Shown here piece by piece: positions 1 to 64,000 of a stretch of 64,000 nucleotides of DNA. A program made the translations under genes and the position numbers. Every line of letters begins with the position of its first letter. Within the stretch, counting starts at the first letter, position 1. The notes beneath the pieces are model-generated. The model did not search any database, was not told where the DNA came from, and saw only the letters and a list, made by a program, of their open reading frames with translations. Source of the DNA: an uncultured Hungatella sp. (GTDB lineage: Bacteria; Bacillota; Clostridia; Lachnospirales; Lachnospiraceae). The DNA is taken from contig CATLBR010000013.1 of assembly GCA_949879795.1 (NCBI GenBank), positions 1-64,000 on the forward strand. The letters run 5' to 3'.

Positions 1-1
1 C

Positions 2-652
2 GATATGTTCGTGGACTGGTGCTTTGTCCAGGCGTTTGGCAAAGTCAATGCCAGGCAGCTGATCGGCGGGGGATTCAGTGCCTATACACCCTCATCGGCT
101 CAGTATTACAAAGACATGGGACAGTGGTATCAGGCACCGGAGCCAGGTGACCAGGTATTCTTTGAAAATTCCGTGCGCATCTGCCATACCGGGATTGTGA
201 CCAAGGTCACGTCGGACAGAGTCTATACCATTGAGGGCAACACCAGCGGGGCCTCCGGAGTGATTGCCAATGGAGGCGGTGTCTGTGAGAAGTCTTATCC
301 CTTAAACCATTCTGGTATTGCCGGCTACGGCCGGCCGGACTGGAGCCTGGTGGAAAAGCAGGAAGGATTCAGGTTGGCCGCAGATGGAAAACGTTGGTGG
401 TATCAATATAGGGATGGGACGTATCCTACCGGATGGGCGTATTTGCCAGAAAAGACCGGAGGGACATCGGGATGGTATCTGTTTGATGATGCCGGATATA
501 TGCTGACTGGGTACCAGACAGCGCCGGACGGAAAAAAGTACTTTTTGTGCCCGGAAGCGGGAATCCATGAAGGACAGTGTATGGTTACTAATGACCAGGG
601 GGAGCTGACAATAGCAAAATATGATATGGTAGCAAAACGTTATTTACTGTAA
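2..652 (+). CDS. CHAP-type cell-wall hydrolase with wall-binding repeats (5' partial)
   Basis: The reading frame is already open at the window edge, so the true start lies upstream. The first visible residues are D-M-F-V-D-W-C-F-V, matching the catalytic-Cys region of CHAP/NlpC-like peptidoglycan amidases. A His in the CHTGIV motif (about residue 61) is the likely second catalytic residue. After about residue 115 come Trp/Tyr/Gly-rich segments (GWYLFDDAGYMLTGY, DGKKYF) typical of choline/cell-wall-binding repeats. Inferred role: secreted or phage-derived lysin that cleaves peptidoglycan peptides or the amide bond. It is followed by a gene fragment and a gene-poor stretch, consistent with the end of a prophage or integrated element. 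It could also be a host autolysin; the upstream sequence would decide. Confidence 0.75.
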   Translation, partial: DMFVDWCFVQAFGKVNARQLIGGGFSAYTPSSAQYYKDMGQWYQAPEPGDQVFFENSVRICHTGIVTKVTSDRVYTIEGNTSGASGVIANGGGVCEKSYPLNHSGIAGYGRPDWSLVEKQEGFRLAADGKRWWYQYRDGTYPTGWAYLPEKTGGTSGWYLFDDAGYMLTGYQTAPDGKKYFLCPEAGIHEGQCMVTNDQGELTIAKYDMVAKRYLL

Positions 653-738
653 AACACTTCGGGCTGGCCGGGCACCCGCTGGAGTGTGGTCTGTACGTGA
701 CAGACTCCCAGGGTGCCCAGGCGGTGGGGGAGTTCTAA
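652..738 (+). pseudogene. C-terminal gene fragment (possible phage protein remnant)
   Basis: Directly after the lysin stop, in another frame, an open stretch reads KHFGLAGHPLECGLYVTDSQ and ends GAQAVGEF followed by TAA. It has protein-like composition but no start codon or ribosome binding site of its own. I do not recognise the family. It looks like the 3' end of a gene whose body has been lost, which supports decay of a mobile element here. Confidence 0.35.
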
Positions 739-1114
739 TTAAAATGATACGGTGGCGTTTGCCACCATTTTGCCACCAAGCCATGGAATAACAGGAAATA
801 TTTATAAAAGGTGTTAAGTTGAAACTGCTGAAAACGCATATTTTTCAGGTATTGTGGAGCCCGACAATATGTGTTAAGATTGAAGCATTAAAGTTCTCGA
901 CACACGGCCAATATAGAGACCGTGGTGGCCCTGACCCGTATGGAATAGGGATTTTGGCGGTTGTGAATGACAGGAAACAGTTTATCCTCTTGTCATTCCC
1001 CAGTCCTGTTGGTATAATTAGGAAGAGCGCTGACCCAAGTCAGGTCATCACCTCTGACAGGTGGTGATATCACATAACGGTGTCGGCGAAAAATACAACC
1101 AAGGGAGTATGAAC
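739..1114 (+). promoter_or_regulatory. Promoter and leader region of the chemoreceptor gene
   Basis: This non-coding stretch contains a strong sigma-A-like promoter: TTGTCA at 990-995, a 17-nt spacer and TATAAT at 1013-1018. A small inverted repeat (GGTGGC..TGCCACC) lies near 750-765, next to the gene fragment. The transcribed leader (about 1025-1108) has two short potential hairpins, CTGAC/GTCAG and ATCACC/GGTGGTGAT. I see no known riboswitch class. The rest shows nothing recognisable. Confidence 0.6.
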
Positions 1115-3121
1115 ATGGAAAGCAAAAACGAAAAGGCAGCCCGGTCTTCTGCTGTCAGGCGGGGCTGGGGCATTACAGGGAAACTGGCATCTGCTATTGT
1201 TGTCAGTGTTGTGATCGCGGTGGCGATTCTTCTTGCTGTAGTCTATTTGCGGATGTCCCGCGCGTTGCTGGACAAAAGCGAGGATCTGCTTCAGACCACC
1301 ACGGACCGCACGCTCCAGGAGACAAGAGCCTGGATGAACAGTACACTGACCATGCTGGAAACCCAGCGGGATACCATTGAGTACGAGGACATGGATGTTC
1401 CGGCTATGATGGACTATATCCGCCACACAGTGGAGAAGAATGACGCTTACCCCGCGGGGCTCTATGTAGCGTTGACAGACGGATCCCTGTATCACGCCTC
1501 TTTTGTGCCCGGACCGGATTTCGACGCTACCGCCAAAAGTTGGTATCAGGATGGCCTGCGGTCGGATTCTTTTATCTTAGGCGACGTGTATTTTGACGAG
1601 GACAGTCAGTCTTACGTGGTAGGTGCTTCCGGCGCGCTGAAGTCCGCGGACGGAGCCGTGCGGGGCGTGGCCGCGGCGGACGTGTATCTGGACTCCATCT
1701 CCAAGATCGTCAGCGGGGTACAGCTGGAAGATACCGGCGGTATTTTCCTGGTGGATACCCGGACCAACACCATCATCGGCCATCGTGACAAGGAGGTTAC
1801 AGGACAGAAGCTCGATGAGATGGAAGACAGCAGATACGTTTACGCCAGCCAGCAGATCCGTGAAGGGCAAACGGGGCTGTCTCTTCATGACAATACATAT
1901 ATACAGGTGGAGCGTGTTCCGGGCAGCGACTGGATGGCAGTGGCTTATGTGTCCCGGACAGAGGTTCTGCGGGAACTGCAGGAGCTGACCGTGGGAATTC
2001 TTCTGATAGCGGTTCTGACGATTTTTGTTCTGATTCTTCTGGTGGTGATCCAGGTCCGGCGTGTCATTGGCCGTCCGGTTAGGGAGCTGAGCCAGGTGGC
2101 TACCCGGATCGCCCAGGGCGAGTTGGACCAGTCCATCAGCTACCAGTCGGGGGACGAGCTGGGAGTGCTGGCCAGCGACTTTAACCAGGTCACTCTCCGG
2201 CTTCGGGAATACGTGGCCTATATCAAGGAGATCTCCGATAAACTGCGTGAGATCGCGGCAGGCAACCTGGCGTTCACCTTGGAATATCAATATACCGGTG
2301 AGTTTGAGAAGATCAAGAACGCTCTGGACGAGATATCTCACGCTCTGAACGGGACCATGGGGCAGCTCCGGGCCGCCTCCAGAGATGTGGCCGCGGGAGC
2401 CGACCAGGTTTCCAACGGCGCGACCACTTTGTCCCAGGGCTCCACGGAGCAGGCGGCTGAGGTGGAAACCCTGGCCGGACACATGACGGCTGTATCGGAA
2501 AGCGTACACAATATCTCCAAGGGAGCTCAGGAGGCCAGCCGCATTTCCCGGGAGGTCAGAAGCGGGCTTTTGTCCAGCAATGACAAGATGCGGAATATGA
2601 CTGAGGTTATCCGGCGGATCAGTGACAAGTCCACAGAGATCCACAAGATTGTCAAGACCATTGAGGATATCGCGTTCCAGACCAATATTCTGGCTCTCAA
2701 CGCTGCCGTGGAGGCTGCCAGGGCCGGGGCCGCGGGCAAAGGATTTGCCGTGGTTGCCGATGAAGTCCGGGCTTTGGCCGGCAAGTCCTCTTCCGCTGCC
2801 AAGGAGACGACCCTTCTCCTGCAGGAGACCGTGGATTCCATGGACGAGGGGGTCCGCGCGGCTCAGGAGACAGCGGAGTCCATCTTGAAGGTGGTGGCCC
2901 AGGCGGAGGAGATGAACAAGCTCGTCGACGGTATCGCCAGCTATACCACCCAGCAGGATTCCAACACAGCGGAGATTGCACGGGGAATCGAGCAGATCTC
3001 CACGGTTGTCCAGACCAATGTGGCCACAGCGGAGGCCAGCGCCGCGGCCAGCGAGGAACTGGCCGGCCAGGCTTCCATGCTTCGGGAACTGGTGGCCAAG
3101 TTCCGGCTTCGGGAAGGATAA
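1115..3121 (+). CDS. Methyl-accepting chemotaxis protein
   Basis: 668-residue transmembrane chemoreceptor. Start chosen at the ATG 7 nt after AAGGGAG; an ATG 6 nt earlier sits too close to that site. A membrane segment (about residues 20-45) is followed by an extracellular Cache-like sensor domain (to about 280), a second membrane segment (ILLIAVLTIFVLILLVVI), a HAMP linker (VIGRPVRELSQVATRIAQGE), a second HAMP-like stretch and a long helical signalling domain. The cytoplasmic tip has the conserved MCP hairpin (EDIAFQTNILALNAAVEAAR). Gln/Glu-rich helices offer methylation sites. By family knowledge it signals to CheA/CheW to bias flagellar rotation or control a related output. The ligand is unknown. 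It is monocistronic, with its own promoter and a strong hairpin after the stop. Confidence 0.95.
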   Translation: MESKNEKAARSSAVRRGWGITGKLASAIVVSVVIAVAILLAVVYLRMSRALLDKSEDLLQTTTDRTLQETRAWMNSTLTMLETQRDTIEYEDMDVPAMMDYIRHTVEKNDAYPAGLYVALTDGSLYHASFVPGPDFDATAKSWYQDGLRSDSFILGDVYFDEDSQSYVVGASGALKSADGAVRGVAAADVYLDSISKIVSGVQLEDTGGIFLVDTRTNTIIGHRDKEVTGQKLDEMEDSRYVYASQQIREGQTGLSLHDNTYIQVERVPGSDWMAVAYVSRTEVLRELQELTVGILLIAVLTIFVLILLVVIQVRRVIGRPVRELSQVATRIAQGELDQSISYQSGDELGVLASDFNQVTLRLREYVAYIKEISDKLREIAAGNLAFTLEYQYTGEFEKIKNALDEISHALNGTMGQLRAASRDVAAGADQVSNGATTLSQGSTEQAAEVETLAGHMTAVSESVHNISKGAQEASRISREVRSGLLSSNDKMRNMTEVIRRISDKSTEIHKIVKTIEDIAFQTNILALNAAVEAARAGAAGKGFAVVADEVRALAGKSSSAAKETTLLLQETVDSMDEGVRAAQETAESILKVVAQAEEMNKLVDGIASYTTQQDSNTAEIARGIEQISTVVQTNVATAEASAAASEELAGQASMLRELVAKFRLREG

Positions 3122-3161
3122 AATAAACTTGAGAAAGGGGATGTCTGACTCAATAGGCGGA

Positions 3162-3209
3162 CAGAACAGACCAGCCGTCCGGGCAATACCGGGCGGCTGG
3201 TCTGTTCTG
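3162..3209 (+). terminator. Long near-perfect hairpin after the chemoreceptor gene
   Basis: A stem of about 21 bp (CAGAACAGACCAGCCG paired with CGGCTGGTCTGTTCTG, extended by TCCGG/CCGGG) closes on a loop of about 6 nt. There is no T-tract, so it is either a weak terminator, an mRNA-stabilising hairpin or a small repeat. Confidence 0.55.
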
Positions 3210-3377
3210 CGGCTGATTGGAGTCTGCGGCGAAAACCGTATATCAGTTAGGGAGGAGACATCCGCGGCGACGATGATCGGGTCGCAGGGGATTTCCTCCC
3301 CGTTGTCCAGGATGACCTGGGCATCAGGCAGATTTCTCAGTCCGTACACGTTAGAGGCTTTTCTCAGCTGTGTGTTG
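3210..3377 (-). other. Probable unlisted small coding segment downstream of DUF3842
   Basis: On the minus strand, immediately after the DUF3842 stop and in another frame, the translation has convincing protein character: QLRKASNVYGLRNLPDAQVI followed by LDNGEEIPCDPIIVAADVSS. GC-rich third positions match real genes here. No good start codon or ribosome binding site is visible; the nearest GTG lies inside the motif. The frame stays open far into the antisense of the chemoreceptor gene, so no natural end is visible. It may be a truncated neighbour of DUF3842 or a frameshifted extension. Confidence 0.3.
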
Positions 3378-3791
3378 TTATGATATATTCATCAGGGAAT
3401 CTACTTTCTCACACACCAGCCGTATATATTCCCCCAGCCCGGCTTCCTTACATCCCACGATGTAGTGATTGCATCGATTGACCGGGATCAGAATTTTGTA
3501 GGCCCTGCTGGAGCTTACGGCGTGGGCGATGGCAGGAGTGATTTCTCCCAGGAGAGCGTCGGCGAAGACGATGCCGATGGGTCCGATGATGATATCGGAA
3601 TCCCGCGCGTTGACAATACAAGGATTTTCTCCTGTGGCTCCGTGGTCGGCCCCTGCCTTCAACATGGCGGAGGTGGCGATGGTATTGGTGCCGATGGCAT
3701 AGAGTTCCAGGTCAGGGCGCATTTTTTTCAACTGTTCGATGACGGATTTTCCCATCTTGCCGCCCTGGCCGTCTATTACGGTTATTTTCAT
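3378..3791 (-). CDS. DUF3842 family protein
   Basis: 137-residue protein. Start chosen at the ATG giving MKITVIDGQGGKMGKS, preceded by AAAGGGA; an upstream extension of the frame is out of family. It matches the clostridial DUF3842 family: an N-terminal Rossmann-like beta strand and Gly-rich loop (VIDGQGGKMGK), a middle motif (ATSAMLKAGADHGATGEN), then DIIIGPIGIVFADALLGEIT and a C-terminal NRCNHYIVG segment. The function is unknown; the nucleotide-binding look of the N-terminus is an inference. It is divergent from the thiamine transport operon, with about 180 bp between them. Confidence 0.85.
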   Translation of the reverse strand: MKITVIDGQGGKMGKSVIEQLKKMRPDLELYAIGTNTIATSAMLKAGADHGATGENPCIVNARDSDIIIGPIGIVFADALLGEITPAIAHAVSSSRAYKILIPVNRCNHYIVGCKEAGLGEYIRLVCEKVDSLMNIS

Positions 3792-3972
3792 AGAGATTCC
3801 CTTTCTGTGTATGAGTGTTTTGATGATCAGTTTCACCGGTTTCCCTCTATTGTAAATGGCGGAGACGGGATGTGTCAAGCGAGGTCTGGACCCTTTGCAT
3901 TCCGGCTTTTGTACGCTGGCAACTGACTTTTCGGTTCTGGTGACGGAAAATGAATAATTTATCAGAAAGTAT

Positions 3973-4001
3973 TTGCATTTTAAAGTCCTTCGTGCTACAA
4001 T
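3973..4001 (+). promoter_or_regulatory. Promoter of the thiamine-precursor transport operon
   Basis: TTGCAT (3973-3978), 17-nt spacer, TACAAT (3996-4001). It sits just upstream of the TPP riboswitch, so transcription would begin a few bases before the aptamer. Confidence 0.7.
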
Positions 4002-4012
4002 CAAAAACAAAA

Positions 4013-4105
4013 AATAAGGGGAGCTTGTGAGCCAGGCTGAGAGGAAATTGAGAATTTCGACCCATAACCTGATTTGGATAATGCCAACGTAGGGATTCAT
4101 ATTGG
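4013..4105 (+). promoter_or_regulatory. TPP riboswitch (THI element)
   Basis: The hallmark TPP aptamer blocks are in order: AAGGGGAGC, GGCTGAGAGG, TTCGACCC, ACCTGATTTGGATAATGCC and AACGTAGGGA. The CTGAGA and ACCTGA blocks are the invariant THI-box motifs that bind thiamine pyrophosphate. It is followed at once by a Rho-independent terminator and then a thiXYZ-like transporter, which fits transcriptional attenuation when TPP is abundant. Confidence 0.95.
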
Positions 4106-4115
4106 AACCTTTTAT

Positions 4116-4144
4116 GACTGCCGTTATCTGTGCAGTCTTTTTTT
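4116..4144 (+). terminator. Terminator forming the TPP riboswitch expression platform
   Basis: GACTGC and GCAGTC form the stem, followed by a run of eight T. It lies between the aptamer and the first gene of the operon, as expected for ligand-controlled termination. Confidence 0.85.
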
Positions 4145-4216
4145 ATTCGATCGGAATGTGCGTCAGAACGCACGCTTTTTATGCCTGGGCCTGTCCGGAA
4201 TAAAGGAGATGTCTTC

Positions 4217-4972
4217 ATGAAAAAATATAGTTGGAAACCGATACCCTTTTTGCTGTTCACCGTTCTTTTGCTCATATGGGAAGGGGCGGTGCATGCCCTT
4301 GATATCCCTATGTATGTGCTGCCGTCCCCTGTTCAGGTGGGAAAGGCGCTGGCGGAGGAATTGTCCGTTCTGGCAGGACATGCCGCGGTGACAGTGGGGG
4401 AGGCTCTGGCGGGTATGGGGATTTCTCTGGTGCTGGCTGTGCTTTTAGGGATCGTCATGGACTGTTTTCCTCTGATGAGGCAGGGCATTTATCCTGTTTT
4501 GGTGGTGACTCAGACCGTTCCGATGATCGTCATGGCGCCGGTACTGATCATCTACATGGGGTTTGGCGTTGCCCCCAAGATTCTTACCGTGGTGCTTATG
4601 TGTTTTTTTCCGGTGGCAGTCAGTTTCTGCGACGGTCTGTCCCAGGTGGATGAAGAGTATGTAAATCTGGTGCGCTCCTGCGGCGCAGGCAGGCTGAAGT
4701 CCTACAGTCTGGTGAAGATTCCTGCTGCCGTCCCTGCGCTGATATCGGGACTTAAGGTGTCCGCCACCTACAGCATAAGCGGCGCCGTGGTGGGAGAGTG
4801 GATCGGGGCCCAGAAGGGGCTGGGATACTATCTTCTCCGGGTAAAGAACAGTTACATGCTGGACAGGGTATTTGCCTGTGTCGCAGTGATTATATTGCTG
4901 AGTCTATGTATGAACGGGCTGATTGGCCTGTGCCAGTACAAGGCTGTGCCATATATGAGAAACAAGAGGTGA
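4217..4972 (+). CDS. thiX: ABC transporter permease, thiamine-precursor type (ThiX-like)
   Basis: 251 residues. Start chosen at the ATG 7 nt after AAAGGAGA; the frame is open further upstream across the terminator. It has six or so hydrophobic segments and the binding-protein-dependent permease signature (EEYVNLVRSCGAGRLKSYSL, the EAA loop that docks on the ATPase). It belongs to the SsuC/ThiX permease group. The TPP riboswitch and the neighbouring NMT1/THI5-like binding protein suggest import of a thiamine pyrimidine precursor (HMP or formylaminopyrimidine) rather than sulfonates or nitrate. First gene of a four-gene operon. Confidence 0.9.
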   Translation: MKKYSWKPIPFLLFTVLLLIWEGAVHALDIPMYVLPSPVQVGKALAEELSVLAGHAAVTVGEALAGMGISLVLAVLLGIVMDCFPLMRQGIYPVLVVTQTVPMIVMAPVLIIYMGFGVAPKILTVVLMCFFPVAVSFCDGLSQVDEEYVNLVRSCGAGRLKSYSLVKIPAAVPALISGLKVSATYSISGAVVGEWIGAQKGLGYYLLRVKNSYMLDRVFACVAVIILLSLCMNGLIGLCQYKAVPYMRNKR

Positions 4973-5014
4973 CCATGAGAAAATGGTCGGGAAAAAGATG
5001 ACGAGGAGGGAATT

Positions 5015-6136
5015 ATGAAGAGGAGAACAGTTAAAAACATGATTATCTCAGGCTTTACGGCTGCGGCTCTGGCAGTGTCCATGACAGGTTGTTCGGGCCA
5101 GACGGGAGAGAACGGAGGAAGTCCGGCTCCCGGGGGAAACGCAGAAGCCGCAGGCAAGGAGGAGAGAGCCGGCGGCGGGGACGCATCAGAGAAAACGGTT
5201 AATTCGGCAAATCCGACAGGTACAGAAGCCTCCCAGGCCCTGGAGGATGTGACCATCATTTTGGATTACGTGGCCAACACCAACCATACAGGCATGTACG
5301 TGGCTCTCGACCAGGGCTTCTATGAAGAAGAGGGGCTGAATGTGACCATCGTCGAACCTACGGAGGGCGCCACGGCCACCTTGATCGCCGTGGGAAAGGG
5401 AGATTTCGGCATCAGCTACCAGGAGGATGTGACTATAGCTCTCACTGCGGCAGACCCTCTTCCCATCAAAGCCATAGCCGCCGTGATTCAGCACAATACC
5501 TCAGGATTTGCTTCCTATGCAGACAAAGGCATCCGGTCTCCAAGAGATTTCCAGGGGAAGACCTACGCCGGCTGGGGCGGTCCTGGAGAGGAGGCGGTTC
5601 TCAAGGCGGTGATGGCCCAGGACGGAGGAGATTTTTCCAGTCTGACCATGGTGATCTCTGACGGATCCGGCTTTGAGGCCCTTAAGGACAAGGCAGATAT
5701 TATGTGGTTTTTTGAAGGGTGGGACAATGTGAAATGCCGGCTCAACGACTTTCCAATTGAGTACATGCCGGTGAGGGAATTGGATGAACGACTTGACTAC
5801 TATACGCCTGTGATTATCGCCAGCAAAGATACTCTGGAGAAGAAGCCGGAGATGGTGAGAAAGTTCCTGGCTGCCACCACAGAGGGATATGAGTACGCCA
5901 TAGCCCATCCCCAGGAGAGTGCAGAGATTCTCCACAAATACGCGCCGGACTATTCTATGGAAATGCTCACCTTGTCCCAGAATTATTTGAGCGGGAAGTA
6001 CTCGGAGGGCGCCTCCAGGTGGGGGGAGATGAAAGAAGAGGTCTGGGATAATTATACGGATTTTATGGTCGAGTATGGAGTGATCCATGAGGCGATCGAT
6101 GCAGACGAGTGCTATACCAATGAATTTCTGCCCTGA
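5015..6136 (+). CDS. thiY: Substrate-binding lipoprotein, NMT1/THI5-like (ThiY-like)
   Basis: 373 residues, RBS GAGGAGG. An N-terminal signal peptide ends in a lipobox (SMTGC), so the mature protein is lipid-anchored at Cys26. A low-complexity Gly/Ala/Glu linker (about 27-70) leads to the binding domain, with the NMT1/THI5 pattern: VTIILDYVANTNHTGMYVAL, then FYEEEGLNVTIVEPTEGAT and SYQEDVTIAL. In fungi THI5/NMT1 makes HMP; in bacteria this fold is the receptor of ThiXYZ-type importers. It captures the ligand outside the cell and hands it to the permease. Regulation by the upstream TPP riboswitch supports this. Confidence 0.9.
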   Translation: MKRRTVKNMIISGFTAAALAVSMTGCSGQTGENGGSPAPGGNAEAAGKEERAGGGDASEKTVNSANPTGTEASQALEDVTIILDYVANTNHTGMYVALDQGFYEEEGLNVTIVEPTEGATATLIAVGKGDFGISYQEDVTIALTAADPLPIKAIAAVIQHNTSGFASYADKGIRSPRDFQGKTYAGWGGPGEEAVLKAVMAQDGGDFSSLTMVISDGSGFEALKDKADIMWFFEGWDNVKCRLNDFPIEYMPVRELDERLDYYTPVIIASKDTLEKKPEMVRKFLAATTEGYEYAIAHPQESAEILHKYAPDYSMEMLTLSQNYLSGKYSEGASRWGEMKEEVWDNYTDFMVEYGVIHEAIDADECYTNEFLP

Positions 6137-6164
6137 CAAGAGGCCGAGGGACGAGGAGCCGCGG

Positions 6165-6935
6165 ATGAAGCTGAGGGTAAAGGAACTGACTTTTTCATAT
6201 GAAAATAAAATGATACTGGACCATGTTGATTTTGCCGTGAGGGGGGGAGAGTTTGTAAGTCTTCTGGGACCTTCCGGGAGCGGCAAATCTACTATATTAA
6301 AGCTCCTCACGGGAGTTCTTCCCTGTGAGAAGGGAACGGTCATGGTGGACGGCGCCCCGGTGAAAGGACTGTCCCCGCATTTTGCGTACATGCCCCAGAA
6401 CGATCTGCTGTTTCCCTGGAAGACCATATTGGACAATGTGTGTCTGTACGGGAGGATTCACGGATCTCTGAAGGCCATGCGCAGAGAGGCCAGAGCCAGT
6501 TTCCCCGAATTCGGGCTGGCAGGCTACGAGGACTGCTATCCGTCCCAGCTGTCAGGGGGAATGCGGCAGAGGGCGGCATTTCTGCGGACGGCTCTGTGCA
6601 AGGCGGATATCCTGCTGTTGGATGAGCCCTTTGGAGCTCTGGATGTGATCACCAGAGGGGAGATGCAGGACTGGCTTCTTGGAATCCACAGGAAAATGAA
6701 TAGGACGGTAGTCCTTGTGACTCACGATATGGATGAGGCTGTCTATCTGTCGGACCGCATTCTGATCCTCAACCAGTCGCCGGCCCGTATCACGGATGAG
6801 ATTGAGATTAAAGAGAGGGCGCGGGACAGAGAGTGGCTTTACGGGCAGGGGGATCTGCGCAGAAAGATCTACAGTCTGATCATGGCGGGAGCAGGGGAGG
6901 TGCGGGAAAGTGGAAGAAACGTTGGTGCTCAGTGA
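6165..6935 (+). CDS. thiZ: ABC transporter ATP-binding protein (ThiZ-like)
   Basis: 256 residues. Start placed at ATG of MKLRVKELTF, preceded by GAGGAG; longer versions would overlap the thiY 3' end. All ABC ATPase motifs are intact: Walker A GPSGSGKS, Q-loop YMPQNDLLFPW, signature LSGGMRQR, Walker B ILLLDEPFGALD and switch His in VTHDMDEAVYL. It groups by sequence with SsuB/TauB/ThiZ ATPases and powers the permease encoded two genes upstream. Confidence 0.92.
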   Translation: MKLRVKELTFSYENKMILDHVDFAVRGGEFVSLLGPSGSGKSTILKLLTGVLPCEKGTVMVDGAPVKGLSPHFAYMPQNDLLFPWKTILDNVCLYGRIHGSLKAMRREARASFPEFGLAGYEDCYPSQLSGGMRQRAAFLRTALCKADILLLDEPFGALDVITRGEMQDWLLGIHRKMNRTVVLVTHDMDEAVYLSDRILILNQSPARITDEIEIKERARDREWLYGQGDLRRKIYSLIMAGAGEVRESGRNVGAQ

Positions 6936-7758
6936 CGCTCACGGACACATAGGGACAAAAGAAGAACTGTGGGAACGGCAGAGACTGGGGATCCTCAGCG
7001 TGCTGTGCGCGGTGTCGCCCGAGGAGGCGGAACGGCTGTTGAGAGAGAAAGAGGCAGGAGGACGGTATCTTGTGCCCGCCTGCGGCATCCACCCATGGTA
7101 TGCGGACCGGTATCGCCTGGAAGATATGGAAAGATGGATGGCATCGTGCCCGGTCATCGGCGAGATCGGGATGGACAGCGTCTGGTGTGATGTGAATCTG
7201 CAGGTTCAGGAAGAGAGATTCCGGGAACAGCTTTATCTTGCCCGGAACGACCGCAAACCTGTGGTTCTCCACACCAAGGGGCAGGAAAAGGAGATCGCAT
7301 CTATTCTCAGAGAATACCCCAACCGCTATCTGGTGCACTGGTATTCCTGTGATGCCCATCTGGAAAAATATCTTGACATGGACTGCTATTTTTCCGTGGG
7401 GCCTGACGTGTGGTGGAACACGGCAGTTCAGCAGGTGGCCTGCAAGGTTCCGGCGGACAGACTTCTGGTGGAGACGGACGGCCTTGACGCGGTGAGGTGG
7501 GCCCGTGAGGAGGGGCTGAAGGCCTGCATCGGAGGCAGCGCGCCGGAAGTTCCGCCGCAGGAGCAGGAAAACTCCTGGAGCTGTATATCCGGATTCGGTA
7601 TGACAGGGTTCCCGCCGCAGGAGGCGGAAGAGGGCATAGCCTGCTCCCTGGCAGGAACGACGAAAACCGTGGCACGGATACGCGGGACTGTGGCTGAGGA
7701 CCTGGGAAGAAAGATGAGGAATAACCTGACGGCCTTTATAGGCGGCCTATTAAAATAA
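6910..7758 (+). CDS. TatD-family metal-dependent hydrolase
   Basis: 282 residues from GTG (RBS GGGGAGG), overlapping thiZ by 26 nt, hence translationally coupled. TatD landmarks: metal site SDAHGHIG near residue 10, ACGIHPWYADRY (about 58), IGEIGMD (about 83, the metal-bridging Glu), KPVVLHTKGQ (about 117), HWYSCDAHLEKY and LLVETDGLDA (about 193, catalytic Asp). The C-terminal third has an unusual insertion with two PPQE-containing segments (about 216-240). TatD proteins are DNases or other metal-dependent hydrolases. Placement as the fourth gene of a TPP-controlled operon raises a role in trimming an imported thiamine precursor, which is inference only. Confidence 0.85.
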   Translation: MEETLVLSDAHGHIGTKEELWERQRLGILSVLCAVSPEEAERLLREKEAGGRYLVPACGIHPWYADRYRLEDMERWMASCPVIGEIGMDSVWCDVNLQVQEERFREQLYLARNDRKPVVLHTKGQEKEIASILREYPNRYLVHWYSCDAHLEKYLDMDCYFSVGPDVWWNTAVQQVACKVPADRLLVETDGLDAVRWAREEGLKACIGGSAPEVPPQEQENSWSCISGFGMTGFPPQEAEEGIACSLAGTTKTVARIRGTVAEDLGRKMRNNLTAFIGGLLK

Positions 7759-7779
7759 GGAAAAGATTAGAAAAAACAC

Positions 7780-7869
7780 TTGCAAATGTAATATCCTGGT
7801 GCTATACTACATACGATAACATGATACATTGACTGAATGAAGAGTGGACGCGAGTCCACTCTTTCATTT
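7780..7869 (+). promoter_or_regulatory. Promoter and short attenuator-like hairpin before rimP-nusA
   Basis: TTGCAA (7780-7785), 17-nt spacer, TATACT (7803-7808). About 30 nt into the transcript a strong hairpin (AGAGTGGAC, GCGA loop, GTCCACTCT, then TTCATTT) lies at 7841-7869, before the rimP start at 7911. This is a plausible site for NusA-dependent attenuation of the operon, as known for nusA operons in general. Confidence 0.65.
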
Positions 7870-7910
7870 GTCATGGCAGAGATCATAGCGGAAAGAGAGG
7901 TGATGTCGGG

Positions 7911-8378
7911 ATGACAAAGAGAGAGATGTATGAGAGCAGAACAGAAGAATTTCTTCTTCCCCTTATGGAAGAGCATCATTTTGAACTGGTGGATGTGGAG
8001 TATGTCAAGGAGGGAAGCAGCTGGTATCTGAGAGCGTATATTGACAAAGAGGGCGGAATCGCCATAGATGACTGCGAGGTGATCAGCAGGCTTTTAAGCG
8101 ACTGGCTGGATAAGGAGGACTTTATAAGCGACAGCTATATTCTGGAAGTCAGTTCTCCGGGGCTTGGCAGACCGTTGAAGAAAGAAAAGGATTTTGCCAG
8201 AAGCCTGGGAAAAGAGGTGGATGTAAAGCTGTACCGCGCCAGAGATAAGCAGAAGGATTTTACGGGAACTCTGGCTGAGTATGACAAGAATACAGTCACC
8301 ATTGAGATGGAGGACGGGAGCAGAATGGTATTTGAACGGCAGGAGATCGCTCTGATCCGTTTGGCATTCGATTTCTAA
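7911..8378 (+). CDS. rimP: Ribosome maturation factor RimP
   Basis: 155 residues, ATG after AGAGAGGTGATG. N-terminal RimP domain (ELVDVEYVKEGSSWYLRAYI, then EGGIAIDDCEVISRLLSDWL) and the YILEVSSPGLGRPL motif, followed by an SH3-like C-terminal domain (VDVKLYRARDKQKDFTGTL). RimP acts in late 30S subunit assembly. First gene of the nusA-infB superoperon, directly before nusA as in most Firmicutes. Confidence 0.95.
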   Translation: MTKREMYESRTEEFLLPLMEEHHFELVDVEYVKEGSSWYLRAYIDKEGGIAIDDCEVISRLLSDWLDKEDFISDSYILEVSSPGLGRPLKKEKDFARSLGKEVDVKLYRARDKQKDFTGTLAEYDKNTVTIEMEDGSRMVFERQEIALIRLAFDF

Positions 8379-8406
8379 TTATAGAAGATAGTTGGAGGAT
8401 AAAGAA

Positions 8407-9657
8407 ATGAACAAGGAACTGTTAGAGGCACTGACGATTCTTGAGAAGGAGAAAAACATCAGCAAGGAGACCATGCTGGAGGCGATTGAGAATTCTCTGA
8501 TCACCGCATGCAAAAACCATTTTGGAAAGGCAGACAATATCAGGGTCAACATAAACCCTGAGACCTGCGATTTCGCGGTTCTGGCGGAGAAGGAAGTGGT
8601 GGAAGAGGTGGAGGACCCGCTGATGCAGGTCAGCCTGGCGGAGGCGAAGATGATAGCTCCCAGATATGAGATCGGGGATATCGTTCAGTTCCCTGTGGAG
8701 TCCAAGTCCTTTGGGAGGATCGCCACCCAGAACGCCAAGAACGTGATTCTCCAGAAGATTCGTGAGGAGGAGAGGAAGTCTCTCTACAAGGATTGGTATG
8801 CCAAGGAGAAGGATATCGTTCCTGGAGTGGTTCAGCGCTATCTGGGCAGGAACGTGAGCGTCAATCTGGGAAAGGCAGATGCTATTTTGAATGAATCGGA
8901 GCAGGTGAAGGGTGAGATTTTTCAGCCTACAGAGAGAATCAAGGTTTATGTCCTGGAGGTGAAGGATACGCCCAAGGGTCCCAGGATCTCCGTATCCAGG
9001 ACGCACCCGGACCTGGTGAAGCGGCTTTTTGAGCTGGAGGTTGCCGAGGTGAAGGACGGAACCGTGGAGATCAAGTCCATTGCCAGGGAGGCGGGCTCCA
9101 GAACAAAGATTGCGGTAAAGTCCAATGACCCCAACGTGGATCCGGTGGGCGCCTGCGTAGGGCTGAACGGTGCCCGGGTCAATTCCATTGTCAGCGAGCT
9201 CCGGGGAGAAAAAATCGACATCATCAACTGGGACGACAACCCGGCATACCTGATCGAGAATGCCTTAAGTCCTGCTAAGGTGATCTGTGTGGTGGCGGAC
9301 GAAGACGCCAGGGAGGCACAGGTCATAGTCCCGGATTATCAGCTGTCCCTGGCCATAGGCAAGGAGGGACAGAACGCCAGGCTGGCTGCCAAGCTGACAG
9401 GGTTTAAGATCGACATCAAGAGCGAGACCCAGGCCAGGGAACTGGGGCTGTTTGAGGAGATGGGAATCGAATACCAGCAGGAGGGTGTCTACGAGACCTA
9501 TGAAGACACATTTACGGAAAATTACGACGACAGCTATCAGGAGGGTTATGAGGAAGAATATCAGGACAATTACAGAGAAACAGATGACAATGACTATCAA
9601 GACGACTACCAGGATGAGAGTCATAGCGATTACCAGGATGACATAATACCGGAATAA
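8407..9657 (+). CDS. nusA: Transcription termination/antitermination factor NusA
   Basis: 416 residues. Start at ATG of [20 protein letters not shown], 9 nt after TTGGAGG. Order: N-terminal RNAP-binding domain (1-125), S1 domain (about 130-200, [18 protein letters not shown]), then KH1 and KH2 ([39 protein letters not shown]). The last 55 residues are a highly acidic Tyr/Asp/Gln/Glu tail with repeats of the DYQDDYQDE kind, unlike the short Firmicute ending and lacking the proteobacterial AR repeats. It controls pausing, intrinsic termination and antitermination in the cytoplasm. Confidence 0.96.
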
Positions 9658-9683
9658 GAGCAGATTGGAAGTGAGAAAAGTCA

Positions 9684-9962
9684 GTGAGTACAAAGAAAAT
9701 ACCCCTTCGCCAGTGTATTGGCTGTGGAGAGATGAAAAGTAAAAAAGAGATGATTCGTATTCTGAAGACTGAGTCAGAGGGAATTATTCTGGATGCCACC
9801 GGAAGAAAAAACGGAAGAGGCGCTTATGTATGCCCGTCTTCCGATTGCCTGAAAAAGGCGGTGAAAACTAGGGGTCTGGACCGTTCCTTCAAGATGCAGG
9901 TTCCCAGGGAGATCTACGAAACTCTGGAAAAGGAGATGGAACAGCTTGTCGGACAACAATAA
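9684..9962 (+). CDS. rnpM: RNase P modulator RnpM (YlxR)
   Basis: 92 residues from GTG. Matches the DUF448/YlxR family: KKIPLRQCIGCGEMKSKKEM with the conserved CxxC, then GRKNGRGAYVCPSSDCLKKA and a C-terminal FKMQVPREIYETLEKE. YlxR has been described as an RNase P modulator that binds RNA. Universally located between nusA and ylxQ/infB, as here. Confidence 0.93.
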   Translation: MSTKKIPLRQCIGCGEMKSKKEMIRILKTESEGIILDATGRKNGRGAYVCPSSDCLKKAVKTRGLDRSFKMQVPREIYETLEKEMEQLVGQQ

Positions 9963-10284
9963 AAAGGTTTTGAACCTGATCGGATTGGCTACCAGGGCGG
10001 GAAAGACTGTCAGCGGTGAATTCTCCACGGAGAAAGCGGTAAAGGGAGGTAAGGCTTTTTTGGTGATTGTGTCCGAGGAGGCTTCGGACAACACCAGAAA
10101 GAAGTTTACCAACATGTGTACTTACTATCAGGTTCCAATCTGGTTTTTTGGCAGGAAAGACGAATTAGGACATCACACGGGCAAAGAGATGCGGGCATCT
10201 CTGGCTGTGCTGGATGAAGGATTCGCAAGGGCAATGGTAAAACAAATGAATATCAACGGAGGTAGTAAGTATGAGGGTCAGTGA
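9946..10284 (+). CDS. ylxQ: L7Ae/L30e/S12e-family RNA-binding protein (YlxQ)
   Basis: 112 residues from TTG, 10 nt after AAAGGAGATGG, overlapping rnpM by 17 nt. L7Ae fold: [60 protein letters not shown]. Family members bind kink-turn RNAs. The gene sits in the canonical spot before infB and overlaps it by 14 nt, implying coupled translation. Confidence 0.92.
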
Positions 10285-13200
10285 ACTTGCAAAGGAGCTG
10301 GGAAAGACCAGCAAAGAAATATTGGAGATTTTACAGAAGAATCATATAGAGGTTAAGACACACTCGTCCAATGTAAAGGAGGAGCATATCGCGGTAGTGA
10401 AAAAGGCGGTGGGCGGAGGAGCACCGTCACAGCCCGTGGTGCAGCAGGCGCCTGCGGCTCAGAGTCAGCCGCAGCCTCAGTCAGCCGCACGGCCGGAGAG
10501 TGTTGCCGGGGCTGTTCCCGCGGCGGAGGCAGCTGCCGGGGCGGTGGGAACCGGGACTGCTCCGGGCGAGACGCCGAAGAAAAAGATAACGGCGGTTTAT
10601 CGTCCACAGAATGCGCAGACTATGAGACAAAGACCCGGGCAGGGAGGCCGCCCTCAGGGACAGGGGGGACGTATGCAGGGACAGAATGCCCAGTCAGGCC
10701 GTTCTCAGAGTCCTCAGGGACAGAATCAGCAGGTGCTGAGGACTCAGACTTTTCAGGGACAGGGTGCTCGTGTTCAGAGCACGCCGGGCGGTCAGTCAGG
10801 TCAGAATATCCGTCCCCAGAGCGTGGCGCAGAACAGCCAGCAGCCAGGTCAGAATGCCCGTCCCCAGAGCGTGGCGCAGAGCAATCAGCAGCAGGGCCAG
10901 ACCGTCCGTCCTCAGAACGGTGTACAGAGTCAGTCAGGCCAGGGGGGGCATCCTCAGGCTGCAGGCATCCAGGGTCAGGGAAGTCAGCCCGGACGTTCTC
11001 AGGGCCAGGGGAGTCAGAATTTCCAGAGCAGCCGTGACGGCAGCCGTCAACCCCAGGGAGGGCAGAATACTTCCGGAAACCGTGACGGCGGCCGGTTTCA
11101 GGGAAGCCGTGATACGGAGCGCGCCCAGGGCGGCCAGGGGAACAGAGAGAACCGTCCTCAAAGCCAGGGAAACCGGGACGGAAGCCGTCAGGGAGGTTAC
11201 CAGGGAAGCAGGGACGGAAATCGAGACGGAAGCCGTCAGGGCGGGTTCCAGGGAAGCCGAGACGGAAGTCGTCAGGGAGGTTACCAGGGAAGCCGAGACG
11301 GAGGCCGTCAGGGAGGTTACCAGGGAAGCCGAGACGGGAGTCGTCAGGGAGGTTACCAGGGAAGCAGGGACGGAGGCCGTCAGGGAGGATTCCAGGGAAG
11401 CAGGGACGGAAGCCGTCAGGGAGGTTATCAGGGAAGCAGGGACGGGAATCGTCCGGGAGGATTCCAGGGGAATCGGGACGGGAATCGTCCGGGAGGATTT
11501 CAGGGAAGCCGAGACGGGAATCGTCCGGGAGGATTCCAGGGGAACCGGGACGGAAGCCGGCCGCAGGGGCAGGGCGGACGTTCCCAGGGTGGTCGTCCGG
11601 GCCAGAAGGATTCGTCAAAATCCTTTGACTCACCTATTGCCACCAAACCTCAGAGCAACCGTGCCAACAAGAACAACTATAAAAATGACAAATACGATAA
11701 GAGAAATATGACGGAGGACGGCCCGAGATCAAAGGGGAAGGTTTCTAAACATCCATTTATCATGCCTCAGAAGAATGTGGAGGATAAAGTGGAGGAGACC
11801 ATCAAGACTATCACCATCCCCGAGGTTCTGACTATCAAGGAACTGGCAGACAAGATGAAATTGCAGCCTTCTGCCATCATCAAGAAGCTGTTCCTGAAAG
11901 GAACCATCGTGACCATGAATCAGGAGATTGATTACGAGAAGGCAGAAGAGATTGCCATGGAGTACGACGTACTCTGTGAGAAAGAGGAAAAGGTAGATGT
12001 CATCGAGGAGCTTCTCCGGGAGGCGGAGGAGAGCGAGGACGATATGGTGTCAAGACCGCCGGTAGTCTGCGTCATGGGCCATGTGGACCACGGCAAGACC
12101 TCACTTCTCGACGCTATTCGGGAGACCAACGTGACGGCCAGGGAAGCCGGCGGAATCACGCAGCATATCGGTGCCTATGTGGTGGAGATCAACGGGGAGA
12201 GAATCACCTTCCTGGATACTCCGGGACATGAGGCCTTTACTGCGATGCGTATGAGGGGAGCCCAGTCTACAGATATCGCCGTGCTGGTGGTAGCTGCGGA
12301 CGACGGAGTTATGCCTCAGACCGTGGAGGCCATCAACCATGCCAAGGCGGCGGGGGTTGAGATAATCGTGGCCATCAACAAGATCGATAAGCCCAGTGCC
12401 AACGTGGAGAAGGTAAAGCAGGAGCTTTCCGAGTATGAGCTGATTCCTGAGGACTGGGGCGGAAGCACCATCTTCGTGCCGGTGTCAGCCCATACCAAGG
12501 AGGGAATTTCCGATCTTCTGGAGATGATCATCCTGGCGTCTGAGGTGAAAGAACTGAAGGCCAACCCCAACAGGAACGCCAGGGGTCTTGTGATCGAGGC
12601 AGAGCTTGACAAGGGAAAAGGACCTGTGGCTACGGTGCTGGTGCAGAAGGGTACTCTCCGCGTGGGAGACAACATCGCTGCGGGGGCGTGCTACGGAAAA
12701 GTCAGAGCCATGATGGACGACAAGGGGCGGAGGGTGAAGGAAGCCACCCCCTCTACTCCGGTGGAGATTCTGGGGCTGAACGGAGTACCCAACGCAGGCG
12801 AGGTGTTTGTGGTGACAGCCAATGAGAAGGAAGCCAGAAACTTTGCGGAGACATTTATCTCCGAGGGCAAGAATAAGCTCCTGGAGGACACCAAGGCGAA
12901 GCTGTCTCTGGACGATCTGTTCAGTCAGATCAAGGCGGGCAATGTAAAGGAGCTGCCCATCATTGTGAAGGCGGACGTACAGGGTTCCGTGGAGGCAGTG
13001 AAGCAGAGCCTTCTCAAGTTGTCCAACGAAGAGGTCATGGTAAAGGTGATCCACGGCGGAGTAGGTGCTATCAACGAGTCTGACGTGTCTCTGGCCTCGG
13101 CGTCCAACGCTATTATCATCGGCTTCAACGTGAGACCTGACGCCACGGCAAAATCCGTAGCGGAACAGGAAAAAGTAGATTTGAGACTTTACAAAGTTAT

Positions 13201-13552
13201 ATATCAGGCTATCGAAGATGTAGAGGCTGCCATGAAAGGAATGCTGGATCCTGTCTTTGAGGAGAGGATCATCGGCCACGCCGTGGTGCGTCAGACTTTC
13301 AAGGCCTCCGGCGTGGGCACTATCGCAGGCTCCTATGTCATGGACGGCAAGTTCCAGAGAGGCTGTTCTGTCAGGATTACCCGTGACGGAGAGCAGATAT
13401 TTGACGGAGCTCTGGCCTCCCTCCGGCGTTTTAAGGACGACGTGAAGGAGGTGGCTACCGGCTACGAGTGCGGTCTGGTGTTCGAGAAATTTAACGATAT
13501 CCAGGAAGACGACATGATCGAAGCCTACGCCATGGTGGAAGTTCCAAGGTAG
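10271..13552 (+). CDS. infB: Translation initiation factor IF-2 with expanded N-terminal region
   Basis: 1093 residues, RBS GGAGGT. IF2_N domain at 1-50 ([20 protein letters not shown]), then about 430 residues of low complexity: Gln/Pro/Ala-rich, then Gly/Ser/Arg/Asp/Gln-rich with a tandem repeat. A second IF2_N module follows (about 510-590, [20 protein letters not shown]). The GTPase domain starts near 600 ([20 protein letters not shown]), followed by domains II-IV that bind fMet-tRNA. IF-2 loads initiator tRNA onto 30S and promotes subunit joining. At 1093 residues it is longer than typical Firmicute IF-2 (about 700-900); the excess is the repeat. Confidence 0.97.
11164..11573 (+). repeat. 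Tandem 12-residue-type repeat inside infB
   Basis: About a dozen units of roughly 36 bp encode variants of [12 protein letters not shown] (positions vary as N/S/G and Y/F). Synonymous and non-synonymous drift between units suggests repeated slippage or recombination. The region is predicted to be disordered, basic/acidic alternating and RNA-binding in composition (RGG-like). Confidence 0.9.
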
Positions 13553-13555
13553 TAT

Positions 13556-13650
13556 GTGGGCGTACCACCGCACATGAAAGTCTGACAGGTGCATTTGGCA
13601 TCCCTGAATCGGTGCCGCCTGATTGGCGGCAGAACTTTTAAGTAATGAAA
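13556..13650 (+). repeat. Dispersed structured intergenic element, copy 1
   Basis: Lies between infB and rbfA. Shares with two other copies (19672 and 27285) the block CCGCACATGAAAGTC, then GCATTTGGCATCCCTGAAT and a hairpin GCCGCCTGATTGGCGGC, ending near AGTAA. Same + orientation in all copies. This copy is the most diverged in its 5' arm. It is transcribed within the superoperon. Confidence 0.75.
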
Positions 13651-13658
13651 GGAATTAT

Positions 13659-14087
13659 ATGCGGAAAAACAGCATTAAAAATACAAGAATCAACATGGAG
13701 GTGCAGAGAGAACTCAGCGAGATCATCCGCACCGAGGTAAAGGATCCGGGTCTTGGCAATGCCATGGTCACGGTAGTGTCAGTGGAGGTGACACCGGATC
13801 TGAAATACTGCAAGGCTTATATCAGTGTTCTGGGCAGCGAGGAGGCCGCCCAGAACGCTCTGCTGGCACTTAATCGGGCGGTAGGCTTTGTCAGGAAAGA
13901 GCTGGCCAGAAGGGTGAATCTGCGCAATACGCCGGAACTTAAGTTTATTCCGGATCAGTCCATCGAGTACGGAGTTCACATGTCAAGGCTCATCGACGAC
14001 GTGACCGCAGGTATGAAGACAGAGGACGGGGAAAACGGGGCTGAGACAGGTGAGGACTCCTGGGACGACGACTGGGATCAAGAGTAG
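13659..14087 (+). CDS. rbfA: 30S ribosome-binding factor A
   Basis: 142 residues. Start at ATG of MRKNSIKNTRIN, right after GAAAGGAA; the longer frame runs into the dispersed repeat and has no family match. RbfA KH-like fold: INMEVQRELSEIIRTEVKDP, VTVVSVEVTPDLKYCKAYIS, LRNTPELKFIPDQSIEYG. The acidic C-terminus (EDSWDDDWDQE) is a lineage extension. Needed for 16S rRNA 5'-end maturation and cold adaptation. Confidence 0.95.
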   Translation: MRKNSIKNTRINMEVQRELSEIIRTEVKDPGLGNAMVTVVSVEVTPDLKYCKAYISVLGSEEAAQNALLALNRAVGFVRKELARRVNLRNTPELKFIPDQSIEYGVHMSRLIDDVTAGMKTEDGENGAETGEDSWDDDWDQE

Positions 14088-14122
14088 GATTTTACGGAAA
14101 CGGACAGAAGGGAGAGGATAAT

Positions 14123-15091
14123 ATGACAAAATTGGAAGAGATGCTCGGCAGCGCCAGATCCCTTGTGATTCTGGGACATGTGAATCCGGACGGGGACTGT
14201 GCCGGCGCCTGCCTGGCTATGTATAACTATGCCGGAATATGTAATCCCGAACTGTACAGAAAACTTTATCTGCAGCCGGTTCCTCAAAAATTTTCTTATC
14301 TGAAAGGCTATGATGAGATTGAGTCAGAAGTCTGCCGGGAGGAGCCCTTTGATCTCTGTATCTGCCTGGACTGCAGCAACGTGGAACGTCTGGGTGAATT
14401 TCAGGTTTATCTGGACTCGGCAGCGGACAGTCTCTGCATCGATCACCATGTGACCAACCTGGGGTATGCCCGGGAAAATATTATTCGGCAGGGAGCCAGT
14501 TCCACCTGCGAGGTGTTGTACGGCCAGTTTGACGAAAGTCTGATTGACCAGGATATCGCCGCGTGTCTCTACACGGGGATCATCCATGACACCGGCGTTC
14601 TGCGTTTCAGCTGCACCACGGCAGAGACCATGGAGATTGCGGGAAAGCTGATGAGTACGGGGATCGATTTTACCAGGATCATCGATGACAGTTATTTTAA
14701 AAAGACATACCTTCAGAGTCAGATTCTGGGCCGTGCCCTCATGGAGAGTGTTCGCTTTCTGGACGGCAGATGTATTTTTACCGTGGTCAAGAAACAGGAT
14801 ATGGCATTTTACGGCGTAGGACCCAAAGACCTGGACGGGATTGTGGATCAGCTCAGAACCATCGACGGCATTGAGTGTGCTATCTTTATGTATGAGACCG
14901 ACAGTCACATGTACAAGGTGAGCATGCGTTCCAACAACCTGGTGGATGTAAGCAGGATCGCCTCGTATTTCGGGGGCGGAGGCCATGTGAGGGCGGCGGG
15001 CTGCACTATGTCCGGCAGCGTCCACGACGTGGTCAACAACCTCTCCGGCCACATTGAGAAACAGATGATTGCGGGGACAGCCGATGTTTGA
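14123..15091 (+). CDS. nrnA: DHH-family bifunctional oligoribonuclease / pAp phosphatase (NrnA)
   Basis: 322 residues, RBS GGGAGAGGA. DHH motifs: GHVNPDGDCAGACLAMYNYA (about 19-38), LDCSN (about 88), the signature IDHHVTNLGYA (about 110), IHDTGVLRF (about 156), and the DHHA1 RNA-binding end SYFGGGGHVRAAGC-like (about 285). NrnA degrades 2-5 nt RNAs and dephosphorylates pAp. It lies between rbfA and truB as in many Firmicutes and overlaps truB by 8 nt. Confidence 0.94.
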   Translation: MTKLEEMLGSARSLVILGHVNPDGDCAGACLAMYNYAGICNPELYRKLYLQPVPQKFSYLKGYDEIESEVCREEPFDLCICLDCSNVERLGEFQVYLDSAADSLCIDHHVTNLGYARENIIRQGASSTCEVLYGQFDESLIDQDIAACLYTGIIHDTGVLRFSCTTAETMEIAGKLMSTGIDFTRIIDDSYFKKTYLQSQILGRALMESVRFLDGRCIFTVVKKQDMAFYGVGPKDLDGIVDQLRTIDGIECAIFMYETDSHMYKVSMRSNNLVDVSRIASYFGGGGHVRAAGCTMSGSVHDVVNNLSGHIEKQMIAGTADV

Positions 15092-15992
15092 CGGCATATT
15101 GAACGTATATAAGGAAAAAGGCTACACGTCCCACGACGTGGTGGCGAAGCTGCGGGGAATTCTCCGGCAGAAGAAGATCGGCCACACCGGCACTCTCGAT
15201 CCGGATGCGGAGGGAGTGCTTCCGGTGTGTCTCGGAAAGGCTACCCGCCTGTGCGATATGCTCACCGACAACAACAAGACTTACCGTGCCGTGCTGCTTT
15301 TGGGTGTGGAGACGGATACTCAGGACATCTGGGGCCAGGTGGTCAGCAAGAGGACGCCGGAAGTTTCGGAGGAAGAGACACGGGAGGCGGTGATGGGATT
15401 TACCGGGGAGTACGCTCAGATTCCACCCATGTACTCCGCCCTGAAAGTCAACGGCAAAAAACTGTATGAACTTGCCAGGGCAGGAAAGACGGTGGAGAGG
15501 CAGCCCAGACAGGTGACAATCCACGAGATCGTCATAGAATCTGTAGAACTTCCAAGAGTCACCATGACAGTCCGCTGTTCCAAGGGGACTTATATCAGGA
15601 CTCTCTGCCACGATATCGGACAAAAGCTGGGCTGCGGCGGGTGTATGGAATCTCTTGTGCGCACTCAGGCAGGAAGATTTTTTCTGGAGAACAGCCTGAA
15701 ACTTGAAGAGATTGAGAAACTTGTCCGCCAGGGAATGCTGGAGGAGAAAATCATGGCCATCGAAACCATGTTCCAGGAATATGAGAGGGCGGCCACGATC
15801 CCCCAGGCGGACGCTCTTGTGAGAAACGGCAACCCTCTGAGACAAAAAGATTTATCGACGGAAGGAAAGGGGACAGGCAGGTATTGCAGGGTCTACGACA
15901 GCGGCGGGACATTTATGGGAATTTATGAGTGGAAACCGGAGAGAAACTGTCTGATGCCCTGGAAAATGTTCCTGGGAGGATCAACGGGATGA
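15084..15992 (+). CDS. truB: tRNA pseudouridine(55) synthase TruB
   Basis: 302 residues. Start at ATG of MFDGILNVYKEKGYTSHDVV, inside the nrnA 3' end. Contains the catalytic Asp motif GHTGTLDPDAEGVLPVCLGK, the KTYRAVLLLGVETDTQD strand, the YSALKVNGKKLYELAR loop and CSKGTYIRTLCHDIG. It makes pseudouridine 55 in the T-arm of tRNAs. The stop overlaps the ribF start (ATGA). Confidence 0.96.
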   Translation: MFDGILNVYKEKGYTSHDVVAKLRGILRQKKIGHTGTLDPDAEGVLPVCLGKATRLCDMLTDNNKTYRAVLLLGVETDTQDIWGQVVSKRTPEVSEEETREAVMGFTGEYAQIPPMYSALKVNGKKLYELARAGKTVERQPRQVTIHEIVIESVELPRVTMTVRCSKGTYIRTLCHDIGQKLGCGGCMESLVRTQAGRFFLENSLKLEEIEKLVRQGMLEEKIMAIETMFQEYERAATIPQADALVRNGNPLRQKDLSTEGKGTGRYCRVYDSGGTFMGIYEWKPERNCLMPWKMFLGGSTG

Positions 15993-16930
15993 AATGTTTC
16001 ATCGGGGAAACAGAATTTAAAATAGAAGAACCTACGGTGGTGACCATCGGAAAATTTGACGGCCGCCACAAGGGCCACCAAAAGCTCCTGGGACGTATGA
16101 TGGAATTTAAACGGCGACAGGGTTATCAGACTGCGGTGTTTACCTTTGACATGGCTCCCGTATCCAGGCTCTCCGGGACGGTTCAGAAAGTCATCACCAC
16201 CAACCAGGAGCGCCGGAACAATATGGCCAAGATGGGTATCGATTATCTGGCAGAATATCCGTTTACCAGCGACGTCATCCATCTGCAGGCAGAGGACTTT
16301 GTCAAAGAGATTCTCATAGAAAAGATGAATGCCAAGGCCATTGTGGTGGGAACCGACTGTGGTTTCGGCTATCAGAGATCCGGCGATGCCCGGCTGCTTG
16401 AGCGGCTTGCGGACACCTACGGTTACCAGCTGGAGGTAGTTGTCAAGGAGAAAGACGACCAGAGGGATATCAGCAGCACTTATATAAAGGAAGAACTTTC
16501 CCGCGGGAACATAGAAAAGGCCAACAAACTTTTGGGGGAACCTTTTGCCATACACGGAACTGTGGTTCACGGCAACCATGTAGGCGGGCCTGTTCTGGGA
16601 TTTCCCACCGTCAACATCATTCCGCCGGAGGAAAAGTTTCTTCCGCCCTTCGGCGTCTACGTGTCCAGAGTGATGACGGAGGAAGGCTGTTACGGAGGCA
16701 TCACCAACATAGGGAGGAAGCCTACGGTGGAAAAGGATTCTCCCATAGGGGTAGAGACCTTTATCTTTGGTTTAAATGAAGATTTGTACGGGAAAAATAT
16801 CGAGGTGCAGCTTCTGAACTTTGAGCGCCCGGAACAGAAGTTTGAGTCCCTGGAACAGCTGAGAGAGCAGCTGGAGAGGGACAAAGAATATGGGCTTTTG
16901 TATCTTGACAGAGAAAAGGTCTTGTGTTAA
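15989..16930 (+). CDS. ribF: Bifunctional riboflavin kinase / FAD synthetase RibF
   Basis: 313 residues. ATG at 15989 is chosen because GGGAGGAT precedes it by 7 nt and it overlaps truB by 4 nt; the longer frame lacks a ribosome binding site. N-terminal FMN adenylyltransferase domain (TIGKFDGRHKGHQKLLGRMM, VVGTDCGFGYQRSGD, ISSTYIKEELSRG). C-terminal riboflavin kinase domain (VVHGNHVGGPVLGFPTVNII, GGITNIGRKPTV, ETFIFG). Converts riboflavin to FMN and FAD. Confidence 0.95.
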   Translation: MKCFIGETEFKIEEPTVVTIGKFDGRHKGHQKLLGRMMEFKRRQGYQTAVFTFDMAPVSRLSGTVQKVITTNQERRNNMAKMGIDYLAEYPFTSDVIHLQAEDFVKEILIEKMNAKAIVVGTDCGFGYQRSGDARLLERLADTYGYQLEVVVKEKDDQRDISSTYIKEELSRGNIEKANKLLGEPFAIHGTVVHGNHVGGPVLGFPTVNIIPPEEKFLPPFGVYVSRVMTEEGCYGGITNIGRKPTVEKDSPIGVETFIFGLNEDLYGKNIEVQLLNFERPEQKFESLEQLREQLERDKEYGLLYLDREKVLC

Positions 16931-16949
16931 TATTAATCGGTATGAACAG

Positions 16950-17008
16950 ACGCCGGGACTCAGTTTTATTTTCGCGGAAGCTCCAACCACTGCTTAGTCC
17001 CCGGTTTG
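16950..17008 (+). promoter_or_regulatory. rpsO leader hairpin (possible S15 autoregulation)
   Basis: Between ribF and rpsO, CCGGGACT pairs with AGTCCCCGG around an AT-rich interior that can form a second stem near GCGGAAGC. It ends about 15 nt before the rpsO ribosome binding site. S15 leaders of varied structure bind S15 and repress translation in several bacteria; this is a candidate by position and shape only. Confidence 0.45.
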
Positions 17009-17030
17009 AAAATGAAAAGGAGGAAATCTC

Positions 17031-17297
17031 ATGATTTCAAAGGAAAAGAAAGCAGAACTTATTGAGAAGTATGGAAGAAAGCCTGGGGATACAGGTTCAC
17101 CGGAGGTTCAGATAGCCATTCTGACCGAGAGAATCACGGAGTTGACAGAGCATCTGAAGAAGAACCAGAAAGACCACCACTCCAGACGTGGACTTCTCAA
17201 GATGGTAGGACAGAGACGTGGTCTTCTTGATTATCTGAAGAAGACGGATCTGGAAGGTTACCGTGCGCTTATCGAGAAACTGGGAATCAGAAAATAA
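17031..17297 (+). CDS. rpsO: 30S ribosomal protein S15
   Basis: 88 residues, RBS AAAAGGAGG. Typical full-length S15: [60 protein letters not shown]. Binds the 16S rRNA central domain and helps join the platform. It is followed by a hairpin and then pnp, the classical order. Confidence 0.98.
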
Positions 17298-17306
17298 TCA
17301 GACTGT

Positions 17307-17335
17307 TAGGGTGGAGGAAACTCCACCCTATGTTT
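17307..17335 (+). terminator. Hairpin after rpsO
   Basis: TAGGGTGGAG, GAAA loop, CTCCACCCTA: a perfect 10-bp stem followed by a modest T-rich stretch. Likely a partial terminator or processing/stability element between rpsO and pnp. Confidence 0.65.
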
Positions 17336-17349
17336 GATTTGCTAAACAA

Positions 17350-17454
17350 GCAGAAGATTTGATCCGAGACCGCTGAAAAGCACACCGGTGAGAACAGACC
17401 AGGTGCGATTTTCGACGGCCAGGTGTATTTTTCAGTAGTTTCGGGTTCTTCTGC
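17350..17454 (+). promoter_or_regulatory. Long imperfect hairpin in the pnp 5' leader
   Basis: Nested complementary blocks fold the whole leader into one arm: GCAGAAG/CTTCTGC (17350-17356 with 17448-17454), CCGAGAC/GTTTCGG, CTGAAAA/TTTTTCAG and ACACC/GGTGT. E. coli pnp is autoregulated through a double-stranded leader cut by RNase III; the architecture here suggests something analogous. No sequence similarity to the E. coli leader is claimed. Confidence 0.55.
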
Positions 17455-17487
17455 CGTATCAATAATATTTAGAAAAGGAGACTGAAC

Positions 17488-19662
17488 ATGTACAAAAGTT
17501 TTTCAATGGAATTAGCAGGAAGGCCCCTGACTGTGGACATCGGCAGAGTAGCAAAGCAGGCCAACGGCGCAGCGTTTATGCACTATGGCGAAACCACCGT
17601 ATTGAGTACGGCAACATCGTCGAAGGAGCCCAGGGAGGGCATCGATTTCTTCCCGCTCAGTGTGGAGTATGAAGAGAAATTGTATGCGGTGGGAAAGATC
17701 CCCGGAGGTTTCAACAGGAGAGAGGGAAAAGCCAGCGAGAACGCGGTTCTCACAAGCCGTGTTATCGACCGTCCCATGCGTCCCCTGTTTCCCAAGGATT
17801 ACCGCAACGACGTGACTCTCAACAACATGGTTATGAGCGTGGATCCGGAGTGCCGCCCGGAGCTGGTGGCCATGCTGGGAGCCGCCATCGCCACCAGTAT
17901 TTCCGATATTCCCTTCGATGGTCCCTGTGCCATGACACAGGTAGGTCTCATCGACGGTGAACTGATTCTCAACCCGTCCCAGGAACAGTGGAAGAACGGT
18001 GATCTGAATCTGACGGTTGCCTCCACGAAAGAGAAAGTGATTATGATTGAGGCTGGCGCCAACGAGGTTCCGGAGGCCAGGATGATCGAGGCCATCTACA
18101 AGGCCCATGAGGTGAATCAGACCATCATCGCGTTTATCGAGAAAATTGTGGCTGAGGTTGGAAAAGAGAAGCACAGCTACACAAGCTGCGCCATCCCGGA
18201 GGAGATGTTTGCCGCCATCAGGGAGATCGTGCCCTCCCAGCAGATGGAGGAGGCGGTGTTCACCGATGACAAGCAGACCAGAGAGAAGAATATCAGTGAT
18301 ATCACGGAGAAGCTGGCGGAGGCGTTCGCGGACAAGGAGGAGTGGCTGGAAGTTCTCTCAGAGGCAGTTTACCAGTACCAGAAAAAGACAGTCAGGAAGA
18401 TGATCTTAAAGGATGGCAGACGTCCTGACGGCAGGGAGATGACACAGATCCGCCACCTCTCAGCCGAGGTAGATCTGATCCCCAGAGTTCATGGCTCTGC
18501 CATGTTCACCAGAGGACAGACACAGATCTGCAATGTATGTACTCTGGCGCCTTTGTCCGAGCAGCAGAAGCTGGACGGACTGGACGAGAACGAAGTGAGC
18601 AAGCGTTATATGCACCATTACAATTTCCCGTCCTACTCCGTAGGTGAGACCAAGCCTTCCAGAGGACCGGGAAGACGTGAGATCGGCCATGGCGCTCTGG
18701 CAGAGAGAGCCCTGCTTCCGGTGCTGCCCAGCGAGGCGGATTTCCCTTATGCCATCCGCACAGTGTCCGAGACATTTGAGTCCAACGGTTCTACATCCAT
18801 GGCATCTACCTGCGCGTCCTGTATGTCTTTGATGGCGGCAGGCGTGCCTATCAGAAAGATGGTGGCGGGCATCTCCTGCGGTTTGGTGACAGGCGACAGG
18901 GACGACGAGTTTGTCCTTCTCACTGATATCCAGGGTCTGGAGGATTTCTTCGGGGATATGGATTTCAAGGTGACGGGAACTACGGAAGGCATCACGGCCA
19001 TTCAGATGGATATCAAGATTCACGGCCTCACAAGGGAGATTGTGGAAGGGGCCATAGCCAGGTGCAGGGAGGCGAGACTGTTTATCATGGACACCTGCAT
19101 GAAACCTGCCATCTCCGAACCCAGAAAAGAAGTGAGCAAGTACGCTCCCAAGATTGAGCAGATCACCATCGATCCTCAGAAGATCGGAGATGTGGTAGGA
19201 AAGCAGGGCAAGGTGATCAACAAGATTATCGAGGAGACCGGCGTGAAGATTGACATTGAGGACGATGGCAGCGTATCTGTCTGCGGTACGGACAAGGATA
19301 TGATCGCCAAGGCTATCAAGATCATTGAGAGCATCGTGACCGATATTGAGCCGGGGCAGATTTACACAGGCAAGGTTGTGAGGATCATGAACTTCGGTGC
19401 CTTTGTGGAGCTGGCTCCCAACAAGGACGGAATGGTCCATATCTCCAAACTGTGCGAAAAGAGAGTTGAGAAGGTGGAGGATGTGGTGAACATCGGCGAC
19501 GAGGTGACGGTCAAGGTTATGGAGATCGACAAGATGGGCCGTGTGAACCTGAGCATGAGACCTGGAGATCTGTCAGGAAAAGGTGGCGCAAGCGGCAGAG
19601 AAGAGAGACGTGAGGACAGACGAGACGGCGGAAGACGGGAAGGAAGACGGGATAACAGATAG
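17488..19662 (+). CDS. pnp: Polyribonucleotide nucleotidyltransferase (PNPase)
   Basis: 724 residues, RBS AAAAGGAG. Two RNase PH-like domains (MELAGRPLTVDIGRVAKQAN; RDGRRPDGREMTQIRHLSAE region with FTRGQTQ and SFESNGSTSMASTCA-like catalytic loop), then KH (IGDVVGKQGKVINKIIEETG, about 570) and S1 (GKVVRIMNFGAFVELAPNKD, about 630). An Arg/Asp/Gly-rich C-terminal tail (about 690-724) may bind RNA. A phosphorolytic 3'-5' exoribonuclease of the degradosome. Last gene of the superoperon. Confidence 0.97.
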   Translation: MYKSFSMELAGRPLTVDIGRVAKQANGAAFMHYGETTVLSTATSSKEPREGIDFFPLSVEYEEKLYAVGKIPGGFNRREGKASENAVLTSRVIDRPMRPLFPKDYRNDVTLNNMVMSVDPECRPELVAMLGAAIATSISDIPFDGPCAMTQVGLIDGELILNPSQEQWKNGDLNLTVASTKEKVIMIEAGANEVPEARMIEAIYKAHEVNQTIIAFIEKIVAEVGKEKHSYTSCAIPEEMFAAIREIVPSQQMEEAVFTDDKQTREKNISDITEKLAEAFADKEEWLEVLSEAVYQYQKKTVRKMILKDGRRPDGREMTQIRHLSAEVDLIPRVHGSAMFTRGQTQICNVCTLAPLSEQQKLDGLDENEVSKRYMHHYNFPSYSVGETKPSRGPGRREIGHGALAERALLPVLPSEADFPYAIRTVSETFESNGSTSMASTCASCMSLMAAGVPIRKMVAGISCGLVTGDRDDEFVLLTDIQGLEDFFGDMDFKVTGTTEGITAIQMDIKIHGLTREIVEGAIARCREARLFIMDTCMKPAISEPRKEVSKYAPKIEQITIDPQKIGDVVGKQGKVINKIIEETGVKIDIEDDGSVSVCGTDKDMIAKAIKIIESIVTDIEPGQIYTGKVVRIMNFGAFVELAPNKDGMVHISKLCEKRVEKVEDVVNIGDEVTVKVMEIDKMGRVNLSMRPGDLSGKGGASGREERREDRRDGGRREGRRDNR

Positions 19663-19671
19663 AAACTAGGC

Positions 19672-19782
19672 CTCCATGCGCCTGTAGGCGGATGCACTAC
19701 CGCATGTGAAAGTCCGGTGGGCGCATTTGGCATCCCTGAATCAATGCCGCCTAATCGGCGGCGGGCTTTCGCAGTAAGGACA
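19672..19782 (+). repeat. Dispersed structured intergenic element, copy 2
   Basis: Best-formed copy. ATGCGCC pairs with GGGCGCAT as an outer stem enclosing CCGCATGTGAAAGTCCGG; then TTTGGCATCCCTGAATC and a hairpin GCCGCCTAATCGGCGGC. It sits just after the pnp stop and before a terminator. Confidence 0.8.
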
Positions 19783-19809
19783 GGCAAAAGTATACAGCAT
19801 AGAGGGTGG

Positions 19810-19865
19810 GAACCGGAACGAAGGGCAGTCAGGAAGGATTGTGGCAGAGTTCCGGTTCTTTTTTG
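19810..19865 (+). terminator. Rho-independent terminator after pnp
   Basis: GAACCGGAAC and GTTCCGGTTC (10 bp, perfect) enclose a 29-nt loop, followed by TTTTTT. It ends the superoperon; the next ribosome binding site (GGGAGG) begins only 15 nt later. Confidence 0.85.
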
Positions 19866-19891
19866 GAAAAATAAACGTGGGAGGAAAGCAG

Positions 19892-21544
19892 ATGAGGACA
19901 CTGTATTACAACGGCAATTTATATACGGGAGACCCGGAAAATCCGGCAGCGTCAGCTATGGCAGTGGAGGACGGGACAATCGTCTGGGCAGGGAATGACT
20001 CCGAGGGGAACGGACCATGGAAGGCTGAATCCCCGGGAGAGGGACAGGGGAGAAAAGTGGACTTGAAAGGAAGGTTTGTGACTCCCGGTTTTATCGACTC
20101 TCACATGCATGTGGTGGAGTACGGAAAACTTCTCCGGGAGGTGCCTTTGGCGGATTACACCTGCTCTCTGGAACAGGTGTGCGGAAGGGTCAAAAGATTT
20201 ATTGATGAAAATCAAGTTCCGAAGGGGACGTGGGTCTGCGGAAGAGGATGGAATCAGGACTATTTTCAGGGTGAGAAGCGGTTTGTCAACTGCCATGACC
20301 TGGATAAGGTTTCCAGAGATCACCCCATATTCCTGGCCAGAGCCTGCGGCCATGTGGTGTCGGTAAATTCAAAAGCTATGGAATTGGCGGGTATTACCAG
20401 GGATACCCAGCAGCCTGCTGACGGATGCTTTCAGGTGGACGGCAGGGGAGAACCGCTGGGAATCTTCGAGGAAAACGCGATCTCCATGGTGAAGGATGTG
20501 ATTCCTGCTCCCACGGAGGCCATGGTGAAGGAGTATATTGTGGAGGCAGCCAGGACCCTCAACAGCTTCGGCATCACATCTGTCCACACCGATGATTTTC
20601 TGTCCCTGACAGGGGTGGACTATGAGATGGTGCTCAAGGCCTACAAGGAGCTGGAGGAGGAAGGGAAGCTGACCATCAAGATTTATGAACAGTCACAGTT
20701 GGAGGATCTGACGTGTCTGAAAGAGTTTGTCGAGAAGGGATACCACACAGGAGTGGGCAGCGATTACGTGAAAATCGGTCCCTTGAAAATCATCGGGGAC
20801 GGTTCTCTGGGGGCCAGGACGGCATATTTGTCACAGCCCTATGAGGACAAGAGGGATACGAGAGGCATTGCCATTTACACCCAGGAACAGCTGGACAGCA
20901 TGATCCTCTATGCCCACAGCCACGGTATGCAGGTGGCTGTCCACGCCATCGGCGACGGTGTCATGGAGAGAGTGGTTCTGGCATATGAAAAGGCCCTGAA
21001 GGAATTTCCCAGAGAGAATCACCGCCACGGGATCGTCCACTGTCAGATCACCACAAAGGCGCTGCTGGAGAAGATAAAGGAGATGTCTCTCCACGCTTAT
21101 ATCCAGAGCATTTTCCTGGACTATGACAGCAAGATTGTGGAGAGCAGGGTAGGAACGGAGAGAGCAGGGGAAACTTACCAGTTTAAGACTCTTTTTCACA
21201 TGGGCAGCGCCTCCAACGGTTCCGACAGCCCGGTGGAGACTCCAAATGTTATGAAAGGCATACAGTGTGCAGTCACCAGGGCATCTCTGGACGGAGTCAA
21301 GACATTTCTTCCGGAGCAGGCCCTGAGTGTGGAGGAAGCGCTGGCAAGCTACACGACCATGGGGGCCAGAGCGGCTTTCGAGGAAGACAAAAAAGGGATG
21401 CTGAAGGCAGGAATGGCGGCAGACTTTACAGTGTTGAGCAGGGATTTGACACAGACACCGCCTGCGCGGCTGGGGCAGGTGCTTGTGGAGCAGACATATG
21501 TAGACGGTGTCTGTGTCTATGAGAGGCAGGAACCGGCGTTTTGA
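19892..21544 (+). CDS. Amidohydrolase, YtcJ-like (Amidohydro_3)
   Basis: 550 residues. Start at ATG of MRTLYYNGNLYTGDPENPAA, preceded by GGGAGGAAA. Amidohydrolase-3 hallmarks: GRFVTPGFIDSHMHVVEYGK with the metal-binding HxH, GRGWNQDYFQGEKRFVN, VKIIGDGSLGARTAYLS-like, HSHGMQVAVHAIGDGVMERV, NGSDSPVETPNVMKGIQCAV. Members are metal-dependent deacylases or deaminases of N-substituted substrates; the true substrate is unknown. Probably a monocistron or transcribed by readthrough from pnp. Confidence 0.85.
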   Translation: MRTLYYNGNLYTGDPENPAASAMAVEDGTIVWAGNDSEGNGPWKAESPGEGQGRKVDLKGRFVTPGFIDSHMHVVEYGKLLREVPLADYTCSLEQVCGRVKRFIDENQVPKGTWVCGRGWNQDYFQGEKRFVNCHDLDKVSRDHPIFLARACGHVVSVNSKAMELAGITRDTQQPADGCFQVDGRGEPLGIFEENAISMVKDVIPAPTEAMVKEYIVEAARTLNSFGITSVHTDDFLSLTGVDYEMVLKAYKELEEEGKLTIKIYEQSQLEDLTCLKEFVEKGYHTGVGSDYVKIGPLKIIGDGSLGARTAYLSQPYEDKRDTRGIAIYTQEQLDSMILYAHSHGMQVAVHAIGDGVMERVVLAYEKALKEFPRENHRHGIVHCQITTKALLEKIKEMSLHAYIQSIFLDYDSKIVESRVGTERAGETYQFKTLFHMGSASNGSDSPVETPNVMKGIQCAVTRASLDGVKTFLPEQALSVEEALASYTTMGARAAFEEDKKGMLKAGMAADFTVLSRDLTQTPPARLGQVLVEQTYVDGVCVYERQEPAF

Positions 21545-21599
21545 TCCGGTGAGAAGGCCGTTTATACAAGGCGGAGCGTCCTGCGACAGGCCAGATCTG

Positions 21600-22094
21600 T
21601 CAGTTGTCGGAACAGAACACGATGACCCTTGTGGGAGTGGTCTGGGCGGGGATGCTTCGGGTGTTGGTGGTGTATAGAACCAGCATGTACTGATTGCCCG
21701 GCACTCCCAGGTAATACTGGCCGTTGGGGAGCTGAAGCGTGGTGCTTTGTGAAAGATTGAGAATCAGAGAGTTTTCGCTGTTTTTCAAATCCTGGTCGAA
21801 GTAATCCAGCATGGCGAACTCTTTGCATGTGCGTACTACCACGGCCACGGCCCGATACTGGGGCGGATAGATGAGAGGCGCGGGGGCGGTGGTGTCGTAG
21901 AATGCTATGACAGAGTCGCCCCGGCGGACGGGTCTCTGATCCAGTACATAGGTGGAGGCATCCACCAGTATCTGATAGGTCTCCTGGTAGGCGGTCTGCA
22001 CATAGAGTAGCAGAGTACAATAGTAGGAGCGGTTTCCGCTCTGCAGCGGGGCTACGGAAGTGACGACTCCTTCGATAGGGGAATAATGATTCAT
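21600..22094 (-). CDS. Conserved hypothetical protein
   Basis: 164 residues. Start at ATG of MNHYSPIEGVVTSVAPLQSG, preceded by AGGAGCC on the minus strand; the longer frame is dismissed. No transmembrane segment or signal peptide. Alternating beta-type hydrophobic patterns (CTLLLYVQTAYQETYQILVD, GDSVIAFYDTTAPAPLIYPP, YRAVAVVV) suggest a small beta-barrel, possibly OB-fold; that is inference. I do not recognise a named family. It faces away from the RtcB gene pair, sharing the 530-bp intergenic region with it. Confidence 0.65.
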   Translation of the reverse strand: MNHYSPIEGVVTSVAPLQSGNRSYYCTLLLYVQTAYQETYQILVDASTYVLDQRPVRRGDSVIAFYDTTAPAPLIYPPQYRAVAVVVRTCKEFAMLDYFDQDLKNSENSLILNLSQSTTLQLPNGQYYLGVPGNQYMLVLYTTNTRSIPAQTTPTRVIVFCSDN

Positions 22095-22254
22095 TGAAGG
22101 CTCCTGATATGGATGTTTTTCTATATCATATGCGGCGGATGGGAGGTCATGCCATTTTCTTTTTTGCGGGAGATAAAGTGAGAGACTTTTTGGGACCAAT
22201 AGAAAATAAGTAACTCTGTAAGGATGATGTAAGAGTTCTGTAAAGGAAATGTTC

Positions 22255-22519
22255 TTTACCAGCAAATGGATGTGTGGTATGATTGCCGATAGAAACCAGA
22301 GGATTCCCCTTACGTGTAAATAAGTGGCCCGTTGGGTTCACAGCCAGCGGCGTTTTTCTGGCCGGCCGACAGCATATTGAGATCATGTTGCGCGGTCGGC
22401 TTATGAGAAATTCCCATTTGACATCCTGCCCTGCAGTGGCAGGAGAGCAGCCTTTTTGTGGATGCGGAAAGTACTGAGCCGATGATTCCGGTGAACATAC
22501 CGGGGTATCGGCTTTTTTT
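22255..22519 (+). promoter_or_regulatory. Promoter, long structured leader and terminator before the rtcB operon
   Basis: TTTACC (22255-22260), 17-nt spacer, TATGAT (22278-22283). A leader of about 190 nt then carries several stems: GCCGAC/GTCGGC (about 22365-22402), CCTGCC/GGCAGG (about 22424-22443), and finally a strong terminator AGCCGAT..ATCGGCT plus T7 at 22477-22519. The genes start only about 105 nt later, so this is an attenuator architecture. No known class fits: no T-box AGGGTGG, no THI box, no cobalamin box. Confidence 0.6.
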
Positions 22520-22625
22520 GCGTACATCTGTACCCGAAGGAAGATTGTCAGCAAAGCTGATGGGTACACGGCGCACGGGACAAGGGAGAAAAGTCTCACT
22601 GTTTGATGAAATAAGGAGAATTGAC

Positions 22626-22817
22626 GTGGCACATTACAGGGAAACCGTATGTATGTATTATGTGGCGGCAGGACAGTGTAAGAAGGGGAGGGAGGCTTCC
22701 CATGGGCGCTACTGCCAGAAGTGCGATAAGTATATGCCGAGAGCCAGAGTCCGGCATATCAATCAGAAAAAGAAAGGATTAGAAAGAATCCGGGAGAGGG
22801 AGATGAGACAGGAATGA
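22626..22817 (+). CDS. Small Cys-rich protein coupled to RtcB
   Basis: 63 residues from GTG, 7 nt after AAGGAGAA; a longer frame crosses the terminator and is unlikely. Four Cys in the pattern C-x8-C ... C-x2-C (CMYYVAAGQCKKGRE, YCQKCDKYMPRARVRHI) suggest a small zinc-binding knuckle. The Arg/Lys-rich C-terminus suggests RNA binding. The stop overlaps the rtcB start by 4 nt (ATGA), so the two are made together. Function unknown; partner or adaptor of RtcB is an inference. Confidence 0.75.
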   Translation: MAHYRETVCMYYVAAGQCKKGREASHGRYCQKCDKYMPRARVRHINQKKKGLERIREREMRQE

Positions 22818-24028
22818 AGATAGTGGAGGGAATTTACAATACTGCCAAGGTCTACACCGATGTGGTGGAGGACAGCGCTCTGGTCCAGATCAAGGCTTTG
22901 TGTGACCAGGAGTTCGCGAAAGGTTCCAGGATCCGGATCATGCCTGATGTTCACACCGGGGCGGGATGCACCATCGGCACCACCATGACCATCAAAGATG
23001 CGGTGGTGCCCAATCTGGTGGGGGTTGATATCGGATGCGGCATGGAGACTGTAAAGCTGAAAAACAGACATGTGGAACTGGGGAAGCTGGACAAACTGAT
23101 CTATGAGAAGATCCCGTCAGGCTTTGATATCCGTGAGAAGGAACACCGTTTAAACGATGAGATCGATTTAAAAGAACTTCGGTGCCTGAGACCGGGACTG
23201 ATCAATCTGGACCGGGCCGTAAGGTCTCTGGGCACATTGGGAGGGGGCAATCACTTTATTGAGGTGGACAAAGATGAGCGGGGGGCACTGTATCTGGTCA
23301 TTCACTCAGGTTCCCGCCATCTGGGCGTGGAGGTGGCTGGGTATTACCAGGAGCAGGCGTGGAAGTCTTTAAGCGGAGCCTCCAGGAAGGATATCCGGAA
23401 ATTGATCGATGATTACAAGAAGCGGGGAAAGGAGAAGGAGGTCGAGGCGGTGGTGGCTGAGATGAAGGCCCGGGAACGGACAGACGTTCCCAGGACACTG
23501 GCCTTCTGTCAGGGAGAGCTGATGGAGGACTACATTCATGACATGAAGATTGTCCAGCGGTTCGCTATGCTGAACCGGAAGGCCATGATGGATGAGTTGG
23601 TCCGGGGCATGAAGCTGAAAGTGGAGGAGGAGTTCACTACCATCCACAATTATATTGACACCGACACCATGATTCTGCGAAAGGGGGCGGTTTCCGCCAG
23701 GGCAGGTGAGAAACTGCTGATTCCTATCAACATGAGGGACGGCTCCCTAATCTGCATGGGAAAGGGGAATGAAGACTGGAATTACTCTGCTCCCCACGGA
23801 GCGGGGCGGCTTATGTCCAGGAGAAAGGCCCGGGAGTCCTACACGGTCTCACAGTTTAAGAAGGAGATGGCAGGCATCTTCACCACCTCGGTCAACGCCC
23901 AGACCCTGGACGAGTGTCCCATGGCCTACAAGGGCATGGAGGATATTGTGGAGAATATCGGGGAGACAGCTGAGATCGAGAAGGTGATCAAGCCTGTCTA
24001 TAGTTTTAAAGCGGGGGAGGAGGATTGA
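22814..24028 (+). CDS. rtcB: RtcB-family RNA ligase
   Basis: 404 residues, shorter than the E. coli-type (about 408) or archaeal (about 480) enzyme but with all core motifs: IMPDVHTGAGCTIGTTM and VGVDIGCGM (metal-binding Asp and Cys), LGTLGGGNHFIEVDKDE, VIHSGSRHLGVEV, and SAPHGAGRLMSRRKA near 330 (His region used for guanylylation). RtcB joins 2',3'-cyclic phosphate or 3'-phosphate RNA ends to 5'-OH ends using GTP and Mn2+. The bacterial role is usually RNA repair. Operon with the upstream Cys-rich mini-protein. Confidence 0.93.
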   Translation: MKIVEGIYNTAKVYTDVVEDSALVQIKALCDQEFAKGSRIRIMPDVHTGAGCTIGTTMTIKDAVVPNLVGVDIGCGMETVKLKNRHVELGKLDKLIYEKIPSGFDIREKEHRLNDEIDLKELRCLRPGLINLDRAVRSLGTLGGGNHFIEVDKDERGALYLVIHSGSRHLGVEVAGYYQEQAWKSLSGASRKDIRKLIDDYKKRGKEKEVEAVVAEMKARERTDVPRTLAFCQGELMEDYIHDMKIVQRFAMLNRKAMMDELVRGMKLKVEEEFTTIHNYIDTDTMILRKGAVSARAGEKLLIPINMRDGSLICMGKGNEDWNYSAPHGAGRLMSRRKARESYTVSQFKKEMAGIFTTSVNAQTLDECPMAYKGMEDIVENIGETAEIEKVIKPVYSFKAGEED

Positions 24029-24052
24029 AAGAAAAAGAGCAGCGAAAAAAGG

Positions 24053-24334
24053 TTGTATTTTATAAATAATGTGTTAAAATAAATGTAGAAGTGGAGATAT
24101 TTCACCATACCTGCCGTCACCGTGAAACACGGACAGAGCGGAAAAGAGAAAGGAGTGAACACAGAGTGGAAGGTCGAAGTCATAAGATGAAGGCAGAATC
24201 GACATATCATGAACGCATGGTAGTGGGGACAGTTTCTGCGGGTCAGCCGCCATTCTGTTGTCGCTGCCTTTTGTAATCTCAGGAGCCGCGTTTATGATAG
24301 CCATTTTGCTTCAAGAAAGCAGATGGCTTTTTTT
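24053..24334 (+). promoter_or_regulatory. Promoter, structured leader and terminator upstream of mgtE
   Basis: TTGTAT (24053-24058), 16-nt spacer, TAAAAT (24075-24080). The leader has hairpins CCGTG/CACGG and TATCATG/CATGGTA (loop AACG), an enclosing helix AAGGCAG/CTGCCTT (24189-24195 with 24265-24271) extended by CGACA/TGTTG, two GGACAG motifs, and a terminator at 24299-24334 (AGCCATtttGCTT, AAAGCaGATGGCT, then T7). mgtE starts 134 nt later. This is the position of an M-box riboswitch, but the M-box core blocks are not found. Confidence 0.6.
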
Positions 24335-24467
24335 GCGTTGCTCTGCATGTCAGACAGCCGCCGGGGGCGGTTTTCTGGCTCTGCCTTCATGGACCTTGAA
24401 TTCGGTTTCTGTACACAAAAAAGAAGGATGTGCAACCTTAAGAACAGAGAAGGAGGAAAAGGAAACC

Positions 24468-25817
24468 ATGAGAGAGTACAGACTTGAAGAGATGATGAAA
24501 CTTGTGGACGCCAGAGATTTCCGGGCTTTGAAGGAGATGCTGATCCGGCTCCCGGAGGCGGATATCGCGGATTTCATGGAAGAGCTGAACCGGGAGAAGA
24601 CGGTGGTAGTCTTCCGCATGCTCCCCAAAGAGCTGGCCACGGAAGTATTCGCGTTCCTTCCTGTGGAGAAGCAGCAGGAGATCATAGATCATATTACCGA
24701 CGCCGAGCTGCAGACAGTTATCGAGGAACTGTTTGTGGACGACGCGGTGGATATGCTTGAAGAGCTTCCCGCCAATGTGGTAAAGAGAGTGCTGAAAAAC
24801 GCCGAGCCCTCCACCAGGAAACTGATCAATCTGTTTTTGCAGTATCCGGAGAACAGCGCAGGCAGTATCATGACTGCCGAGTGTATGGCTCTGAAAAAGA
24901 AAATGACCGTCAAGGAGGCATTTGCCTACATACGCAGGCACGGGGTGGATAAGGAGACCATCTACACCTGCTACGTTACTGACGATAAACGGACGCTGGA
25001 GGGCGTGGTGACGGTGAAGGATCTGCTGATGAATCCCTACGAGACACGTCTGGCAGAGATTATGGATCCGTATGTCATCAAGGCGGTGACCACGGAAGAT
25101 CAGGAGGCTGTGGCGGAGAAATTCACCAGATACGATCTGCTGAGCCTCCCTGTGGTGGACGGGGAGGATCGGCTGGTGGGAATCGTCACCATAGATGACA
25201 TTGTGGATGTGATGGAGCAGGAGGCAACAGAGGATTTTGAGAAGATGGCTGCCATGGTTCCCAGCGAGAAACCTTATCTGAAGACCAGCGTTTTTATGCT
25301 GGCGAAAAACCGGATCATGTGGCTTCTGATTCTCATGGTCAGCAGCATTATCACGGGGGGCATTCTGGCGAAATACGAGAACGCCTTTGCCGTTCTTCCT
25401 CTGCTGGTGACTTTCATTCCCATGCTCACCGACACAGGGGGCAACGCAGGCAGCCAGAGCAGCACCCTGATCATCCGGGGCATGGCTGTGGGGGAGATTG
25501 AGCCGTCGGATATCTTCAAAGTTCTGTGGAAGGAACTGCAGGTGGGCATGGTAGTGGGATTGATCCTGGGGGCGGTCAACTATGTCCAGCTGATCCTTCG
25601 CTTCCCGGGCAATGAACAGATATGCCTCACTGTGGTGCTGAGCCTGTTCGCCACGGTGATCCTGGCCAAGACCGTGGGGAGTGTCCTCCCCATGGCGGCC
25701 AGGATGCTGAAGCTGGACCCTGCCATCATGGCGGCTCCGCTGATCACCACCATCGTGGACGCTTTCAGCCTGGTGATCTATTTTCAGATCGCCTGCAGGA
25801 TGCTGAAGCTGGCCTGA
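24468..25817 (+). CDS. mgtE: Magnesium transporter MgtE
   Basis: 449 residues. Start at ATG of MREYRLEEMMKLVDARDFRA with AGGAGG upstream. Cytosolic N domain of helical repeats (1-130), two CBS domains (about 130-255, ending VGIVTIDDIVDVMEQEATED), then a connecting helix and five membrane segments. The conserved pore motif region PMLTDTGGNAGSQSSTLIIR is intact. MgtE is a Mg2+-gated channel-type importer of the plasma membrane, closed by Mg2+ binding to the cytosolic domains. The leader upstream predicts regulation at transcription termination. Confidence 0.95.
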   Translation: MREYRLEEMMKLVDARDFRALKEMLIRLPEADIADFMEELNREKTVVVFRMLPKELATEVFAFLPVEKQQEIIDHITDAELQTVIEELFVDDAVDMLEELPANVVKRVLKNAEPSTRKLINLFLQYPENSAGSIMTAECMALKKKMTVKEAFAYIRRHGVDKETIYTCYVTDDKRTLEGVVTVKDLLMNPYETRLAEIMDPYVIKAVTTEDQEAVAEKFTRYDLLSLPVVDGEDRLVGIVTIDDIVDVMEQEATEDFEKMAAMVPSEKPYLKTSVFMLAKNRIMWLLILMVSSIITGGILAKYENAFAVLPLLVTFIPMLTDTGGNAGSQSSTLIIRGMAVGEIEPSDIFKVLWKELQVGMVVGLILGAVNYVQLILRFPGNEQICLTVVLSLFATVILAKTVGSVLPMAARMLKLDPAIMAAPLITTIVDAFSLVIYFQIACRMLKLA

Positions 25818-25826
25818 GAGGACGAA

Positions 25827-27251
25827 TCAAAACAGTTCCAGGCATGCAAATCCCATAAGTTTGGCGAAAGCGGCAACCTCCTCTGCCCAGTTGCCGTCGG
25901 TGAGCCCGTAGTGCTGGGTAACTCCAAAATTCAGGAGCTCTCCGAAAAACTCCGTGGCGGGAATCCGGGGCCTCAAGATGCCGTGGGAATATCCTGCCAG
26001 AAAATGTTCACATTCCAGAGCGTCCACCACAGCGACGGCGATTTTGAAGGAACCTTTGTCCTGGGAGATATGGACCATGGTCTTTTCGCCGGGAGCGATG
26101 ACATTCCAGGTAAACGGAGCTCCGGCGTACTTGTAACTGGTCTTGGCGAACCGGGTGTCCTCGGAGATCCTGGTTTTGCTTCCCGGGGACGTGTAGTCCT
26201 GGGGACCGGCATGACCTGCCGTGAAGGTGTTATCGTCATAGTCGATGTAAAAGGGCTCGATAAAGTTCACCGGTTGTCCAGAGAGTTTGTTCAGCAGGTA
26301 ACAGGCAAGGCCGGCGCCGATATCGCCTTCAGGGACCACCATCACATCGTCTGTGCCTGGCAGAGGAGTAAATCCGGGGCGCAGCCCCACCTTGGTGAGC
26401 AGACCGATATCCAGGTCGTTGAGTACCAGCATCTCCACCTGGAAACGGCGGGCCAGTTTCTCCAGAGCCATGGAGGCGGCCACAGAGGCTCTCATCTTGT
26501 CAGGCTGCACCGTGTCGTCACCGGGATACTGCTCCAGAAGATTTGCCACGGCGCCGTCGACTTCCTGGCAGGGCAGAGCTTCAATCTCGTCCAGGAGCTG
26601 AGGTACGGAGAGGAAACGCAGTTCCGGTCCCATGTGCATGAAAAGGGCATAGGGGTCGATGTAGGTGGCCCACATGACCTCGTTGTAGGAGGGAAGCAGG
26701 CCGAAGTTGGCGTGTCTCAGCTCGCTGCGCAGGGCGCAGATTCTGGCGAACTGCCTGGTCTCACGGATCACATGGTCTATGAGGCCGGTGACCTGTTTCA
26801 TCATGGGGCGCTGAAAACGAGCCATGGATCCGGAGGCTTCCTGACTCCCCACAAGTCCGCCGGCAGCGAGAAATTCCACGAAGCGGTCTTCGGTCATAGA
26901 GTCGGCAAAGGACTGCTTAGGCTGCACTATGGTGGCGAACAGGACCGGGATGGGTGCCATGTCCCGCAGGAAACGGATCCAGGCGAAGTCGTCGGACCAG
27001 GAGAGGAAGGAGACAAAGATCATATCCGGATGTCCCTGGCTGAAGGCGTCCATAGCGGCAGCCAGCTCTTCTCGGGTGTAGACGACTCCCGGAAAGATCA
27101 GGTCCGCGAAATCCATACGGCTGCAGAGATCATCTGCAACCAGTTCTTTTCTTTTATAGAAAAAATCGTGTTCTGTTCCCTCCCCCAGATTGCGGAAACG
27201 GGGAGAAGATATAAGGAGAATGCCGATAACCGGCCGTTTTAACTTTTTCAT
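25827..27251 (-). CDS. L-fucose/L-arabinose isomerase-family protein
   Basis: 474 residues, RBS GAAAGGATC on the minus strand. Overall size and pattern match the sugar ketol-isomerase fold (AraA/FucI): N-terminal substrate-binding domain (RPVIGILLISSPRFRNLGEG), a central segment LGLLPSYNEVMWATYIDPY-like, GDIGAGLACYLLNKLSG with acidic metal ligand candidates, and the C-terminal FIEPFYIDYDDNTFTAGHAG and GYSHGILRPRIPA (His). It interconverts an aldose and a ketose; which sugar is unknown. Last in the minus-strand operon with PMI-like, ROK and RpiR genes. Confidence 0.75.
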   Translation of the reverse strand: MKKLKRPVIGILLISSPRFRNLGEGTEHDFFYKRKELVADDLCSRMDFADLIFPGVVYTREELAAAMDAFSQGHPDMIFVSFLSWSDDFAWIRFLRDMAPIPVLFATIVQPKQSFADSMTEDRFVEFLAAGGLVGSQEASGSMARFQRPMMKQVTGLIDHVIRETRQFARICALRSELRHANFGLLPSYNEVMWATYIDPYALFMHMGPELRFLSVPQLLDEIEALPCQEVDGAVANLLEQYPGDDTVQPDKMRASVAASMALEKLARRFQVEMLVLNDLDIGLLTKVGLRPGFTPLPGTDDVMVVPEGDIGAGLACYLLNKLSGQPVNFIEPFYIDYDDNTFTAGHAGPQDYTSPGSKTRISEDTRFAKTSYKYAGAPFTWNVIAPGEKTMVHISQDKGSFKIAVAVVDALECEHFLAGYSHGILRPRIPATEFFGELLNFGVTQHYGLTDGNWAEEVAAFAKLMGFACLELF

Positions 27252-27284
27252 AGAAGATCCTTTCCGAAAATACTATTCCAGAGT

Positions 27285-27395
27285 AAACCTTCATGCGCCC
27301 GGCATCGGACGGGCTGCCACACATAAAAATCTGGCGGGCGCATTTGGCGTCCCTGAATACATGCCGCCTATTCGGCGGCGGACTTATAAAGTAAA
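27285..27395 (+). repeat. Dispersed structured intergenic element, copy 3
   Basis: Outer stem ATGCGCCCG/CGGGCGCAT, then CATTTGGCGTCCCTGAAT and hairpin GCCGCCTATTCGGCGGC, ending AGTAA. It lies between rpiR and the isomerase gene and is transcribed there in antisense relative to the other copies. It overlaps the rpiR stop codon. Confidence 0.8.
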
Positions 27396-28247
27396 ATTGA
27401 TATGTTTTTTCGCGGAGGCAAGCCGGGTCTTGTCCAGCTGGGATTTGACCTGGGCGTACTCGATGCTTGTCACCGCAGTGTAGAGTATATCGATGACAGT
27501 GAGCTGGCCGATGCGGGATCCCATGGCTCCGCTGCGCACCAGAGCGTCGGCGGAGGAGGAATAAAGACAGATATCGGCAATCTTTGTCAGAGGATTTTTG
27601 GAATATTTTGTCAGGCTCACCAGTGTGGCGCCTGCCTGTCTGGCGATCTCCCCGGTCTCCAGTATATCCTTTGTGTTGCCGGAGTAGGAGATGAGCACGG
27701 CCACGTCGCCGGCAGACAGCTGGGCAGCGTTTAATATCTGCTGGTGAGGGTCGCCGGAGGACATGGACTGCTTGTTGATGCGGACAAATTTATTGCAGGC
27801 ATCCATGGCCACATGACCGGAGGTGCCGGTGCCGTAGAAATCGATGCGCCTGGCAGCGATCATGGCGGCGACTGCCTTTTCCAGATCACTGGATTTTAAG
27901 ACGGCCAGAGTGTTTTCGATGGCCAGGACATTGTTGGCACATACGGCATTCATGACAGACTCCACGGAGCTGCCCGGCTGGATATCGCCGTATTCGTCGG
28001 TGAAGCTGGACTGAGACTGTACAAGGTCGATGGACAGATCCCTGGAAAATGCTTTATATCCGTTATATCCTGCGCTTTTACACAGCCGGACCACCGTGGA
28101 AACGCTGGTATTGCATGCCTGGGCCAGCTCGGCAATAGACATATTCACCGCTTCGGAGGGAAAATCAATAATAAACTGAGCCAGTACCTTTTCCTTTGAA
28201 GTGAGTGAATTCAACATCTCTTTGAGCCTGAAACGACAGTTAGCCAT
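27384..28247 (-). CDS. RpiR/MurR-family transcriptional regulator
   Basis: 287 residues. Start at ATG of MANCRFRLKEMLNSLTSKEK, preceded by GGAGGT on the minus strand. N-terminal RpiR helix-turn-helix (AELAQACNTSVSTVVRLCKS, GYNGYKAFSRDLS) and a C-terminal SIS phosphosugar-binding domain (RRIDFYGTGTSGHVAMDACN, DVAVLISYSGNTKDILETGE, GATLVSLTKYSKNPLTKIAD). It likely senses a sugar phosphate made by the neighbouring enzymes and controls the divergent operons. The 3' end is overlapped by the dispersed repeat. Confidence 0.9.
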   Translation of the reverse strand: MANCRFRLKEMLNSLTSKEKVLAQFIIDFPSEAVNMSIAELAQACNTSVSTVVRLCKSAGYNGYKAFSRDLSIDLVQSQSSFTDEYGDIQPGSSVESVMNAVCANNVLAIENTLAVLKSSDLEKAVAAMIAARRIDFYGTGTSGHVAMDACNKFVRINKQSMSSGDPHQQILNAAQLSAGDVAVLISYSGNTKDILETGEIARQAGATLVSLTKYSKNPLTKIADICLYSSSADALVRSGAMGSRIGQLTVIDILYTAVTSIEYAQVKSQLDKTRLASAKKHINFTL

Positions 28248-28391
28248 ACAATCTACCTCCATGATATAATGTATTCCGATTGTAGCATACATTTCCGGAA
28301 AATTCCATCTCAACAGAACCTTACACAGGATATTGCCGGCTATGGATTGCGCTGTGACTGAAGAACGTCTGTGAACAGTGACAGCAGGGGG

Positions 28392-29297
28392 TCACCAAGT
28401 GTACAGTACGGTTCCAAAAAGGGGTGCACAGTCAATCTGAGCAGCCGCGAAGGCGGTGGCTTGTACTTCTTTGAGAACCTGACAGAGAGCAGGCAGAAAC
28501 AGGTCCGCGGACTTGGAGACGGCGCCGCCCAGTACGACCGTGTCGAAGCGATGTTCTCTCAGCACAGGGAGAAGAATCTGTCCAAGATGGAAACCTGTAT
28601 CTTCAAAGGTTTTAGCTGCGGCTGAGTCTTTGTCTCTTGCCATGGAGGCGATCTGAGCCACGGATGGAAGACAATTCCCGCCGTCTCCCGCAAGGTCCTG
28701 ATATCTTTTCAGGATACCCCGTTTGGAGACATAGTCTTCAGCGGTTCCGTCCAGGTAGGGCCGATTGTAGATGCTGACGGCAGGTCCTCCTCCGGGGGTT
28801 TCCTGGATATTTCCGTCGATGATGCAGGCAAATCCAAGGCCGGTTCCGATGGTGACCCCGCATATGCGGTCTTTTTTCTCGGGAACATCCCGGACTGCCC
28901 CCAGCAGAAACGCGGAGGAGTCGTGGAGAAAGGCGACAGGACAACCGCTGCCTGTCCCTTCCTGCAGACAGGGCCCCAGAGGGACCTGATAAACCGCCTG
29001 GTACTTGTGGCGCATCAGGCTGCAGCCTTTTGAATAGTCAAAGGGACCGGGAATACAGACAGCAATCCGATCCACGGAGGTATCCGCGTCGGCGGCTAAA
29101 CGGGCGGCCTTCTTACCCACTGTTTTATATGCCCCCAGTATTTCTTCTCTGCCTCCCTCCGAGTTCACAGGCACAGAGAAAAAGGAGAGGGTCTTTAATT
29201 GTTTTGAGGAATTGTTTTGCAAAATCAGTCCTGCTTTGAGAGAAGTGCCTCCGGCGTCTACAGCCAGAATGCAGGAATCATAGCTGGTCATATTCAT
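28392..29297 (-). CDS. ROK-family protein, putative sugar kinase
   Basis: 301 residues. ASKHA-fold features: phosphate-1 loop LAVDAGGTSLKAGLI (about 12-26), AVCIPGPFDYSKG (about 80), catalytic region FLHDSSAFLLGAV (Asp about 125), phosphate-2 CGVTIGTGLGFACIID (about 147), adenosine loop VVLGGAVSKSADLF (about 265). The Cys-rich zinc motif typical of ROK glucokinases is not visible, and the N in the usual catalytic ND pair is replaced by H, so activity should be treated with care. Overlaps the PMI-like gene by 20 nt. Confidence 0.8.
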   Translation of the reverse strand: MNMTSYDSCILAVDAGGTSLKAGLILQNNSSKQLKTLSFFSVPVNSEGGREEILGAYKTVGKKAARLAADADTSVDRIAVCIPGPFDYSKGCSLMRHKYQAVYQVPLGPCLQEGTGSGCPVAFLHDSSAFLLGAVRDVPEKKDRICGVTIGTGLGFACIIDGNIQETPGGGPAVSIYNRPYLDGTAEDYVSKRGILKRYQDLAGDGGNCLPSVAQIASMARDKDSAAAKTFEDTGFHLGQILLPVLREHRFDTVVLGGAVSKSADLFLPALCQVLKEVQATAFAAAQIDCAPLFGTVLYTW

Positions 29298-31131
29298 ATC
29301 CTTCTTTTAGCAAAGTCTTGTGCATAGTCACCACACCTACCCCCATGTTGATCACCTCATAAGGGCCAAACCCGGCAGGCACAACGATTATCTCCAGATA
29401 ATCCTGTACAAAGAATCTGTCTGGATTGGTGAGAGAGCGGACCATGCAGCGTTCTCCTTCCACCAATACCAGAACATGGAACCGGTCAGAAGTCTCGTCT
29501 GTATACCTGCAGGTGAAACGTATATTGCGGAGACTGAAATAGATCAGGTCATGTTCTCCCACAATGGTCTCGGTGAATTCGTCAGTCTCCCGGACGATGC
29601 GGGGATTCTGCACCAGATTTTCCGCTACCCAGTCCGTGTCGCGGGTATAGTCCAGAACACGCTCCCCGTGGTAGCTGTGGATAGGACGCGGGTTGCCGTC
29701 CAAGTCCTTGCGGAGATAATCATACATCTTATAGGTGTAAGAACCGATGGTCAGGCTTCCGATCTCCAGGATAACCTGGTTGCGCCCGGAGGCGTGTATG
29801 GTACCTGCAGGCAGAAGGAACTGCATCCCCGGCCTGGAGGGTACAGAGTTGATATATGCGTCATGGTCAAAAGGAATCTTATCCTTTTCCGCCCGCCTGA
29901 CGCAGGACAGGAACTCTTCTTTTGCGGACTCTCTGGTAAAGCCGCAGTATGTCTTTGCCTCCTGACCGGCTACAACGATGTAGTAGCTCTCATCCTGGCG
30001 GCCAAGTTCATCGTTGTGCTCTTTCACATAGTCCCGGTTAGGGTGCACCTGGACAGACATGTTGCCGCTGGCGTGGTACGTGTCGTCATAGTTGAAACGG
30101 ACAGGAAAATATCCGTGGAATTTTTCTGCAACCTTCTGCCCCATCAGCTCCGTCCCCATGATCTGTATAAAGAAATAGAAGGGGAATTCCATCTGGAAAT
30201 CTCCCAGGTCCGCCACGATAGACACCTCCATGGGAATCAGGTCAAAGACCCAGGCGCAATTCTTCATTTCTTTCGGGAGATTCCGCAGGTGCTGTACATA
30301 GTATCCTCCCCACACCCCCTCCAGATATACAGGGCGGCACCGAAGCGGATAGGTGACCATGACGGCGAACAGCTGTTTTAACCTGGGAATGTCAATCATC
30401 TGGATCTTGTCCGGGTGGTCTCCCGTGAGATAGTACTGTACAATGCCCTCCTCCACGACCTGCTGACGGACGGGAAAACTGGCCTCGAAATCCACATAGT
30501 AGCTGTGGCGGATCATCTGGTTGCAGGTGCTTTTTTCTTTTATGCCCAGATTGCCGCACTTTCCAGCGCGGATGTTGAGTATGGTCCTTTTCTGAGTCAT
30601 GTCCATATAGACGCCAAGGTCCAGGTATGGACGAAATTCAGGGGTCAGGGCGCCGTTGCCGTACAGCACCAAAAGTCCCTGGCCCTTCTCCCAAAAATCT
30701 TTCAGGTACCTGACGGTTTCGGCAATGTGTTCCGGATCCATAAGACCCTGGAGTCCTTCTTTGTACAGACGTCCATAGAGAAGTACCGGGTCTGTCTCTC
30801 TGTCCTCTGGGAGATAGGGGAGCAGTTTTTGGTGAAGGACATCACTGTCCAGCCAAAGGCTGTCTGTGGAGAGAGTAGTCACCGGGATGGCTTTCAGAGC
30901 CGCCTGGATAGACAGCTGTCCTGTCAGCTGTATGAAAGGCGCGCTGATGAACCCGTCCACGGCGAGAATGCACCGTTTGTTGCGCATAACCACCGCGGCA
31001 GCCTCATCCACCAGCTTTTTGGCGGTTTCAGGAGTGGTTTGTGTGACCGAAGAACAGAAAGACTCGTCCATCGGAATGTGATTGACCGCTTTCGGGTCGT
31101 CATAGGGATATGGATTAAACATAAAACTCAT
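29278..31131 (-). CDS. Class I mannose-6-phosphate isomerase-like cupin protein
   Basis: 617 residues, RBS AAGGAGG. N-terminal half contains a P-loop-like or uridine-kinase-like segment (RCILAVDGFISAPFIQLTG) and YLKDFWEKGQGLLVLYGNGA. The C-terminal half carries the cupin phosphomannose-isomerase pattern: VRFNYDDTYHASGNMSVQVH, ESYYIVVAGQEAKTYCGF, and the metal/substrate motif MQFLLPAGTIHASGRNQVILE. Roughly double the usual PMI length, so it may be a two-domain enzyme. It is the first gene of the minus-strand sugar operon. Confidence 0.75.
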   Translation of the reverse strand: MSFMFNPYPYDDPKAVNHIPMDESFCSSVTQTTPETAKKLVDEAAAVVMRNKRCILAVDGFISAPFIQLTGQLSIQAALKAIPVTTLSTDSLWLDSDVLHQKLLPYLPEDRETDPVLLYGRLYKEGLQGLMDPEHIAETVRYLKDFWEKGQGLLVLYGNGALTPEFRPYLDLGVYMDMTQKRTILNIRAGKCGNLGIKEKSTCNQMIRHSYYVDFEASFPVRQQVVEEGIVQYYLTGDHPDKIQMIDIPRLKQLFAVMVTYPLRCRPVYLEGVWGGYYVQHLRNLPKEMKNCAWVFDLIPMEVSIVADLGDFQMEFPFYFFIQIMGTELMGQKVAEKFHGYFPVRFNYDDTYHASGNMSVQVHPNRDYVKEHNDELGRQDESYYIVVAGQEAKTYCGFTRESAKEEFLSCVRRAEKDKIPFDHDAYINSVPSRPGMQFLLPAGTIHASGRNQVILEIGSLTIGSYTYKMYDYLRKDLDGNPRPIHSYHGERVLDYTRDTDWVAENLVQNPRIVRETDEFTETIVGEHDLIYFSLRNIRFTCRYTDETSDRFHVLVLVEGERCMVRSLTNPDRFFVQDYLEIIVVPAGFGPYEVINMGVGVVTMHKTLLKEGYEYDQL

Positions 31132-31431
31132 GGGAATATCCTCCTTCCTTTCTTGATTGGTATCCTGTAATTTTTATTTTATCTCATTTCCTTCCAAAAA
31201 GCAACAATAATATCAAAAATTAATTTAAAAATTGAATAAAAATTTTAAAATTATTATATCTATACTTAAATAATTCAGCTATAATCCAAAATAAATCTGC
31301 GTAATAATAAAAAAACATATCAAAAAATAAAATAAATTATAATAAAAAATATTGACATTCGATGGAAAAGTAATTATAATCAGGGCATGGAAACAGCAGT
31401 CCGGCAGCTTGGATTATAAAATTAGAACGGG
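31132..31431. promoter_or_regulatory. AT-rich divergent promoter region of the sugar locus
   Basis: Plus strand: TTGACA (31352-31357), 17 nt, TATAAT (31375-31380), a perfect consensus promoter for the glycosidase-like gene. Minus strand: TTGCTT (31199-31204), 17 nt, TAAAAT (31176-31181) for the PMI-like operon. The central 130 bp (31210-31350) is extremely AT-rich with A-tracts, so intrinsic curvature and regulator binding (RpiR) are plausible. Confidence 0.75.
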
Positions 31432-33426
31432 ATGGTGAAAATAGTGAAAAAGAATGAATTACAGATCAAATGGAACCAGGAGGGAAACCGCTGCGCTATG
31501 TGGGCGGAGGGAACTCCCTTGGGGAATCCGAAGGAAGCGGATTTCTTCAGGATTATGATGGACGACGGCTATTACCGGGAGGTGACGATTCCCTCCCATC
31601 TGCAGAAAGGCACGGTCACCAGGGAGAACGGGAAGACGACCATCTTTTATCCGCAGCTGGTGGATCAGACAGGCAGGGTATTCCAGGTGGAGTTTACGGT
31701 TTTTGTAGAGCAGACAGAGGGAGAACTTTGTTTTTCTTCACGGATTCACAACAAGGACGCCGCCAGAGTGAACGAAGTGCAGCTGCCATTTCTGGACTTT
31801 GATACAGTCTGCGACGAGAACAGGGAGAACGATGTTCTGTACCGCCCCAGAGGGATGGGGGAGAGGATCGCCGACCCGTGGAAAGCCCTGGAAAAGGGCC
31901 ATACAGAGTATATGTCTGCGGACTACCGGGAAATCTGGTCGCCCCTGCTCTATCCCCGCCCCAGCACTATGGCCTGGATGGGATTGCAGAGCGGAGGAAA
32001 GTTTTTGTACGTGGGCAGACAGGACCAGCCCTATCACACCTGTCTGCTGAACGCGGGGAGAAACCCCAGATGCACAGAACCCAGGCTCTGTCTCTCTGTG
32101 TGCCACTATCCTTTAACCCTGACCGGTGAGACTCTTGACACGGCCAGGGTGGTGGTGAGTCTGGCGGACGGCGACTGGAGAGACGGCTCCGCGAGATACA
32201 GAAAGTGGGCTGAGTCTTCCTGGTTTGAGAACCGGGACAGAACCCCTTGGGTGAGAGAATTTACCGGCTGGCAGAGGATCATTCTGAGGCATCAGTACGG
32301 AGAAGTGTTCTGGAAATACAAAGACCTGGTAGGGGTGTACGAGAACGGGAAGAAGTACGGCATCGATACACTGATGGTCTTCGGGTGGTGGAGAGGGAGA
32401 TTTGACAACGGCTATCCTCTGTATGAGCCGGACGATGCACTGGGCGGTGAGGAAGAGCTGAAAAACGCTGTCAAAGAGATTCAAAAAAGAGGCGGGAGGG
32501 TGATCCTCTACACCAACGGAGTGCTGATGGACGTGAAGTCTGACTTCTACAAGAACTACGGGGCCGATGTGGCCATGATAGATTTGGACGGCAATCCCAT
32601 GTTGGACCATTATCAATTTTCCAACCAGGGAACGATTCTGAGAACCTTCGGTTACAAGACCTTTGCCCAGGCATGCAGCGGAACCGAGGAGTGGAAACAG
32701 CAGCTCCTTCACAACGGAAGGGTAAAGCTGTCCATGGAACCGGATTCCATCTTTTACGACCAGGTGGGAGGCCATCGGTGCTGGCTGTGCTTCAACAAAG
32801 ACCACAAACACGGCGTCCGGGGAGACACGGAACCTGTGTACCGCAAGGAAAATTTTCAGGCCATCAACGAGCTTTTGGGAGAGGGGCAGGCTGTGGGCAC
32901 GGAGAATACGGTGGACATCTTTGATCCTTATATGGATTACCATCACGGATGTGACTTCGGAAATTGGTATGCCGAAAATGTGTATCCCCAGCTGTATCTG
33001 AATACATTTCCGGAGACCATCATGACCAACCGCTTTATCCACGACGAGCGGGACGACTACAGGCTGCAGCTGAATTACGCGCTGATCTGCGGATATCGCT
33101 TTGACATAAGTATCTATCGGGGAAGGCTTGTGGATCTGGACGGAGTCAAGCATTATGCCGACCATGTGAAGCGGTTGCTGGAATACAAGGAAAAATACCG
33201 CAGATTTTTCTATCCTGCCCAGTTTGCCATGAAAGATCTGCCGGATCTGCCATCTCAAGTGATGATGACTGAGTATGTCTGCGGGGACGAACGGCTGGTG
33301 CTGATGCTGAACTGCGGCAGGGAAGCGAGGACGGCAGTCTGGGGCGGCAGGGAATATGAGATTCCGGGATACGGGGTCTTGAGTATATGCGGAGACGAGA
33401 CAGAGATGATCGAAGGAGCGGAGTAG
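31432..33426 (+). CDS. Putative glycoside hydrolase (DUF6259-like)
   Basis: 664 residues. ATG at 31432, with GTG at 31444 an alternative (weak ribosome binding sites for both). No signal peptide, so cytoplasmic. N-terminal beta-sandwich (about 1-270), then a TIM-barrel-like domain: YGIDTLMVFGWWRGRFDNGY, GGRVILYTNGVLMD, SMEPDSIFYDQVGGHRCWLC (candidate acidic catalytic residues), GQAVGTENTVDIFDPYMDYH, and a small C-terminal beta domain. This fits the DUF6259 glycosidase-like group; the substrate is unknown. Companion of the divergent isomerase/kinase genes, so a host- or plant-glycan fragment is a reasonable guess. Confidence 0.7.
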   Translation: MVKIVKKNELQIKWNQEGNRCAMWAEGTPLGNPKEADFFRIMMDDGYYREVTIPSHLQKGTVTRENGKTTIFYPQLVDQTGRVFQVEFTVFVEQTEGELCFSSRIHNKDAARVNEVQLPFLDFDTVCDENRENDVLYRPRGMGERIADPWKALEKGHTEYMSADYREIWSPLLYPRPSTMAWMGLQSGGKFLYVGRQDQPYHTCLLNAGRNPRCTEPRLCLSVCHYPLTLTGETLDTARVVVSLADGDWRDGSARYRKWAESSWFENRDRTPWVREFTGWQRIILRHQYGEVFWKYKDLVGVYENGKKYGIDTLMVFGWWRGRFDNGYPLYEPDDALGGEEELKNAVKEIQKRGGRVILYTNGVLMDVKSDFYKNYGADVAMIDLDGNPMLDHYQFSNQGTILRTFGYKTFAQACSGTEEWKQQLLHNGRVKLSMEPDSIFYDQVGGHRCWLCFNKDHKHGVRGDTEPVYRKENFQAINELLGEGQAVGTENTVDIFDPYMDYHHGCDFGNWYAENVYPQLYLNTFPETIMTNRFIHDERDDYRLQLNYALICGYRFDISIYRGRLVDLDGVKHYADHVKRLLEYKEKYRRFFYPAQFAMKDLPDLPSQVMMTEYVCGDERLVLMLNCGREARTAVWGGREYEIPGYGVLSICGDETEMIEGAE

Positions 33427-33816
33427 ATGGGTCAGAAAGAAGAAAAAAATCTTCCTGAAGGGTTGGAAGTGGGGGATGTGTCAAAAGAGGGCTACGAGGT
33501 GCTGGTCAGGTATCAGAACTGGCGGGTGGCGGTGATTACCTATGGAGAGATGTTTGACCGAAAGAATATCCGCCGTCTGGAAAGTCACAGGGAGACGGAC
33601 GAGGTGTTTGTCCTGATGACAGGAAAGGCCACGCTGTTTATAGGCAGGGAGGGTTTTCCTGTGGATATGGAGCCCTGGAAGATCTGCAATGTGAAGAGAG
33701 GGGTCTGGCACGGGATCTGCGTATCCGCCGACGCCAGAGTGCTCATCTGCGAGAATGAGGATACAGGGCCAGGCAATACCGACTATATGGACTGGGCGGG
33801 CACGGACGCCGGGTAA
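33427..33816 (+). CDS. Cupin-domain protein
   Basis: 129 residues starting directly after the previous stop. Cupin features: RLESHRETDEVFVLMTGKAT and WKICNVKRGVWHGICVSADA supply the His/Glu metal-ligand pattern. Resembles ureidoglycolate-lyase/sugar-binding cupins in size. Probably an accessory epimerase, mutarotase or binding protein for the same sugar pathway. Ends at a strong hairpin. Confidence 0.75.
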   Translation: MGQKEEKNLPEGLEVGDVSKEGYEVLVRYQNWRVAVITYGEMFDRKNIRRLESHRETDEVFVLMTGKATLFIGREGFPVDMEPWKICNVKRGVWHGICVSADARVLICENEDTGPGNTDYMDWAGTDAG

Positions 33817-33821
33817 GAGAT

Positions 33822-33868
33822 ACCCCCGCTGGCGGACAGAAACAGGATGTCTGCCGGCGGGGGTTGGA
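33822..33868 (+). terminator. Terminator hairpin after the cupin gene
   Basis: ACCCCCGC-TGGCGGACA pairs with TGTCTGCCGGCGGGGGT over about 16 bp around a 9-nt loop. Only a weak T-stretch follows (TTGGAGTTTT). Confidence 0.75.
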
Positions 33869-34118
33869 GTTTTAACTCACTTAAAGTCCGTTGATAAGCA
33901 TGACTGTGACGGGTTTTGATATGGAGATGCATCGCTTGCTGGCTCTGTCATAAATGGCGTGCTCTTTTGGACGCGGGGAATTCCTGGTACCCGTTTCGCA
34001 GCAGTTTGGCGCCGGCCTTTTATCTGGCGGCAAAGATTGTGTCTTTTCTGGTATTTTTGGCAAGTATGTAAGCAGAACACCATAACGGCGGGAAGGTGTC
34101 AACATATTTAAGATTTGA
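33869..34118. other. Gene-poor stretch with an antisense open frame
   Basis: No supported gene. On the minus strand an open frame encodes residues such as EHAIYDRASKRCISISKPVT, which reads like protein but has no start signal or family I can name. It may be a remnant or a small dispersed repeat. The last part contains the gltX promoter. Confidence 0.3.
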
Positions 34119-34147
34119 TTGTCTTTTGAGATATTAGGGGGTATAAT
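34119..34147 (+). promoter_or_regulatory. Promoter of gltX
   Basis: TTGTCT (34119-34124), 17 nt, TATAAT (34142-34147). A small hairpin CTGGGT/ACCCAG follows at about 34150-34166, just before the ribosome binding site. No T-box features are present. Confidence 0.6.
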
Positions 34148-34181
34148 ATCTGGGTATAAACCCAGACAGGAGATAATGATT

Positions 34182-35633
34182 ATGAATAAAGTAAGGACTA
34201 GATACGCGCCAAGCCCTACGGGCAGAATGCATGTGGGCAACTTGAGAACTGCACTGTACGCATACCTGATCGCCAAGCATGAGGGCGGCGATTTCCTTCT
34301 GCGCATCGAGGACACGGACCAGGAGCGTTTCGTGGAGGGAGCTACCGAGATCATATACCGCACACTGGAGAAAACCGGCCTTATTCACGACGAGGGGCCG
34401 GACAAGGACGGCGGGGTAGGGCCCTACGTCCAGAGTCAGCGGCAGGCGGCAGGCATCTATCTGGAGTACGCTAAAAAGCTGGTGGAGAAGGGTGAGGCGT
34501 ACTATTGCTTCTGTACCCAGGAGCGCCTGAATTCCCTGAGAAAGACGGTGAACGGCGAGGAGATCATGACCTACGACAAGCACTGTCTTCACCTGACAAA
34601 AGAGGAGGTTGAGGCCAAGCTGGCCGCGGGGACTCCCTATGTCATCCGTCAGAACAACCCGACAGAGGGAACCACCACCTTCCACGACGAGATCTACGGC
34701 GACATCACCGTGGACAACGGGGAGCTTGACGACATGGTTCTCATAAAGTCCGACGGATACCCCACCTACAACTTCGCCAATGTGGTGGACGACCATCTTA
34801 TGGGCATCACCCATGTGGTGAGAGGCAACGAGTATCTGTCCTCCTCCCCCAAATATAATCGGCTCTACGACGCCTTCGGCTGGGAGGTGCCGGTGTATGT
34901 CCACTGCCCCCTTATCACCAACGAGGAGCATAAGAAGCTGAGCAAGAGAAGCGGCCATTCTTCCTACGAGGATCTGATGGAGCAGGGCTTCGTGTCCGAG
35001 GCTGTGGTCAACTATGTAGCTCTGCTTGGCTGGTCTCCGGAGGACAACCGGGAGATCTTCTCTTTAGAAGAGCTGGTGGAGGCATTTGATTACCTGCACA
35101 TGAGCAAGTCCCCAGCGGTATTCGATGTGACCAAGCTGAGATGGATGAACGGGGAGTACCTGAAAGCCATGGACTTTGACAGATTTTACGGTATGGCGGA
35201 GCCCTATATCCGGGAAGTGATCAAAAGAGATCTGGATCTGAGAAAGATCGCGGCCATGGTGAAGACGAGAATAGAGGTGTTCCCCGACATAGCCGCCCAC
35301 ATCGATTTCTTTGAGTCCATGCCAGAGTATGATCCCCAGATGTATGTTCACAAGAAGATGAAGACTACCAGGGAGACATCCCTCCAGGTGCTGGAGGACA
35401 TTCTGCCTCTGCTGGAGGCTCAGGAGGATTACTCCAATGATGCCCTCTATGAGACTCTGGCAGGCTATGTGTCGGAGAAGGGCGTGAAGACCGGCTTCGT
35501 GATGTGGCCTGTCCGCACGGCGGTGTCCGGCAGGCAGATGACTCCTGCAGGAGCGACGGAGATCATGGAGGTTCTGGGTAAGGAGGAGTCCCTAAAAAGG
35601 ATCCGAGGAGGAATCGAGCTGCTGAGACGATGA
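34182..35633 (+). CDS. gltX: Glutamate--tRNA ligase
   Basis: 483 residues. Start at ATG of [20 protein letters not shown], 8 nt after AGGAGA; an ATG 6 nt earlier is too close. Class I synthetase: HVGN replaces the canonical HIGH-type motif, KKLSKRSGH is the KMSKS-type loop (about 253), and the anticodon-binding helical domain is complete ([20 protein letters not shown]). Possibly non-discriminating, as in many Firmicutes that lack GlnRS. Overlaps the helicase gene by 4 nt. Confidence 0.95.
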
Positions 35634-37528
35634 CCAGAGAATTTAATGCCTCCCAGAAGGAAGCGGTGAGCCATGTGGACGGACCCATGATGGTTCTGGC
35701 CGGGCCGGGCTCGGGAAAGACCACGGTAATCACCCACAGGACAAAATACCTGATCGACCAGGGGATCGACCCGGGCGGCATTCTGGTGATCACCTTTACC
35801 AGAGCCGCTGCCCGGGAGATGCAGGAGAGATTTATGACACTGATGGAAGGGAGAAGCACCAGAGTCAGCTTCGGCACCTTCCACTCTGTCTTTTTTACCA
35901 TATTGAAGTACGCCTACCGCTATCAGGCCTCGGACATCGTCCGGGAGGACCAGAAACTCCGGTATATCCGGGAGATGATTCAGGAGTATGGCCTGGAGAT
36001 CGAGGACGAGCACGAGTTTGTCTCTGCCGTTTTGGGGGAGATCAGCTTTGTGAAGAGCGAGATGCTCAGTCTGGACCACTATTACTCCAAGAACTGCTCA
36101 GAGTCTGTGTTCAAGAAACTTTACCAGGGGTACGAGGAGCGGATGCGCAGGGCAGGGCTTCTGGATTTTGACGACATGCTGGTGATCTGTCATCAGCTGT
36201 TCACGGAGAGGAAGGATATTTTAAAGGCGTGGCAGGATAAATTCCGCTATATTCTCATCGATGAGTTTCAGGATATCAACAAGGTCCAGTACGAGATCGT
36301 GAAAATGCTGGCGCTGCCAAGGAACAATCTGTTTATCGTCGGGGACGACGACCAGTCGGTTTACCGGTTCAGAGGAGCGAAACCGGAGATCATGCTGGGG
36401 TTTACCAGAGATTATCCACAGGCGAAGACGGTGCTTCTGGGGACGAATTATCGTTCCACCAGAGAGATCGTGGATACAGCCTCCAGACTCATCAGCTGCA
36501 ACGCCAAACGGTACGAGAAAAAACTCACAGCGGCGAAAGGAGCGGGGAAGCCGGTGATCACCTCCATGAGCAGTGACCCTCAGGAGGAGACCTTAAGGAT
36601 CGTGGAGGAGATGAAGGATTATGTGAAGGCGGGGTACCGCCTGGAGGATATAGCGGTTCTGTACCGCACCAACCTGGATCCGCGGCTGATGATCGAGAAG
36701 CTGATGGAGTACAATATTCCCTTTACCATGAAGGATTCCCTTCCCAACCTCTACGAGCACTGGATCTCCCAGAATGTCCTGGCCTACATCCGGGCGGCGG
36801 GAGGCGACTTGAAGCGGAGTAATATCCTGCAGATCATCAACCGCCCTAACCGGTATGTGAGCAGGGATTCTCTGGAGGAGGTCACTGTGTCCTGGAACAA
36901 GGTGAAAGCCTTCTACCAGGACAAGGGCTGGATGGTGGAGCGGATCGAGCAGCTGGAGTACGACCTTCTCATGCTCAGGGACATGCCTCCCGTGGCGGCG
37001 GTGAATTACATCCGCAAGGGAGTGGGATACGACGAATACATAAAAGAATACGCCCGGTTCAGGAGGATGAAGCAGGAGGAACTTTTGGAAGTGCTGGACC
37101 AGCTGATGGAGAGCGCCGCGGGCTTCAAGACCATGGAGGAGTGGTTCGACCACATGGAGGAGTACAAAAAGCGTCTGAGAGAGCAGGCCCGGGCGCAGAA
37201 GACAGCTCCCCAGGGCGTATCCCTGATGACCATGCACAGTTCCAAGGGGCTGGAATTCAAGGTGGTATACATACTGGACGCCAACGAGGGGATTACCCCT
37301 CACCGGAAGGCGGTTCTGGATCCGGATATCGAGGAAGAGCGACGCATGTTCTACGTAGCCATGACCAGGGCTAAGGAGCGGCTTCATGTGTGCTATGTGA
37401 GGGAGCGGTACGGAAAGAGGCAGGAGATGTCCCGTTTTGTCCAGGAGTACCTGGGTCAGATCCCGAGGGAAGCAGGGGGCAGCAGAGGATGGCAGACAGG
37501 AAAATCGGGGACGGGCAGAAAACGCTGA
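35630..37528 (+). CDS. UvrD/PcrA-type superfamily 1 DNA helicase
   Basis: 632 residues, ATGA overlap with gltX. SF1A motifs: Q-motif FNASQKEAV, Walker [16 protein letters not shown], Ia [83 protein letters not shown]. Slightly shorter than PcrA (about 720), lacking most of the C-terminal RNAP-interaction tail. A 3'-5' helicase likely involved in repair or recombination. The C-terminus is Gly/Arg/Lys-rich. Confidence 0.92.
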
Positions 37529-37695
37529 GGGCATGAGACGCCGGACAGAGGCGGCGGGAGAGACGGTGGAGGAAAGAAAATCACGGGACAGCAAATCATG
37601 GGACAAAAATCGGCAGGATAAAAGATATCAGGGCAGCGGGACAGAAAGCGGCAGGACAAAAGATGTCAGGAGCGAGGACGGGAAGGAGAAAATCC

Positions 37696-38247
37696 ATGGC
37701 GGAGGAAAAGGTAAATCAGGATGTGACTGGCTGTGTCCACATATACTGTGGAGACGGAAAGGGAAAGACCACTGCCGCCGTGGGACTGGCGGTGAGGGCG
37801 GCAGGCAGGGGGAAGAGGGTCCTCATAGCCCGATTCCTCAAGACGGACGATTCTGGGGAGGTGGCGGTTCTGTCTGCCGTTCCCGGTATCCGCGTGAAGC
37901 CATGCCGCAAATCTTTCGGCTTTTTTGCCCGTTTGACAGCAGAAGAGAGAGAAGAAGCAAGGGAGTATTACGGTAAACTGTTTGACGACACATGGGAAGA
38001 GGCGGTGAAGGACGGGTTTGACATGCTGGTTCTAGACGAGATCATGGCTGCCTGCAGGTACGGGCTGGTGCCGAAGGAGCGCTTGGAAGAAGAGGTGAGA
38101 AACCGCCCCCGCGGGCTTGAAGTAGTGCTGACCGGAAGGGAACCGTGGCAGGAAGTGACAGAACTGGCAGATTATGTGTCGGAGATCTGTAAGAGAAAGC
38201 ACCCATTTGACCTGGGAGCGCGGGCAAGAGAGGGAATCGAATGGTGA
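37696..38247 (+). CDS. cobA: Corrinoid adenosyltransferase (CobA/BtuR type)
   Basis: 183 residues. ATG at 37696 chosen for the GGAAGGAG site; ATG at 37663 is possible. P-loop YCGDGKGKTTAAVGLAVRAA, FLKTDDSGEVAVL, LVLDEIMAACRYGLVP and VVLTGREPWQEVTELADYVS-EI match CobA/CobO/BtuR, which transfers 5'-deoxyadenosyl from ATP to cob(I)alamin. The 170 bp before it include two imperfect 23-bp direct repeats (37610 and 37648). Confidence 0.88.
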   Translation: MAEEKVNQDVTGCVHIYCGDGKGKTTAAVGLAVRAAGRGKRVLIARFLKTDDSGEVAVLSAVPGIRVKPCRKSFGFFARLTAEEREEAREYYGKLFDDTWEEAVKDGFDMLVLDEIMAACRYGLVPKERLEEEVRNRPRGLEVVLTGREPWQEVTELADYVSEICKRKHPFDLGARAREGIEW

Positions 38248-38379
38248 GCCGGGAAGATACTCCGCAGCAGAGATTTCGTAAATGGCATAAAGCCCTTGCT
38301 TTTCCAGGAGGATTCTGTTACATTGGAACCACAGAAGAACAAACAGACAGTTTGTGGAAAGAAGAGAGGATAAATCACG

Positions 38380-38706
38380 ATGGCCAAAGACAATATGGAA
38401 CCCCAGGAGGAGATGACCGTAACCCTGGACATGGATGACGGCAGCCAGGTGGAGTGCGTGGTGCTCACCATCTTTGAGGCAGGCGGAAGAGACTATATCG
38501 CGCTGCTTCCTATGGACAGCGCGGAAGCTGAGGAAGGGGAGGTGTATCTCTACCGGTACTACGAGCCGGAAGACGGGGAACCCAGCCTGGGCAATATCGA
38601 GGACGACGACGAGTACGAGATTGTGGCGGACGCCTTCGACGAGCTTTTGGACGCCCAGGAGTACGACGAACTGGTAGGCGAAGATGAGCTGGAGGACATG
38701 GAATAG
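38380..38706 (+). CDS. DUF1292 family protein
   Basis: 108 residues, strongly acidic. DUF1292 pattern: EMTVTLDMDDGSQVECVVLT, FEAGGRDYIALLPMD, EGEVYLYRYYEPEDGEPSLG, IEDDDEYEIVADAFDELLDA. In Firmicutes it usually lies near yrrK/mnmA-like genes; its function is unknown. Short beta-rich cytoplasmic protein. Shares a convergent terminator with the CYTH gene. Confidence 0.88.
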   Translation: MAKDNMEPQEEMTVTLDMDDGSQVECVVLTIFEAGGRDYIALLPMDSAEAEEGEVYLYRYYEPEDGEPSLGNIEDDDEYEIVADAFDELLDAQEYDELVGEDELEDME

Positions 38707-38709
38707 ATG

Positions 38710-38763
38710 AAAAGGCTGTGAAAAATCAGGAGATGAGATACCCTGTTTTTCACAGCCTTTTCT
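38710..38763. terminator. Bidirectional terminator between DUF1292 and CYTH genes
   Basis: AAAAGGCTGTGAAAAA pairs with TTTTTCACAGCCTTTT, 16 bp perfect, T-tracts on both strands. Serves the convergent genes on either side. Confidence 0.9.
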
Positions 38764-39215
38764 CATGATTTTTTTAAGGCCAGACGGCTGTTCTGGTACT
38801 CGCCGGAGAACGTCACATCTCTGCCGAACCAGTCCGGCGGGACAAAGCTCTCCGCGTCCTGCCTAGTCTCAAATTCCACTTCAGCCAGACAAAGGCCCTG
38901 GTAAGCGCCTGAGAAAATGTCCAGCTCTATGGTGAGGGTGGTTCCTTCCATGGGGATAAGGTACCTGCGCTTTGTCAGAACCATGCCGTCAGCCTTGGAG
39001 AGCAGGTGACTGTAAGCCTCCCCGGTCAGGGGAAGATTGTATTCTTCCCGCTCTAAAAGGCCTTTGGATTTGTAGGTGAGATAGTACCGGTCGTCCTCCT
39101 TTCGCACGCGCACCACCGGTTCCGTGCACAGGTATGCCTGTTCGATGGAATGGGAGGGGAAAGACGAGTAGCCTTCCGGCAGGGCAGCTACCAGATATTT
39201 GCGTTCGATTTCCAT
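38763..39215 (-). CDS. CYTH-domain protein (triphosphate tunnel metalloenzyme)
   Basis: 150 residues, RBS AGGAGG. N-terminal ExExK motif (MEIERKYLVAALPEG) and tunnel strands with charged residues (EPVVRVRKEDDRYYLTYKSK, KRRYLIPMEGTTLTIELDIF, LCLAEVEFETRQDAESFVPP) are intact. Bacterial single-domain CYTH proteins are usually inorganic triphosphatases or thiamine-triphosphatase-like enzymes acting on tripolyphosphate; the substrate here is undetermined. No link to the riboswitch operon is implied by position. Confidence 0.88.
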   Translation of the reverse strand: MEIERKYLVAALPEGYSSFPSHSIEQAYLCTEPVVRVRKEDDRYYLTYKSKGLLEREEYNLPLTGEAYSHLLSKADGMVLTKRRYLIPMEGTTLTIELDIFSGAYQGLCLAEVEFETRQDAESFVPPDWFGRDVTFSGEYQNSRLALKKS

Positions 39216-39331
39216 ATGAACCTCCTTTTTTGAGTTGGAAACGGATTGTCAGGATCTAGTGTATGACAGAATGCTTTGAATTGCAAGGGGGAGTATGGTG
39301 ATACAATGTACCAGTACAGTTATGGGGCCAA

Positions 39332-39402
39332 AGCATATGCCCCATCGCCGTAGGCGATTTAAAATGGGCATATGCTGTTACGTTCACAGGATACCTGTGA
39401 AC
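39332..39402. repeat. Cluster of three palindromes (REP/MITE-like)
   Basis: AGCATATGCCC/GGGCATATGCT (11 bp, 39332-39342 with 39366-39376) encloses ATCGCC/GGCGAT; then GTTCACAG/CTGTGAAC (39382-39389 with 39395-39402). No coding. It precedes cassette 1 and may be a small non-autonomous repeat or a protein-binding site. Confidence 0.6.
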
Positions 39403-39446
39403 AGCAACACCAGAAGGGAAAAAGGAAAAAAATCTGGAAAAAGTCG

Positions 39447-39640
39447 TAGACTTTTTTTAGTAACATGATATAATAGACATATAATATTTAATAGAAGACT
39501 TTTCAAGATTAAAAAAATGCCGAAATATATAGTGACCATGTATGAAAGAAAATCTTGAAGTGCCTGAAATCAGAGAGCCTGTCGGCAGAGGACTCAAAAG
39601 CTAGAACCCCGGGGCTCGTCTCTCGGGGTTTTTGTGTACA
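39447..39640 (+). promoter_or_regulatory. Promoter plus structured leader RNA with terminator, cassette 1
   Basis: TAGACT (39447-39452), 16-nt spacer, TATAAT with extended TGA (39469-39474). The leader then has helix TTCAAGATT/AATCTTGAA (39502-39510 with 39551-39559); TGCCG (39518-39522) inside that helix's loop can pair with CGGCA (39583-39587) in the loop of the hairpin GAGcCTG..CAG..CTC (39575-39595). It ends in terminator AACCCCG/CGGGGTT plus T5 (39605-39634). The ligase gene starts 37 nt later. A homologous leader precedes cassette 2. Confidence 0.75.
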
Positions 39641-39671
39641 GTCTTTTTGGATTCACAGGGGGGAAGGGGAG

Positions 39672-41048
39672 ATGATCGGAAGAATAGTAACCATGTTTGA
39701 CTGGGTGCTGAACCACTTCATTATGGTTATTTTATTTATATCTCTTTTTATCCTGACTCTGATTGGCTCGGCGGATGCATATACTATCAGTATAGTGGCA
39801 ATTCTTTTATGTGTGGTGGGCCTGACCGAGAAAGATATTTTGGTGGATCCATGGATATTCTTTCCACTTGTTGTGTATAGTTTGATTGGCATGATATCTT
39901 CCTACATTATATATGGTGATATAACTCAAGGTTATAGTTTTCTCCATATGATATTTCCGATAGTGTATCTGTTGATAGCCTGTATAGACAACAGGGATCT
40001 CCTATTGCTGAAACGCCTGTGTGTATTATGGGCTGGGATCGTGGCGGCATATGGTATCATCGAGTCTGTACGAGGTGCTGTCATCCGGGGGGGAGGAAGG
40101 AGACTCAGAGGTTTGCTTGGCGGCGCCAATGCTATGGGGATTTTTCTTGTCCTCAGTTGGTTTGCTCTGCTTGATTTGGAACAGGATCAGGAGATGCCAT
40201 CTGGCCTGCGCGTATGTTTTTCTTATATAGAACCGATTTTGCTCATCGCTCTTTCTATGACTTTGTCTATGGGAAGTTTTGTGGCTATGGCAGTGGGAAT
40301 TTTATGGTATTTGATGGAAAGAAGAAAGCAGTGTTCTAAGAAGGATACATATCTATTTGCCTGTATGATGCTGGCAAAGGCCAGTCTGTGTTTTGGGGTT
40401 GGACTGCTCATGTATCTTGCTGCTTCCTGGACCGGTGTGCCGGCAAGCAGTGTATTTATTCTTCTGTACGCAGTGGCAGTTGTAGTCTGCTGGCAGGAAT
40501 TCCGGTGCTTTTTAAATGCCTATCCCCGTATGTCGGCGGTGATAGCAATGTGTGGGATTCTGGCAGCGGTAGTATGTATTGTCATCCGTCCAAGCGCCAT
40601 AGATACATTTACAGAACGTCTGGAAATGATGAGAAACGGACTCGGTTATTTGGGGCGGAATCCTCTTCTGGGTGTGGGCCAATATCGGTGGAGAGTTTTA
40701 AATCTGCATGACAGTGATAAATATTTTAATGTCTGGTATATCCACAACTCCTTACTTCATGTGGGGGTTGAGATGGGATGGATTGCCATCGGTATGCTGC
40801 TGATTATCGTAGTGCGTTTTTTTCAGAAAAAAGGCAAGACATCTAAAGCTGGTTTTCTAGCCTTCTGTTTTCACAATATGATAGATATCGCTTTTCTTTT
40901 TCCGGGGCTTACTGTGTTTGCCATGATGACAGCGGCAGATCCGACTGGCAGAAGAAAAAAAATAAAAGGTTTCATAGTGAAAATGTTTTTTTCGGTGACA
41001 GCTATTATGTTTGTGCAGGAATTTTACAGTAGTTTGTTTGGTGGATAG
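39672..41048 (+). CDS. Wzy/WaaL/PglL-like polytopic membrane ligase, cassette 1
   Basis: 458 residues. Start at ATG of MIGRIVTMFDWVLNHFIMVI after GGAAGGGGAG. About 10-12 membrane segments. O-antigen ligase-family (Wzy_C, PF04932-type) pattern: RGGGRRLRGLLGGANAMGIF in the middle, GRNPLLGVGQYRWRVLNLHD, and the signature WYIHNSLLHVGVEMGW near 390, with the His and Glu typical of this family. Such enzymes join a lipid-linked glycan to an acceptor: lipid A, another glycan or, for PglL, Ser/Thr of proteins. Followed by an amidase fossil and a Cna-B surface protein. More AT-rich than its paralogue in cassette 2. Confidence 0.8.
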   Translation: MIGRIVTMFDWVLNHFIMVILFISLFILTLIGSADAYTISIVAILLCVVGLTEKDILVDPWIFFPLVVYSLIGMISSYIIYGDITQGYSFLHMIFPIVYLLIACIDNRDLLLLKRLCVLWAGIVAAYGIIESVRGAVIRGGGRRLRGLLGGANAMGIFLVLSWFALLDLEQDQEMPSGLRVCFSYIEPILLIALSMTLSMGSFVAMAVGILWYLMERRKQCSKKDTYLFACMMLAKASLCFGVGLLMYLAASWTGVPASSVFILLYAVAVVVCWQEFRCFLNAYPRMSAVIAMCGILAAVVCIVIRPSAIDTFTERLEMMRNGLGYLGRNPLLGVGQYRWRVLNLHDSDKYFNVWYIHNSLLHVGVEMGWIAIGMLLIIVVRFFQKKGKTSKAGFLAFCFHNMIDIAFLFPGLTVFAMMTAADPTGRRKKIKGFIVKMFFSVTAIMFVQEFYSSLFGG

Positions 41049-41058
41049 AGGAAAAGGA

Positions 41059-41181
41059 ATTTGAGAGTGAGCCAAAAAAGAATATTGTCGCATTTGATTT
41101 TTTCTGGCCGGATTGATCATATTTGGAGGGACGTATGGATAGCTTATGCAGATAGTAAATATAAGATTAGAAAATGAATAA
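41059..41181 (+). pseudogene. Fossil of the cassette amidase gene (internal deletion)
   Basis: Aligns to both ends of the cassette-2 amidase. The 5' part, from the AGAGGAAAAG site to CTGGCCGGAT (41061-41112), matches the start through codon ~18 (LLLAG), including the AAAAAAG run. After a gap of about 550 bp in the intact gene, TCATATTTGGAGGGACGTATGG (41117-41139) encodes SYLEGRM, matching PYLEGRM, and 41155-41181 encodes VNIRLENE plus stop, matching VNKRLERQ plus stop. Stop codons and no ATG show it is dead. The downstream spacer is also homologous to that of cassette 2. Confidence 0.85.
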
Positions 41182-41263
41182 GAAAATTTATGCGGTAACG
41201 CATTTAATATAGATGAGGAGCAAAAAAGTATTAAAAAATTTGCAGAAGGAGGGAATGCAAATA

Positions 41264-44101
41264 ATGAAGATGGTAGAGAAATGTAAAAGATTATTTTTTT
41301 CGGCCATATTTTTTGTGATGCTTGTATTAGCCACAAAGACAGCAGTGCTTGCGGCAGGTCAGGGCGACCAGAAAAATAGTGCTTCGGGTCCTGATAATGA
41401 ACCTACGGTTCAGTACGCGACTGTAAAGGTCAATAAAGTGTGGGGAGAAGGGACCGACTCATCATTGATAGAGCAAGTTGCAGTCAAGCTATATCAGGAT
41501 GATGAGGAATACAAAGAAGAGATTTTGAACGCTGAAAATAACTGGAGCTGTGAATGGGAGAACATTCCAATAGAAAATGAAGACGGTAATAAGTATGTGT
41601 ACTATATTGAAGAAGTAGAAGTTAGAGACAATGACGGTTCTGATGTCAAATTAGAGTATTCTATTGAGTATTCGTCCGATACTACTACGAACGCTACACT
41701 TTCAAACGCATCGGTTCCTGTTTACATTACGGGGGAGACCAATATTACGATTACGAACACTAGGCCAACCGGAAGTTTGACAGTAAAGAAAGCGTGGGTA
41801 AATGAAGATAAGGCGGAAGATTTAAAAGTTAAAGTTCAGTTATATCAGGATGGCAGCCTGTACACCCCTGGTAACCTTGCTGCTGAAGACGTTACTGTAA
41901 CATTGGAAAAAGATGCATGGAGTTACACATGGTCAGATCTTCCAATAAAAAAAGGAGAAAGTTATTATAAATATAGTGTCAAAGAAGTAGCGGTGGAATC
42001 AGGAGAGGATTCTGAAAACATAATCTTAAATTATGAGACAGAGTATTCAGGAGAGGTTGACTTTGAGAAGAGCGACACAGGTACAATTACAATTACAAAC
42101 ACCAAGCCTACAGACACCAACCCAGTCGGAAGTTTAACAGTAAAGAAAGAGTGGGTAAACGAAAATAAAGCGGAAGATTTAAAAGTTAAAGTTCAGTTAT
42201 ATCAGGATGGCAGCCTATACAACCCTGAGCACCTTGCTGTCGAGGCCGTTACTGTAACATTGGAAAAAGATGCATGGAGTCATACATGGTCAGATCTGCC
42301 AATAAAAAATGGCGAAAGTTATTATAAATATAGCATTCGAGAAGTAGCGGTGGAATCAGGAGACGGAGAGGATTCCAAAGACATAACATTAAATTACAAA
42401 ATAGAGTATTCAGATGAAGTTGACTTTGAGAAGAGAGACACAGGTACAATCACGATTACGAACACCAAACCAACTACTCCGCCGCCCCCAGAGGAAAAGA
42501 CAGGAAGCCTGACAATCCGCAAAGAGATAAGCGGCCCGGAAGAGGCGGGAACGAAAGAATACAAGTTCAAGGTTACAAACGCCAACAGTGAAACTCCGAG
42601 TTTCGACAGAGAAGTGTCTATTACAGGCAGCGGCAGCGCAACCATCAGCGATTTACCCTTCGGGACCTACAAGGTAGAGGAAATCGGCGGCGAGATGGAG
42701 GGCTATATCCACAATGTATCGATCAGCAACAACGGTCAGGCAGTTTTGTCGTCAGGAAGTCTGTCCCAGACAGTCACTGTCACAAATACCTACACAAAAC
42801 CGTCGCCGGAGACAGGAAGCCTGACAATCCGCAAAGAAGTAAGCGGCTCGAATGAGGCAGGAACGAAAGAATACAAGTTCAAGGTTACAAATGCCGACGG
42901 CGAGACTCCGAGTTTCGAGAGAGAAGTGACCATTACGGGAAACGGCAGCGCAACCATCAGCGATTTACCATTCGGAACCTACAAGGTAGAGGAAATCGGC
43001 GGTGAGATTGAAGGTTATAACCACAGTGTAACGATCAGCAATAACGGCCAGGCAGTTTTGTCGTCAGGAAGTTTGTCTCAGACAATCACTGTCACGAATA
43101 CCTACACCAAACCGTCGCCGGAGACAGGAAGCCTGACAATTCGCAAAGAAATAAGCGGCGCAAAAGAGGCGGAAACGAAAGAATACAAGTTCAAGGTTAC
43201 AAACGCCGACAGTGGAACTCCGAGTTTCGACAGAGAAGTGTCTATTACAGGCAGCGGCAGCGCAACCATCAGCGATTTACCTTTCGGAACCTACAAAGTA
43301 GAGGAAATCGGCGGTGAGATCGAAGGTTATATCCTCGATGTATCAGTGAGCAAAAATGGCGAGGCAGTTTTGTCGGCGGAATCATCGGCCCAGACTATTA
43401 CTGTCAGAAATACTTACAATCAGCCGGAAACAGGAAACCTTCTGATTAGAAAGACAGTAACCGGTTCGGCAGGTGAGACCCAGAAAGACTTTACTTTTAC
43501 CATAAATCTGACAGATGCGGAAGGCAACGCACTTCCCGGAACCTACAATTATACTGGCTCCAAGACAGGTACGATCACCAGCGGCGGAACCATTACTTTG
43601 AAGCATAGCGAAAGAGTGACTATCAGCAATCTGCCGAAAGATACCCGTTATCAGGTAGTGGAGAAGGAGGCCAACGCGGACCGCTATGTCACAGCTCTGG
43701 AAGGCGGCACAGGAAGTGATCAGGGAGTCATCAAGGTGGGTGAGACGGCAGTTGTAGGCTATATCAACACCAGAACTTCCAGACGCGGCGGAGGCGGCGG
43801 GAACCCGAATCCAGGAACACCGCCGGTTTTGCCGGAACTGCCGAATTCAGGCGATCCCGACAGTCCAGATACAGTAATTATCGTGGAGGACGGAGTACCT
43901 ACCTCCTATGTAAGAGTACAGGATCCAGAGACAGAAGAGCTTATCTATGTTCCTGAAGAGGATGTTCCGCTGTATGGACTTCCCAAGACCGGAGACAGGA
44001 ATCGGGGAAGATGGCTTGAGATGCTGGCAATCATCTCCATGTTTGGGATCGGAGCTTTGCTGGTTAGTGCGTATCAGAAGAAGAAAAAAGTAGACAGATA
44101 A
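41264..44101 (+). CDS. LPXTG surface protein with Cna-B-type repeats, cassette 1
   Basis: 945 residues. Start at 41264, 10 nt after AAGGAGGG; two other ATGs nearby are less well spaced. Signal peptide to about residue 30 (FFVMLVLATKTAVLAAG). Three Cna-B-like domains follow (about 45-400; SLTVKKAWVNEDKAEDLKVK is repeated), then three near-identical domains of about 105 residues (GSLTIRKEISG, ATISDLPFGTYKVEEIGGE) and a fourth diverged one. Lys in VKK/IRK, Glu in the KVEE/KEV strand and Asn in TITNT are the residues that form isopeptide bonds in this fold. Gly/Pro linker, LPKTGD sorting signal, membrane helix and KKKK end: anchored to the wall by sortase. Sequence includes NATLSNAS. Confidence 0.9.
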   Translation: MKMVEKCKRLFFSAIFFVMLVLATKTAVLAAGQGDQKNSASGPDNEPTVQYATVKVNKVWGEGTDSSLIEQVAVKLYQDDEEYKEEILNAENNWSCEWENIPIENEDGNKYVYYIEEVEVRDNDGSDVKLEYSIEYSSDTTTNATLSNASVPVYITGETNITITNTRPTGSLTVKKAWVNEDKAEDLKVKVQLYQDGSLYTPGNLAAEDVTVTLEKDAWSYTWSDLPIKKGESYYKYSVKEVAVESGEDSENIILNYETEYSGEVDFEKSDTGTITITNTKPTDTNPVGSLTVKKEWVNENKAEDLKVKVQLYQDGSLYNPEHLAVEAVTVTLEKDAWSHTWSDLPIKNGESYYKYSIREVAVESGDGEDSKDITLNYKIEYSDEVDFEKRDTGTITITNTKPTTPPPPEEKTGSLTIRKEISGPEEAGTKEYKFKVTNANSETPSFDREVSITGSGSATISDLPFGTYKVEEIGGEMEGYIHNVSISNNGQAVLSSGSLSQTVTVTNTYTKPSPETGSLTIRKEVSGSNEAGTKEYKFKVTNADGETPSFEREVTITGNGSATISDLPFGTYKVEEIGGEIEGYNHSVTISNNGQAVLSSGSLSQTITVTNTYTKPSPETGSLTIRKEISGAKEAETKEYKFKVTNADSGTPSFDREVSITGSGSATISDLPFGTYKVEEIGGEIEGYILDVSVSKNGEAVLSAESSAQTITVRNTYNQPETGNLLIRKTVTGSAGETQKDFTFTINLTDAEGNALPGTYNYTGSKTGTITSGGTITLKHSERVTISNLPKDTRYQVVEKEANADRYVTALEGGTGSDQGVIKVGETAVVGYINTRTSRRGGGGGNPNPGTPPVLPELPNSGDPDSPDTVIIVEDGVPTSYVRVQDPETEELIYVPEEDVPLYGLPKTGDRNRGRWLEMLAIISMFGIGALLVSAYQKKKKVDR

Positions 44102-44129
44102 GATCAATAGTGTCTCTAAATTAAGTTAT

Positions 44130-44172
44130 GAAAACGGCAGAAGCCCGTAAATACGGGTGTTCTGCCGTTTTC
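44130..44172 (+). terminator. Terminator after the cassette 1 surface protein
   Basis: GAAAACGGCAGAA and TTCTGCCGTTTTC, 13 bp perfect, with inner CCCGT/ACGGG. T-rich on both strands. Confidence 0.9.
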
Positions 44173-44214
44173 ATATGCAGTCTTCGATTTCTCCTGAAAA
44201 TCAGGAAGAAGGCG

Positions 44215-44404
44215 TAGACTTTTTTTTGTGCACATGATATAATGGCTTTACATAATTTTGGGAAAAGATTTTAGATTAATAAAATGCCGTGTTATATTAA
44301 AAGTATTATAAGAGATAGTCTAAAAATATTTGTGATTAAGGGAGCCTGTCGGCAGCGGACTCAAAAGCCAGAACCCCGGGGCTCGGACTCCCGGGGCTTT
44401 TTGA
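44215..44404 (+). promoter_or_regulatory. Promoter plus structured leader RNA with terminator, cassette 2
   Basis: TAGACT (44215-44220), 17-nt spacer, TATAAT preceded by TGA (44238-44243). Helix TTTTAGATTA/TAGTCTAAAA (44269-44278 with 44316-44325) corresponds to the cassette 1 helix with paired substitutions. TGCCG (44285-44289) again faces CGGCA (44350-44354) in a hairpin loop, followed by GACTCAAAAGCCAG and the terminator CCCCGGG/CCCGGGG plus T5 (44373-44402). The ligase gene starts 35 nt later. Confidence 0.75.
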
Positions 44405-44438
44405 ATGGATTTTTCGGCATACAGGGAGGAAAAGTGAA

Positions 44439-45809
44439 ATGATCAGAAAAGTAGAAGCTATGTTTGACTGGATGTTTGATCACTTTACTGTCACTACCTT
44501 GTGTATCGTCCTTTTTATTCTGACTTTAACCGGTGTGGGGGATGTATATACAGTCAGTATGATTGTCATTCTTTTGTGTGCGGTGGGGCTGATGCAGAAA
44601 GAGATTTTGGTGGATCCCTGGATCATAGTTCCGCTTATTGTCTGCAATGTCGCAGGAATGGCGTCTTCCTATGTGGTAAGCGGAACTATAGACGAAGGTT
44701 ACAGTTTCCTCCAGATGATATTTCCTGTTGTCTATCTTTTGATAGTCTGCTTGGACGATGAGGATCTTCTGCGGATGAAATATTTCTGTGTCTTCTGGGC
44801 AGGGTTTGTGGCGGCAAGCGGCATCGTCTGGTCTGTCCGGGGCGCTGTCATCCGGGGAGGGGGAAGGCGTTTGACGGGGGTGCTGGGCGGTCCCAACGCC
44901 TTGGGAATCTTCCTTGTCCTCAGCTGGTTTGCTCTGCTTGATCTGGAAAAGGATCAGGTGAGAATGCCCTCCTGCCTGCGCAAATATTTTTCCTGTATAG
45001 AACCGCTTCTGTTGATTGCTCTTGCCATGACTCTGTCCATGGGAAGTTTTGTGTCCATGGCGGCGGGGATATTGTGGTATTTGGCGGAGAAAAAGAGAAA
45101 GTACTCCTGGAAACATACATATTTATGTGCCTGCGAGATACTGGCAAAGGCCAGCCTGTGTTTCGGAACAGGACTGCTCATATACCTTGCGGCTTCCTGG
45201 ACCGGAGTGCCCGCCAGCAGCGTGATAGTTCTTCTGTACGCGGCGGCGGTTGTGGTCTGTTGGCCTGAATTTCTGCGTTTTTTGAAGGCGTGTCCCGGAA
45301 TATCCGCGGTGATGGCGGCATCCGGGGCTTTGGCAGCTGCCGCTTGTATTGTCATACGTCCAAGCGCCGTAGAGACATTCACGGAGCGTTTGGAAATGAT
45401 GAAAAACGGACTCAGCTATCTGGGGCGCAATCCTCTTTTAGGGGTAGGACCGTACCAGTGGAGGCTTTTGAACCTGCTGGACAGCGATAAATATTTCAAC
45501 ACCTGGCATATCCACAACTCTCTGCTGCATATAGGGGTGGAGTCAGGCTGGATCGCCATGGCGATGCTGGTCATCATCGTAGTACGGGTTTTTAAGAAAA
45601 AAGACAGAACCTCCAAAGCGGGTTTTCTGGCTTTCTGCTGTCACAATATGATCGACACCAGTTTTTTCTTTCTGGGAATCACGATTTTGGCCATGATGAC
45701 AACAGCAGATCCGGCAGGCAGGAAGAAAAGGGTAAGGGGCTCTGTCTTGAAAACTTTTTTTGTGCTGACGGCTGCTGTGTTTGCCTGGAATCTGTACAGC
45801 CAAGGATGA
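44439..45809 (+). CDS. Wzy/WaaL/PglL-like polytopic membrane ligase, cassette 2
   Basis: 456 residues, RBS GGGAGGAAAAG. Close paralogue of the cassette 1 enzyme along its whole length, with the same blocks: RGGGRRLTGVLGGPNALGIF, MTLSMGSFVSMAAGILWYL, IRPSAVETFTERLEMMKNGL, GRNPLLGVGPYQW, and WHIHNSLLHIGVESGW (His and Glu kept). About 11 membrane helices. Expected to act at the outer face of the membrane on an undecaprenyl-linked glycan. Directly followed by the intact amidase (16 nt) and the surface protein, so probably one transcript beyond the leader terminator. Confidence 0.82.
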   Translation: MIRKVEAMFDWMFDHFTVTTLCIVLFILTLTGVGDVYTVSMIVILLCAVGLMQKEILVDPWIIVPLIVCNVAGMASSYVVSGTIDEGYSFLQMIFPVVYLLIVCLDDEDLLRMKYFCVFWAGFVAASGIVWSVRGAVIRGGGRRLTGVLGGPNALGIFLVLSWFALLDLEKDQVRMPSCLRKYFSCIEPLLLIALAMTLSMGSFVSMAAGILWYLAEKKRKYSWKHTYLCACEILAKASLCFGTGLLIYLAASWTGVPASSVIVLLYAAAVVVCWPEFLRFLKACPGISAVMAASGALAAAACIVIRPSAVETFTERLEMMKNGLSYLGRNPLLGVGPYQWRLLNLLDSDKYFNTWHIHNSLLHIGVESGWIAMAMLVIIVVRVFKKKDRTSKAGFLAFCCHNMIDTSFFFLGITILAMMTTADPAGRKKRVRGSVLKTFFVLTAAVFAWNLYSQG

Positions 45810-45824
45810 TAGGAGGAAAAGAAA

Positions 45825-46502
45825 ATGGGGAGTCGGCAAAAAAAGGAATACCGCCGTATATGGCTTCTTCTGGCAGGATTCGTCTTTTGTACCGGGATGG
45901 TCCTGGCTCTTTGTATCCGGTTTTATGTGCGAATGCCGGAGGGGGTGGGCAGAGTTTTGACAGAGTCGGAGAAGATGGAGATTATCAGCAGGAACAGCCC
46001 TATGACAGAGTATGTACATCTGTCTCCTAACGGGGATTTCCCGAGAAAAGATACTATCAAAAAACTGACAATACACCATATGGCGGGAAATCTGACGCTG
46101 GAGGATTTGGGTGAGTCTTTTTCTCAGAGAGACAGGAGAGCATCTGCCAATTACGCTATCGACAGCAAAGGCAGGGTAGCCCTGTATGTGGAGGAGAGCA
46201 ACCGGGCCTGGACTTCCAGCAGCAGGGAGAATGATTCACAGGCGGTGACCATCGAGGTGGCCAACGATGAGGTCGGAGGCGGCTGGCATGTCAGCGATGA
46301 GGCCTATGAGACGCTGATTGATCTGTGTGTGGACATCTGTGAGAGAAACGGAATAGAAAAGCTGTGGTTTACCGGGGATGCCCAGGGAAACCTCACCTTG
46401 CATAAGATGTTTAATGACAAGACTGAATGTCCGGGACCATATCTGGAGGGGCGCATGGAGGATATTGTGAGGGAGGTGAATAAACGTTTGGAAAGACAGT
46501 GA
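45825..46502 (+). CDS. Membrane-anchored N-acetylmuramoyl-L-alanine amidase (Amidase_2/PGRP), cassette 2
   Basis: 225 residues, RBS AGGAGGAAAAG. Single N-terminal membrane helix (about 12-34) with the catalytic domain outside. Amidase_2 features as in T7 lysozyme/PGRPs: zinc ligands His84 or 85 (TIHHMAG), His193 (LTLHKMF) and Cys202 (TECPGPY), plus Tyr110 (ANYAIDSKG) in the active site and AWTSSSRENDSQAVTIEVAN. It should cleave the MurNAc-L-Ala bond, perhaps at the site where a glycan or protein is attached. Expressed between ligase and surface protein. Confidence 0.9.
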   Translation: MGSRQKKEYRRIWLLLAGFVFCTGMVLALCIRFYVRMPEGVGRVLTESEKMEIISRNSPMTEYVHLSPNGDFPRKDTIKKLTIHHMAGNLTLEDLGESFSQRDRRASANYAIDSKGRVALYVEESNRAWTSSSRENDSQAVTIEVANDEVGGGWHVSDEAYETLIDLCVDICERNGIEKLWFTGDAQGNLTLHKMFNDKTECPGPYLEGRMEDIVREVNKRLERQ

Positions 46503-46561
46503 GAAAGTTTATGCGAGGAAGCATTTAACATAGAAAATACGTAAAAGGGGGAAGCAGAAGA

Positions 46562-49500
46562 ATGAATACCAGGAAAAAAGGCAGGCGGCTATTTTGTACA
46601 CTCATATTGTTTTTCATGACCTTGTTAGCCGCCAGGACAGCAGCTCTCGCAGCCAATCAGCAAAGCCGTGGTTCCTATGATCTGATCATCAAGAAAGAAC
46701 TGGCGGAGGGAAGTCCGGAAGAAGCAAAAAATCAAATTTATGAATTTGAAATTCAGGGAAAAACCGGTGTTAAAAAAGATGACGGCAAGATTGACTGGGA
46801 ACCTATTGACACCATATATGTGCAGATCAAAGGCGGAGAAAGCGAGAAGGTTACCTTTGATGGCCCTACCAGGGTTACAATAACGGAGGTGACTGACAAT
46901 ATTCAGTTTACTGACAAAGAAAAAAACAAGTGGATTATGAGCTCTATAGAAAAACGGGAAGTTAAGGTCAGTGAGCATGGAAAAGATTTTACAATTTATA
47001 TCACCGCCACAGGCAAGGGCGAAGATGAGGATGGCGAGATAAAGATTAAAAGACCCGATGACGCAGCGGCCACAACATATTTTAAGGTTACGGGCAGGGA
47101 GTTTTTGGACGGAGTTCCGGATATAAATCAGAGCGGCGGCCAGGGAAAGGTTATTTATGAGTACGGCCCCACAGAGATTCAGCCTGGGGGGGAGAAAGTA
47201 CTGACAGGCTTGCCGCAGGGGCTTTATACGATTGAAGAACTGAAGGCGCCAGATGGATTTTCAGTCAGGATAGATCCTTCATCCGGGGAAGGGGAGTCTA
47301 AATTCATCTCATCCGAACATTTTGACTGTGTAATAGCGGAGGATGAAGAGGGGATTACGATCGGGAAACTAGAGGGAGATGACGGCGGTCGGGAGTATAC
47401 TTTTCTTATCAAAAATAATAGTGATGACACGGAACAACCGGTAAAAGTAAAGGCTGGAGAGAGTGTATCTATAAAATTGAAACCCGACAGTTATTCAGTA
47501 AGTTCAACGGATGACCAGTATGCAGGATTTGAGCTTACCTATAAAGACAGCAGCACTCTGCTCATAGACCACAATTCGCCTACAGTGACGTTTGTCAACA
47601 CTTTCGCAGAAGGGGAGGGTTCCTACCGGATCATACATGAGTACTATAAGAAAGTGGGAGATCATTATGAGTATGAAGGTTCCAGCGCTGTAAAAACAAT
47701 CAATGGACTGTGGTTAAATGCGGAATATACTGTGTTCAAGAATAACGATGCGGCGCGCAAGTTCGATTTTGGGAAATACAGATACATAACCTTGAAATCA
47801 CCATGGGCATATGCATACGGACATGTTGAACCTATCGCTGCCGATTTGGCTGTTGCGGAGCAGTCTTCTGAGAGAAAGGCAAGTTCAAGCAACGCGGTAA
47901 ACTTTGAAGTTGAAGGGAGTTCCAACAATGCGCTGCGTGAAGAGAAGATAATTGCCGACGATGTGAAGACAGTGTTTGACAAGGAAAAAACTTTCGATGA
48001 AACCGCGTCAGCGACCAGCGGCCAGCAGATCTTTGACGAAAACGGTATTATTGGGCAGGGAATTGGAAAAGGGTCGAAGAATGACGTATATCAGTATCAA
48101 CCAGATACTACTATGGAACATGTTACGACCACATCAGACGGGAGCGAAATCATTATTCTGCGTTATGTACGAGTCCCTGGCGCTTACAAGGTTGTCCATG
48201 AATACTATCGGGAGGAGGCAGACGGCACTCTCACTCTGGAAGGAACCAGTGATATAGGGGAAATGAAAGTTGGTTCTGTGACAGCAGATTTGTACAGGGC
48301 AAGTCCTGCTATGTGGGAGAAAAATTTCGATGGGAGGACCTATAACCACAAAGAAGACGTATATGGAAAAGTCATAATGGAGGAGTCAGATAAGGAAGGC
48401 CTTGGGGAGACGAACACCGTTGACGGACAGACTTATGGAATGGATTCGAAGATGACGGAGGAGATTGGCGGGGTCCTTGCCACGGAAAAGGGAAATCAGA
48501 CCATCATCTTGAGATATGTGAGGGTTCCCGGTTCTTATAATGTGGTCCATGAGTACTATCTGGAAAAGTCAGACGGTACTCTTGAATTGGAAGGAATCAG
48601 TGATTTAAGCTCTAATACCGTAGACACTATCACAAATACACAATATAAGGCTGAAGAGTCTATGAGGAGACCTGATTTTGACGGCAGGACTTACAATTAC
48701 AAAGCAGGTGTTTACGGAAAAATCGTATCGAATGAGTCGGAAGCAGGAAACCTGAAAGATATAAAAACCACCCATGGGCAGACCTACGGAAAAGATCCGA
48801 ATATGTCAGACGGAGTCCTGGCCACGAAGAAGGGAGACCAGGTCATTATCCTGAGATATGTGAGAACCGAGTCAGACACCAGTTCCGTCAGCGGCGCATA
48901 CAACATTGTTCATGAGTACTACCTGGAAAAGTCTGATGGAACTCTGCAGCTGGAAGGAATCAGTGACATAACCAGCAAGACCGTGGATTCCGTGACAGAT
49001 GCATCGTATAAAGCCAATGAGTCCATGTGGAAACCAGCGTATAACAGTCGGACGTACAGCCACAGAGAGGATGCCTACGGAAGAATCGTACCGGATAAGT
49101 CGGAAGGAGAAAACCTGGAAGATATAAAAACCACTGCGGCGGGTGAGACTTACGGGAAAGATCCGAATATGTCAGACGGAGTTCAGGCCACCGAGAAGGG
49201 AGACCAGATCATCATCCTGAGATATGTGAGGACTGAACCGGTCACGGATTCCGCCAGGGGCGCTTACAGTATTGTCCATGAATACTACCTGGAGAAGCAG
49301 GATGGAACTCTGCAGCTGGAAGGAATCAGTGACATAACCTGCAAGACGGTGGATCCCGTGACAGATGCATTGTATAAAGCCGATGAGTCCATGTGGAAAT
49401 TGGTGTATAACAGTCAGACATACAGCCACAGAGAAGATGTCTACGGAAAAATCATACCGGATAAGTCTGAAGGACAAAATCTGGAAGATATAAAAATCAC

Positions 49501-50653
49501 CGCGGCAGGTGAGACTTACGGGAAAGATCCGAATATGACAGGCGGAGTTCAGGCCACCGAGAAGGGGGATCAGATCATCATCCTGAGATATGTGAGGACT
49601 GAACCGGTCACGGATTCCGCCAGGGGCGCTTACAGTATTGTTCATGAGTACTACCTGGAGAAGTCGGACGGAACTCTGCAGCTGGAAGGAATCAGTGAGA
49701 TAACCAGCAAGGCCGTGGATCCCGTGACAGATGCACTGTATAAAGCCAATGAGTCCATGTGGAAACCGGCGTATAACAGTCAGACATACAGCCACAGAGA
49801 AGATGTCTACGGGAAAATCATACCGGATAAGTCTGAAGGACAAAACCTGGAAGATATAAAAAGTACTGCGGCGGGTGAGACTTACGGGAAAGATCCGAAT
49901 ATGTCAGGCGGAGTTCAGGCCACCGAGAAGGGGGATCAGATCATTATCCTGAGGTATGTGAGGACTATTCCCAGCAGACCGTCCAGGCCAGGCGGCGGTA
50001 CCCCTGATACCCCCAATACTCCCGCCTCCGGCTCCTACAAAGTAGTTCATGAGTATTATTTAAGAGACGATACGGGAGATCATTTTGAAGGGAGAAGCGG
50101 TATAGCCACGATAAAGAAAAATCTGGGCGATACCACTTACACGGCAGACGGGGTGAATAAGATCACTGTATGTGAGGCCAATGGAATGAGCTATGTGTAC
50201 GGCACATCTGCCTACGGCCATGTGACCGGGGATACCTCCGGCGACGGACCTACCGTTCAGGTTCCGGGGGACAGTCTGTACAGTATGGACCCGGAGATGA
50301 CATGGGTGAAAGCTACAGAGAACGGAGATCAGATTATTATTCTGAAGTATTACCGCACGCTCAGCCCGGAACAGCCCCAGCGGCCGGAACTCCCGGAGCT
50401 TCCTGATCCCAACTCCCCCGACAGCCCTGATACTGTCACCATCACAGAAGGGGATGTACCTACTACATATGTGAAGGTGTGGAATCCCGAGACAGAGGAG
50501 TTTATGTACATTCCCGAGGACGAGGTACCTCTCTGGGGTCTTCCAAAGACAGGAGACAGAGGCCGTCTGTTCCGGTGGGCTCTGTTGTCAGCAAGTTCCC
50601 TGGGAATCTTTCTGGCGGTGTGGTTCCTGGGATTTCGGAAGAGAGAGGACTGA
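46562..50653 (+). CDS. Large LPXTG surface protein with 122-residue repeats, cassette 2
   Basis: 1363 residues, RBS AAGGGGGAAG. Signal peptide to about 31 (LLAARTAALAA). Region 35-340 resembles the N-terminus of the cassette 3 protein (SYDLIIKKELAEGSPEEAKN; later LTGLPQGLYTIEELKAPDGF, an SpaA/Cna-B motif). From residue about 352 come seven repeats beginning with YxxVHEYY and ending IILRYVR; three consecutive units at 778, 900 and 1022 have an exact 122-residue period. The linker ASSSNAVNFEVEGSSNNAL lies at about 440-460. LPKTGD signal, membrane helix and RKRED tail. Likely a wall-anchored, stalk-like adhesin. Confidence 0.9.
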   Translation: MNTRKKGRRLFCTLILFFMTLLAARTAALAANQQSRGSYDLIIKKELAEGSPEEAKNQIYEFEIQGKTGVKKDDGKIDWEPIDTIYVQIKGGESEKVTFDGPTRVTITEVTDNIQFTDKEKNKWIMSSIEKREVKVSEHGKDFTIYITATGKGEDEDGEIKIKRPDDAAATTYFKVTGREFLDGVPDINQSGGQGKVIYEYGPTEIQPGGEKVLTGLPQGLYTIEELKAPDGFSVRIDPSSGEGESKFISSEHFDCVIAEDEEGITIGKLEGDDGGREYTFLIKNNSDDTEQPVKVKAGESVSIKLKPDSYSVSSTDDQYAGFELTYKDSSTLLIDHNSPTVTFVNTFAEGEGSYRIIHEYYKKVGDHYEYEGSSAVKTINGLWLNAEYTVFKNNDAARKFDFGKYRYITLKSPWAYAYGHVEPIAADLAVAEQSSERKASSSNAVNFEVEGSSNNALREEKIIADDVKTVFDKEKTFDETASATSGQQIFDENGIIGQGIGKGSKNDVYQYQPDTTMEHVTTTSDGSEIIILRYVRVPGAYKVVHEYYREEADGTLTLEGTSDIGEMKVGSVTADLYRASPAMWEKNFDGRTYNHKEDVYGKVIMEESDKEGLGETNTVDGQTYGMDSKMTEEIGGVLATEKGNQTIILRYVRVPGSYNVVHEYYLEKSDGTLELEGISDLSSNTVDTITNTQYKAEESMRRPDFDGRTYNYKAGVYGKIVSNESEAGNLKDIKTTHGQTYGKDPNMSDGVLATKKGDQVIILRYVRTESDTSSVSGAYNIVHEYYLEKSDGTLQLEGISDITSKTVDSVTDASYKANESMWKPAYNSRTYSHREDAYGRIVPDKSEGENLEDIKTTAAGETYGKDPNMSDGVQATEKGDQIIILRYVRTEPVTDSARGAYSIVHEYYLEKQDGTLQLEGISDITCKTVDPVTDALYKADESMWKLVYNSQTYSHREDVYGKIIPDKSEGQNLEDIKITAAGETYGKDPNMTGGVQATEKGDQIIILRYVRTEPVTDSARGAYSIVHEYYLEKSDGTLQLEGISEITSKAVDPVTDALYKANESMWKPAYNSQTYSHREDVYGKIIPDKSEGQNLEDIKSTAAGETYGKDPNMSGGVQATEKGDQIIILRYVRTIPSRPSRPGGGTPDTPNTPASGSYKVVHEYYLRDDTGDHFEGRSGIATIKKNLGDTTYTADGVNKITVCEANGMSYVYGTSAYGHVTGDTSGDGPTVQVPGDSLYSMDPEMTWVKATENGDQIIILKYYRTLSPEQPQRPELPELPDPNSPDSPDTVTITEGDVPTTYVKVWNPETEEFMYIPEDEVPLWGLPKTGDRGRLFRWALLSASSLGIFLAVWFLGFRKRED
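48893..49990 (+). repeat. Tandem 366-bp repeat within the cassette 2 surface gene
   Basis: Three units starting at 48893, 49259 and 49625 are highly similar at DNA level (for example the blocks encoding VHEYYLEK, YGKDPNM and TEKGDQIIILRYVRTEP). Older, diverged units lie upstream at about 48178 and 48529. Near identity implies recent duplication or gene conversion and a potential for length variation. Confidence 0.9.
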
Positions 50654-50687
50654 TGAGAACGGCTGATATGGCACAGTCTCAATGAAG

Positions 50688-50740
50688 AATCCCTGTCAGA
50701 CCAAGGCATACTTAAGCCCTGGTACTGGCAGGGATTTTTT
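50688..50740 (+). terminator. Terminator after cassette 2
   Basis: AATCCCTG-TCAGACCA pairs with CTGGTACTG-GCAGGGATT, followed by TTTTTT. Confidence 0.85.
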
Positions 50741-50796
50741 GCTCTCTCATAATTCGTGCTTCTGTTTAAATGACGCAGATGAGGAAAAAGTGCTTC

Positions 50797-50825
50797 TTGT
50801 ATTTCCCGAAAACCTATGCTATAAT
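50797..50825 (+). promoter_or_regulatory. Promoter of tig-clpP-clpX
   Basis: TTGTAT (50797-50802), 17-nt spacer, TATAAT (50820-50825), 67 nt before the tig start. No CIRCE or CtsR-like operator is evident. Confidence 0.7.
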
Positions 50826-50892
50826 GCTAAATTGAAGTGTAGCGCCCAGGTGAGCAGGCGATTCACATATAGATTAAGGAGGAACCACAAAC

Positions 50893-52179
50893 ATGAGTTT
50901 ACAGGTAGAGAATTTAGAGAAGAATATGGCAAAGCTGACGGTAGAGGTACCGGCTGAGCAGTTCCAGGATGCGATCAAGACTGCATATAATAAGAACAAA
51001 GGCCGTTTCTCCATCCCAGGTTTCCGCAAGGGCAAAGCGCCCCTTGCCATGATAGAGAAGATGTATGGCGTGGAGGTGTTCTACGAGGAGGCTGCCAACA
51101 TCGTACTGGACGACACTTATCCGGACGCGGCGGATGAGAGCAAGCTGGAGATCGTGTCCAGACCGGAGATCGATCTGGTTCAAATAGAGAAAGGGAAGCC
51201 CTTTATATACACTGCTACCGTGGCTGTGAAGCCGGAGGTGACTCTCGGTGAGTATAAAGGCATCGAGGTGGAGAGAACCGTTGTGGAAGTGACCGATGAG
51301 GACGTGGAGAAGGAGCTGAAGAAAGTTCAGGATCAGAACTCTAGGCTTCTGTCCGTGGAGGATCGGGCGGTTCAGGACGGCGACCACACGGTCATCGGCT
51401 TCGAAGGATTTGTGGACGGCGTTCCCTTTGAGGGAGGAAAGGCAGAGGACTATTCTCTGGTGATCGGCTCCCACTCCTTCATCGATACGTTTGAGGAGCA
51501 GCTTATCGGAAAGAATATCGGAGAAGAGTGCGAAGTCAACGTCACCTTCCCGGAGGAGTATCATTCCAAAGAAGTGGCAGGAAAGCCTGCCATGTTCAAG
51601 GTGACCGTAAAGGAGATCAAGGTAAAGGAACTGCCGGAGCTGAACGATGAATTTGCTGAAGAAGTTTCGGAATTTGATACATTGGATGAATACAAGGCAG
51701 ATGTTCGGGCGAAACTCTTAGAGTCCAGAGAGAGGCAGGCGGCCACGGAGAATGAGAACCGGGTGGTGGAGAAGGTAGTGGAAGGTGCATCCATGGATAT
51801 TCCCGAGCCCATGCTGGATTACCAGGTGCAGAACATGATCAACGACTATGCCCGCAGGATGCAGAGCCAGGGCATGTCCTTGAGCGACTACATGAAGTAC
51901 ACAGGGATGACCGCAGATCAGCTGAAGAATCAGGCGAGACCTCAGGCCGAGAAGACTATCCGTACCAGGCTGGTGCTTGAGGCCGTGGTGAAGGCGGAGA
52001 ATATTCAGGTTTCCCAGGAGAGGTTGGATGAGGAGCTTCAGAACATGGCCAATTCCTACAAGATGGAGATCGATCAGGTGAAATCTTATCTGGGCGAGCA
52101 TGGCCTGGAGCAGATGGAAGAAGATCTGGCGGTTCAGGAGGCAGTAGATTTCCTTGTAGCCGAGGCAAAATTGGTTTAA
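50893..52179 (+). CDS. tig: Trigger factor
   Basis: 428 residues, RBS AAGGAGG. N-terminal ribosome-binding domain with the signature region GRFSIPGFRKGKAP; FKBP-type PPIase domain (DGDHTVIGFEGFVDGVPFEG, SFIDTFEEQLIGKNIGEE); C-terminal helical chaperone arms ending QEAVDFLVAEAKLV. Binds at the exit tunnel next to L23 and folds nascent proteins. Order tig-clpP-clpX-lon-yihA is conserved in Firmicutes. Confidence 0.97.
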   Translation: MSLQVENLEKNMAKLTVEVPAEQFQDAIKTAYNKNKGRFSIPGFRKGKAPLAMIEKMYGVEVFYEEAANIVLDDTYPDAADESKLEIVSRPEIDLVQIEKGKPFIYTATVAVKPEVTLGEYKGIEVERTVVEVTDEDVEKELKKVQDQNSRLLSVEDRAVQDGDHTVIGFEGFVDGVPFEGGKAEDYSLVIGSHSFIDTFEEQLIGKNIGEECEVNVTFPEEYHSKEVAGKPAMFKVTVKEIKVKELPELNDEFAEEVSEFDTLDEYKADVRAKLLESRERQAATENENRVVEKVVEGASMDIPEPMLDYQVQNMINDYARRMQSQGMSLSDYMKYTGMTADQLKNQARPQAEKTIRTRLVLEAVVKAENIQVSQERLDEELQNMANSYKMEIDQVKSYLGEHGLEQMEEDLAVQEAVDFLVAEAKLV

Positions 52180-52209
52180 AAGTAACTCTGAAAGACTGGA
52201 GGAGTGAGA

Positions 52210-52791
52210 ATGAGTTTAGTACCATATGTCATTGAACAGACCAGCAGGGGGGAGCGTTCTTACGATATTTATTCCCGTCTGTTAAAAGACAGGATTATCT
52301 TTTTGGGCGAGGAAGTCAATGATGTGACTGCCAGCCTGGTGGTGGCTCAGCTGCTTTTTCTGGAGTCCGAGGATCCGGGAAAAGATATCAACCTGTACAT
52401 TAACAGCCCGGGCGGTTCCGTGACCGCGGGCATGGCTATCTATGACACCATGAATTTTATCAAATGCGATGTGTCTACTGTCTGCATAGGCATGGCGGCC
52501 AGCATGGGTGCGTTCCTGCTCTCCGGCGGGGCGAAAGGGAAAAGGTTTGCCCTTCCCAACGCGGAGGTCATGATTCATCAGCCTTCCGGCGGAGCCAGAG
52601 GCCAGGCCACGGAGATCAAGATCGCAGCGGAGAACATTTTAAAGACCAGGAAAAAGCTCAACGAGATTTTGGCGGCCAACACAGGGCAGCCTATCGAGGT
52701 CATTGAGAGAGATACCGAGAGAGACAACTATATGTCCGCAGAGGAGGCCAGAGCTTACGGTCTCATCGACGCGGTTATCACAAAACACTGA
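52210..52791 (+). CDS. clpP: ATP-dependent Clp protease proteolytic subunit
   Basis: 193 residues. ATG at 52210 preferred, with TGGAGGAG just upstream; GTG at 52204 lies too close to that site. Catalytic triad: Ser in GMAASMGAF, His in [12 protein letters not shown], Asp in the [15 protein letters not shown] segment. Forms the tetradecameric peptidase chamber used by ClpX. Confidence 0.97.
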
Positions 52792-52869
52792 TCGACAGAC
52801 CATTCGGGCCTGCGCGCTCCCGTAAACTGCGCGCGATAAAGTATGGATAAGAAGAAACGAGGTGGTAAG

Positions 52870-54171
52870 ATGCCGGGCAGAATGGATGACAAGATCCGCT
52901 GTTCTTTTTGCGGCAAGACTCAGGATCAGGTGCGCAAGCTGATCGCGGGCAACAACAATGTCTATATCTGCGACGAGTGTATCGACTTATGTGCCGAGAT
53001 TCTGGAGGAAGAGATGGACGGTGACGAGCCGGTCAGTGAGGAGTTCGGCGAGATCAACCTGTTGAAACCAAAGGAGATCAAGACATTTCTGGATGAATAT
53101 GTCATCGGGCAGGACCAGGCGAAGAAGGTGCTGTCTGTGGCCGTGTACAATCACTACAAGAGAATTACTACAAGAAAGAATATGGACATAGACGTACAGA
53201 AGAGCAATATTCTGATGCTGGGTCCCACCGGTTCCGGCAAGACCTACCTGGCTCAGACCATGGCCAAGATTCTGAATGTGCCCTTCGCCATCGCCGACGC
53301 CACGGCTCTCACGGAGGCAGGGTATGTGGGCGAGGATGTGGAGAACATTCTCCTGAAGCTGATTCAGGCGGCGGATTATGATATCCACAAGGCAGAGTAC
53401 GGCATTATTTATATTGACGAGATCGACAAGATCACCAAGAAGTCGGAGAATGTGTCCATCACCAGAGATGTGTCCGGCGAGGGGGTACAGCAGGCACTCC
53501 TGAAGATTCTGGAGGGTACGGTGGCCAGTGTTCCTCCCCAGGGCGGAAGAAAACATCCTCACCAGGAACTTCTGCAGATCGACACGACCAATATTCTGTT
53601 TATCTGCGGTGGGGCATTTGACGGTCTGGAGAAGATTATCGAGAATCGTACCAGCAAGGGAGCCATCGGTTTCAATGCGGAAGTCGTGGACAAGAGAAGC
53701 ACGGATATCGACAAGCTGTTGAAGAAGGTGGAGCCTCAGGATCTCATAAAGTTCGGGTTAATTCCGGAGTTTATCGGACGTGTGCCTGTGACGGTTTCCC
53801 TTGAGCTTTTGACGGAGGACGCGCTGCTGCGGATCCTCTCTGAGCCCAAGAACGCTCTGGTAAAACAGTATCAGAAGTTGTTTGAGATGGATGACGTAAA
53901 GCTGGAATTCAAGGAGGAAGCTCTCAGAGCCATCGCCAGGATGGCTATGGAGAGAAAGACCGGGGCCAGAGGTCTGCGTTCTATCATGGAGTCTGCCATG
54001 ATGGAACTGATGTACGAAGTGCCGTCAGACAACACCATCGGTATCTGCACCATCACCGAGGATGTTGTGGCAAAGACAGGCCAGCCGGAGATTGTCTACC
54101 GGGATACGGCAGTGCCCAGAAAGACCCTGGGCCAGCGACTCAAGAAGGACAGAGCAGGTGAGATCGCATAA
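52870..54171 (+). CDS. clpX: ATP-dependent Clp protease ATP-binding subunit ClpX
   Basis: 433 residues. ATG at 52870 chosen for the GAGGTGG site; the ATG at 52843 would add 9 residues without a clear site. Zinc-binding domain ([22 protein letters not shown]), AAA+ core with Walker [16 protein letters not shown], Walker [11 protein letters not shown], and the ClpP-contacting IGF-type loop ([11 protein letters not shown]). Unfolds tagged proteins and feeds them to ClpP. Confidence 0.97.
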
Positions 54172-54193
54172 CCGAAAGAGAATTTGAGAAAAC

Positions 54194-54222
54194 GGGAGCT
54201 TTTTGAGGGCTCCCTTTTTTTT
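54194..54222 (+). terminator. Terminator between clpX and lon
   Basis: GGGAGC and GCTCCC close on a short T-rich loop, then T8. It would separate tig-clpPX from lon-yihA transcription, or act as a partial terminator. Confidence 0.8.
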
Positions 54223-54273
54223 AAAAAAGGCTGCGCGGTCAGACTGGTACGATACAGAAAAGAGGAAATAGAG

Positions 54274-56628
54274 ATGGAAGAAAGCATTATGACGATGGCA
54301 GTGATCGCACTGAGGGGCTTGACGATTCTTCCTACAGAGATAAAACATTTTGATATCAGCAGAAAAAAGTCTATCGCGGCTCTGCAGCAGGCTATGGTTA
54401 CGGACCAGAGGCTGTTTCTCGCGACGCAGAAATCTCCGGATGTCTCAGATCCCTCCGGTGAAGACCTGTGGGAGACGGGAACCGTCGCTGAGGTCAGACA
54501 GCTGATCAAGCTGCCGGGGAATATTCTCAGGGTTCTGGTGGAGGCGAAGGAGGCAGGAAGGCTTTTGGAGCTGGAGTCCACAGAGCCCCTGCTGACAGGC
54601 CAGATCCGCAGGCTTACGTTTGAGAGAGACATAGAGAGCGAACTTGCCAGGGAGGCGTCGGCCCGGATTCTGAGAGACAAGCTGGAGGAATACGGCGAGG
54701 AAAATCTTCGTCTGAATAGGGATACCTTGTCGGAGCTTCTCATGATTCAGGATCTGGACAGGCTTATGTCCCAGATCGGCATCCAGATCCCGTGGGATTA
54801 CACCGTACGTCAGAGAATTCTGGAGAGTTCCGGGGAGACTCAGCTTTACGAGACTCTGGTAAGTCTTTTGATGACAGAGATCGAAGTAGAGAAGATCAAA
54901 AAGGAGTTTCAGGGAAAAGTAAAGTCTAACATAGACAAAAATCAGAAAAATTATGTTCTCAGGGAACAGATGCGGGTGATCAGGCAGGAACTGGGGGAGG
55001 AGGACACGGAGGGAGAGGCAGAGAAATACATGTCTGCCGTCTCTGTTCTGGAGGCCGGCGAGGAAGTGAAGGAGAAACTGACAAAGGAGATCAGCCGTTT
55101 GAAAAGCATGCCCTCCAGCAGTCAGGAGGCCAGTGTGCTGAGGACCTACATCGAGACGCTGCTGGAACTGCCGTGGAATAAGGTGTCGGAGGACAACGAC
55201 GACATCGTCCACGCCCAGGAGATTCTGGAGGAGGATCACTATGGCCTTGAGAAAGTGAAGGAGAGGGTGCTGGAATACCTGGCTGTCAGGGTGCTGACGT
55301 CGAAGAGCAGCGGCCCTATCCTGTGCCTTGTGGGGCCGCCGGGTACAGGCAAGACCTCCATAGCCAAGTCTGTGGCCAGGGCGCTGGACAAAAAGTATGT
55401 GCGCATCAGCCTGGGCGGAGTCCGGGACGAGGCGGAGATACGAGGACACAGAAAGACCTATGTGGGAGCTATGCCCGGCCGGTTTGCGGAGGCTTTGAAG
55501 CAGGCAGGGGTGAGCAATCCGCTGATGCTTCTCGACGAGATCGACAAGGTCAGCAGCGAGTACAGGGGTGACACCTCGTCGGCTCTTCTGGAGGTGCTGG
55601 ACGGAGAACAGAATGTCATGTTCCGCGATCACTATGTGGAGGTTCCCATAGACTTGTCTCAGGTGCTGTTCATCGCCACGGCCAACACCACGGAGACTAT
55701 TCCCAGACCTCTTCTGGACAGGATGGAGGTTATCCAGTTGAGCAGCTACACGGAGACAGAGAAATTCCATATCGCTAAAAAATATCTGGTGGGAAAACAG
55801 CTGGAGAAAAACGGGCTGAAGGATTCCGGATTGTCCATCAGCGACGGGGCCATAAGGAAGATCATTCACAATTATACCAGGGAAGCAGGTGTGCGGAACC
55901 TGGAGAGGCGCATCGGCGATATATGCCGCAAGGCGGCCAGACAGTATCTGGAACAGAAGAGACAGGGGATCAAGGTGACGGAATCCAATCTCACCAGATA
56001 TCTGGGAAAAGAGAAGATTTCTTTTGAAGACGCCAACGAGGAGGACCAGGCAGGTGTGGTGCGGGGATTGGCCTGGACCAGCGCAGGAGGGGATACTCTG
56101 CAGATAGAGGTCAACGTGATGCCCGGCAAAGGGGAGCTGAAGATGACCGGTCAGATGGGGGATGTGATGAAGGAGTCCGCCCAGATCGCCCTGAGCTATG
56201 TCCGCTCCGTCTGTCCGGACTATCAGGTGAAGCCCTCTTTCTTCGACAAGCACGATATTCATCTTCATATTCCCGAGGGGGCGGTTCCAAAAGACGGGCC
56301 GTCGGCGGGAATCACTATGGCTTCCGCCATGGTGTCGGCGGTGACCGGATATCCTGCGGACGCCAAGACGGCTATGACCGGGGAGATCACTCTGAGAGGG
56401 CGGGTATTGCCTGTGGGAGGTCTGAAAGAAAAACTTCTGGCAGCCAGGATGGCCCACATCAGGAAAGTGCTGGTGCCGGAGAAAAACCGGCCTGACATCG
56501 CGGAATTGTCCGGGGAGATCACCAGAGGCCTGGAGATCATGTACGTAAAAGATATGTTCCAGGTGCTCAGGGAGATCCTGGTCACCCCGGAGGGGACAGG
56601 AGATTTGCAGGAGAGAGGTTCTATATGA
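54274..56628 (+). CDS. lon: ATP-dependent Lon protease
   Basis: 784 residues. Start at ATG of MEESIMTMAVIALRGLTILP after AGAGGAAAT; the longer frame runs through the terminator. LAN substrate domain, AAA+ core (Walker A GPPGTGKTSIAKSVA, Walker B PLMLLDEIDKV, IRGHRKTYVGAMPG), and the C-terminal Ser-Lys protease (PKDGPSAGITMASAMVS; Lys in PVGGLKEKLLAA). Removes damaged and short-lived regulatory proteins. Overlaps yihA by 4 nt. Confidence 0.97.
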   Translation: MEESIMTMAVIALRGLTILPTEIKHFDISRKKSIAALQQAMVTDQRLFLATQKSPDVSDPSGEDLWETGTVAEVRQLIKLPGNILRVLVEAKEAGRLLELESTEPLLTGQIRRLTFERDIESELAREASARILRDKLEEYGEENLRLNRDTLSELLMIQDLDRLMSQIGIQIPWDYTVRQRILESSGETQLYETLVSLLMTEIEVEKIKKEFQGKVKSNIDKNQKNYVLREQMRVIRQELGEEDTEGEAEKYMSAVSVLEAGEEVKEKLTKEISRLKSMPSSSQEASVLRTYIETLLELPWNKVSEDNDDIVHAQEILEEDHYGLEKVKERVLEYLAVRVLTSKSSGPILCLVGPPGTGKTSIAKSVARALDKKYVRISLGGVRDEAEIRGHRKTYVGAMPGRFAEALKQAGVSNPLMLLDEIDKVSSEYRGDTSSALLEVLDGEQNVMFRDHYVEVPIDLSQVLFIATANTTETIPRPLLDRMEVIQLSSYTETEKFHIAKKYLVGKQLEKNGLKDSGLSISDGAIRKIIHNYTREAGVRNLERRIGDICRKAARQYLEQKRQGIKVTESNLTRYLGKEKISFEDANEEDQAGVVRGLAWTSAGGDTLQIEVNVMPGKGELKMTGQMGDVMKESAQIALSYVRSVCPDYQVKPSFFDKHDIHLHIPEGAVPKDGPSAGITMASAMVSAVTGYPADAKTAMTGEITLRGRVLPVGGLKEKLLAARMAHIRKVLVPEKNRPDIAELSGEITRGLEIMYVKDMFQVLREILVTPEGTGDLQERGSI

Positions 56629-57206
56629 TTATAAAAAGCGCGGAGCTGGAGACAGTGTGCGGGATAACCAGCAGATTTCCGGAGAATGCACATCCGGAGT
56701 TCGCTTTTGCGGGAAAGTCCAACGTGGGAAAATCTTCCCTCATCAACGGCCTGATGAACCGCAAGGCCCTGGCGCGGACTTCGTCCCAGCCGGGGAAGAC
56801 ACAGACTGTCAATTTCTACCTTGTGAACAGGGAGATTTACTTTGTGGATCTCCCGGGCTACGGGTATGCAAAGGCGGCGGTGGAGGTGAAGGAGAAGTGG
56901 GGGAAGATGGTGGAGCGGTATCTGAGAGGTTCGAAGATGCTTAAGGCCGTGTTTCTCCTTGTGGATATCCGCCACGAGCCCTCCAAAAACGATAAACTTA
57001 TGTATGACTGGATTATGTACAACGGCTACCGGCCTGTGGTGGTGGCCACAAAGCTGGATAAGATCAACCGCAGCCAAATCCAAAAACACGTGAAGATGGT
57101 CAGGACCGGCCTGGACATGGGCAGAGACGATATCCTCATCCCATTTTCCGCCCAGACCAAACAGGGGCGGGAGGAGATCTGGAAGTTCATCGAGGATCTG
57201 GCTTAA
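56625..57206 (+). CDS. engB: Ribosome biogenesis GTP-binding protein YihA/YsxC
   Basis: 193 residues, ATGA overlap with lon. GTPase motifs G1 AFAGKSNVGKSSLINGL, G3 DLPGYGYAK, G4 TKLDK, G5 FSAQT. Switch segment TSSQPGKTQTVNFY. An essential factor in 50S subunit assembly in B. subtilis. Placement after lon is canonical. Confidence 0.96.
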   Translation: MIIKSAELETVCGITSRFPENAHPEFAFAGKSNVGKSSLINGLMNRKALARTSSQPGKTQTVNFYLVNREIYFVDLPGYGYAKAAVEVKEKWGKMVERYLRGSKMLKAVFLLVDIRHEPSKNDKLMYDWIMYNGYRPVVVATKLDKINRSQIQKHVKMVRTGLDMGRDDILIPFSAQTKQGREEIWKFIEDLA

Positions 57207-57213
57207 TTTGTTC

Positions 57214-57242
57214 TTTACGGGAAAAGTGGGACATGTTATACT
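57214..57242 (+). promoter_or_regulatory. Promoter of the PurF-like gene
   Basis: TTTACG (57214-57219), 17-nt spacer, TATACT (57237-57242), 39 nt before the start codon. Independent transcription from lon-yihA is likely. No purine riboswitch is visible. Confidence 0.6.
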
Positions 57243-57280
57243 AACGTTGTTTTTATACAAAGCCGAAAAGGAGAAATCAT

Positions 57281-58696
57281 ATGGGAGGTATTTTTGGAGT
57301 CATTTCCAAACGAAACTGTGTTCAGGAATTGTTTTATGGAGTAGACTACCATTCGCATCTGGGAACGAGGAGAGGCGGCATGGCCACCTACGGTCCCGGA
57401 GGCTTCAACCGGGCCATTCACAATATTGAGAACTCTCCCTTCAGGACCAAGTTTGAGAGAGACGTGGTGGAGATGGAGGGCACCATGGGGATTGCCAGCA
57501 TCTCCGATTACGAGCCTCAGCCGTTGTTGATTCAGTCCCATCTGGGGAGCTTTGCCATCGCAACAGTGGGAAAGATCAACAACTTTGAGCCGCTGCTGCA
57601 GGAGGTATATGCCACAGGGAATACCCATTTCCAGGAGATGACCAGCGGTCAGGTCAACGCCACAGAGCTGGTGGCCTCGCTGATCTGCAAGAAGGACACT
57701 ATCGCTGAGGGAATCCGTTATACCCAGGAGATCATCGACGGCTCCATGAGCCTGCTTCTCATGACCAGGGACGAGGTATACGCCGCCAGAGACAGACTGG
57801 GGCGGACTCCCCTGGTCCTGGGCAGGAGAGAAGACGGTTTTTGTGTCTCCTTTGAGAACTTCGCTTACATAAATCTGGGCTACAGCGATTACCGGGAGCT
57901 GGGGCCCGGAGAGATCGTCAGGATCACCCCCGATGGTGTGGAGACTGTACAGGGGCCCGGGGAGGAGATGAAAATCTGTTCCTTCCTCTGGGTGTATTAC
58001 GGGTATCCCACCTCCTCCTATGAGGGTATCAACGTGGAGGAGATGCGCTATCGCTGCGGCAGCATGCTGGCCAGGCGGGACGCCATGGACGGCAGCATTC
58101 AGCCCGACATGGTGGCGGGTGTTCCCGACTCGGGCATCGCCCACGCCATCGGCTATGCCAACGAGTCAAAGATCCCCTTCGCCCGTCCGTTTATCAAGTA
58201 CACGCCCACCTGGCCTAGATCTTTTATGCCCACCAACCAGGCCCAGAGGAATCTGATCGCGCGGATGAAGCTGATTCCCGTGAAGGCGCTGATCGAGAAC
58301 AAAAAGCTGCTGCTGATCGACGACTCCATCGTCAGAGGCACACAGCTTCGGGAGACCACGGAATTCCTCTATCAGAGCGGCGCCAGGGAGGTTCATGTCC
58401 GGCCGGCATGCCCTCCGCTTTTATATGGCTGCAAATTCCTGAATTTCTCCCGCTCCAAGTCGGAGCTGGATCTGATCACCCGGCAGGTTATCCAGGAAAA
58501 AGAGGGAGACCATGCCCGGGAGACTCTGGAAGAGTACGCGGATCCCACCAGCAAGCGCTACGAGTGCATGTGCTCGGAGATATGCAGGCGCCAGAACTTT
58601 ACCACTCTGCGGTATCACAGGCTGGACGACCTGGTGGAGTCTATCGGGCTGCCTAAGTGCAAGGTGTGCACTTACTGCTTCGACGGCAGGGAGTGA
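57281..58696 (+). CDS. Amidophosphoribosyltransferase-like protein lacking the N-terminal catalytic Cys
   Basis: 471 residues, RBS AAAAGGAG. Full PurF architecture: N-terminal Ntn-type glutaminase fold (MGGIFGVISK; LGTRRGGMATYG; TVGKINNFEPL) and C-terminal phosphoribosyltransferase with the PRPP loop LLLIDDSIVRGTQL and GVPDSGIAHAIGYA. In PurF the residue after Met is the nucleophilic Cys (CGIxG); here it is Gly, so glutamine hydrolysis should not occur. Cys residues near the end (CMCSEIC, CKVCTYC) recall the Fe-S ligands of B. subtilis PurF. It may use ammonia, be regulatory, or use another amide donor. No other pur genes are adjacent. Confidence 0.85.
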   Translation: MGGIFGVISKRNCVQELFYGVDYHSHLGTRRGGMATYGPGGFNRAIHNIENSPFRTKFERDVVEMEGTMGIASISDYEPQPLLIQSHLGSFAIATVGKINNFEPLLQEVYATGNTHFQEMTSGQVNATELVASLICKKDTIAEGIRYTQEIIDGSMSLLLMTRDEVYAARDRLGRTPLVLGRREDGFCVSFENFAYINLGYSDYRELGPGEIVRITPDGVETVQGPGEEMKICSFLWVYYGYPTSSYEGINVEEMRYRCGSMLARRDAMDGSIQPDMVAGVPDSGIAHAIGYANESKIPFARPFIKYTPTWPRSFMPTNQAQRNLIARMKLIPVKALIENKKLLLIDDSIVRGTQLRETTEFLYQSGAREVHVRPACPPLLYGCKFLNFSRSKSELDLITRQVIQEKEGDHARETLEEYADPTSKRYECMCSEICRRQNFTTLRYHRLDDLVESIGLPKCKVCTYCFDGRE

Positions 58697-58703
58697 GGAT
58701 GGC

Positions 58704-58745
58704 GGAAGGCTTCGGGGGGAGGGCTGCCCGAGGCCTTCCTGCTTA
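58704..58745 (+). terminator. Terminator hairpin after the PurF-like gene
   Basis: GGAAGGCTTCGGG pairs with CCCGAGGCCTTCC (13 bp, one G-U). A second GAAGCCTTCC block follows at about 58747 and can form an alternative stem. Confidence 0.7.
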
Positions 58746-58798
58746 TGAAGCCTTCCTGCTTTTGCCGGAGGCACGTTTGCGGCCAGGTTCCAAAATTT

Positions 58799-59797
58799 TT
58801 AATAAATCCCTCCTGTATCGTCCAACGCTGGGGCTGTATCCAGGGTTTTGCTTTGCTGTTCCTCCAAATTGTAATTTAATGCCAAATTGTCTTTTATGCG
58901 TTGTAGTATAATGTCTATTCTTTTGATATCTGATACCATATATTTTGTGTCTAACAGGTTTTTAAGGTCATCTTGCTGCTCGGTTGTCAATTTCAATGAC
59001 TGAACAAATGTTACAAGTGCGAAATCAGCCGCCTGTTTGCCTATATAATCTGGCTGTACGCACAGACTGTCTATCAGTATAGATATGCTTGAAAAGGTAT
59101 CTTTGCCATATGATGTGAATGACAGCTGTTGCAGTACTGAAAAAACTTCGATTTTATCGTAATCTAAGTTTAAGTCTGATGTGTATAGTTCCTTAATATA
59201 ATCGTTGCAGTAAGATATAAACAGCGTGTCTATTGACTTTCTGTTTACCACAAAGATATCTCTGCACTTAAAACCAGCTATCTCTAATGGCAATTCCAGC
59301 AAACCTCTCTGAGCGATTACCTTTACCACATATCTGTTTTCATTCTCAACTTTACACAATATGCTATCTGCGAATATCGGCACATACTTACTGTCAGGAT
59401 ATAACTGTATTCTATTTGATTTTGCTATGCCCCTTTTATTATCTTCATGAAATGACACAATAATTTCTTCAAATTGTTTGGTATCCATTTTTATATAGAC
59501 TGATATTTTATATAAATTGTCTATTACACATATAAATGATTTGCCAGGTTCTTGATCTTTTCTTGTTTCTATCATATATGGCTGAAGGTTGGATAGGTAG
59601 GTTTTTATAAATTTTAATGTATCAAACCCGCAGTATTCTATATAATCAAACAAATGCTGGTTTAAGCCGCTTCGATGTGTGCTGGTGTCTAGCGCGATTC
59701 TGTCCAGTTTGGCCAGATCCCGTATTTTTTTACATACCTTTACCATAGAAGTATCTATACCTTTTGACTCGAGCAATTCGTATGTCATATCAGTCAT
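58799..59797 (-). CDS. AT-rich orphan hypothetical protein
   Basis: 332 residues. Start at ATG of MTDMTYELLESKGIDTSMVK, 7 nt after AAAGGAGA on the minus strand; an upstream extension has no site. No signal peptide or membrane helix. Alternating helix and strand patterns (DTLKFIKTYLSNLQPYMIET, KSFICVIDNLYKISVYIKMD, YVVKVIAQRGLLELPLEIAG). I recognise no family. Base composition is clearly more AT-rich than the genes on both sides, with codons such as ATA and TTA common, which points to recent acquisition. It sits between the PurF-like gene and cassette 3, so it may be cargo or a small defence or regulatory gene; no evidence decides. Confidence 0.7.
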   Translation of the reverse strand: MTDMTYELLESKGIDTSMVKVCKKIRDLAKLDRIALDTSTHRSGLNQHLFDYIEYCGFDTLKFIKTYLSNLQPYMIETRKDQEPGKSFICVIDNLYKISVYIKMDTKQFEEIIVSFHEDNKRGIAKSNRIQLYPDSKYVPIFADSILCKVENENRYVVKVIAQRGLLELPLEIAGFKCRDIFVVNRKSIDTLFISYCNDYIKELYTSDLNLDYDKIEVFSVLQQLSFTSYGKDTFSSISILIDSLCVQPDYIGKQAADFALVTFVQSLKLTTEQQDDLKNLLDTKYMVSDIKRIDIILQRIKDNLALNYNLEEQQSKTLDTAPALDDTGGIY

Positions 59798-59979
59798 TGA
59801 TGATCTCCTTTTATTCCAATTTACATGTATATTACGCATCGGTATGTATTCCATAATAACATTTATTCCATGTTTTCTCAATGTTTTCTTTTTCCTTTTG
59901 ATGACACATGCCTGCGGTGGGGATTTGGTTTTCTGTGGAGTGATTATTACCAATAAAATTGGTGATAGCCATATTGATT

Positions 59980-60008
59980 TTGCAAAAAAATTGTGATAAA
60001 GTTATAAA
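59980..60008 (+). promoter_or_regulatory. Promoter of cassette 3
   Basis: TTGCAA (59980-59985), 17-nt spacer, TATAAA (60003-60008), 53 nt before the ligase start. Unlike cassettes 1 and 2, there is no conserved leader RNA or terminator between promoter and gene. Confidence 0.65.
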
Positions 60009-60061
60009 TAATTAGTAAAACAGAGGATAAATCGGACAGTTTGGTAAGGGGGGGATGAAAC

Positions 60062-61447
60062 ATGGCCTGCATGCTGAAACAGAGGCTGGAAGGTCTGATT
60101 GACCACTATGCGGCGCTCTGCCTTGCCCTTGCCCTGGTGGTTCTCTCCTTGATCGGCGTAGGGGATGTCCGCATGGTGGGGCTGGTGGGCTTTCTTCTGT
60201 GTGGAGTAGGCATCACCCAGGATTCTGCCAGGGCGGATCCCTGGGTCTTGTTTCCTCTCATTTTTTATGATTTGGCGGCCATGGCTTCCTCTTATATGGC
60301 TTATGGGAATATAGTGGATGGTTATGGGGCTATGCACGCCCTTTTTCCTGTCATTTACCTGCTGACGGCCTGCCTGGAGGGGGAAGAGTTCCGCCTGGTG
60401 AGGCGCTGCTGTGCTCTCTGGACAGGCGCTTTGGCCGGGGTGGGGATAGGGCGGTTTGTATTCCAGACTGTCACTTCGGGCCGAGTGAACCGGATGGCCG
60501 GGGTGCTGGGCAACTCCAACGCCATGGGGATCTTTCTGGTGTTGGGCTGGTTTGTGGTGATGTACTGCGGGGAGGAAGACAGCGAAGGAAAAGAAGGGAA
60601 CCGGACTTCGCTCCTGCCCCTGCTGGAGCCGGTGCTGCTGATGGCTTTGGCTCTGACCTTGTCCATGGGCAGTTTTTTGGCCATGGCGGCGGGAATCAGC
60701 GTGGTGTTGATGGGGAAAAAGAGGCAGGCATCCTGGGGGGAGGTCTTTTGGCACGGCTGTGGGCTTCTGGCCCGGGCTACCCTGGGGATGGGGACAGGCG
60801 TGCTTATCTATCTGGCCGCTGCCCGCACCAGCGTTCCATGGACATGTGTGTTCCTGCTGGCCTACGGGACAGCATTGACGGTCTATTGGAAGACTTTTTT
60901 GCGTTTTCTGCAGGTGTATCCCCGGGCGGCCCTGGCGCTCTCGGGGCTGGGCATCCTGGTGGCGGGGGCGGCGGTGCTCCTTAGGCCCAGCGCCACAGCC
61001 ACCTTTGCCGAGCGGCTGGAGATGATGGGCAGCGGCCTGAGTTACCTGACAAAGTCCCCGCTTTTCGGGGTGGGGTCCTTCCGGTGGAGGATACTGGATC
61101 TAAATGACGGCGGAAAATATTTCAACACCTGGCATATCCACAACATACCTATCCATATAGGGGTGGAGATGGGGTGGTTTGCCATGGGGATGGCAGTCCT
61201 CACAGGGCTGCGGGGCCTGTGCAAGAAGAAAGCCCCCACTCTGCGGGCAGGCACAGCCGCCTTCCTCTTCCACAATATGATTGACACCAGCTTTTTCTAT
61301 CTGGGGATCACGGCGCTGGCCTTGGCGGCCACGGGTGAGCCGGGAGCGGGAGGAAGGAAAATAGGCGGCGGGGCGGTGAAGGCCGTCTTTTCCCTGTTTG
61401 CCGGGCTGTTTGCTTACAGCCTGTATCACGGCATAAGGTGGAACTAG
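60062..61447 (+). CDS. Wzy/WaaL/PglL-like polytopic membrane ligase, cassette 3
   Basis: 461 residues, preceded by AAGGGGGGG. Same family as cassettes 1 and 2 but more diverged and more GC-rich. Shared blocks: VNRMAGVLGNSNAMGIFLVL, LTLSMGSFLAMAAGI, LRPSATATFAERLEMMGSGL, SPLFGVGSFRWRILDLNDGG, and WHIHNIPIHIGVEMGW with the family His and Glu. About 11 membrane helices. Sits 11 nt before its amidase and shares the operon with the Cna-B-like protein. The GGGRR motif before the central loop is replaced by TSGRVN, a possible acceptor-specific difference. Confidence 0.82.
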   Translation: MACMLKQRLEGLIDHYAALCLALALVVLSLIGVGDVRMVGLVGFLLCGVGITQDSARADPWVLFPLIFYDLAAMASSYMAYGNIVDGYGAMHALFPVIYLLTACLEGEEFRLVRRCCALWTGALAGVGIGRFVFQTVTSGRVNRMAGVLGNSNAMGIFLVLGWFVVMYCGEEDSEGKEGNRTSLLPLLEPVLLMALALTLSMGSFLAMAAGISVVLMGKKRQASWGEVFWHGCGLLARATLGMGTGVLIYLAAARTSVPWTCVFLLAYGTALTVYWKTFLRFLQVYPRAALALSGLGILVAGAAVLLRPSATATFAERLEMMGSGLSYLTKSPLFGVGSFRWRILDLNDGGKYFNTWHIHNIPIHIGVEMGWFAMGMAVLTGLRGLCKKKAPTLRAGTAAFLFHNMIDTSFFYLGITALALAATGEPGAGGRKIGGGAVKAVFSLFAGLFAYSLYHGIRWN

Positions 61448-61458
61448 GAGGGGGAGGG

Positions 61459-62133
61459 ATGAAGAAAGAAGAAAGTGAGTTTCGCTGTATATGGCTGTTG
61501 CTGGCCGGGTTTGGCGCCGCAGCCGTGGCAGTTCTGGTTCTGTGTCTGAGTTTCCGATCCCAGATACCGGATACGGTGGGCCGGGTGCTGACGGAGGCGG
61601 AGAGGGCGGAGGTGATCGGGAGCAACAGCCCGCTTACCGAATATGTCTATCTCTCGCCAAACGCGAATTTTCCCCGTGAGGATGTTATCCGCAAGGTGAC
61701 GATCCACCATATGGCGGGAGACCTGCTCCTGGAGGATCTGGGGGCATCCTTCGCTCAGCGGGATCGGCGGGCCTCTTCCAACTACGCTATTGACAGCCAG
61801 GGGCGAGTGGGACTCTATGTGGAGGAGGCCAATCAGGCCTGGACCTCCAGAAGCCCGGAAAACGACAGTCAGGCGGTGACCATCGAGGTGGCCAATGACG
61901 AGATCGGCGGAGAGTGGCATGTGAGCGACGTGGCCTACGAACGGCTTATCGAGTTGTGCGTGGATATCTGCCGGCGCAACGGGATCGAGAAACTGTGGTA
62001 CACCGGGGACGAGACGGGAAACCTGACTCTGCACAGTATGTTCTACAGCGGAACCGAGTGCCCGGGACCCTATCTGAAAAGTCGGATGGGCGAGATCGCG
62101 GAGGAGGTGAACAGGCGGCTGAACAGAGAATAA
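61459..62133 (+). CDS. Membrane-anchored N-acetylmuramoyl-L-alanine amidase (Amidase_2/PGRP), cassette 3
   Basis: 224 residues, RBS GGAGGGGGAGG. One N-terminal membrane helix (about 11-33). Catalytic residues match cassette 2: TIHHMAG, SNYAIDSQG (Tyr), LTLHSMF (His) and TECPGPY (Cys). Conserved blocks around the active site (AWTSRSPENDSQAVTIEVAN, GGEWHVSDVAYERLIELCVD) show strong selection compared with the diverged N-terminus. Expected wall-side activity on the MurNAc-L-Ala linkage. Followed after 106 nt by the surface protein. Confidence 0.9.
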   Translation: MKKEESEFRCIWLLLAGFGAAAVAVLVLCLSFRSQIPDTVGRVLTEAERAEVIGSNSPLTEYVYLSPNANFPREDVIRKVTIHHMAGDLLLEDLGASFAQRDRRASSNYAIDSQGRVGLYVEEANQAWTSRSPENDSQAVTIEVANDEIGGEWHVSDVAYERLIELCVDICRRNGIEKLWYTGDETGNLTLHSMFYSGTECPGPYLKSRMGEIAEEVNRRLNRE

Positions 62134-62239
62134 AGCGAGAATTTATACAGAGACATAGTTTATGACAGAATATGCCGGATATCCCGGCCGCTGTCTCCGC
62201 CAGAGGCGGCGTGATTGAATTAGGGAGGGATAATAGAAT

Positions 62240-64000
62240 ATGAACGTTAAAAAGAAGAAATACAAACGTATGTATGGTGCCTGCATTCTCTTTTTAGCTG
62301 CGACGCTGACATTAATTACGGTGGTACGGGCTGCGAGCGGTCAGATAGAACGCAGCGGCTCCTACACGTTGATCATCAAGAAGGTTTTTGACAAGAATAC
62401 TCCGCCTGAGGTAGCAGCAGCTGCTGAAAAGCAGGTCTATACCTTCCGGGTGGAGGCGCAGGTCAAATCGGGTGACGGGTATGAGCCCGAAGAAAAAATT
62501 GTTCAAATCCGAGGCGAGGGTGAGGCGGAAGTTGAGTTCAGCAATGCGTTCAAAGTCAGCATCATCGAGCAGACCGACGGAGGCGGATTTGATATCAGTC
62601 CTGGCAATAAGGGCCTGACCGCCGGCAGCTACGTCGGCAGAAGCGTCTTTGGAAGTGTGGGAACTCCAGGTAACTCCGCCGATAAGAGCGCCGGCACTCC
62701 AAGCAACTCCGTCGAGGGCAGCATCAGCACCCCAAGCAATTTCGCCAGCACAAGAGCCGCTGAGGGCAGCGTCGGCACCCCTGTCCATTGGGATGTGGTC
62801 AAAACCGAATGTTTGAGCGAAATGCATGCGGGCGCCGCCCAGGCCACGGTGAATATCAACAAGGACGGAGGCAGAATTGAGGTTACCCGTCCCCAGGGCG
62901 CTCCGACTGCCAGTTTTGAATTCACCGGAAAGCCCCTTCATGAGGAAAACGAGAGCAAATTTAAAGATAGATTTCCGATACGTTTCACTGCTGCCGCCGG
63001 AGAAACGAAGGAGTTTACCGGTTTGCCTCAGGGGGAATATACCATCACCGAACTGCGGGCTCCGGATGGCTTCAGTGTCTTGGTGGGCTCTCGGGAATTT
63101 GATGTGGAGGCCGGCAAAAGCGGCAAGGTCTATATCAACGGCAGCGACAGCAAGCTCTTGATCACAGCGCCGGAACCGGTGAACGATGTTGTGCTGACTC
63201 ATCACTACCGGATCTTAAAGGAGGGCAGAGAATACAGAGAGATCGATGTGTTATCCGGAAGGACCGGCACTGTGGAGCATTTGAATGAAGGGGAGTATAC
63301 CATTGAGGTGTCTGAGACCTATGACGGGTTTAAGGGGTATACGGTATTTTATCCGAGTACGAGCGTAAAAGAGCAGCAAGGAAGAATAAACACCTTAACC
63401 ACAACTGATAATCGGAGTTGGGTATATTTTTCTGTTAATAATGCGAAACAATTGGAATTCTATGGGTATGGACCTTTGTATGATGCCTCGGGTAAAAAAC
63501 TGAATTCTATGGTTACATATCAGCCGAACTATGGCGTGGCAAATGCGGAAAACAAAATAGTCCGAAACGCTGCTAGTAAATCTTCGAGAAAGGGCTGGGA
63601 TACTTATACGCTGAATACTCCCAAAAGGCTTATTCCACCAAATGATAAACTGTATGTTGCAATCTCAAATGTATCAGATGCCAACGCAAAGTCGATTGAT
63701 GTATTTTGGCGGGAATATAAGGACACAAAAAAATCGAAAGAGATTAAAAGGCCCTCATCCGAAGGCGATCGAGTGACAGTTAATGGCCTGACAGAAAACT
63801 ACATCACCATCACCAAACCTGAGGATGAGAATATGCGCGGCGGTGATGTGAAATATTACTACACGATCAAAGACTCTAATGGCAACCTGATTGGAGACTA
63901 TATTGTTACTGATGAGAGCGGAAATGTGATTAATGTTCCCAAGGGTGAGATTTTTCAAGGGAACGCCACCACAGTCACGCTTAGAGCCGGGCAGACGGTG
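62240..64000 (+). CDS. Cna-B/SpaA-like surface protein, cassette 3 (3' partial)
   Basis: Open from ATG at 62240 (GGGAGG 11 nt upstream) to the window edge, 587 codons, no stop. Signal peptide to about 32 (LFLAATLTLITVVRAAS). Begins like the cassette 2 protein (GSYTLIIKKVFDKNTPPEVA). Residues about 138-180 are a Ser/Thr/Pro/Asn-rich stretch with GTPGNS, GTPSNS and STPSNF. Then FTGLPQGEYTITELRAPDGF, a canonical SpaA-type motif, and further beta domains (HHYRILKEGREYREIDVLSG). The sorting signal should lie beyond the window. Confidence 0.88.
   Translation, partial: MNVKKKKYKRMYGACILFLAATLTLITVVRAASGQIERSGSYTLIIKKVFDKNTPPEVAAAAEKQVYTFRVEAQVKSGDGYEPEEKIVQIRGEGEAEVEFSNAFKVSIIEQTDGGGFDISPGNKGLTAGSYVGRSVFGSVGTPGNSADKSAGTPSNSVEGSISTPSNFASTRAAEGSVGTPVHWDVVKTECLSEMHAGAAQATVNINKDGGRIEVTRPQGAPTASFEFTGKPLHEENESKFKDRFPIRFTAAAGETKEFTGLPQGEYTITELRAPDGFSVLVGSREFDVEAGKSGKVYINGSDSKLLITAPEPVNDVVLTHHYRILKEGREYREIDVLSGRTGTVEHLNEGEYTIEVSETYDGFKGYTVFYPSTSVKEQQGRINTLTTTDNRSWVYFSVNNAKQLEFYGYGPLYDASGKKLNSMVTYQPNYGVANAENKIVRNAASKSSRKGWDTYTLNTPKRLIPPNDKLYVAISNVSDANAKSIDVFWREYKDTKKSKEIKRPSSEGDRVTVNGLTENYITITKPEDENMRGGDVKYYYTIKDSNGNLIGDYIVTDESGNVINVPKGEIFQGNATTVTLRAGQTV

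Follow-up and report, generated by a model that had tools for sequence, protein, structure and literature searches.

The window, by which we mean the whole stretch of 64,000 nucleotides analysed from an uncultured Hungatella sp., carries three sets of genes on its forward strand, each in the order membrane ligase, amidase, surface protein. These sets had been proposed in a sequence-only reading, and open reading frames together with Pfam and NCBIfam matches confirmed that all three are real:

39672..41048, + strand: ligase copy 1, WaaL/Wzy_C fold family, with Tyr replacing H357
41044..41213, + strand: copy 1 amidase fossil, 5′ and 3′ remnants with the catalytic part deleted
41213..44101, + strand: surface protein 1 (SP1), Cna_B/DUF5979/DUF7601 repeats, LPKTGD
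44439..45809, + strand: ligase copy 2, modelled, with a WaaL fold match
45825..46502, + strand: amidase copy 2, membrane-anchored Amidase_2, zinc ligands intact
46562..50653, + strand: surface protein 2 (SP2), SpaA-like and repeated VHEYY...IILRYYR domains, LPKTGD
60062..61447, + strand: ligase copy 3, with a Wzy_C match
61459..62133, + strand: amidase copy 3, membrane-anchored Amidase_2, zinc ligands intact
62240..64000 in the window (first 587 aa), + strand: surface protein 3 (SP3), whose gene runs to contig position 66259

The gaps of 11–15 bp between ligase and amidase and of 59–106 bp between amidase and surface protein in copies 2 and 3 would be compatible with one operon each. SP3 is complete, at 1,339 aa, on the 84,580-base contig. 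An open reading frame and domain survey found no glycosyltransferase or other glycan-building gene inside or beside the window cassettes, and a capsule-locus reading of these copies was therefore rejected. At Rfam gathering thresholds no known RNA element lay upstream of the cassettes, the only match being a TPP riboswitch at 4007–4112. A palindrome 5′ of copy 1 was discarded as a cassette-specific signal because a 99% identical copy is present on contig C1 and partial copies occur elsewhere.

Copies 1 and 3 of the ligase share 68% and 47% identity, respectively, with copy 2; the three are paralogues, and the assembly, at 65% completeness, contains no further match to their family. All three matched Wzy_C; scored as proteins, only copy 2 lies above the Pfam cut-off, and in a frame-wise genome search all three do. 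All nine members of the ligase alignment matched PF04932 (Wzy_C) at E ≤ 1, the best at 9.6e-12, placing the family by domain in the WaaL/Wzy_C superfamily. The predicted structure points to the same superfamily: the copy 2 model, built as the sequence-only reading had suggested, has a WaaL fold, a match that comes from a second look with VIA-align, Foldseek having returned nothing for this model at E ≤ 0.001. A search of solved structures with the ligase sequence found none at E ≤ 10. R307, R317, R342, H357, H359 and H364 are invariant in 15 amidase-linked ligases, with loop 349–359 of the model at pLDDT < 50; the catalytic residues of E. coli WaaL are given as R215, R288 and H338 (PMC3643930). 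Copy 1 has Tyr at the position where the 15 compared amidase-linked ligases have His357, and Tyr occurs there in two of the four ligases without a linked amidase (copy 1 and L040; L numbers denote loci and G numbers genomes) and in none of 16 with one, which is at most suggestive of a tie between His357 and the presence of the amidase.

Markers of the O-oligosaccharyltransferases (O-OTases) PglL and TfpM were not found in the family. None of the nine members matched PglL_A or Wzy_C_2 at E ≤ 1, and the TfpM NCBIfam equivalog gave 21.1 bits for one member, against a cut-off of 600, and no match for the other eight; copy 2 has a weak TfpM profile match (E 1.4e-4). Carriage of the cassette by phages or plasmids was rejected on searches in which the copy 2 ligase had no match among 72,556 plasmid records and none of the 85 IMG/VR stretches fitting a short ligase pattern encoded a relative.

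The intact zinc ligands ascribed to the amidases were verified in copies 2 and 3. Both match Amidase_2 (E 3e-18 and 2e-16; 66.8 and 61.2 bits against a cut-off of 26), and H84/H85, Y110, H193, T200 and C202 are identical in 15 of 15 amidases compared, as expected from sequence for an N-acetylmuramoyl-L-alanine amidase. The copy 1 amidase, read as a fossil from the start, proved to be a true deletion: blastn against the copy 2 gene detected remnants of 73 columns (E 8e-9) and 100 columns (E 3e-8), between which approximately 554 bp were lost, including every zinc ligand. The amidase model shows an N-terminal helix (residues 3–35) followed by the Amidase_2 domain, at a modest pLDDT of 63.4; its seven best solved matches are all such amidases, at low Z scores of 3.6–4.5, with Clostridium endolysins and AmpD heading the list at 4.1–4.5. 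By sequence, the amidase alignment had no match to solved structures at 1e-3, and three single-sequence matches at E ≥ 0.05 look like chance and were set aside.

Phage records matching the amidase numbered 109, and the endolysin of the Faecalibacterium phage FP_Epona is 59.6% identical to the catalytic part over 74% of the query, the highest identity among such Amidase_2-type endolysins, with zinc ligands kept. Unlike these endolysins, the cassette amidase has an N-terminal membrane helix, is chromosomal and adjoins a ligase. It is probably a domesticated endolysin domain with a membrane anchor, a direction of transfer that we infer.

LPXTG-type signals had been noted in copies 1 and 2, and LPKTGD indeed ends SP1 and SP2; SP3, cut by the window edge, ends beyond it in LPKTGDS, so copy 3 also has a sorting signal. 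The label Cna-B type fitted SP1 (Pfam Cna_B) and failed for SP2 and SP3, which have SpaA-like domains and another repeat. The SP1 signal peptide probably starts at 41255. SP1 and SP2 have in common only their last ~80 residues (57% identical), their sole blastp match at 1e-3. Across loci the bodies of the surface proteins vary (Cna_B, SpaA-like, FctA, Listeria–Bacteroides repeats, Pro/Thr-rich), and the complete proteins have two features in common, a signal peptide recognised by eye and a sorting signal of PxTG type. By rule, such a motif with hydrophobic stretch and basic tail was present in 13 proteins, counting L038, where it reads PRTSD, and classic LPXTG was present in five. Two sortase genes are present in the window's genome (G000), away from the cassettes; a sortase gene directly follows the cassette in L043 and another lies upstream in L007. 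By sequence, these proteins therefore have the marks of sortase-anchored surface proteins, namely a sorting signal and a sortase in the genome.

The smallest surface protein, that of L052, has 151 aa: behind the signal peptide come five repeats, each roughly nine residues long and containing Asp, Pro, Tyr, Ser, Asn and Glu, and PKTGD follows them; such a chain would more readily be a glycan scaffold than an adhesin. The L006 surface-protein gene has stops within its signal-peptide region. No common sequon was found among the surface proteins. Searching with an alignment of six of them, and scoring no more than two candidates per genome, found full-length members in 3 of the 397 genomes from the window's family; all three genomes carry the ligase. 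The shared tail was not supported as a cassette-exclusive signal, matching at E ≤ 1e-5 in 16 of the 397 genomes. Strong tail matches with no ligase in view were seen in G111 (L117, 937 aa) and G264 (L118, a tail piece in a genome without a ligase match); in both the upstream side is a contig edge, beyond which a ligase may lie.

We examined 20 ligase loci from 15 records or genomes in several families (the three window copies, L005–L011, L038–L040, L042, L043 and L048–L052; the L011 ligase is interrupted by a stop and that of L051 starts at a contig edge). The amidase lies directly downstream of the ligase in 16 of 20, being absent from copy 1, L039, L040 and L051. Fourteen of the 20 loci have an adjoining surface protein (cut by contig ends in L006 and L009), and it is missing from L007, L040, L048, L049, L050 and L051; in L040, two sorting-signal genes of pilin type lie a few genes away. 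With the copy 2 ligase as query, a scan of GTDB genome contigs yielded seven relatives, each with an adjoining amidase. The trio recurs in several families, which answers the concern that the arrangement might be confined to one strain.

Within the 397 family genomes, seven match the ligase alignment at E ≤ 1e-10: four full-length (G000, G111, G310 and G392), one relic (G289, locus L045, a ligase fragment fused to a sorting signal) and two with the C-terminal part only. Among 391 genomes of the class there were four carriers besides the window's, in families f32 and f78. Because these searches score the best few candidates per genome, carrier counts are lower bounds. Full-length ligase and membrane-anchored amidase (E < 1e-100, a threshold set post hoc in the gap from 1e-105 to 5e-72) occur in the same 4 of 397 genomes. 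In G392 the amidase is unlinked, on another contig. Because neither copy 1 nor G392 has a linked amidase, the enzyme probably acts in trans, whereas the surface protein tends to remain beside its ligase.

Copies 1 and 2 sit between CYTH and tig. G111 has two other genes there and its own cassette on another contig. In G114, of the same genus, a phage-integrase gene lies upstream of tig, and the genome has no match to the ligase; because this site in G111 and the tig region in G114 are without a cassette, we regard the cassettes as accessory. A scan of 27 loci (490,881 bp) for inverted repeats found nine pairs at score 15 with a 50–400 bp spacer, four of them directly upstream of the ligase:

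L007, 9670–9831: inverted repeat, 20-bp arms with one mismatch, between sortase and ligase
L038, 9094–9358: inverted repeat, 33 bp, perfect, directly upstream of the ligase
L042, 8625–8757: inverted repeat, 19 bp, perfect, directly upstream of the ligase
L043, 2864–3030: inverted repeat, 23-bp arms with one mismatch, directly upstream of the ligase

Such repeats were present in 4 of 16 upstream regions inspected (a set omitting L009, L039, L040 and L051, the last three of which were included in the 27-locus scan) and were absent from all three window copies. A strong promoter-like box pair faces the ligase in L038 only; the better one in L042 points in the opposite direction, and there is none in L007. 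A second inverted-repeat pair in L007, with arms almost identical in sequence to the first, lies upstream of another gene. Invertons linked to surface genes are known in gut bacteria (PMC11892184), and the repeats resemble them in length (19–33 bp), in spacing (95–199 bp) and in lying 5′ of an operon, with resolvase genes just upstream in L042 and L043. They differ in their cargo, which is not named for invertons in the available text of PMC11892184, and in being seen here in one orientation, from sequence. By their inverted repeats these four elements fit a phase-variable inverton, and some genomes appear to have the cassette under an invertible promoter, the inversion itself being read from the repeats.

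Drawing on the observed gene content and order, conservation, co-occurrence, folds, sorting signals and inverted repeats, we propose that the ligase is a dedicated O-OTase that would glycosylate the sortase-anchored protein encoded beside it, while the amidase would act in trans on newly made wall, and we give this proposal an even chance of being right. From those observations we infer glycan transfer, the identity of the acceptor, the origin and role of the amidase, and switching. The WaaL-fold ligase would draw on a lipid-linked glycan produced elsewhere in the cell and load it onto the surface protein of its own cassette, which would still be at the membrane at that stage. The amidase, with its endolysin-type domain tethered through a single membrane helix, would cut MurNAc-L-Ala bonds in the newest wall, allowing a bulky glycoprotein to be placed or later released; acting in trans, it need be present only once per genome. 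In some genomes an invertible promoter would turn the cassette on and off.

The sequence-only reading had each cassette as a self-contained system glycosylating its own surface protein. The WaaL fold and the linked acceptor candidate support transfer to that protein, and the self-contained part was not supported: the amidase is dispensable in cis, as in copy 1 and G392, the window cassettes have no glycan-building genes of their own, and one genus lacks an adjoining surface protein. Against an O-OTase we count the 6 of 20 ligase loci without such a protein, the glycan genes near the G457 pair, the failed PglL and TfpM markers, the missing sequon, the differing surface-protein bodies, the weaker contrast given by classic LPXTG, the missing window repeats and the Foldseek null.

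In a rival reading, which we consider unlikely, the ligase would polymerise or attach wall or capsular polysaccharide, for which the amidase would make room in the peptidoglycan, and the surface protein would be a co-regulated passenger of a surface module. In G424, G457 and G575, all of one genus, the arrangement is recombinase–ligase–amidase without an adjoining surface protein, and G457 has a family-2 glycosyltransferase and another Wzy_C gene a few genes from the ligase–amidase pair. The unlinked G392 amidase likewise lies ~6 kb from a family-2 glycosyltransferase. Wzy_C proteins can also be polymerases, as is the role given for SscD of S. aureus, which has an RfaL O-antigen-ligase domain (PMC11841062). 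Set against this are the window cassettes, none with a glycosyltransferase inside, and two comparisons with other genes. Seven cassette genomes have 32 Wzy_C places at E ≤ 0.01, 30 with loci examined; 12 of the 30 belong to the cassette ligase family, and 8 of these 12 have the cassette amidase within a flank of ~1.5 kb, compared with none of the 18 others (13 of them above the Pfam cut-off), which is not the pattern of an ordinary capsule ligase. Sorting-signal genes make up 13 of 36 ligase or amidase neighbours, compared with 2 of 191 other genes, at 18 loci (p 4e-10, an optimistic value because the loci are related); classic LPXTG alone is less telling (5 of 36 compared with 1 of 191). Both sorting-signal genes among the 191 lie in L040, itself a ligase locus, and a narrower rule, giving 0 of 191, misses these two.

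One WaaL mutant transfers peptidoglycan subunits (PMC4296511), and lipid II may for that reason be a possible donor: the ligase would move a peptidoglycan subunit onto the surface protein and the tethered amidase, a former phage endolysin, would strip the stem peptide to leave an amino-sugar disaccharide. Such a portable, partly phase-variable system would have no need of its own glycan-building genes, and we hold it to be improbable.

Fainter still is the chance that ligase and amidase form the functional pair, with the amidase or the glycan strand it exposes as acceptor and surface proteins as secondary additions: amidase linkage (16/20) is slightly commoner than surface-protein linkage (14/20) and, across 15 loci, the sequence identity of the ligases is correlated with that of the amidases (r 0.90; 0 of 5,000 permutations), but any co-inherited pair is expected to show such a correlation, and in copy 1 and L039 the ligase has kept its surface protein although no amidase is linked.

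The dedicated O-OTase has its closest parallels in TfpO, TfpM and PglS, protein-specific O-OTases often encoded beside their own substrates (PMC12645811), and in pglL homologues, which lie by pilin genes in 21 of 31 cases, all in Gram-negative species (PMC3643930); we read the cassette ligase as such an enzyme by analogy with these neighbourhoods. As with TfpO/PilO, TfpM and PglS, a WaaL/Wzy_C-type enzyme adjoins a candidate secreted acceptor (PMC12645811, PMC3643930), and the ligase may work like a protein-specific O-OTase with a linked substrate, although by markers it falls outside PglL and TfpM. Unlike those systems, the cassette is clostridial, its acceptor candidate is a sortase substrate rather than a pilin, and it includes an amidase, which the available text of PMC12645811 and PMC3643930 does not name in O-OTase systems; WaaL-type protein O-OTases are reported there from Gram-negative bacteria only. 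In contrast to the WaaL O-antigen ligase, its neighbours are an amidase and a sortase substrate rather than LPS core genes, and its acceptor must differ. A search of open-access literature gave no recognised description of a ligase, amidase and surface-protein system, and PMC12355684, in the text available, names neither an O-antigen ligase nor an oligosaccharyltransferase.

If the proposal is right, gut Clostridia would possess a dedicated WaaL-type O-OTase tied to sortase substrates and a lysin-type amidase, offering a testable route to commensal glycoproteins. It would add a family of enzymes for which the L052 protein of 151 aa would be a minimal acceptor, and would show the recruitment of a phage lysin domain to surface assembly.

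Three features of the window lie outside the genes of the cassettes, each of which joins a ligase, an amidase and a surface protein:

4007-4112, TPP riboswitch
39325-39410, a double palindrome that precedes the first cassette copy
58799-59953, minus strand, open reading frame of 384 amino acids upstream of cassette 3

The double palindrome is a dispersed REP-like element, with a 99% identical counterpart on another contig of the same genome (G000:C1:215191) and partial copies elsewhere. An NCBIfam search with the 384-residue product returned no match, and its Pfam match was weak only (E = 0.012). Directly 3' of surface protein 3 lies what we take, by sequence type, to be a transposase-like fragment (6768-7436 of locus L004).

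Four features belong to the loci compared:

L007, 4666-4823, second inverted-repeat pair of this ligase-amidase locus, upstream of a lipoprotein-like gene
L041, 848-1003, inverted-repeat pair adjoining glycosyltransferase genes, on the contig carrying the unlinked amidase of genome G392
L118, 7940-8539, protein at a contig edge in genome G264
L091, 14726-15652, phage-integrase gene upstream of tig in G114, a genome of the same genus

The arms of the second L007 pair are nearly the same in sequence as those preceding the L007 ligase, and perhaps one recombinase serves several promoters; for the L041 pair, a phase-variable polysaccharide is possible. The G264 protein combines a mucin-like Ala/Ser/Pro/Thr stretch with a cassette-type tail. 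Because G114 carries further accessory-looking genes 5' of tig besides the phage-integrase gene, the site upstream of tig may be an integration hot spot.
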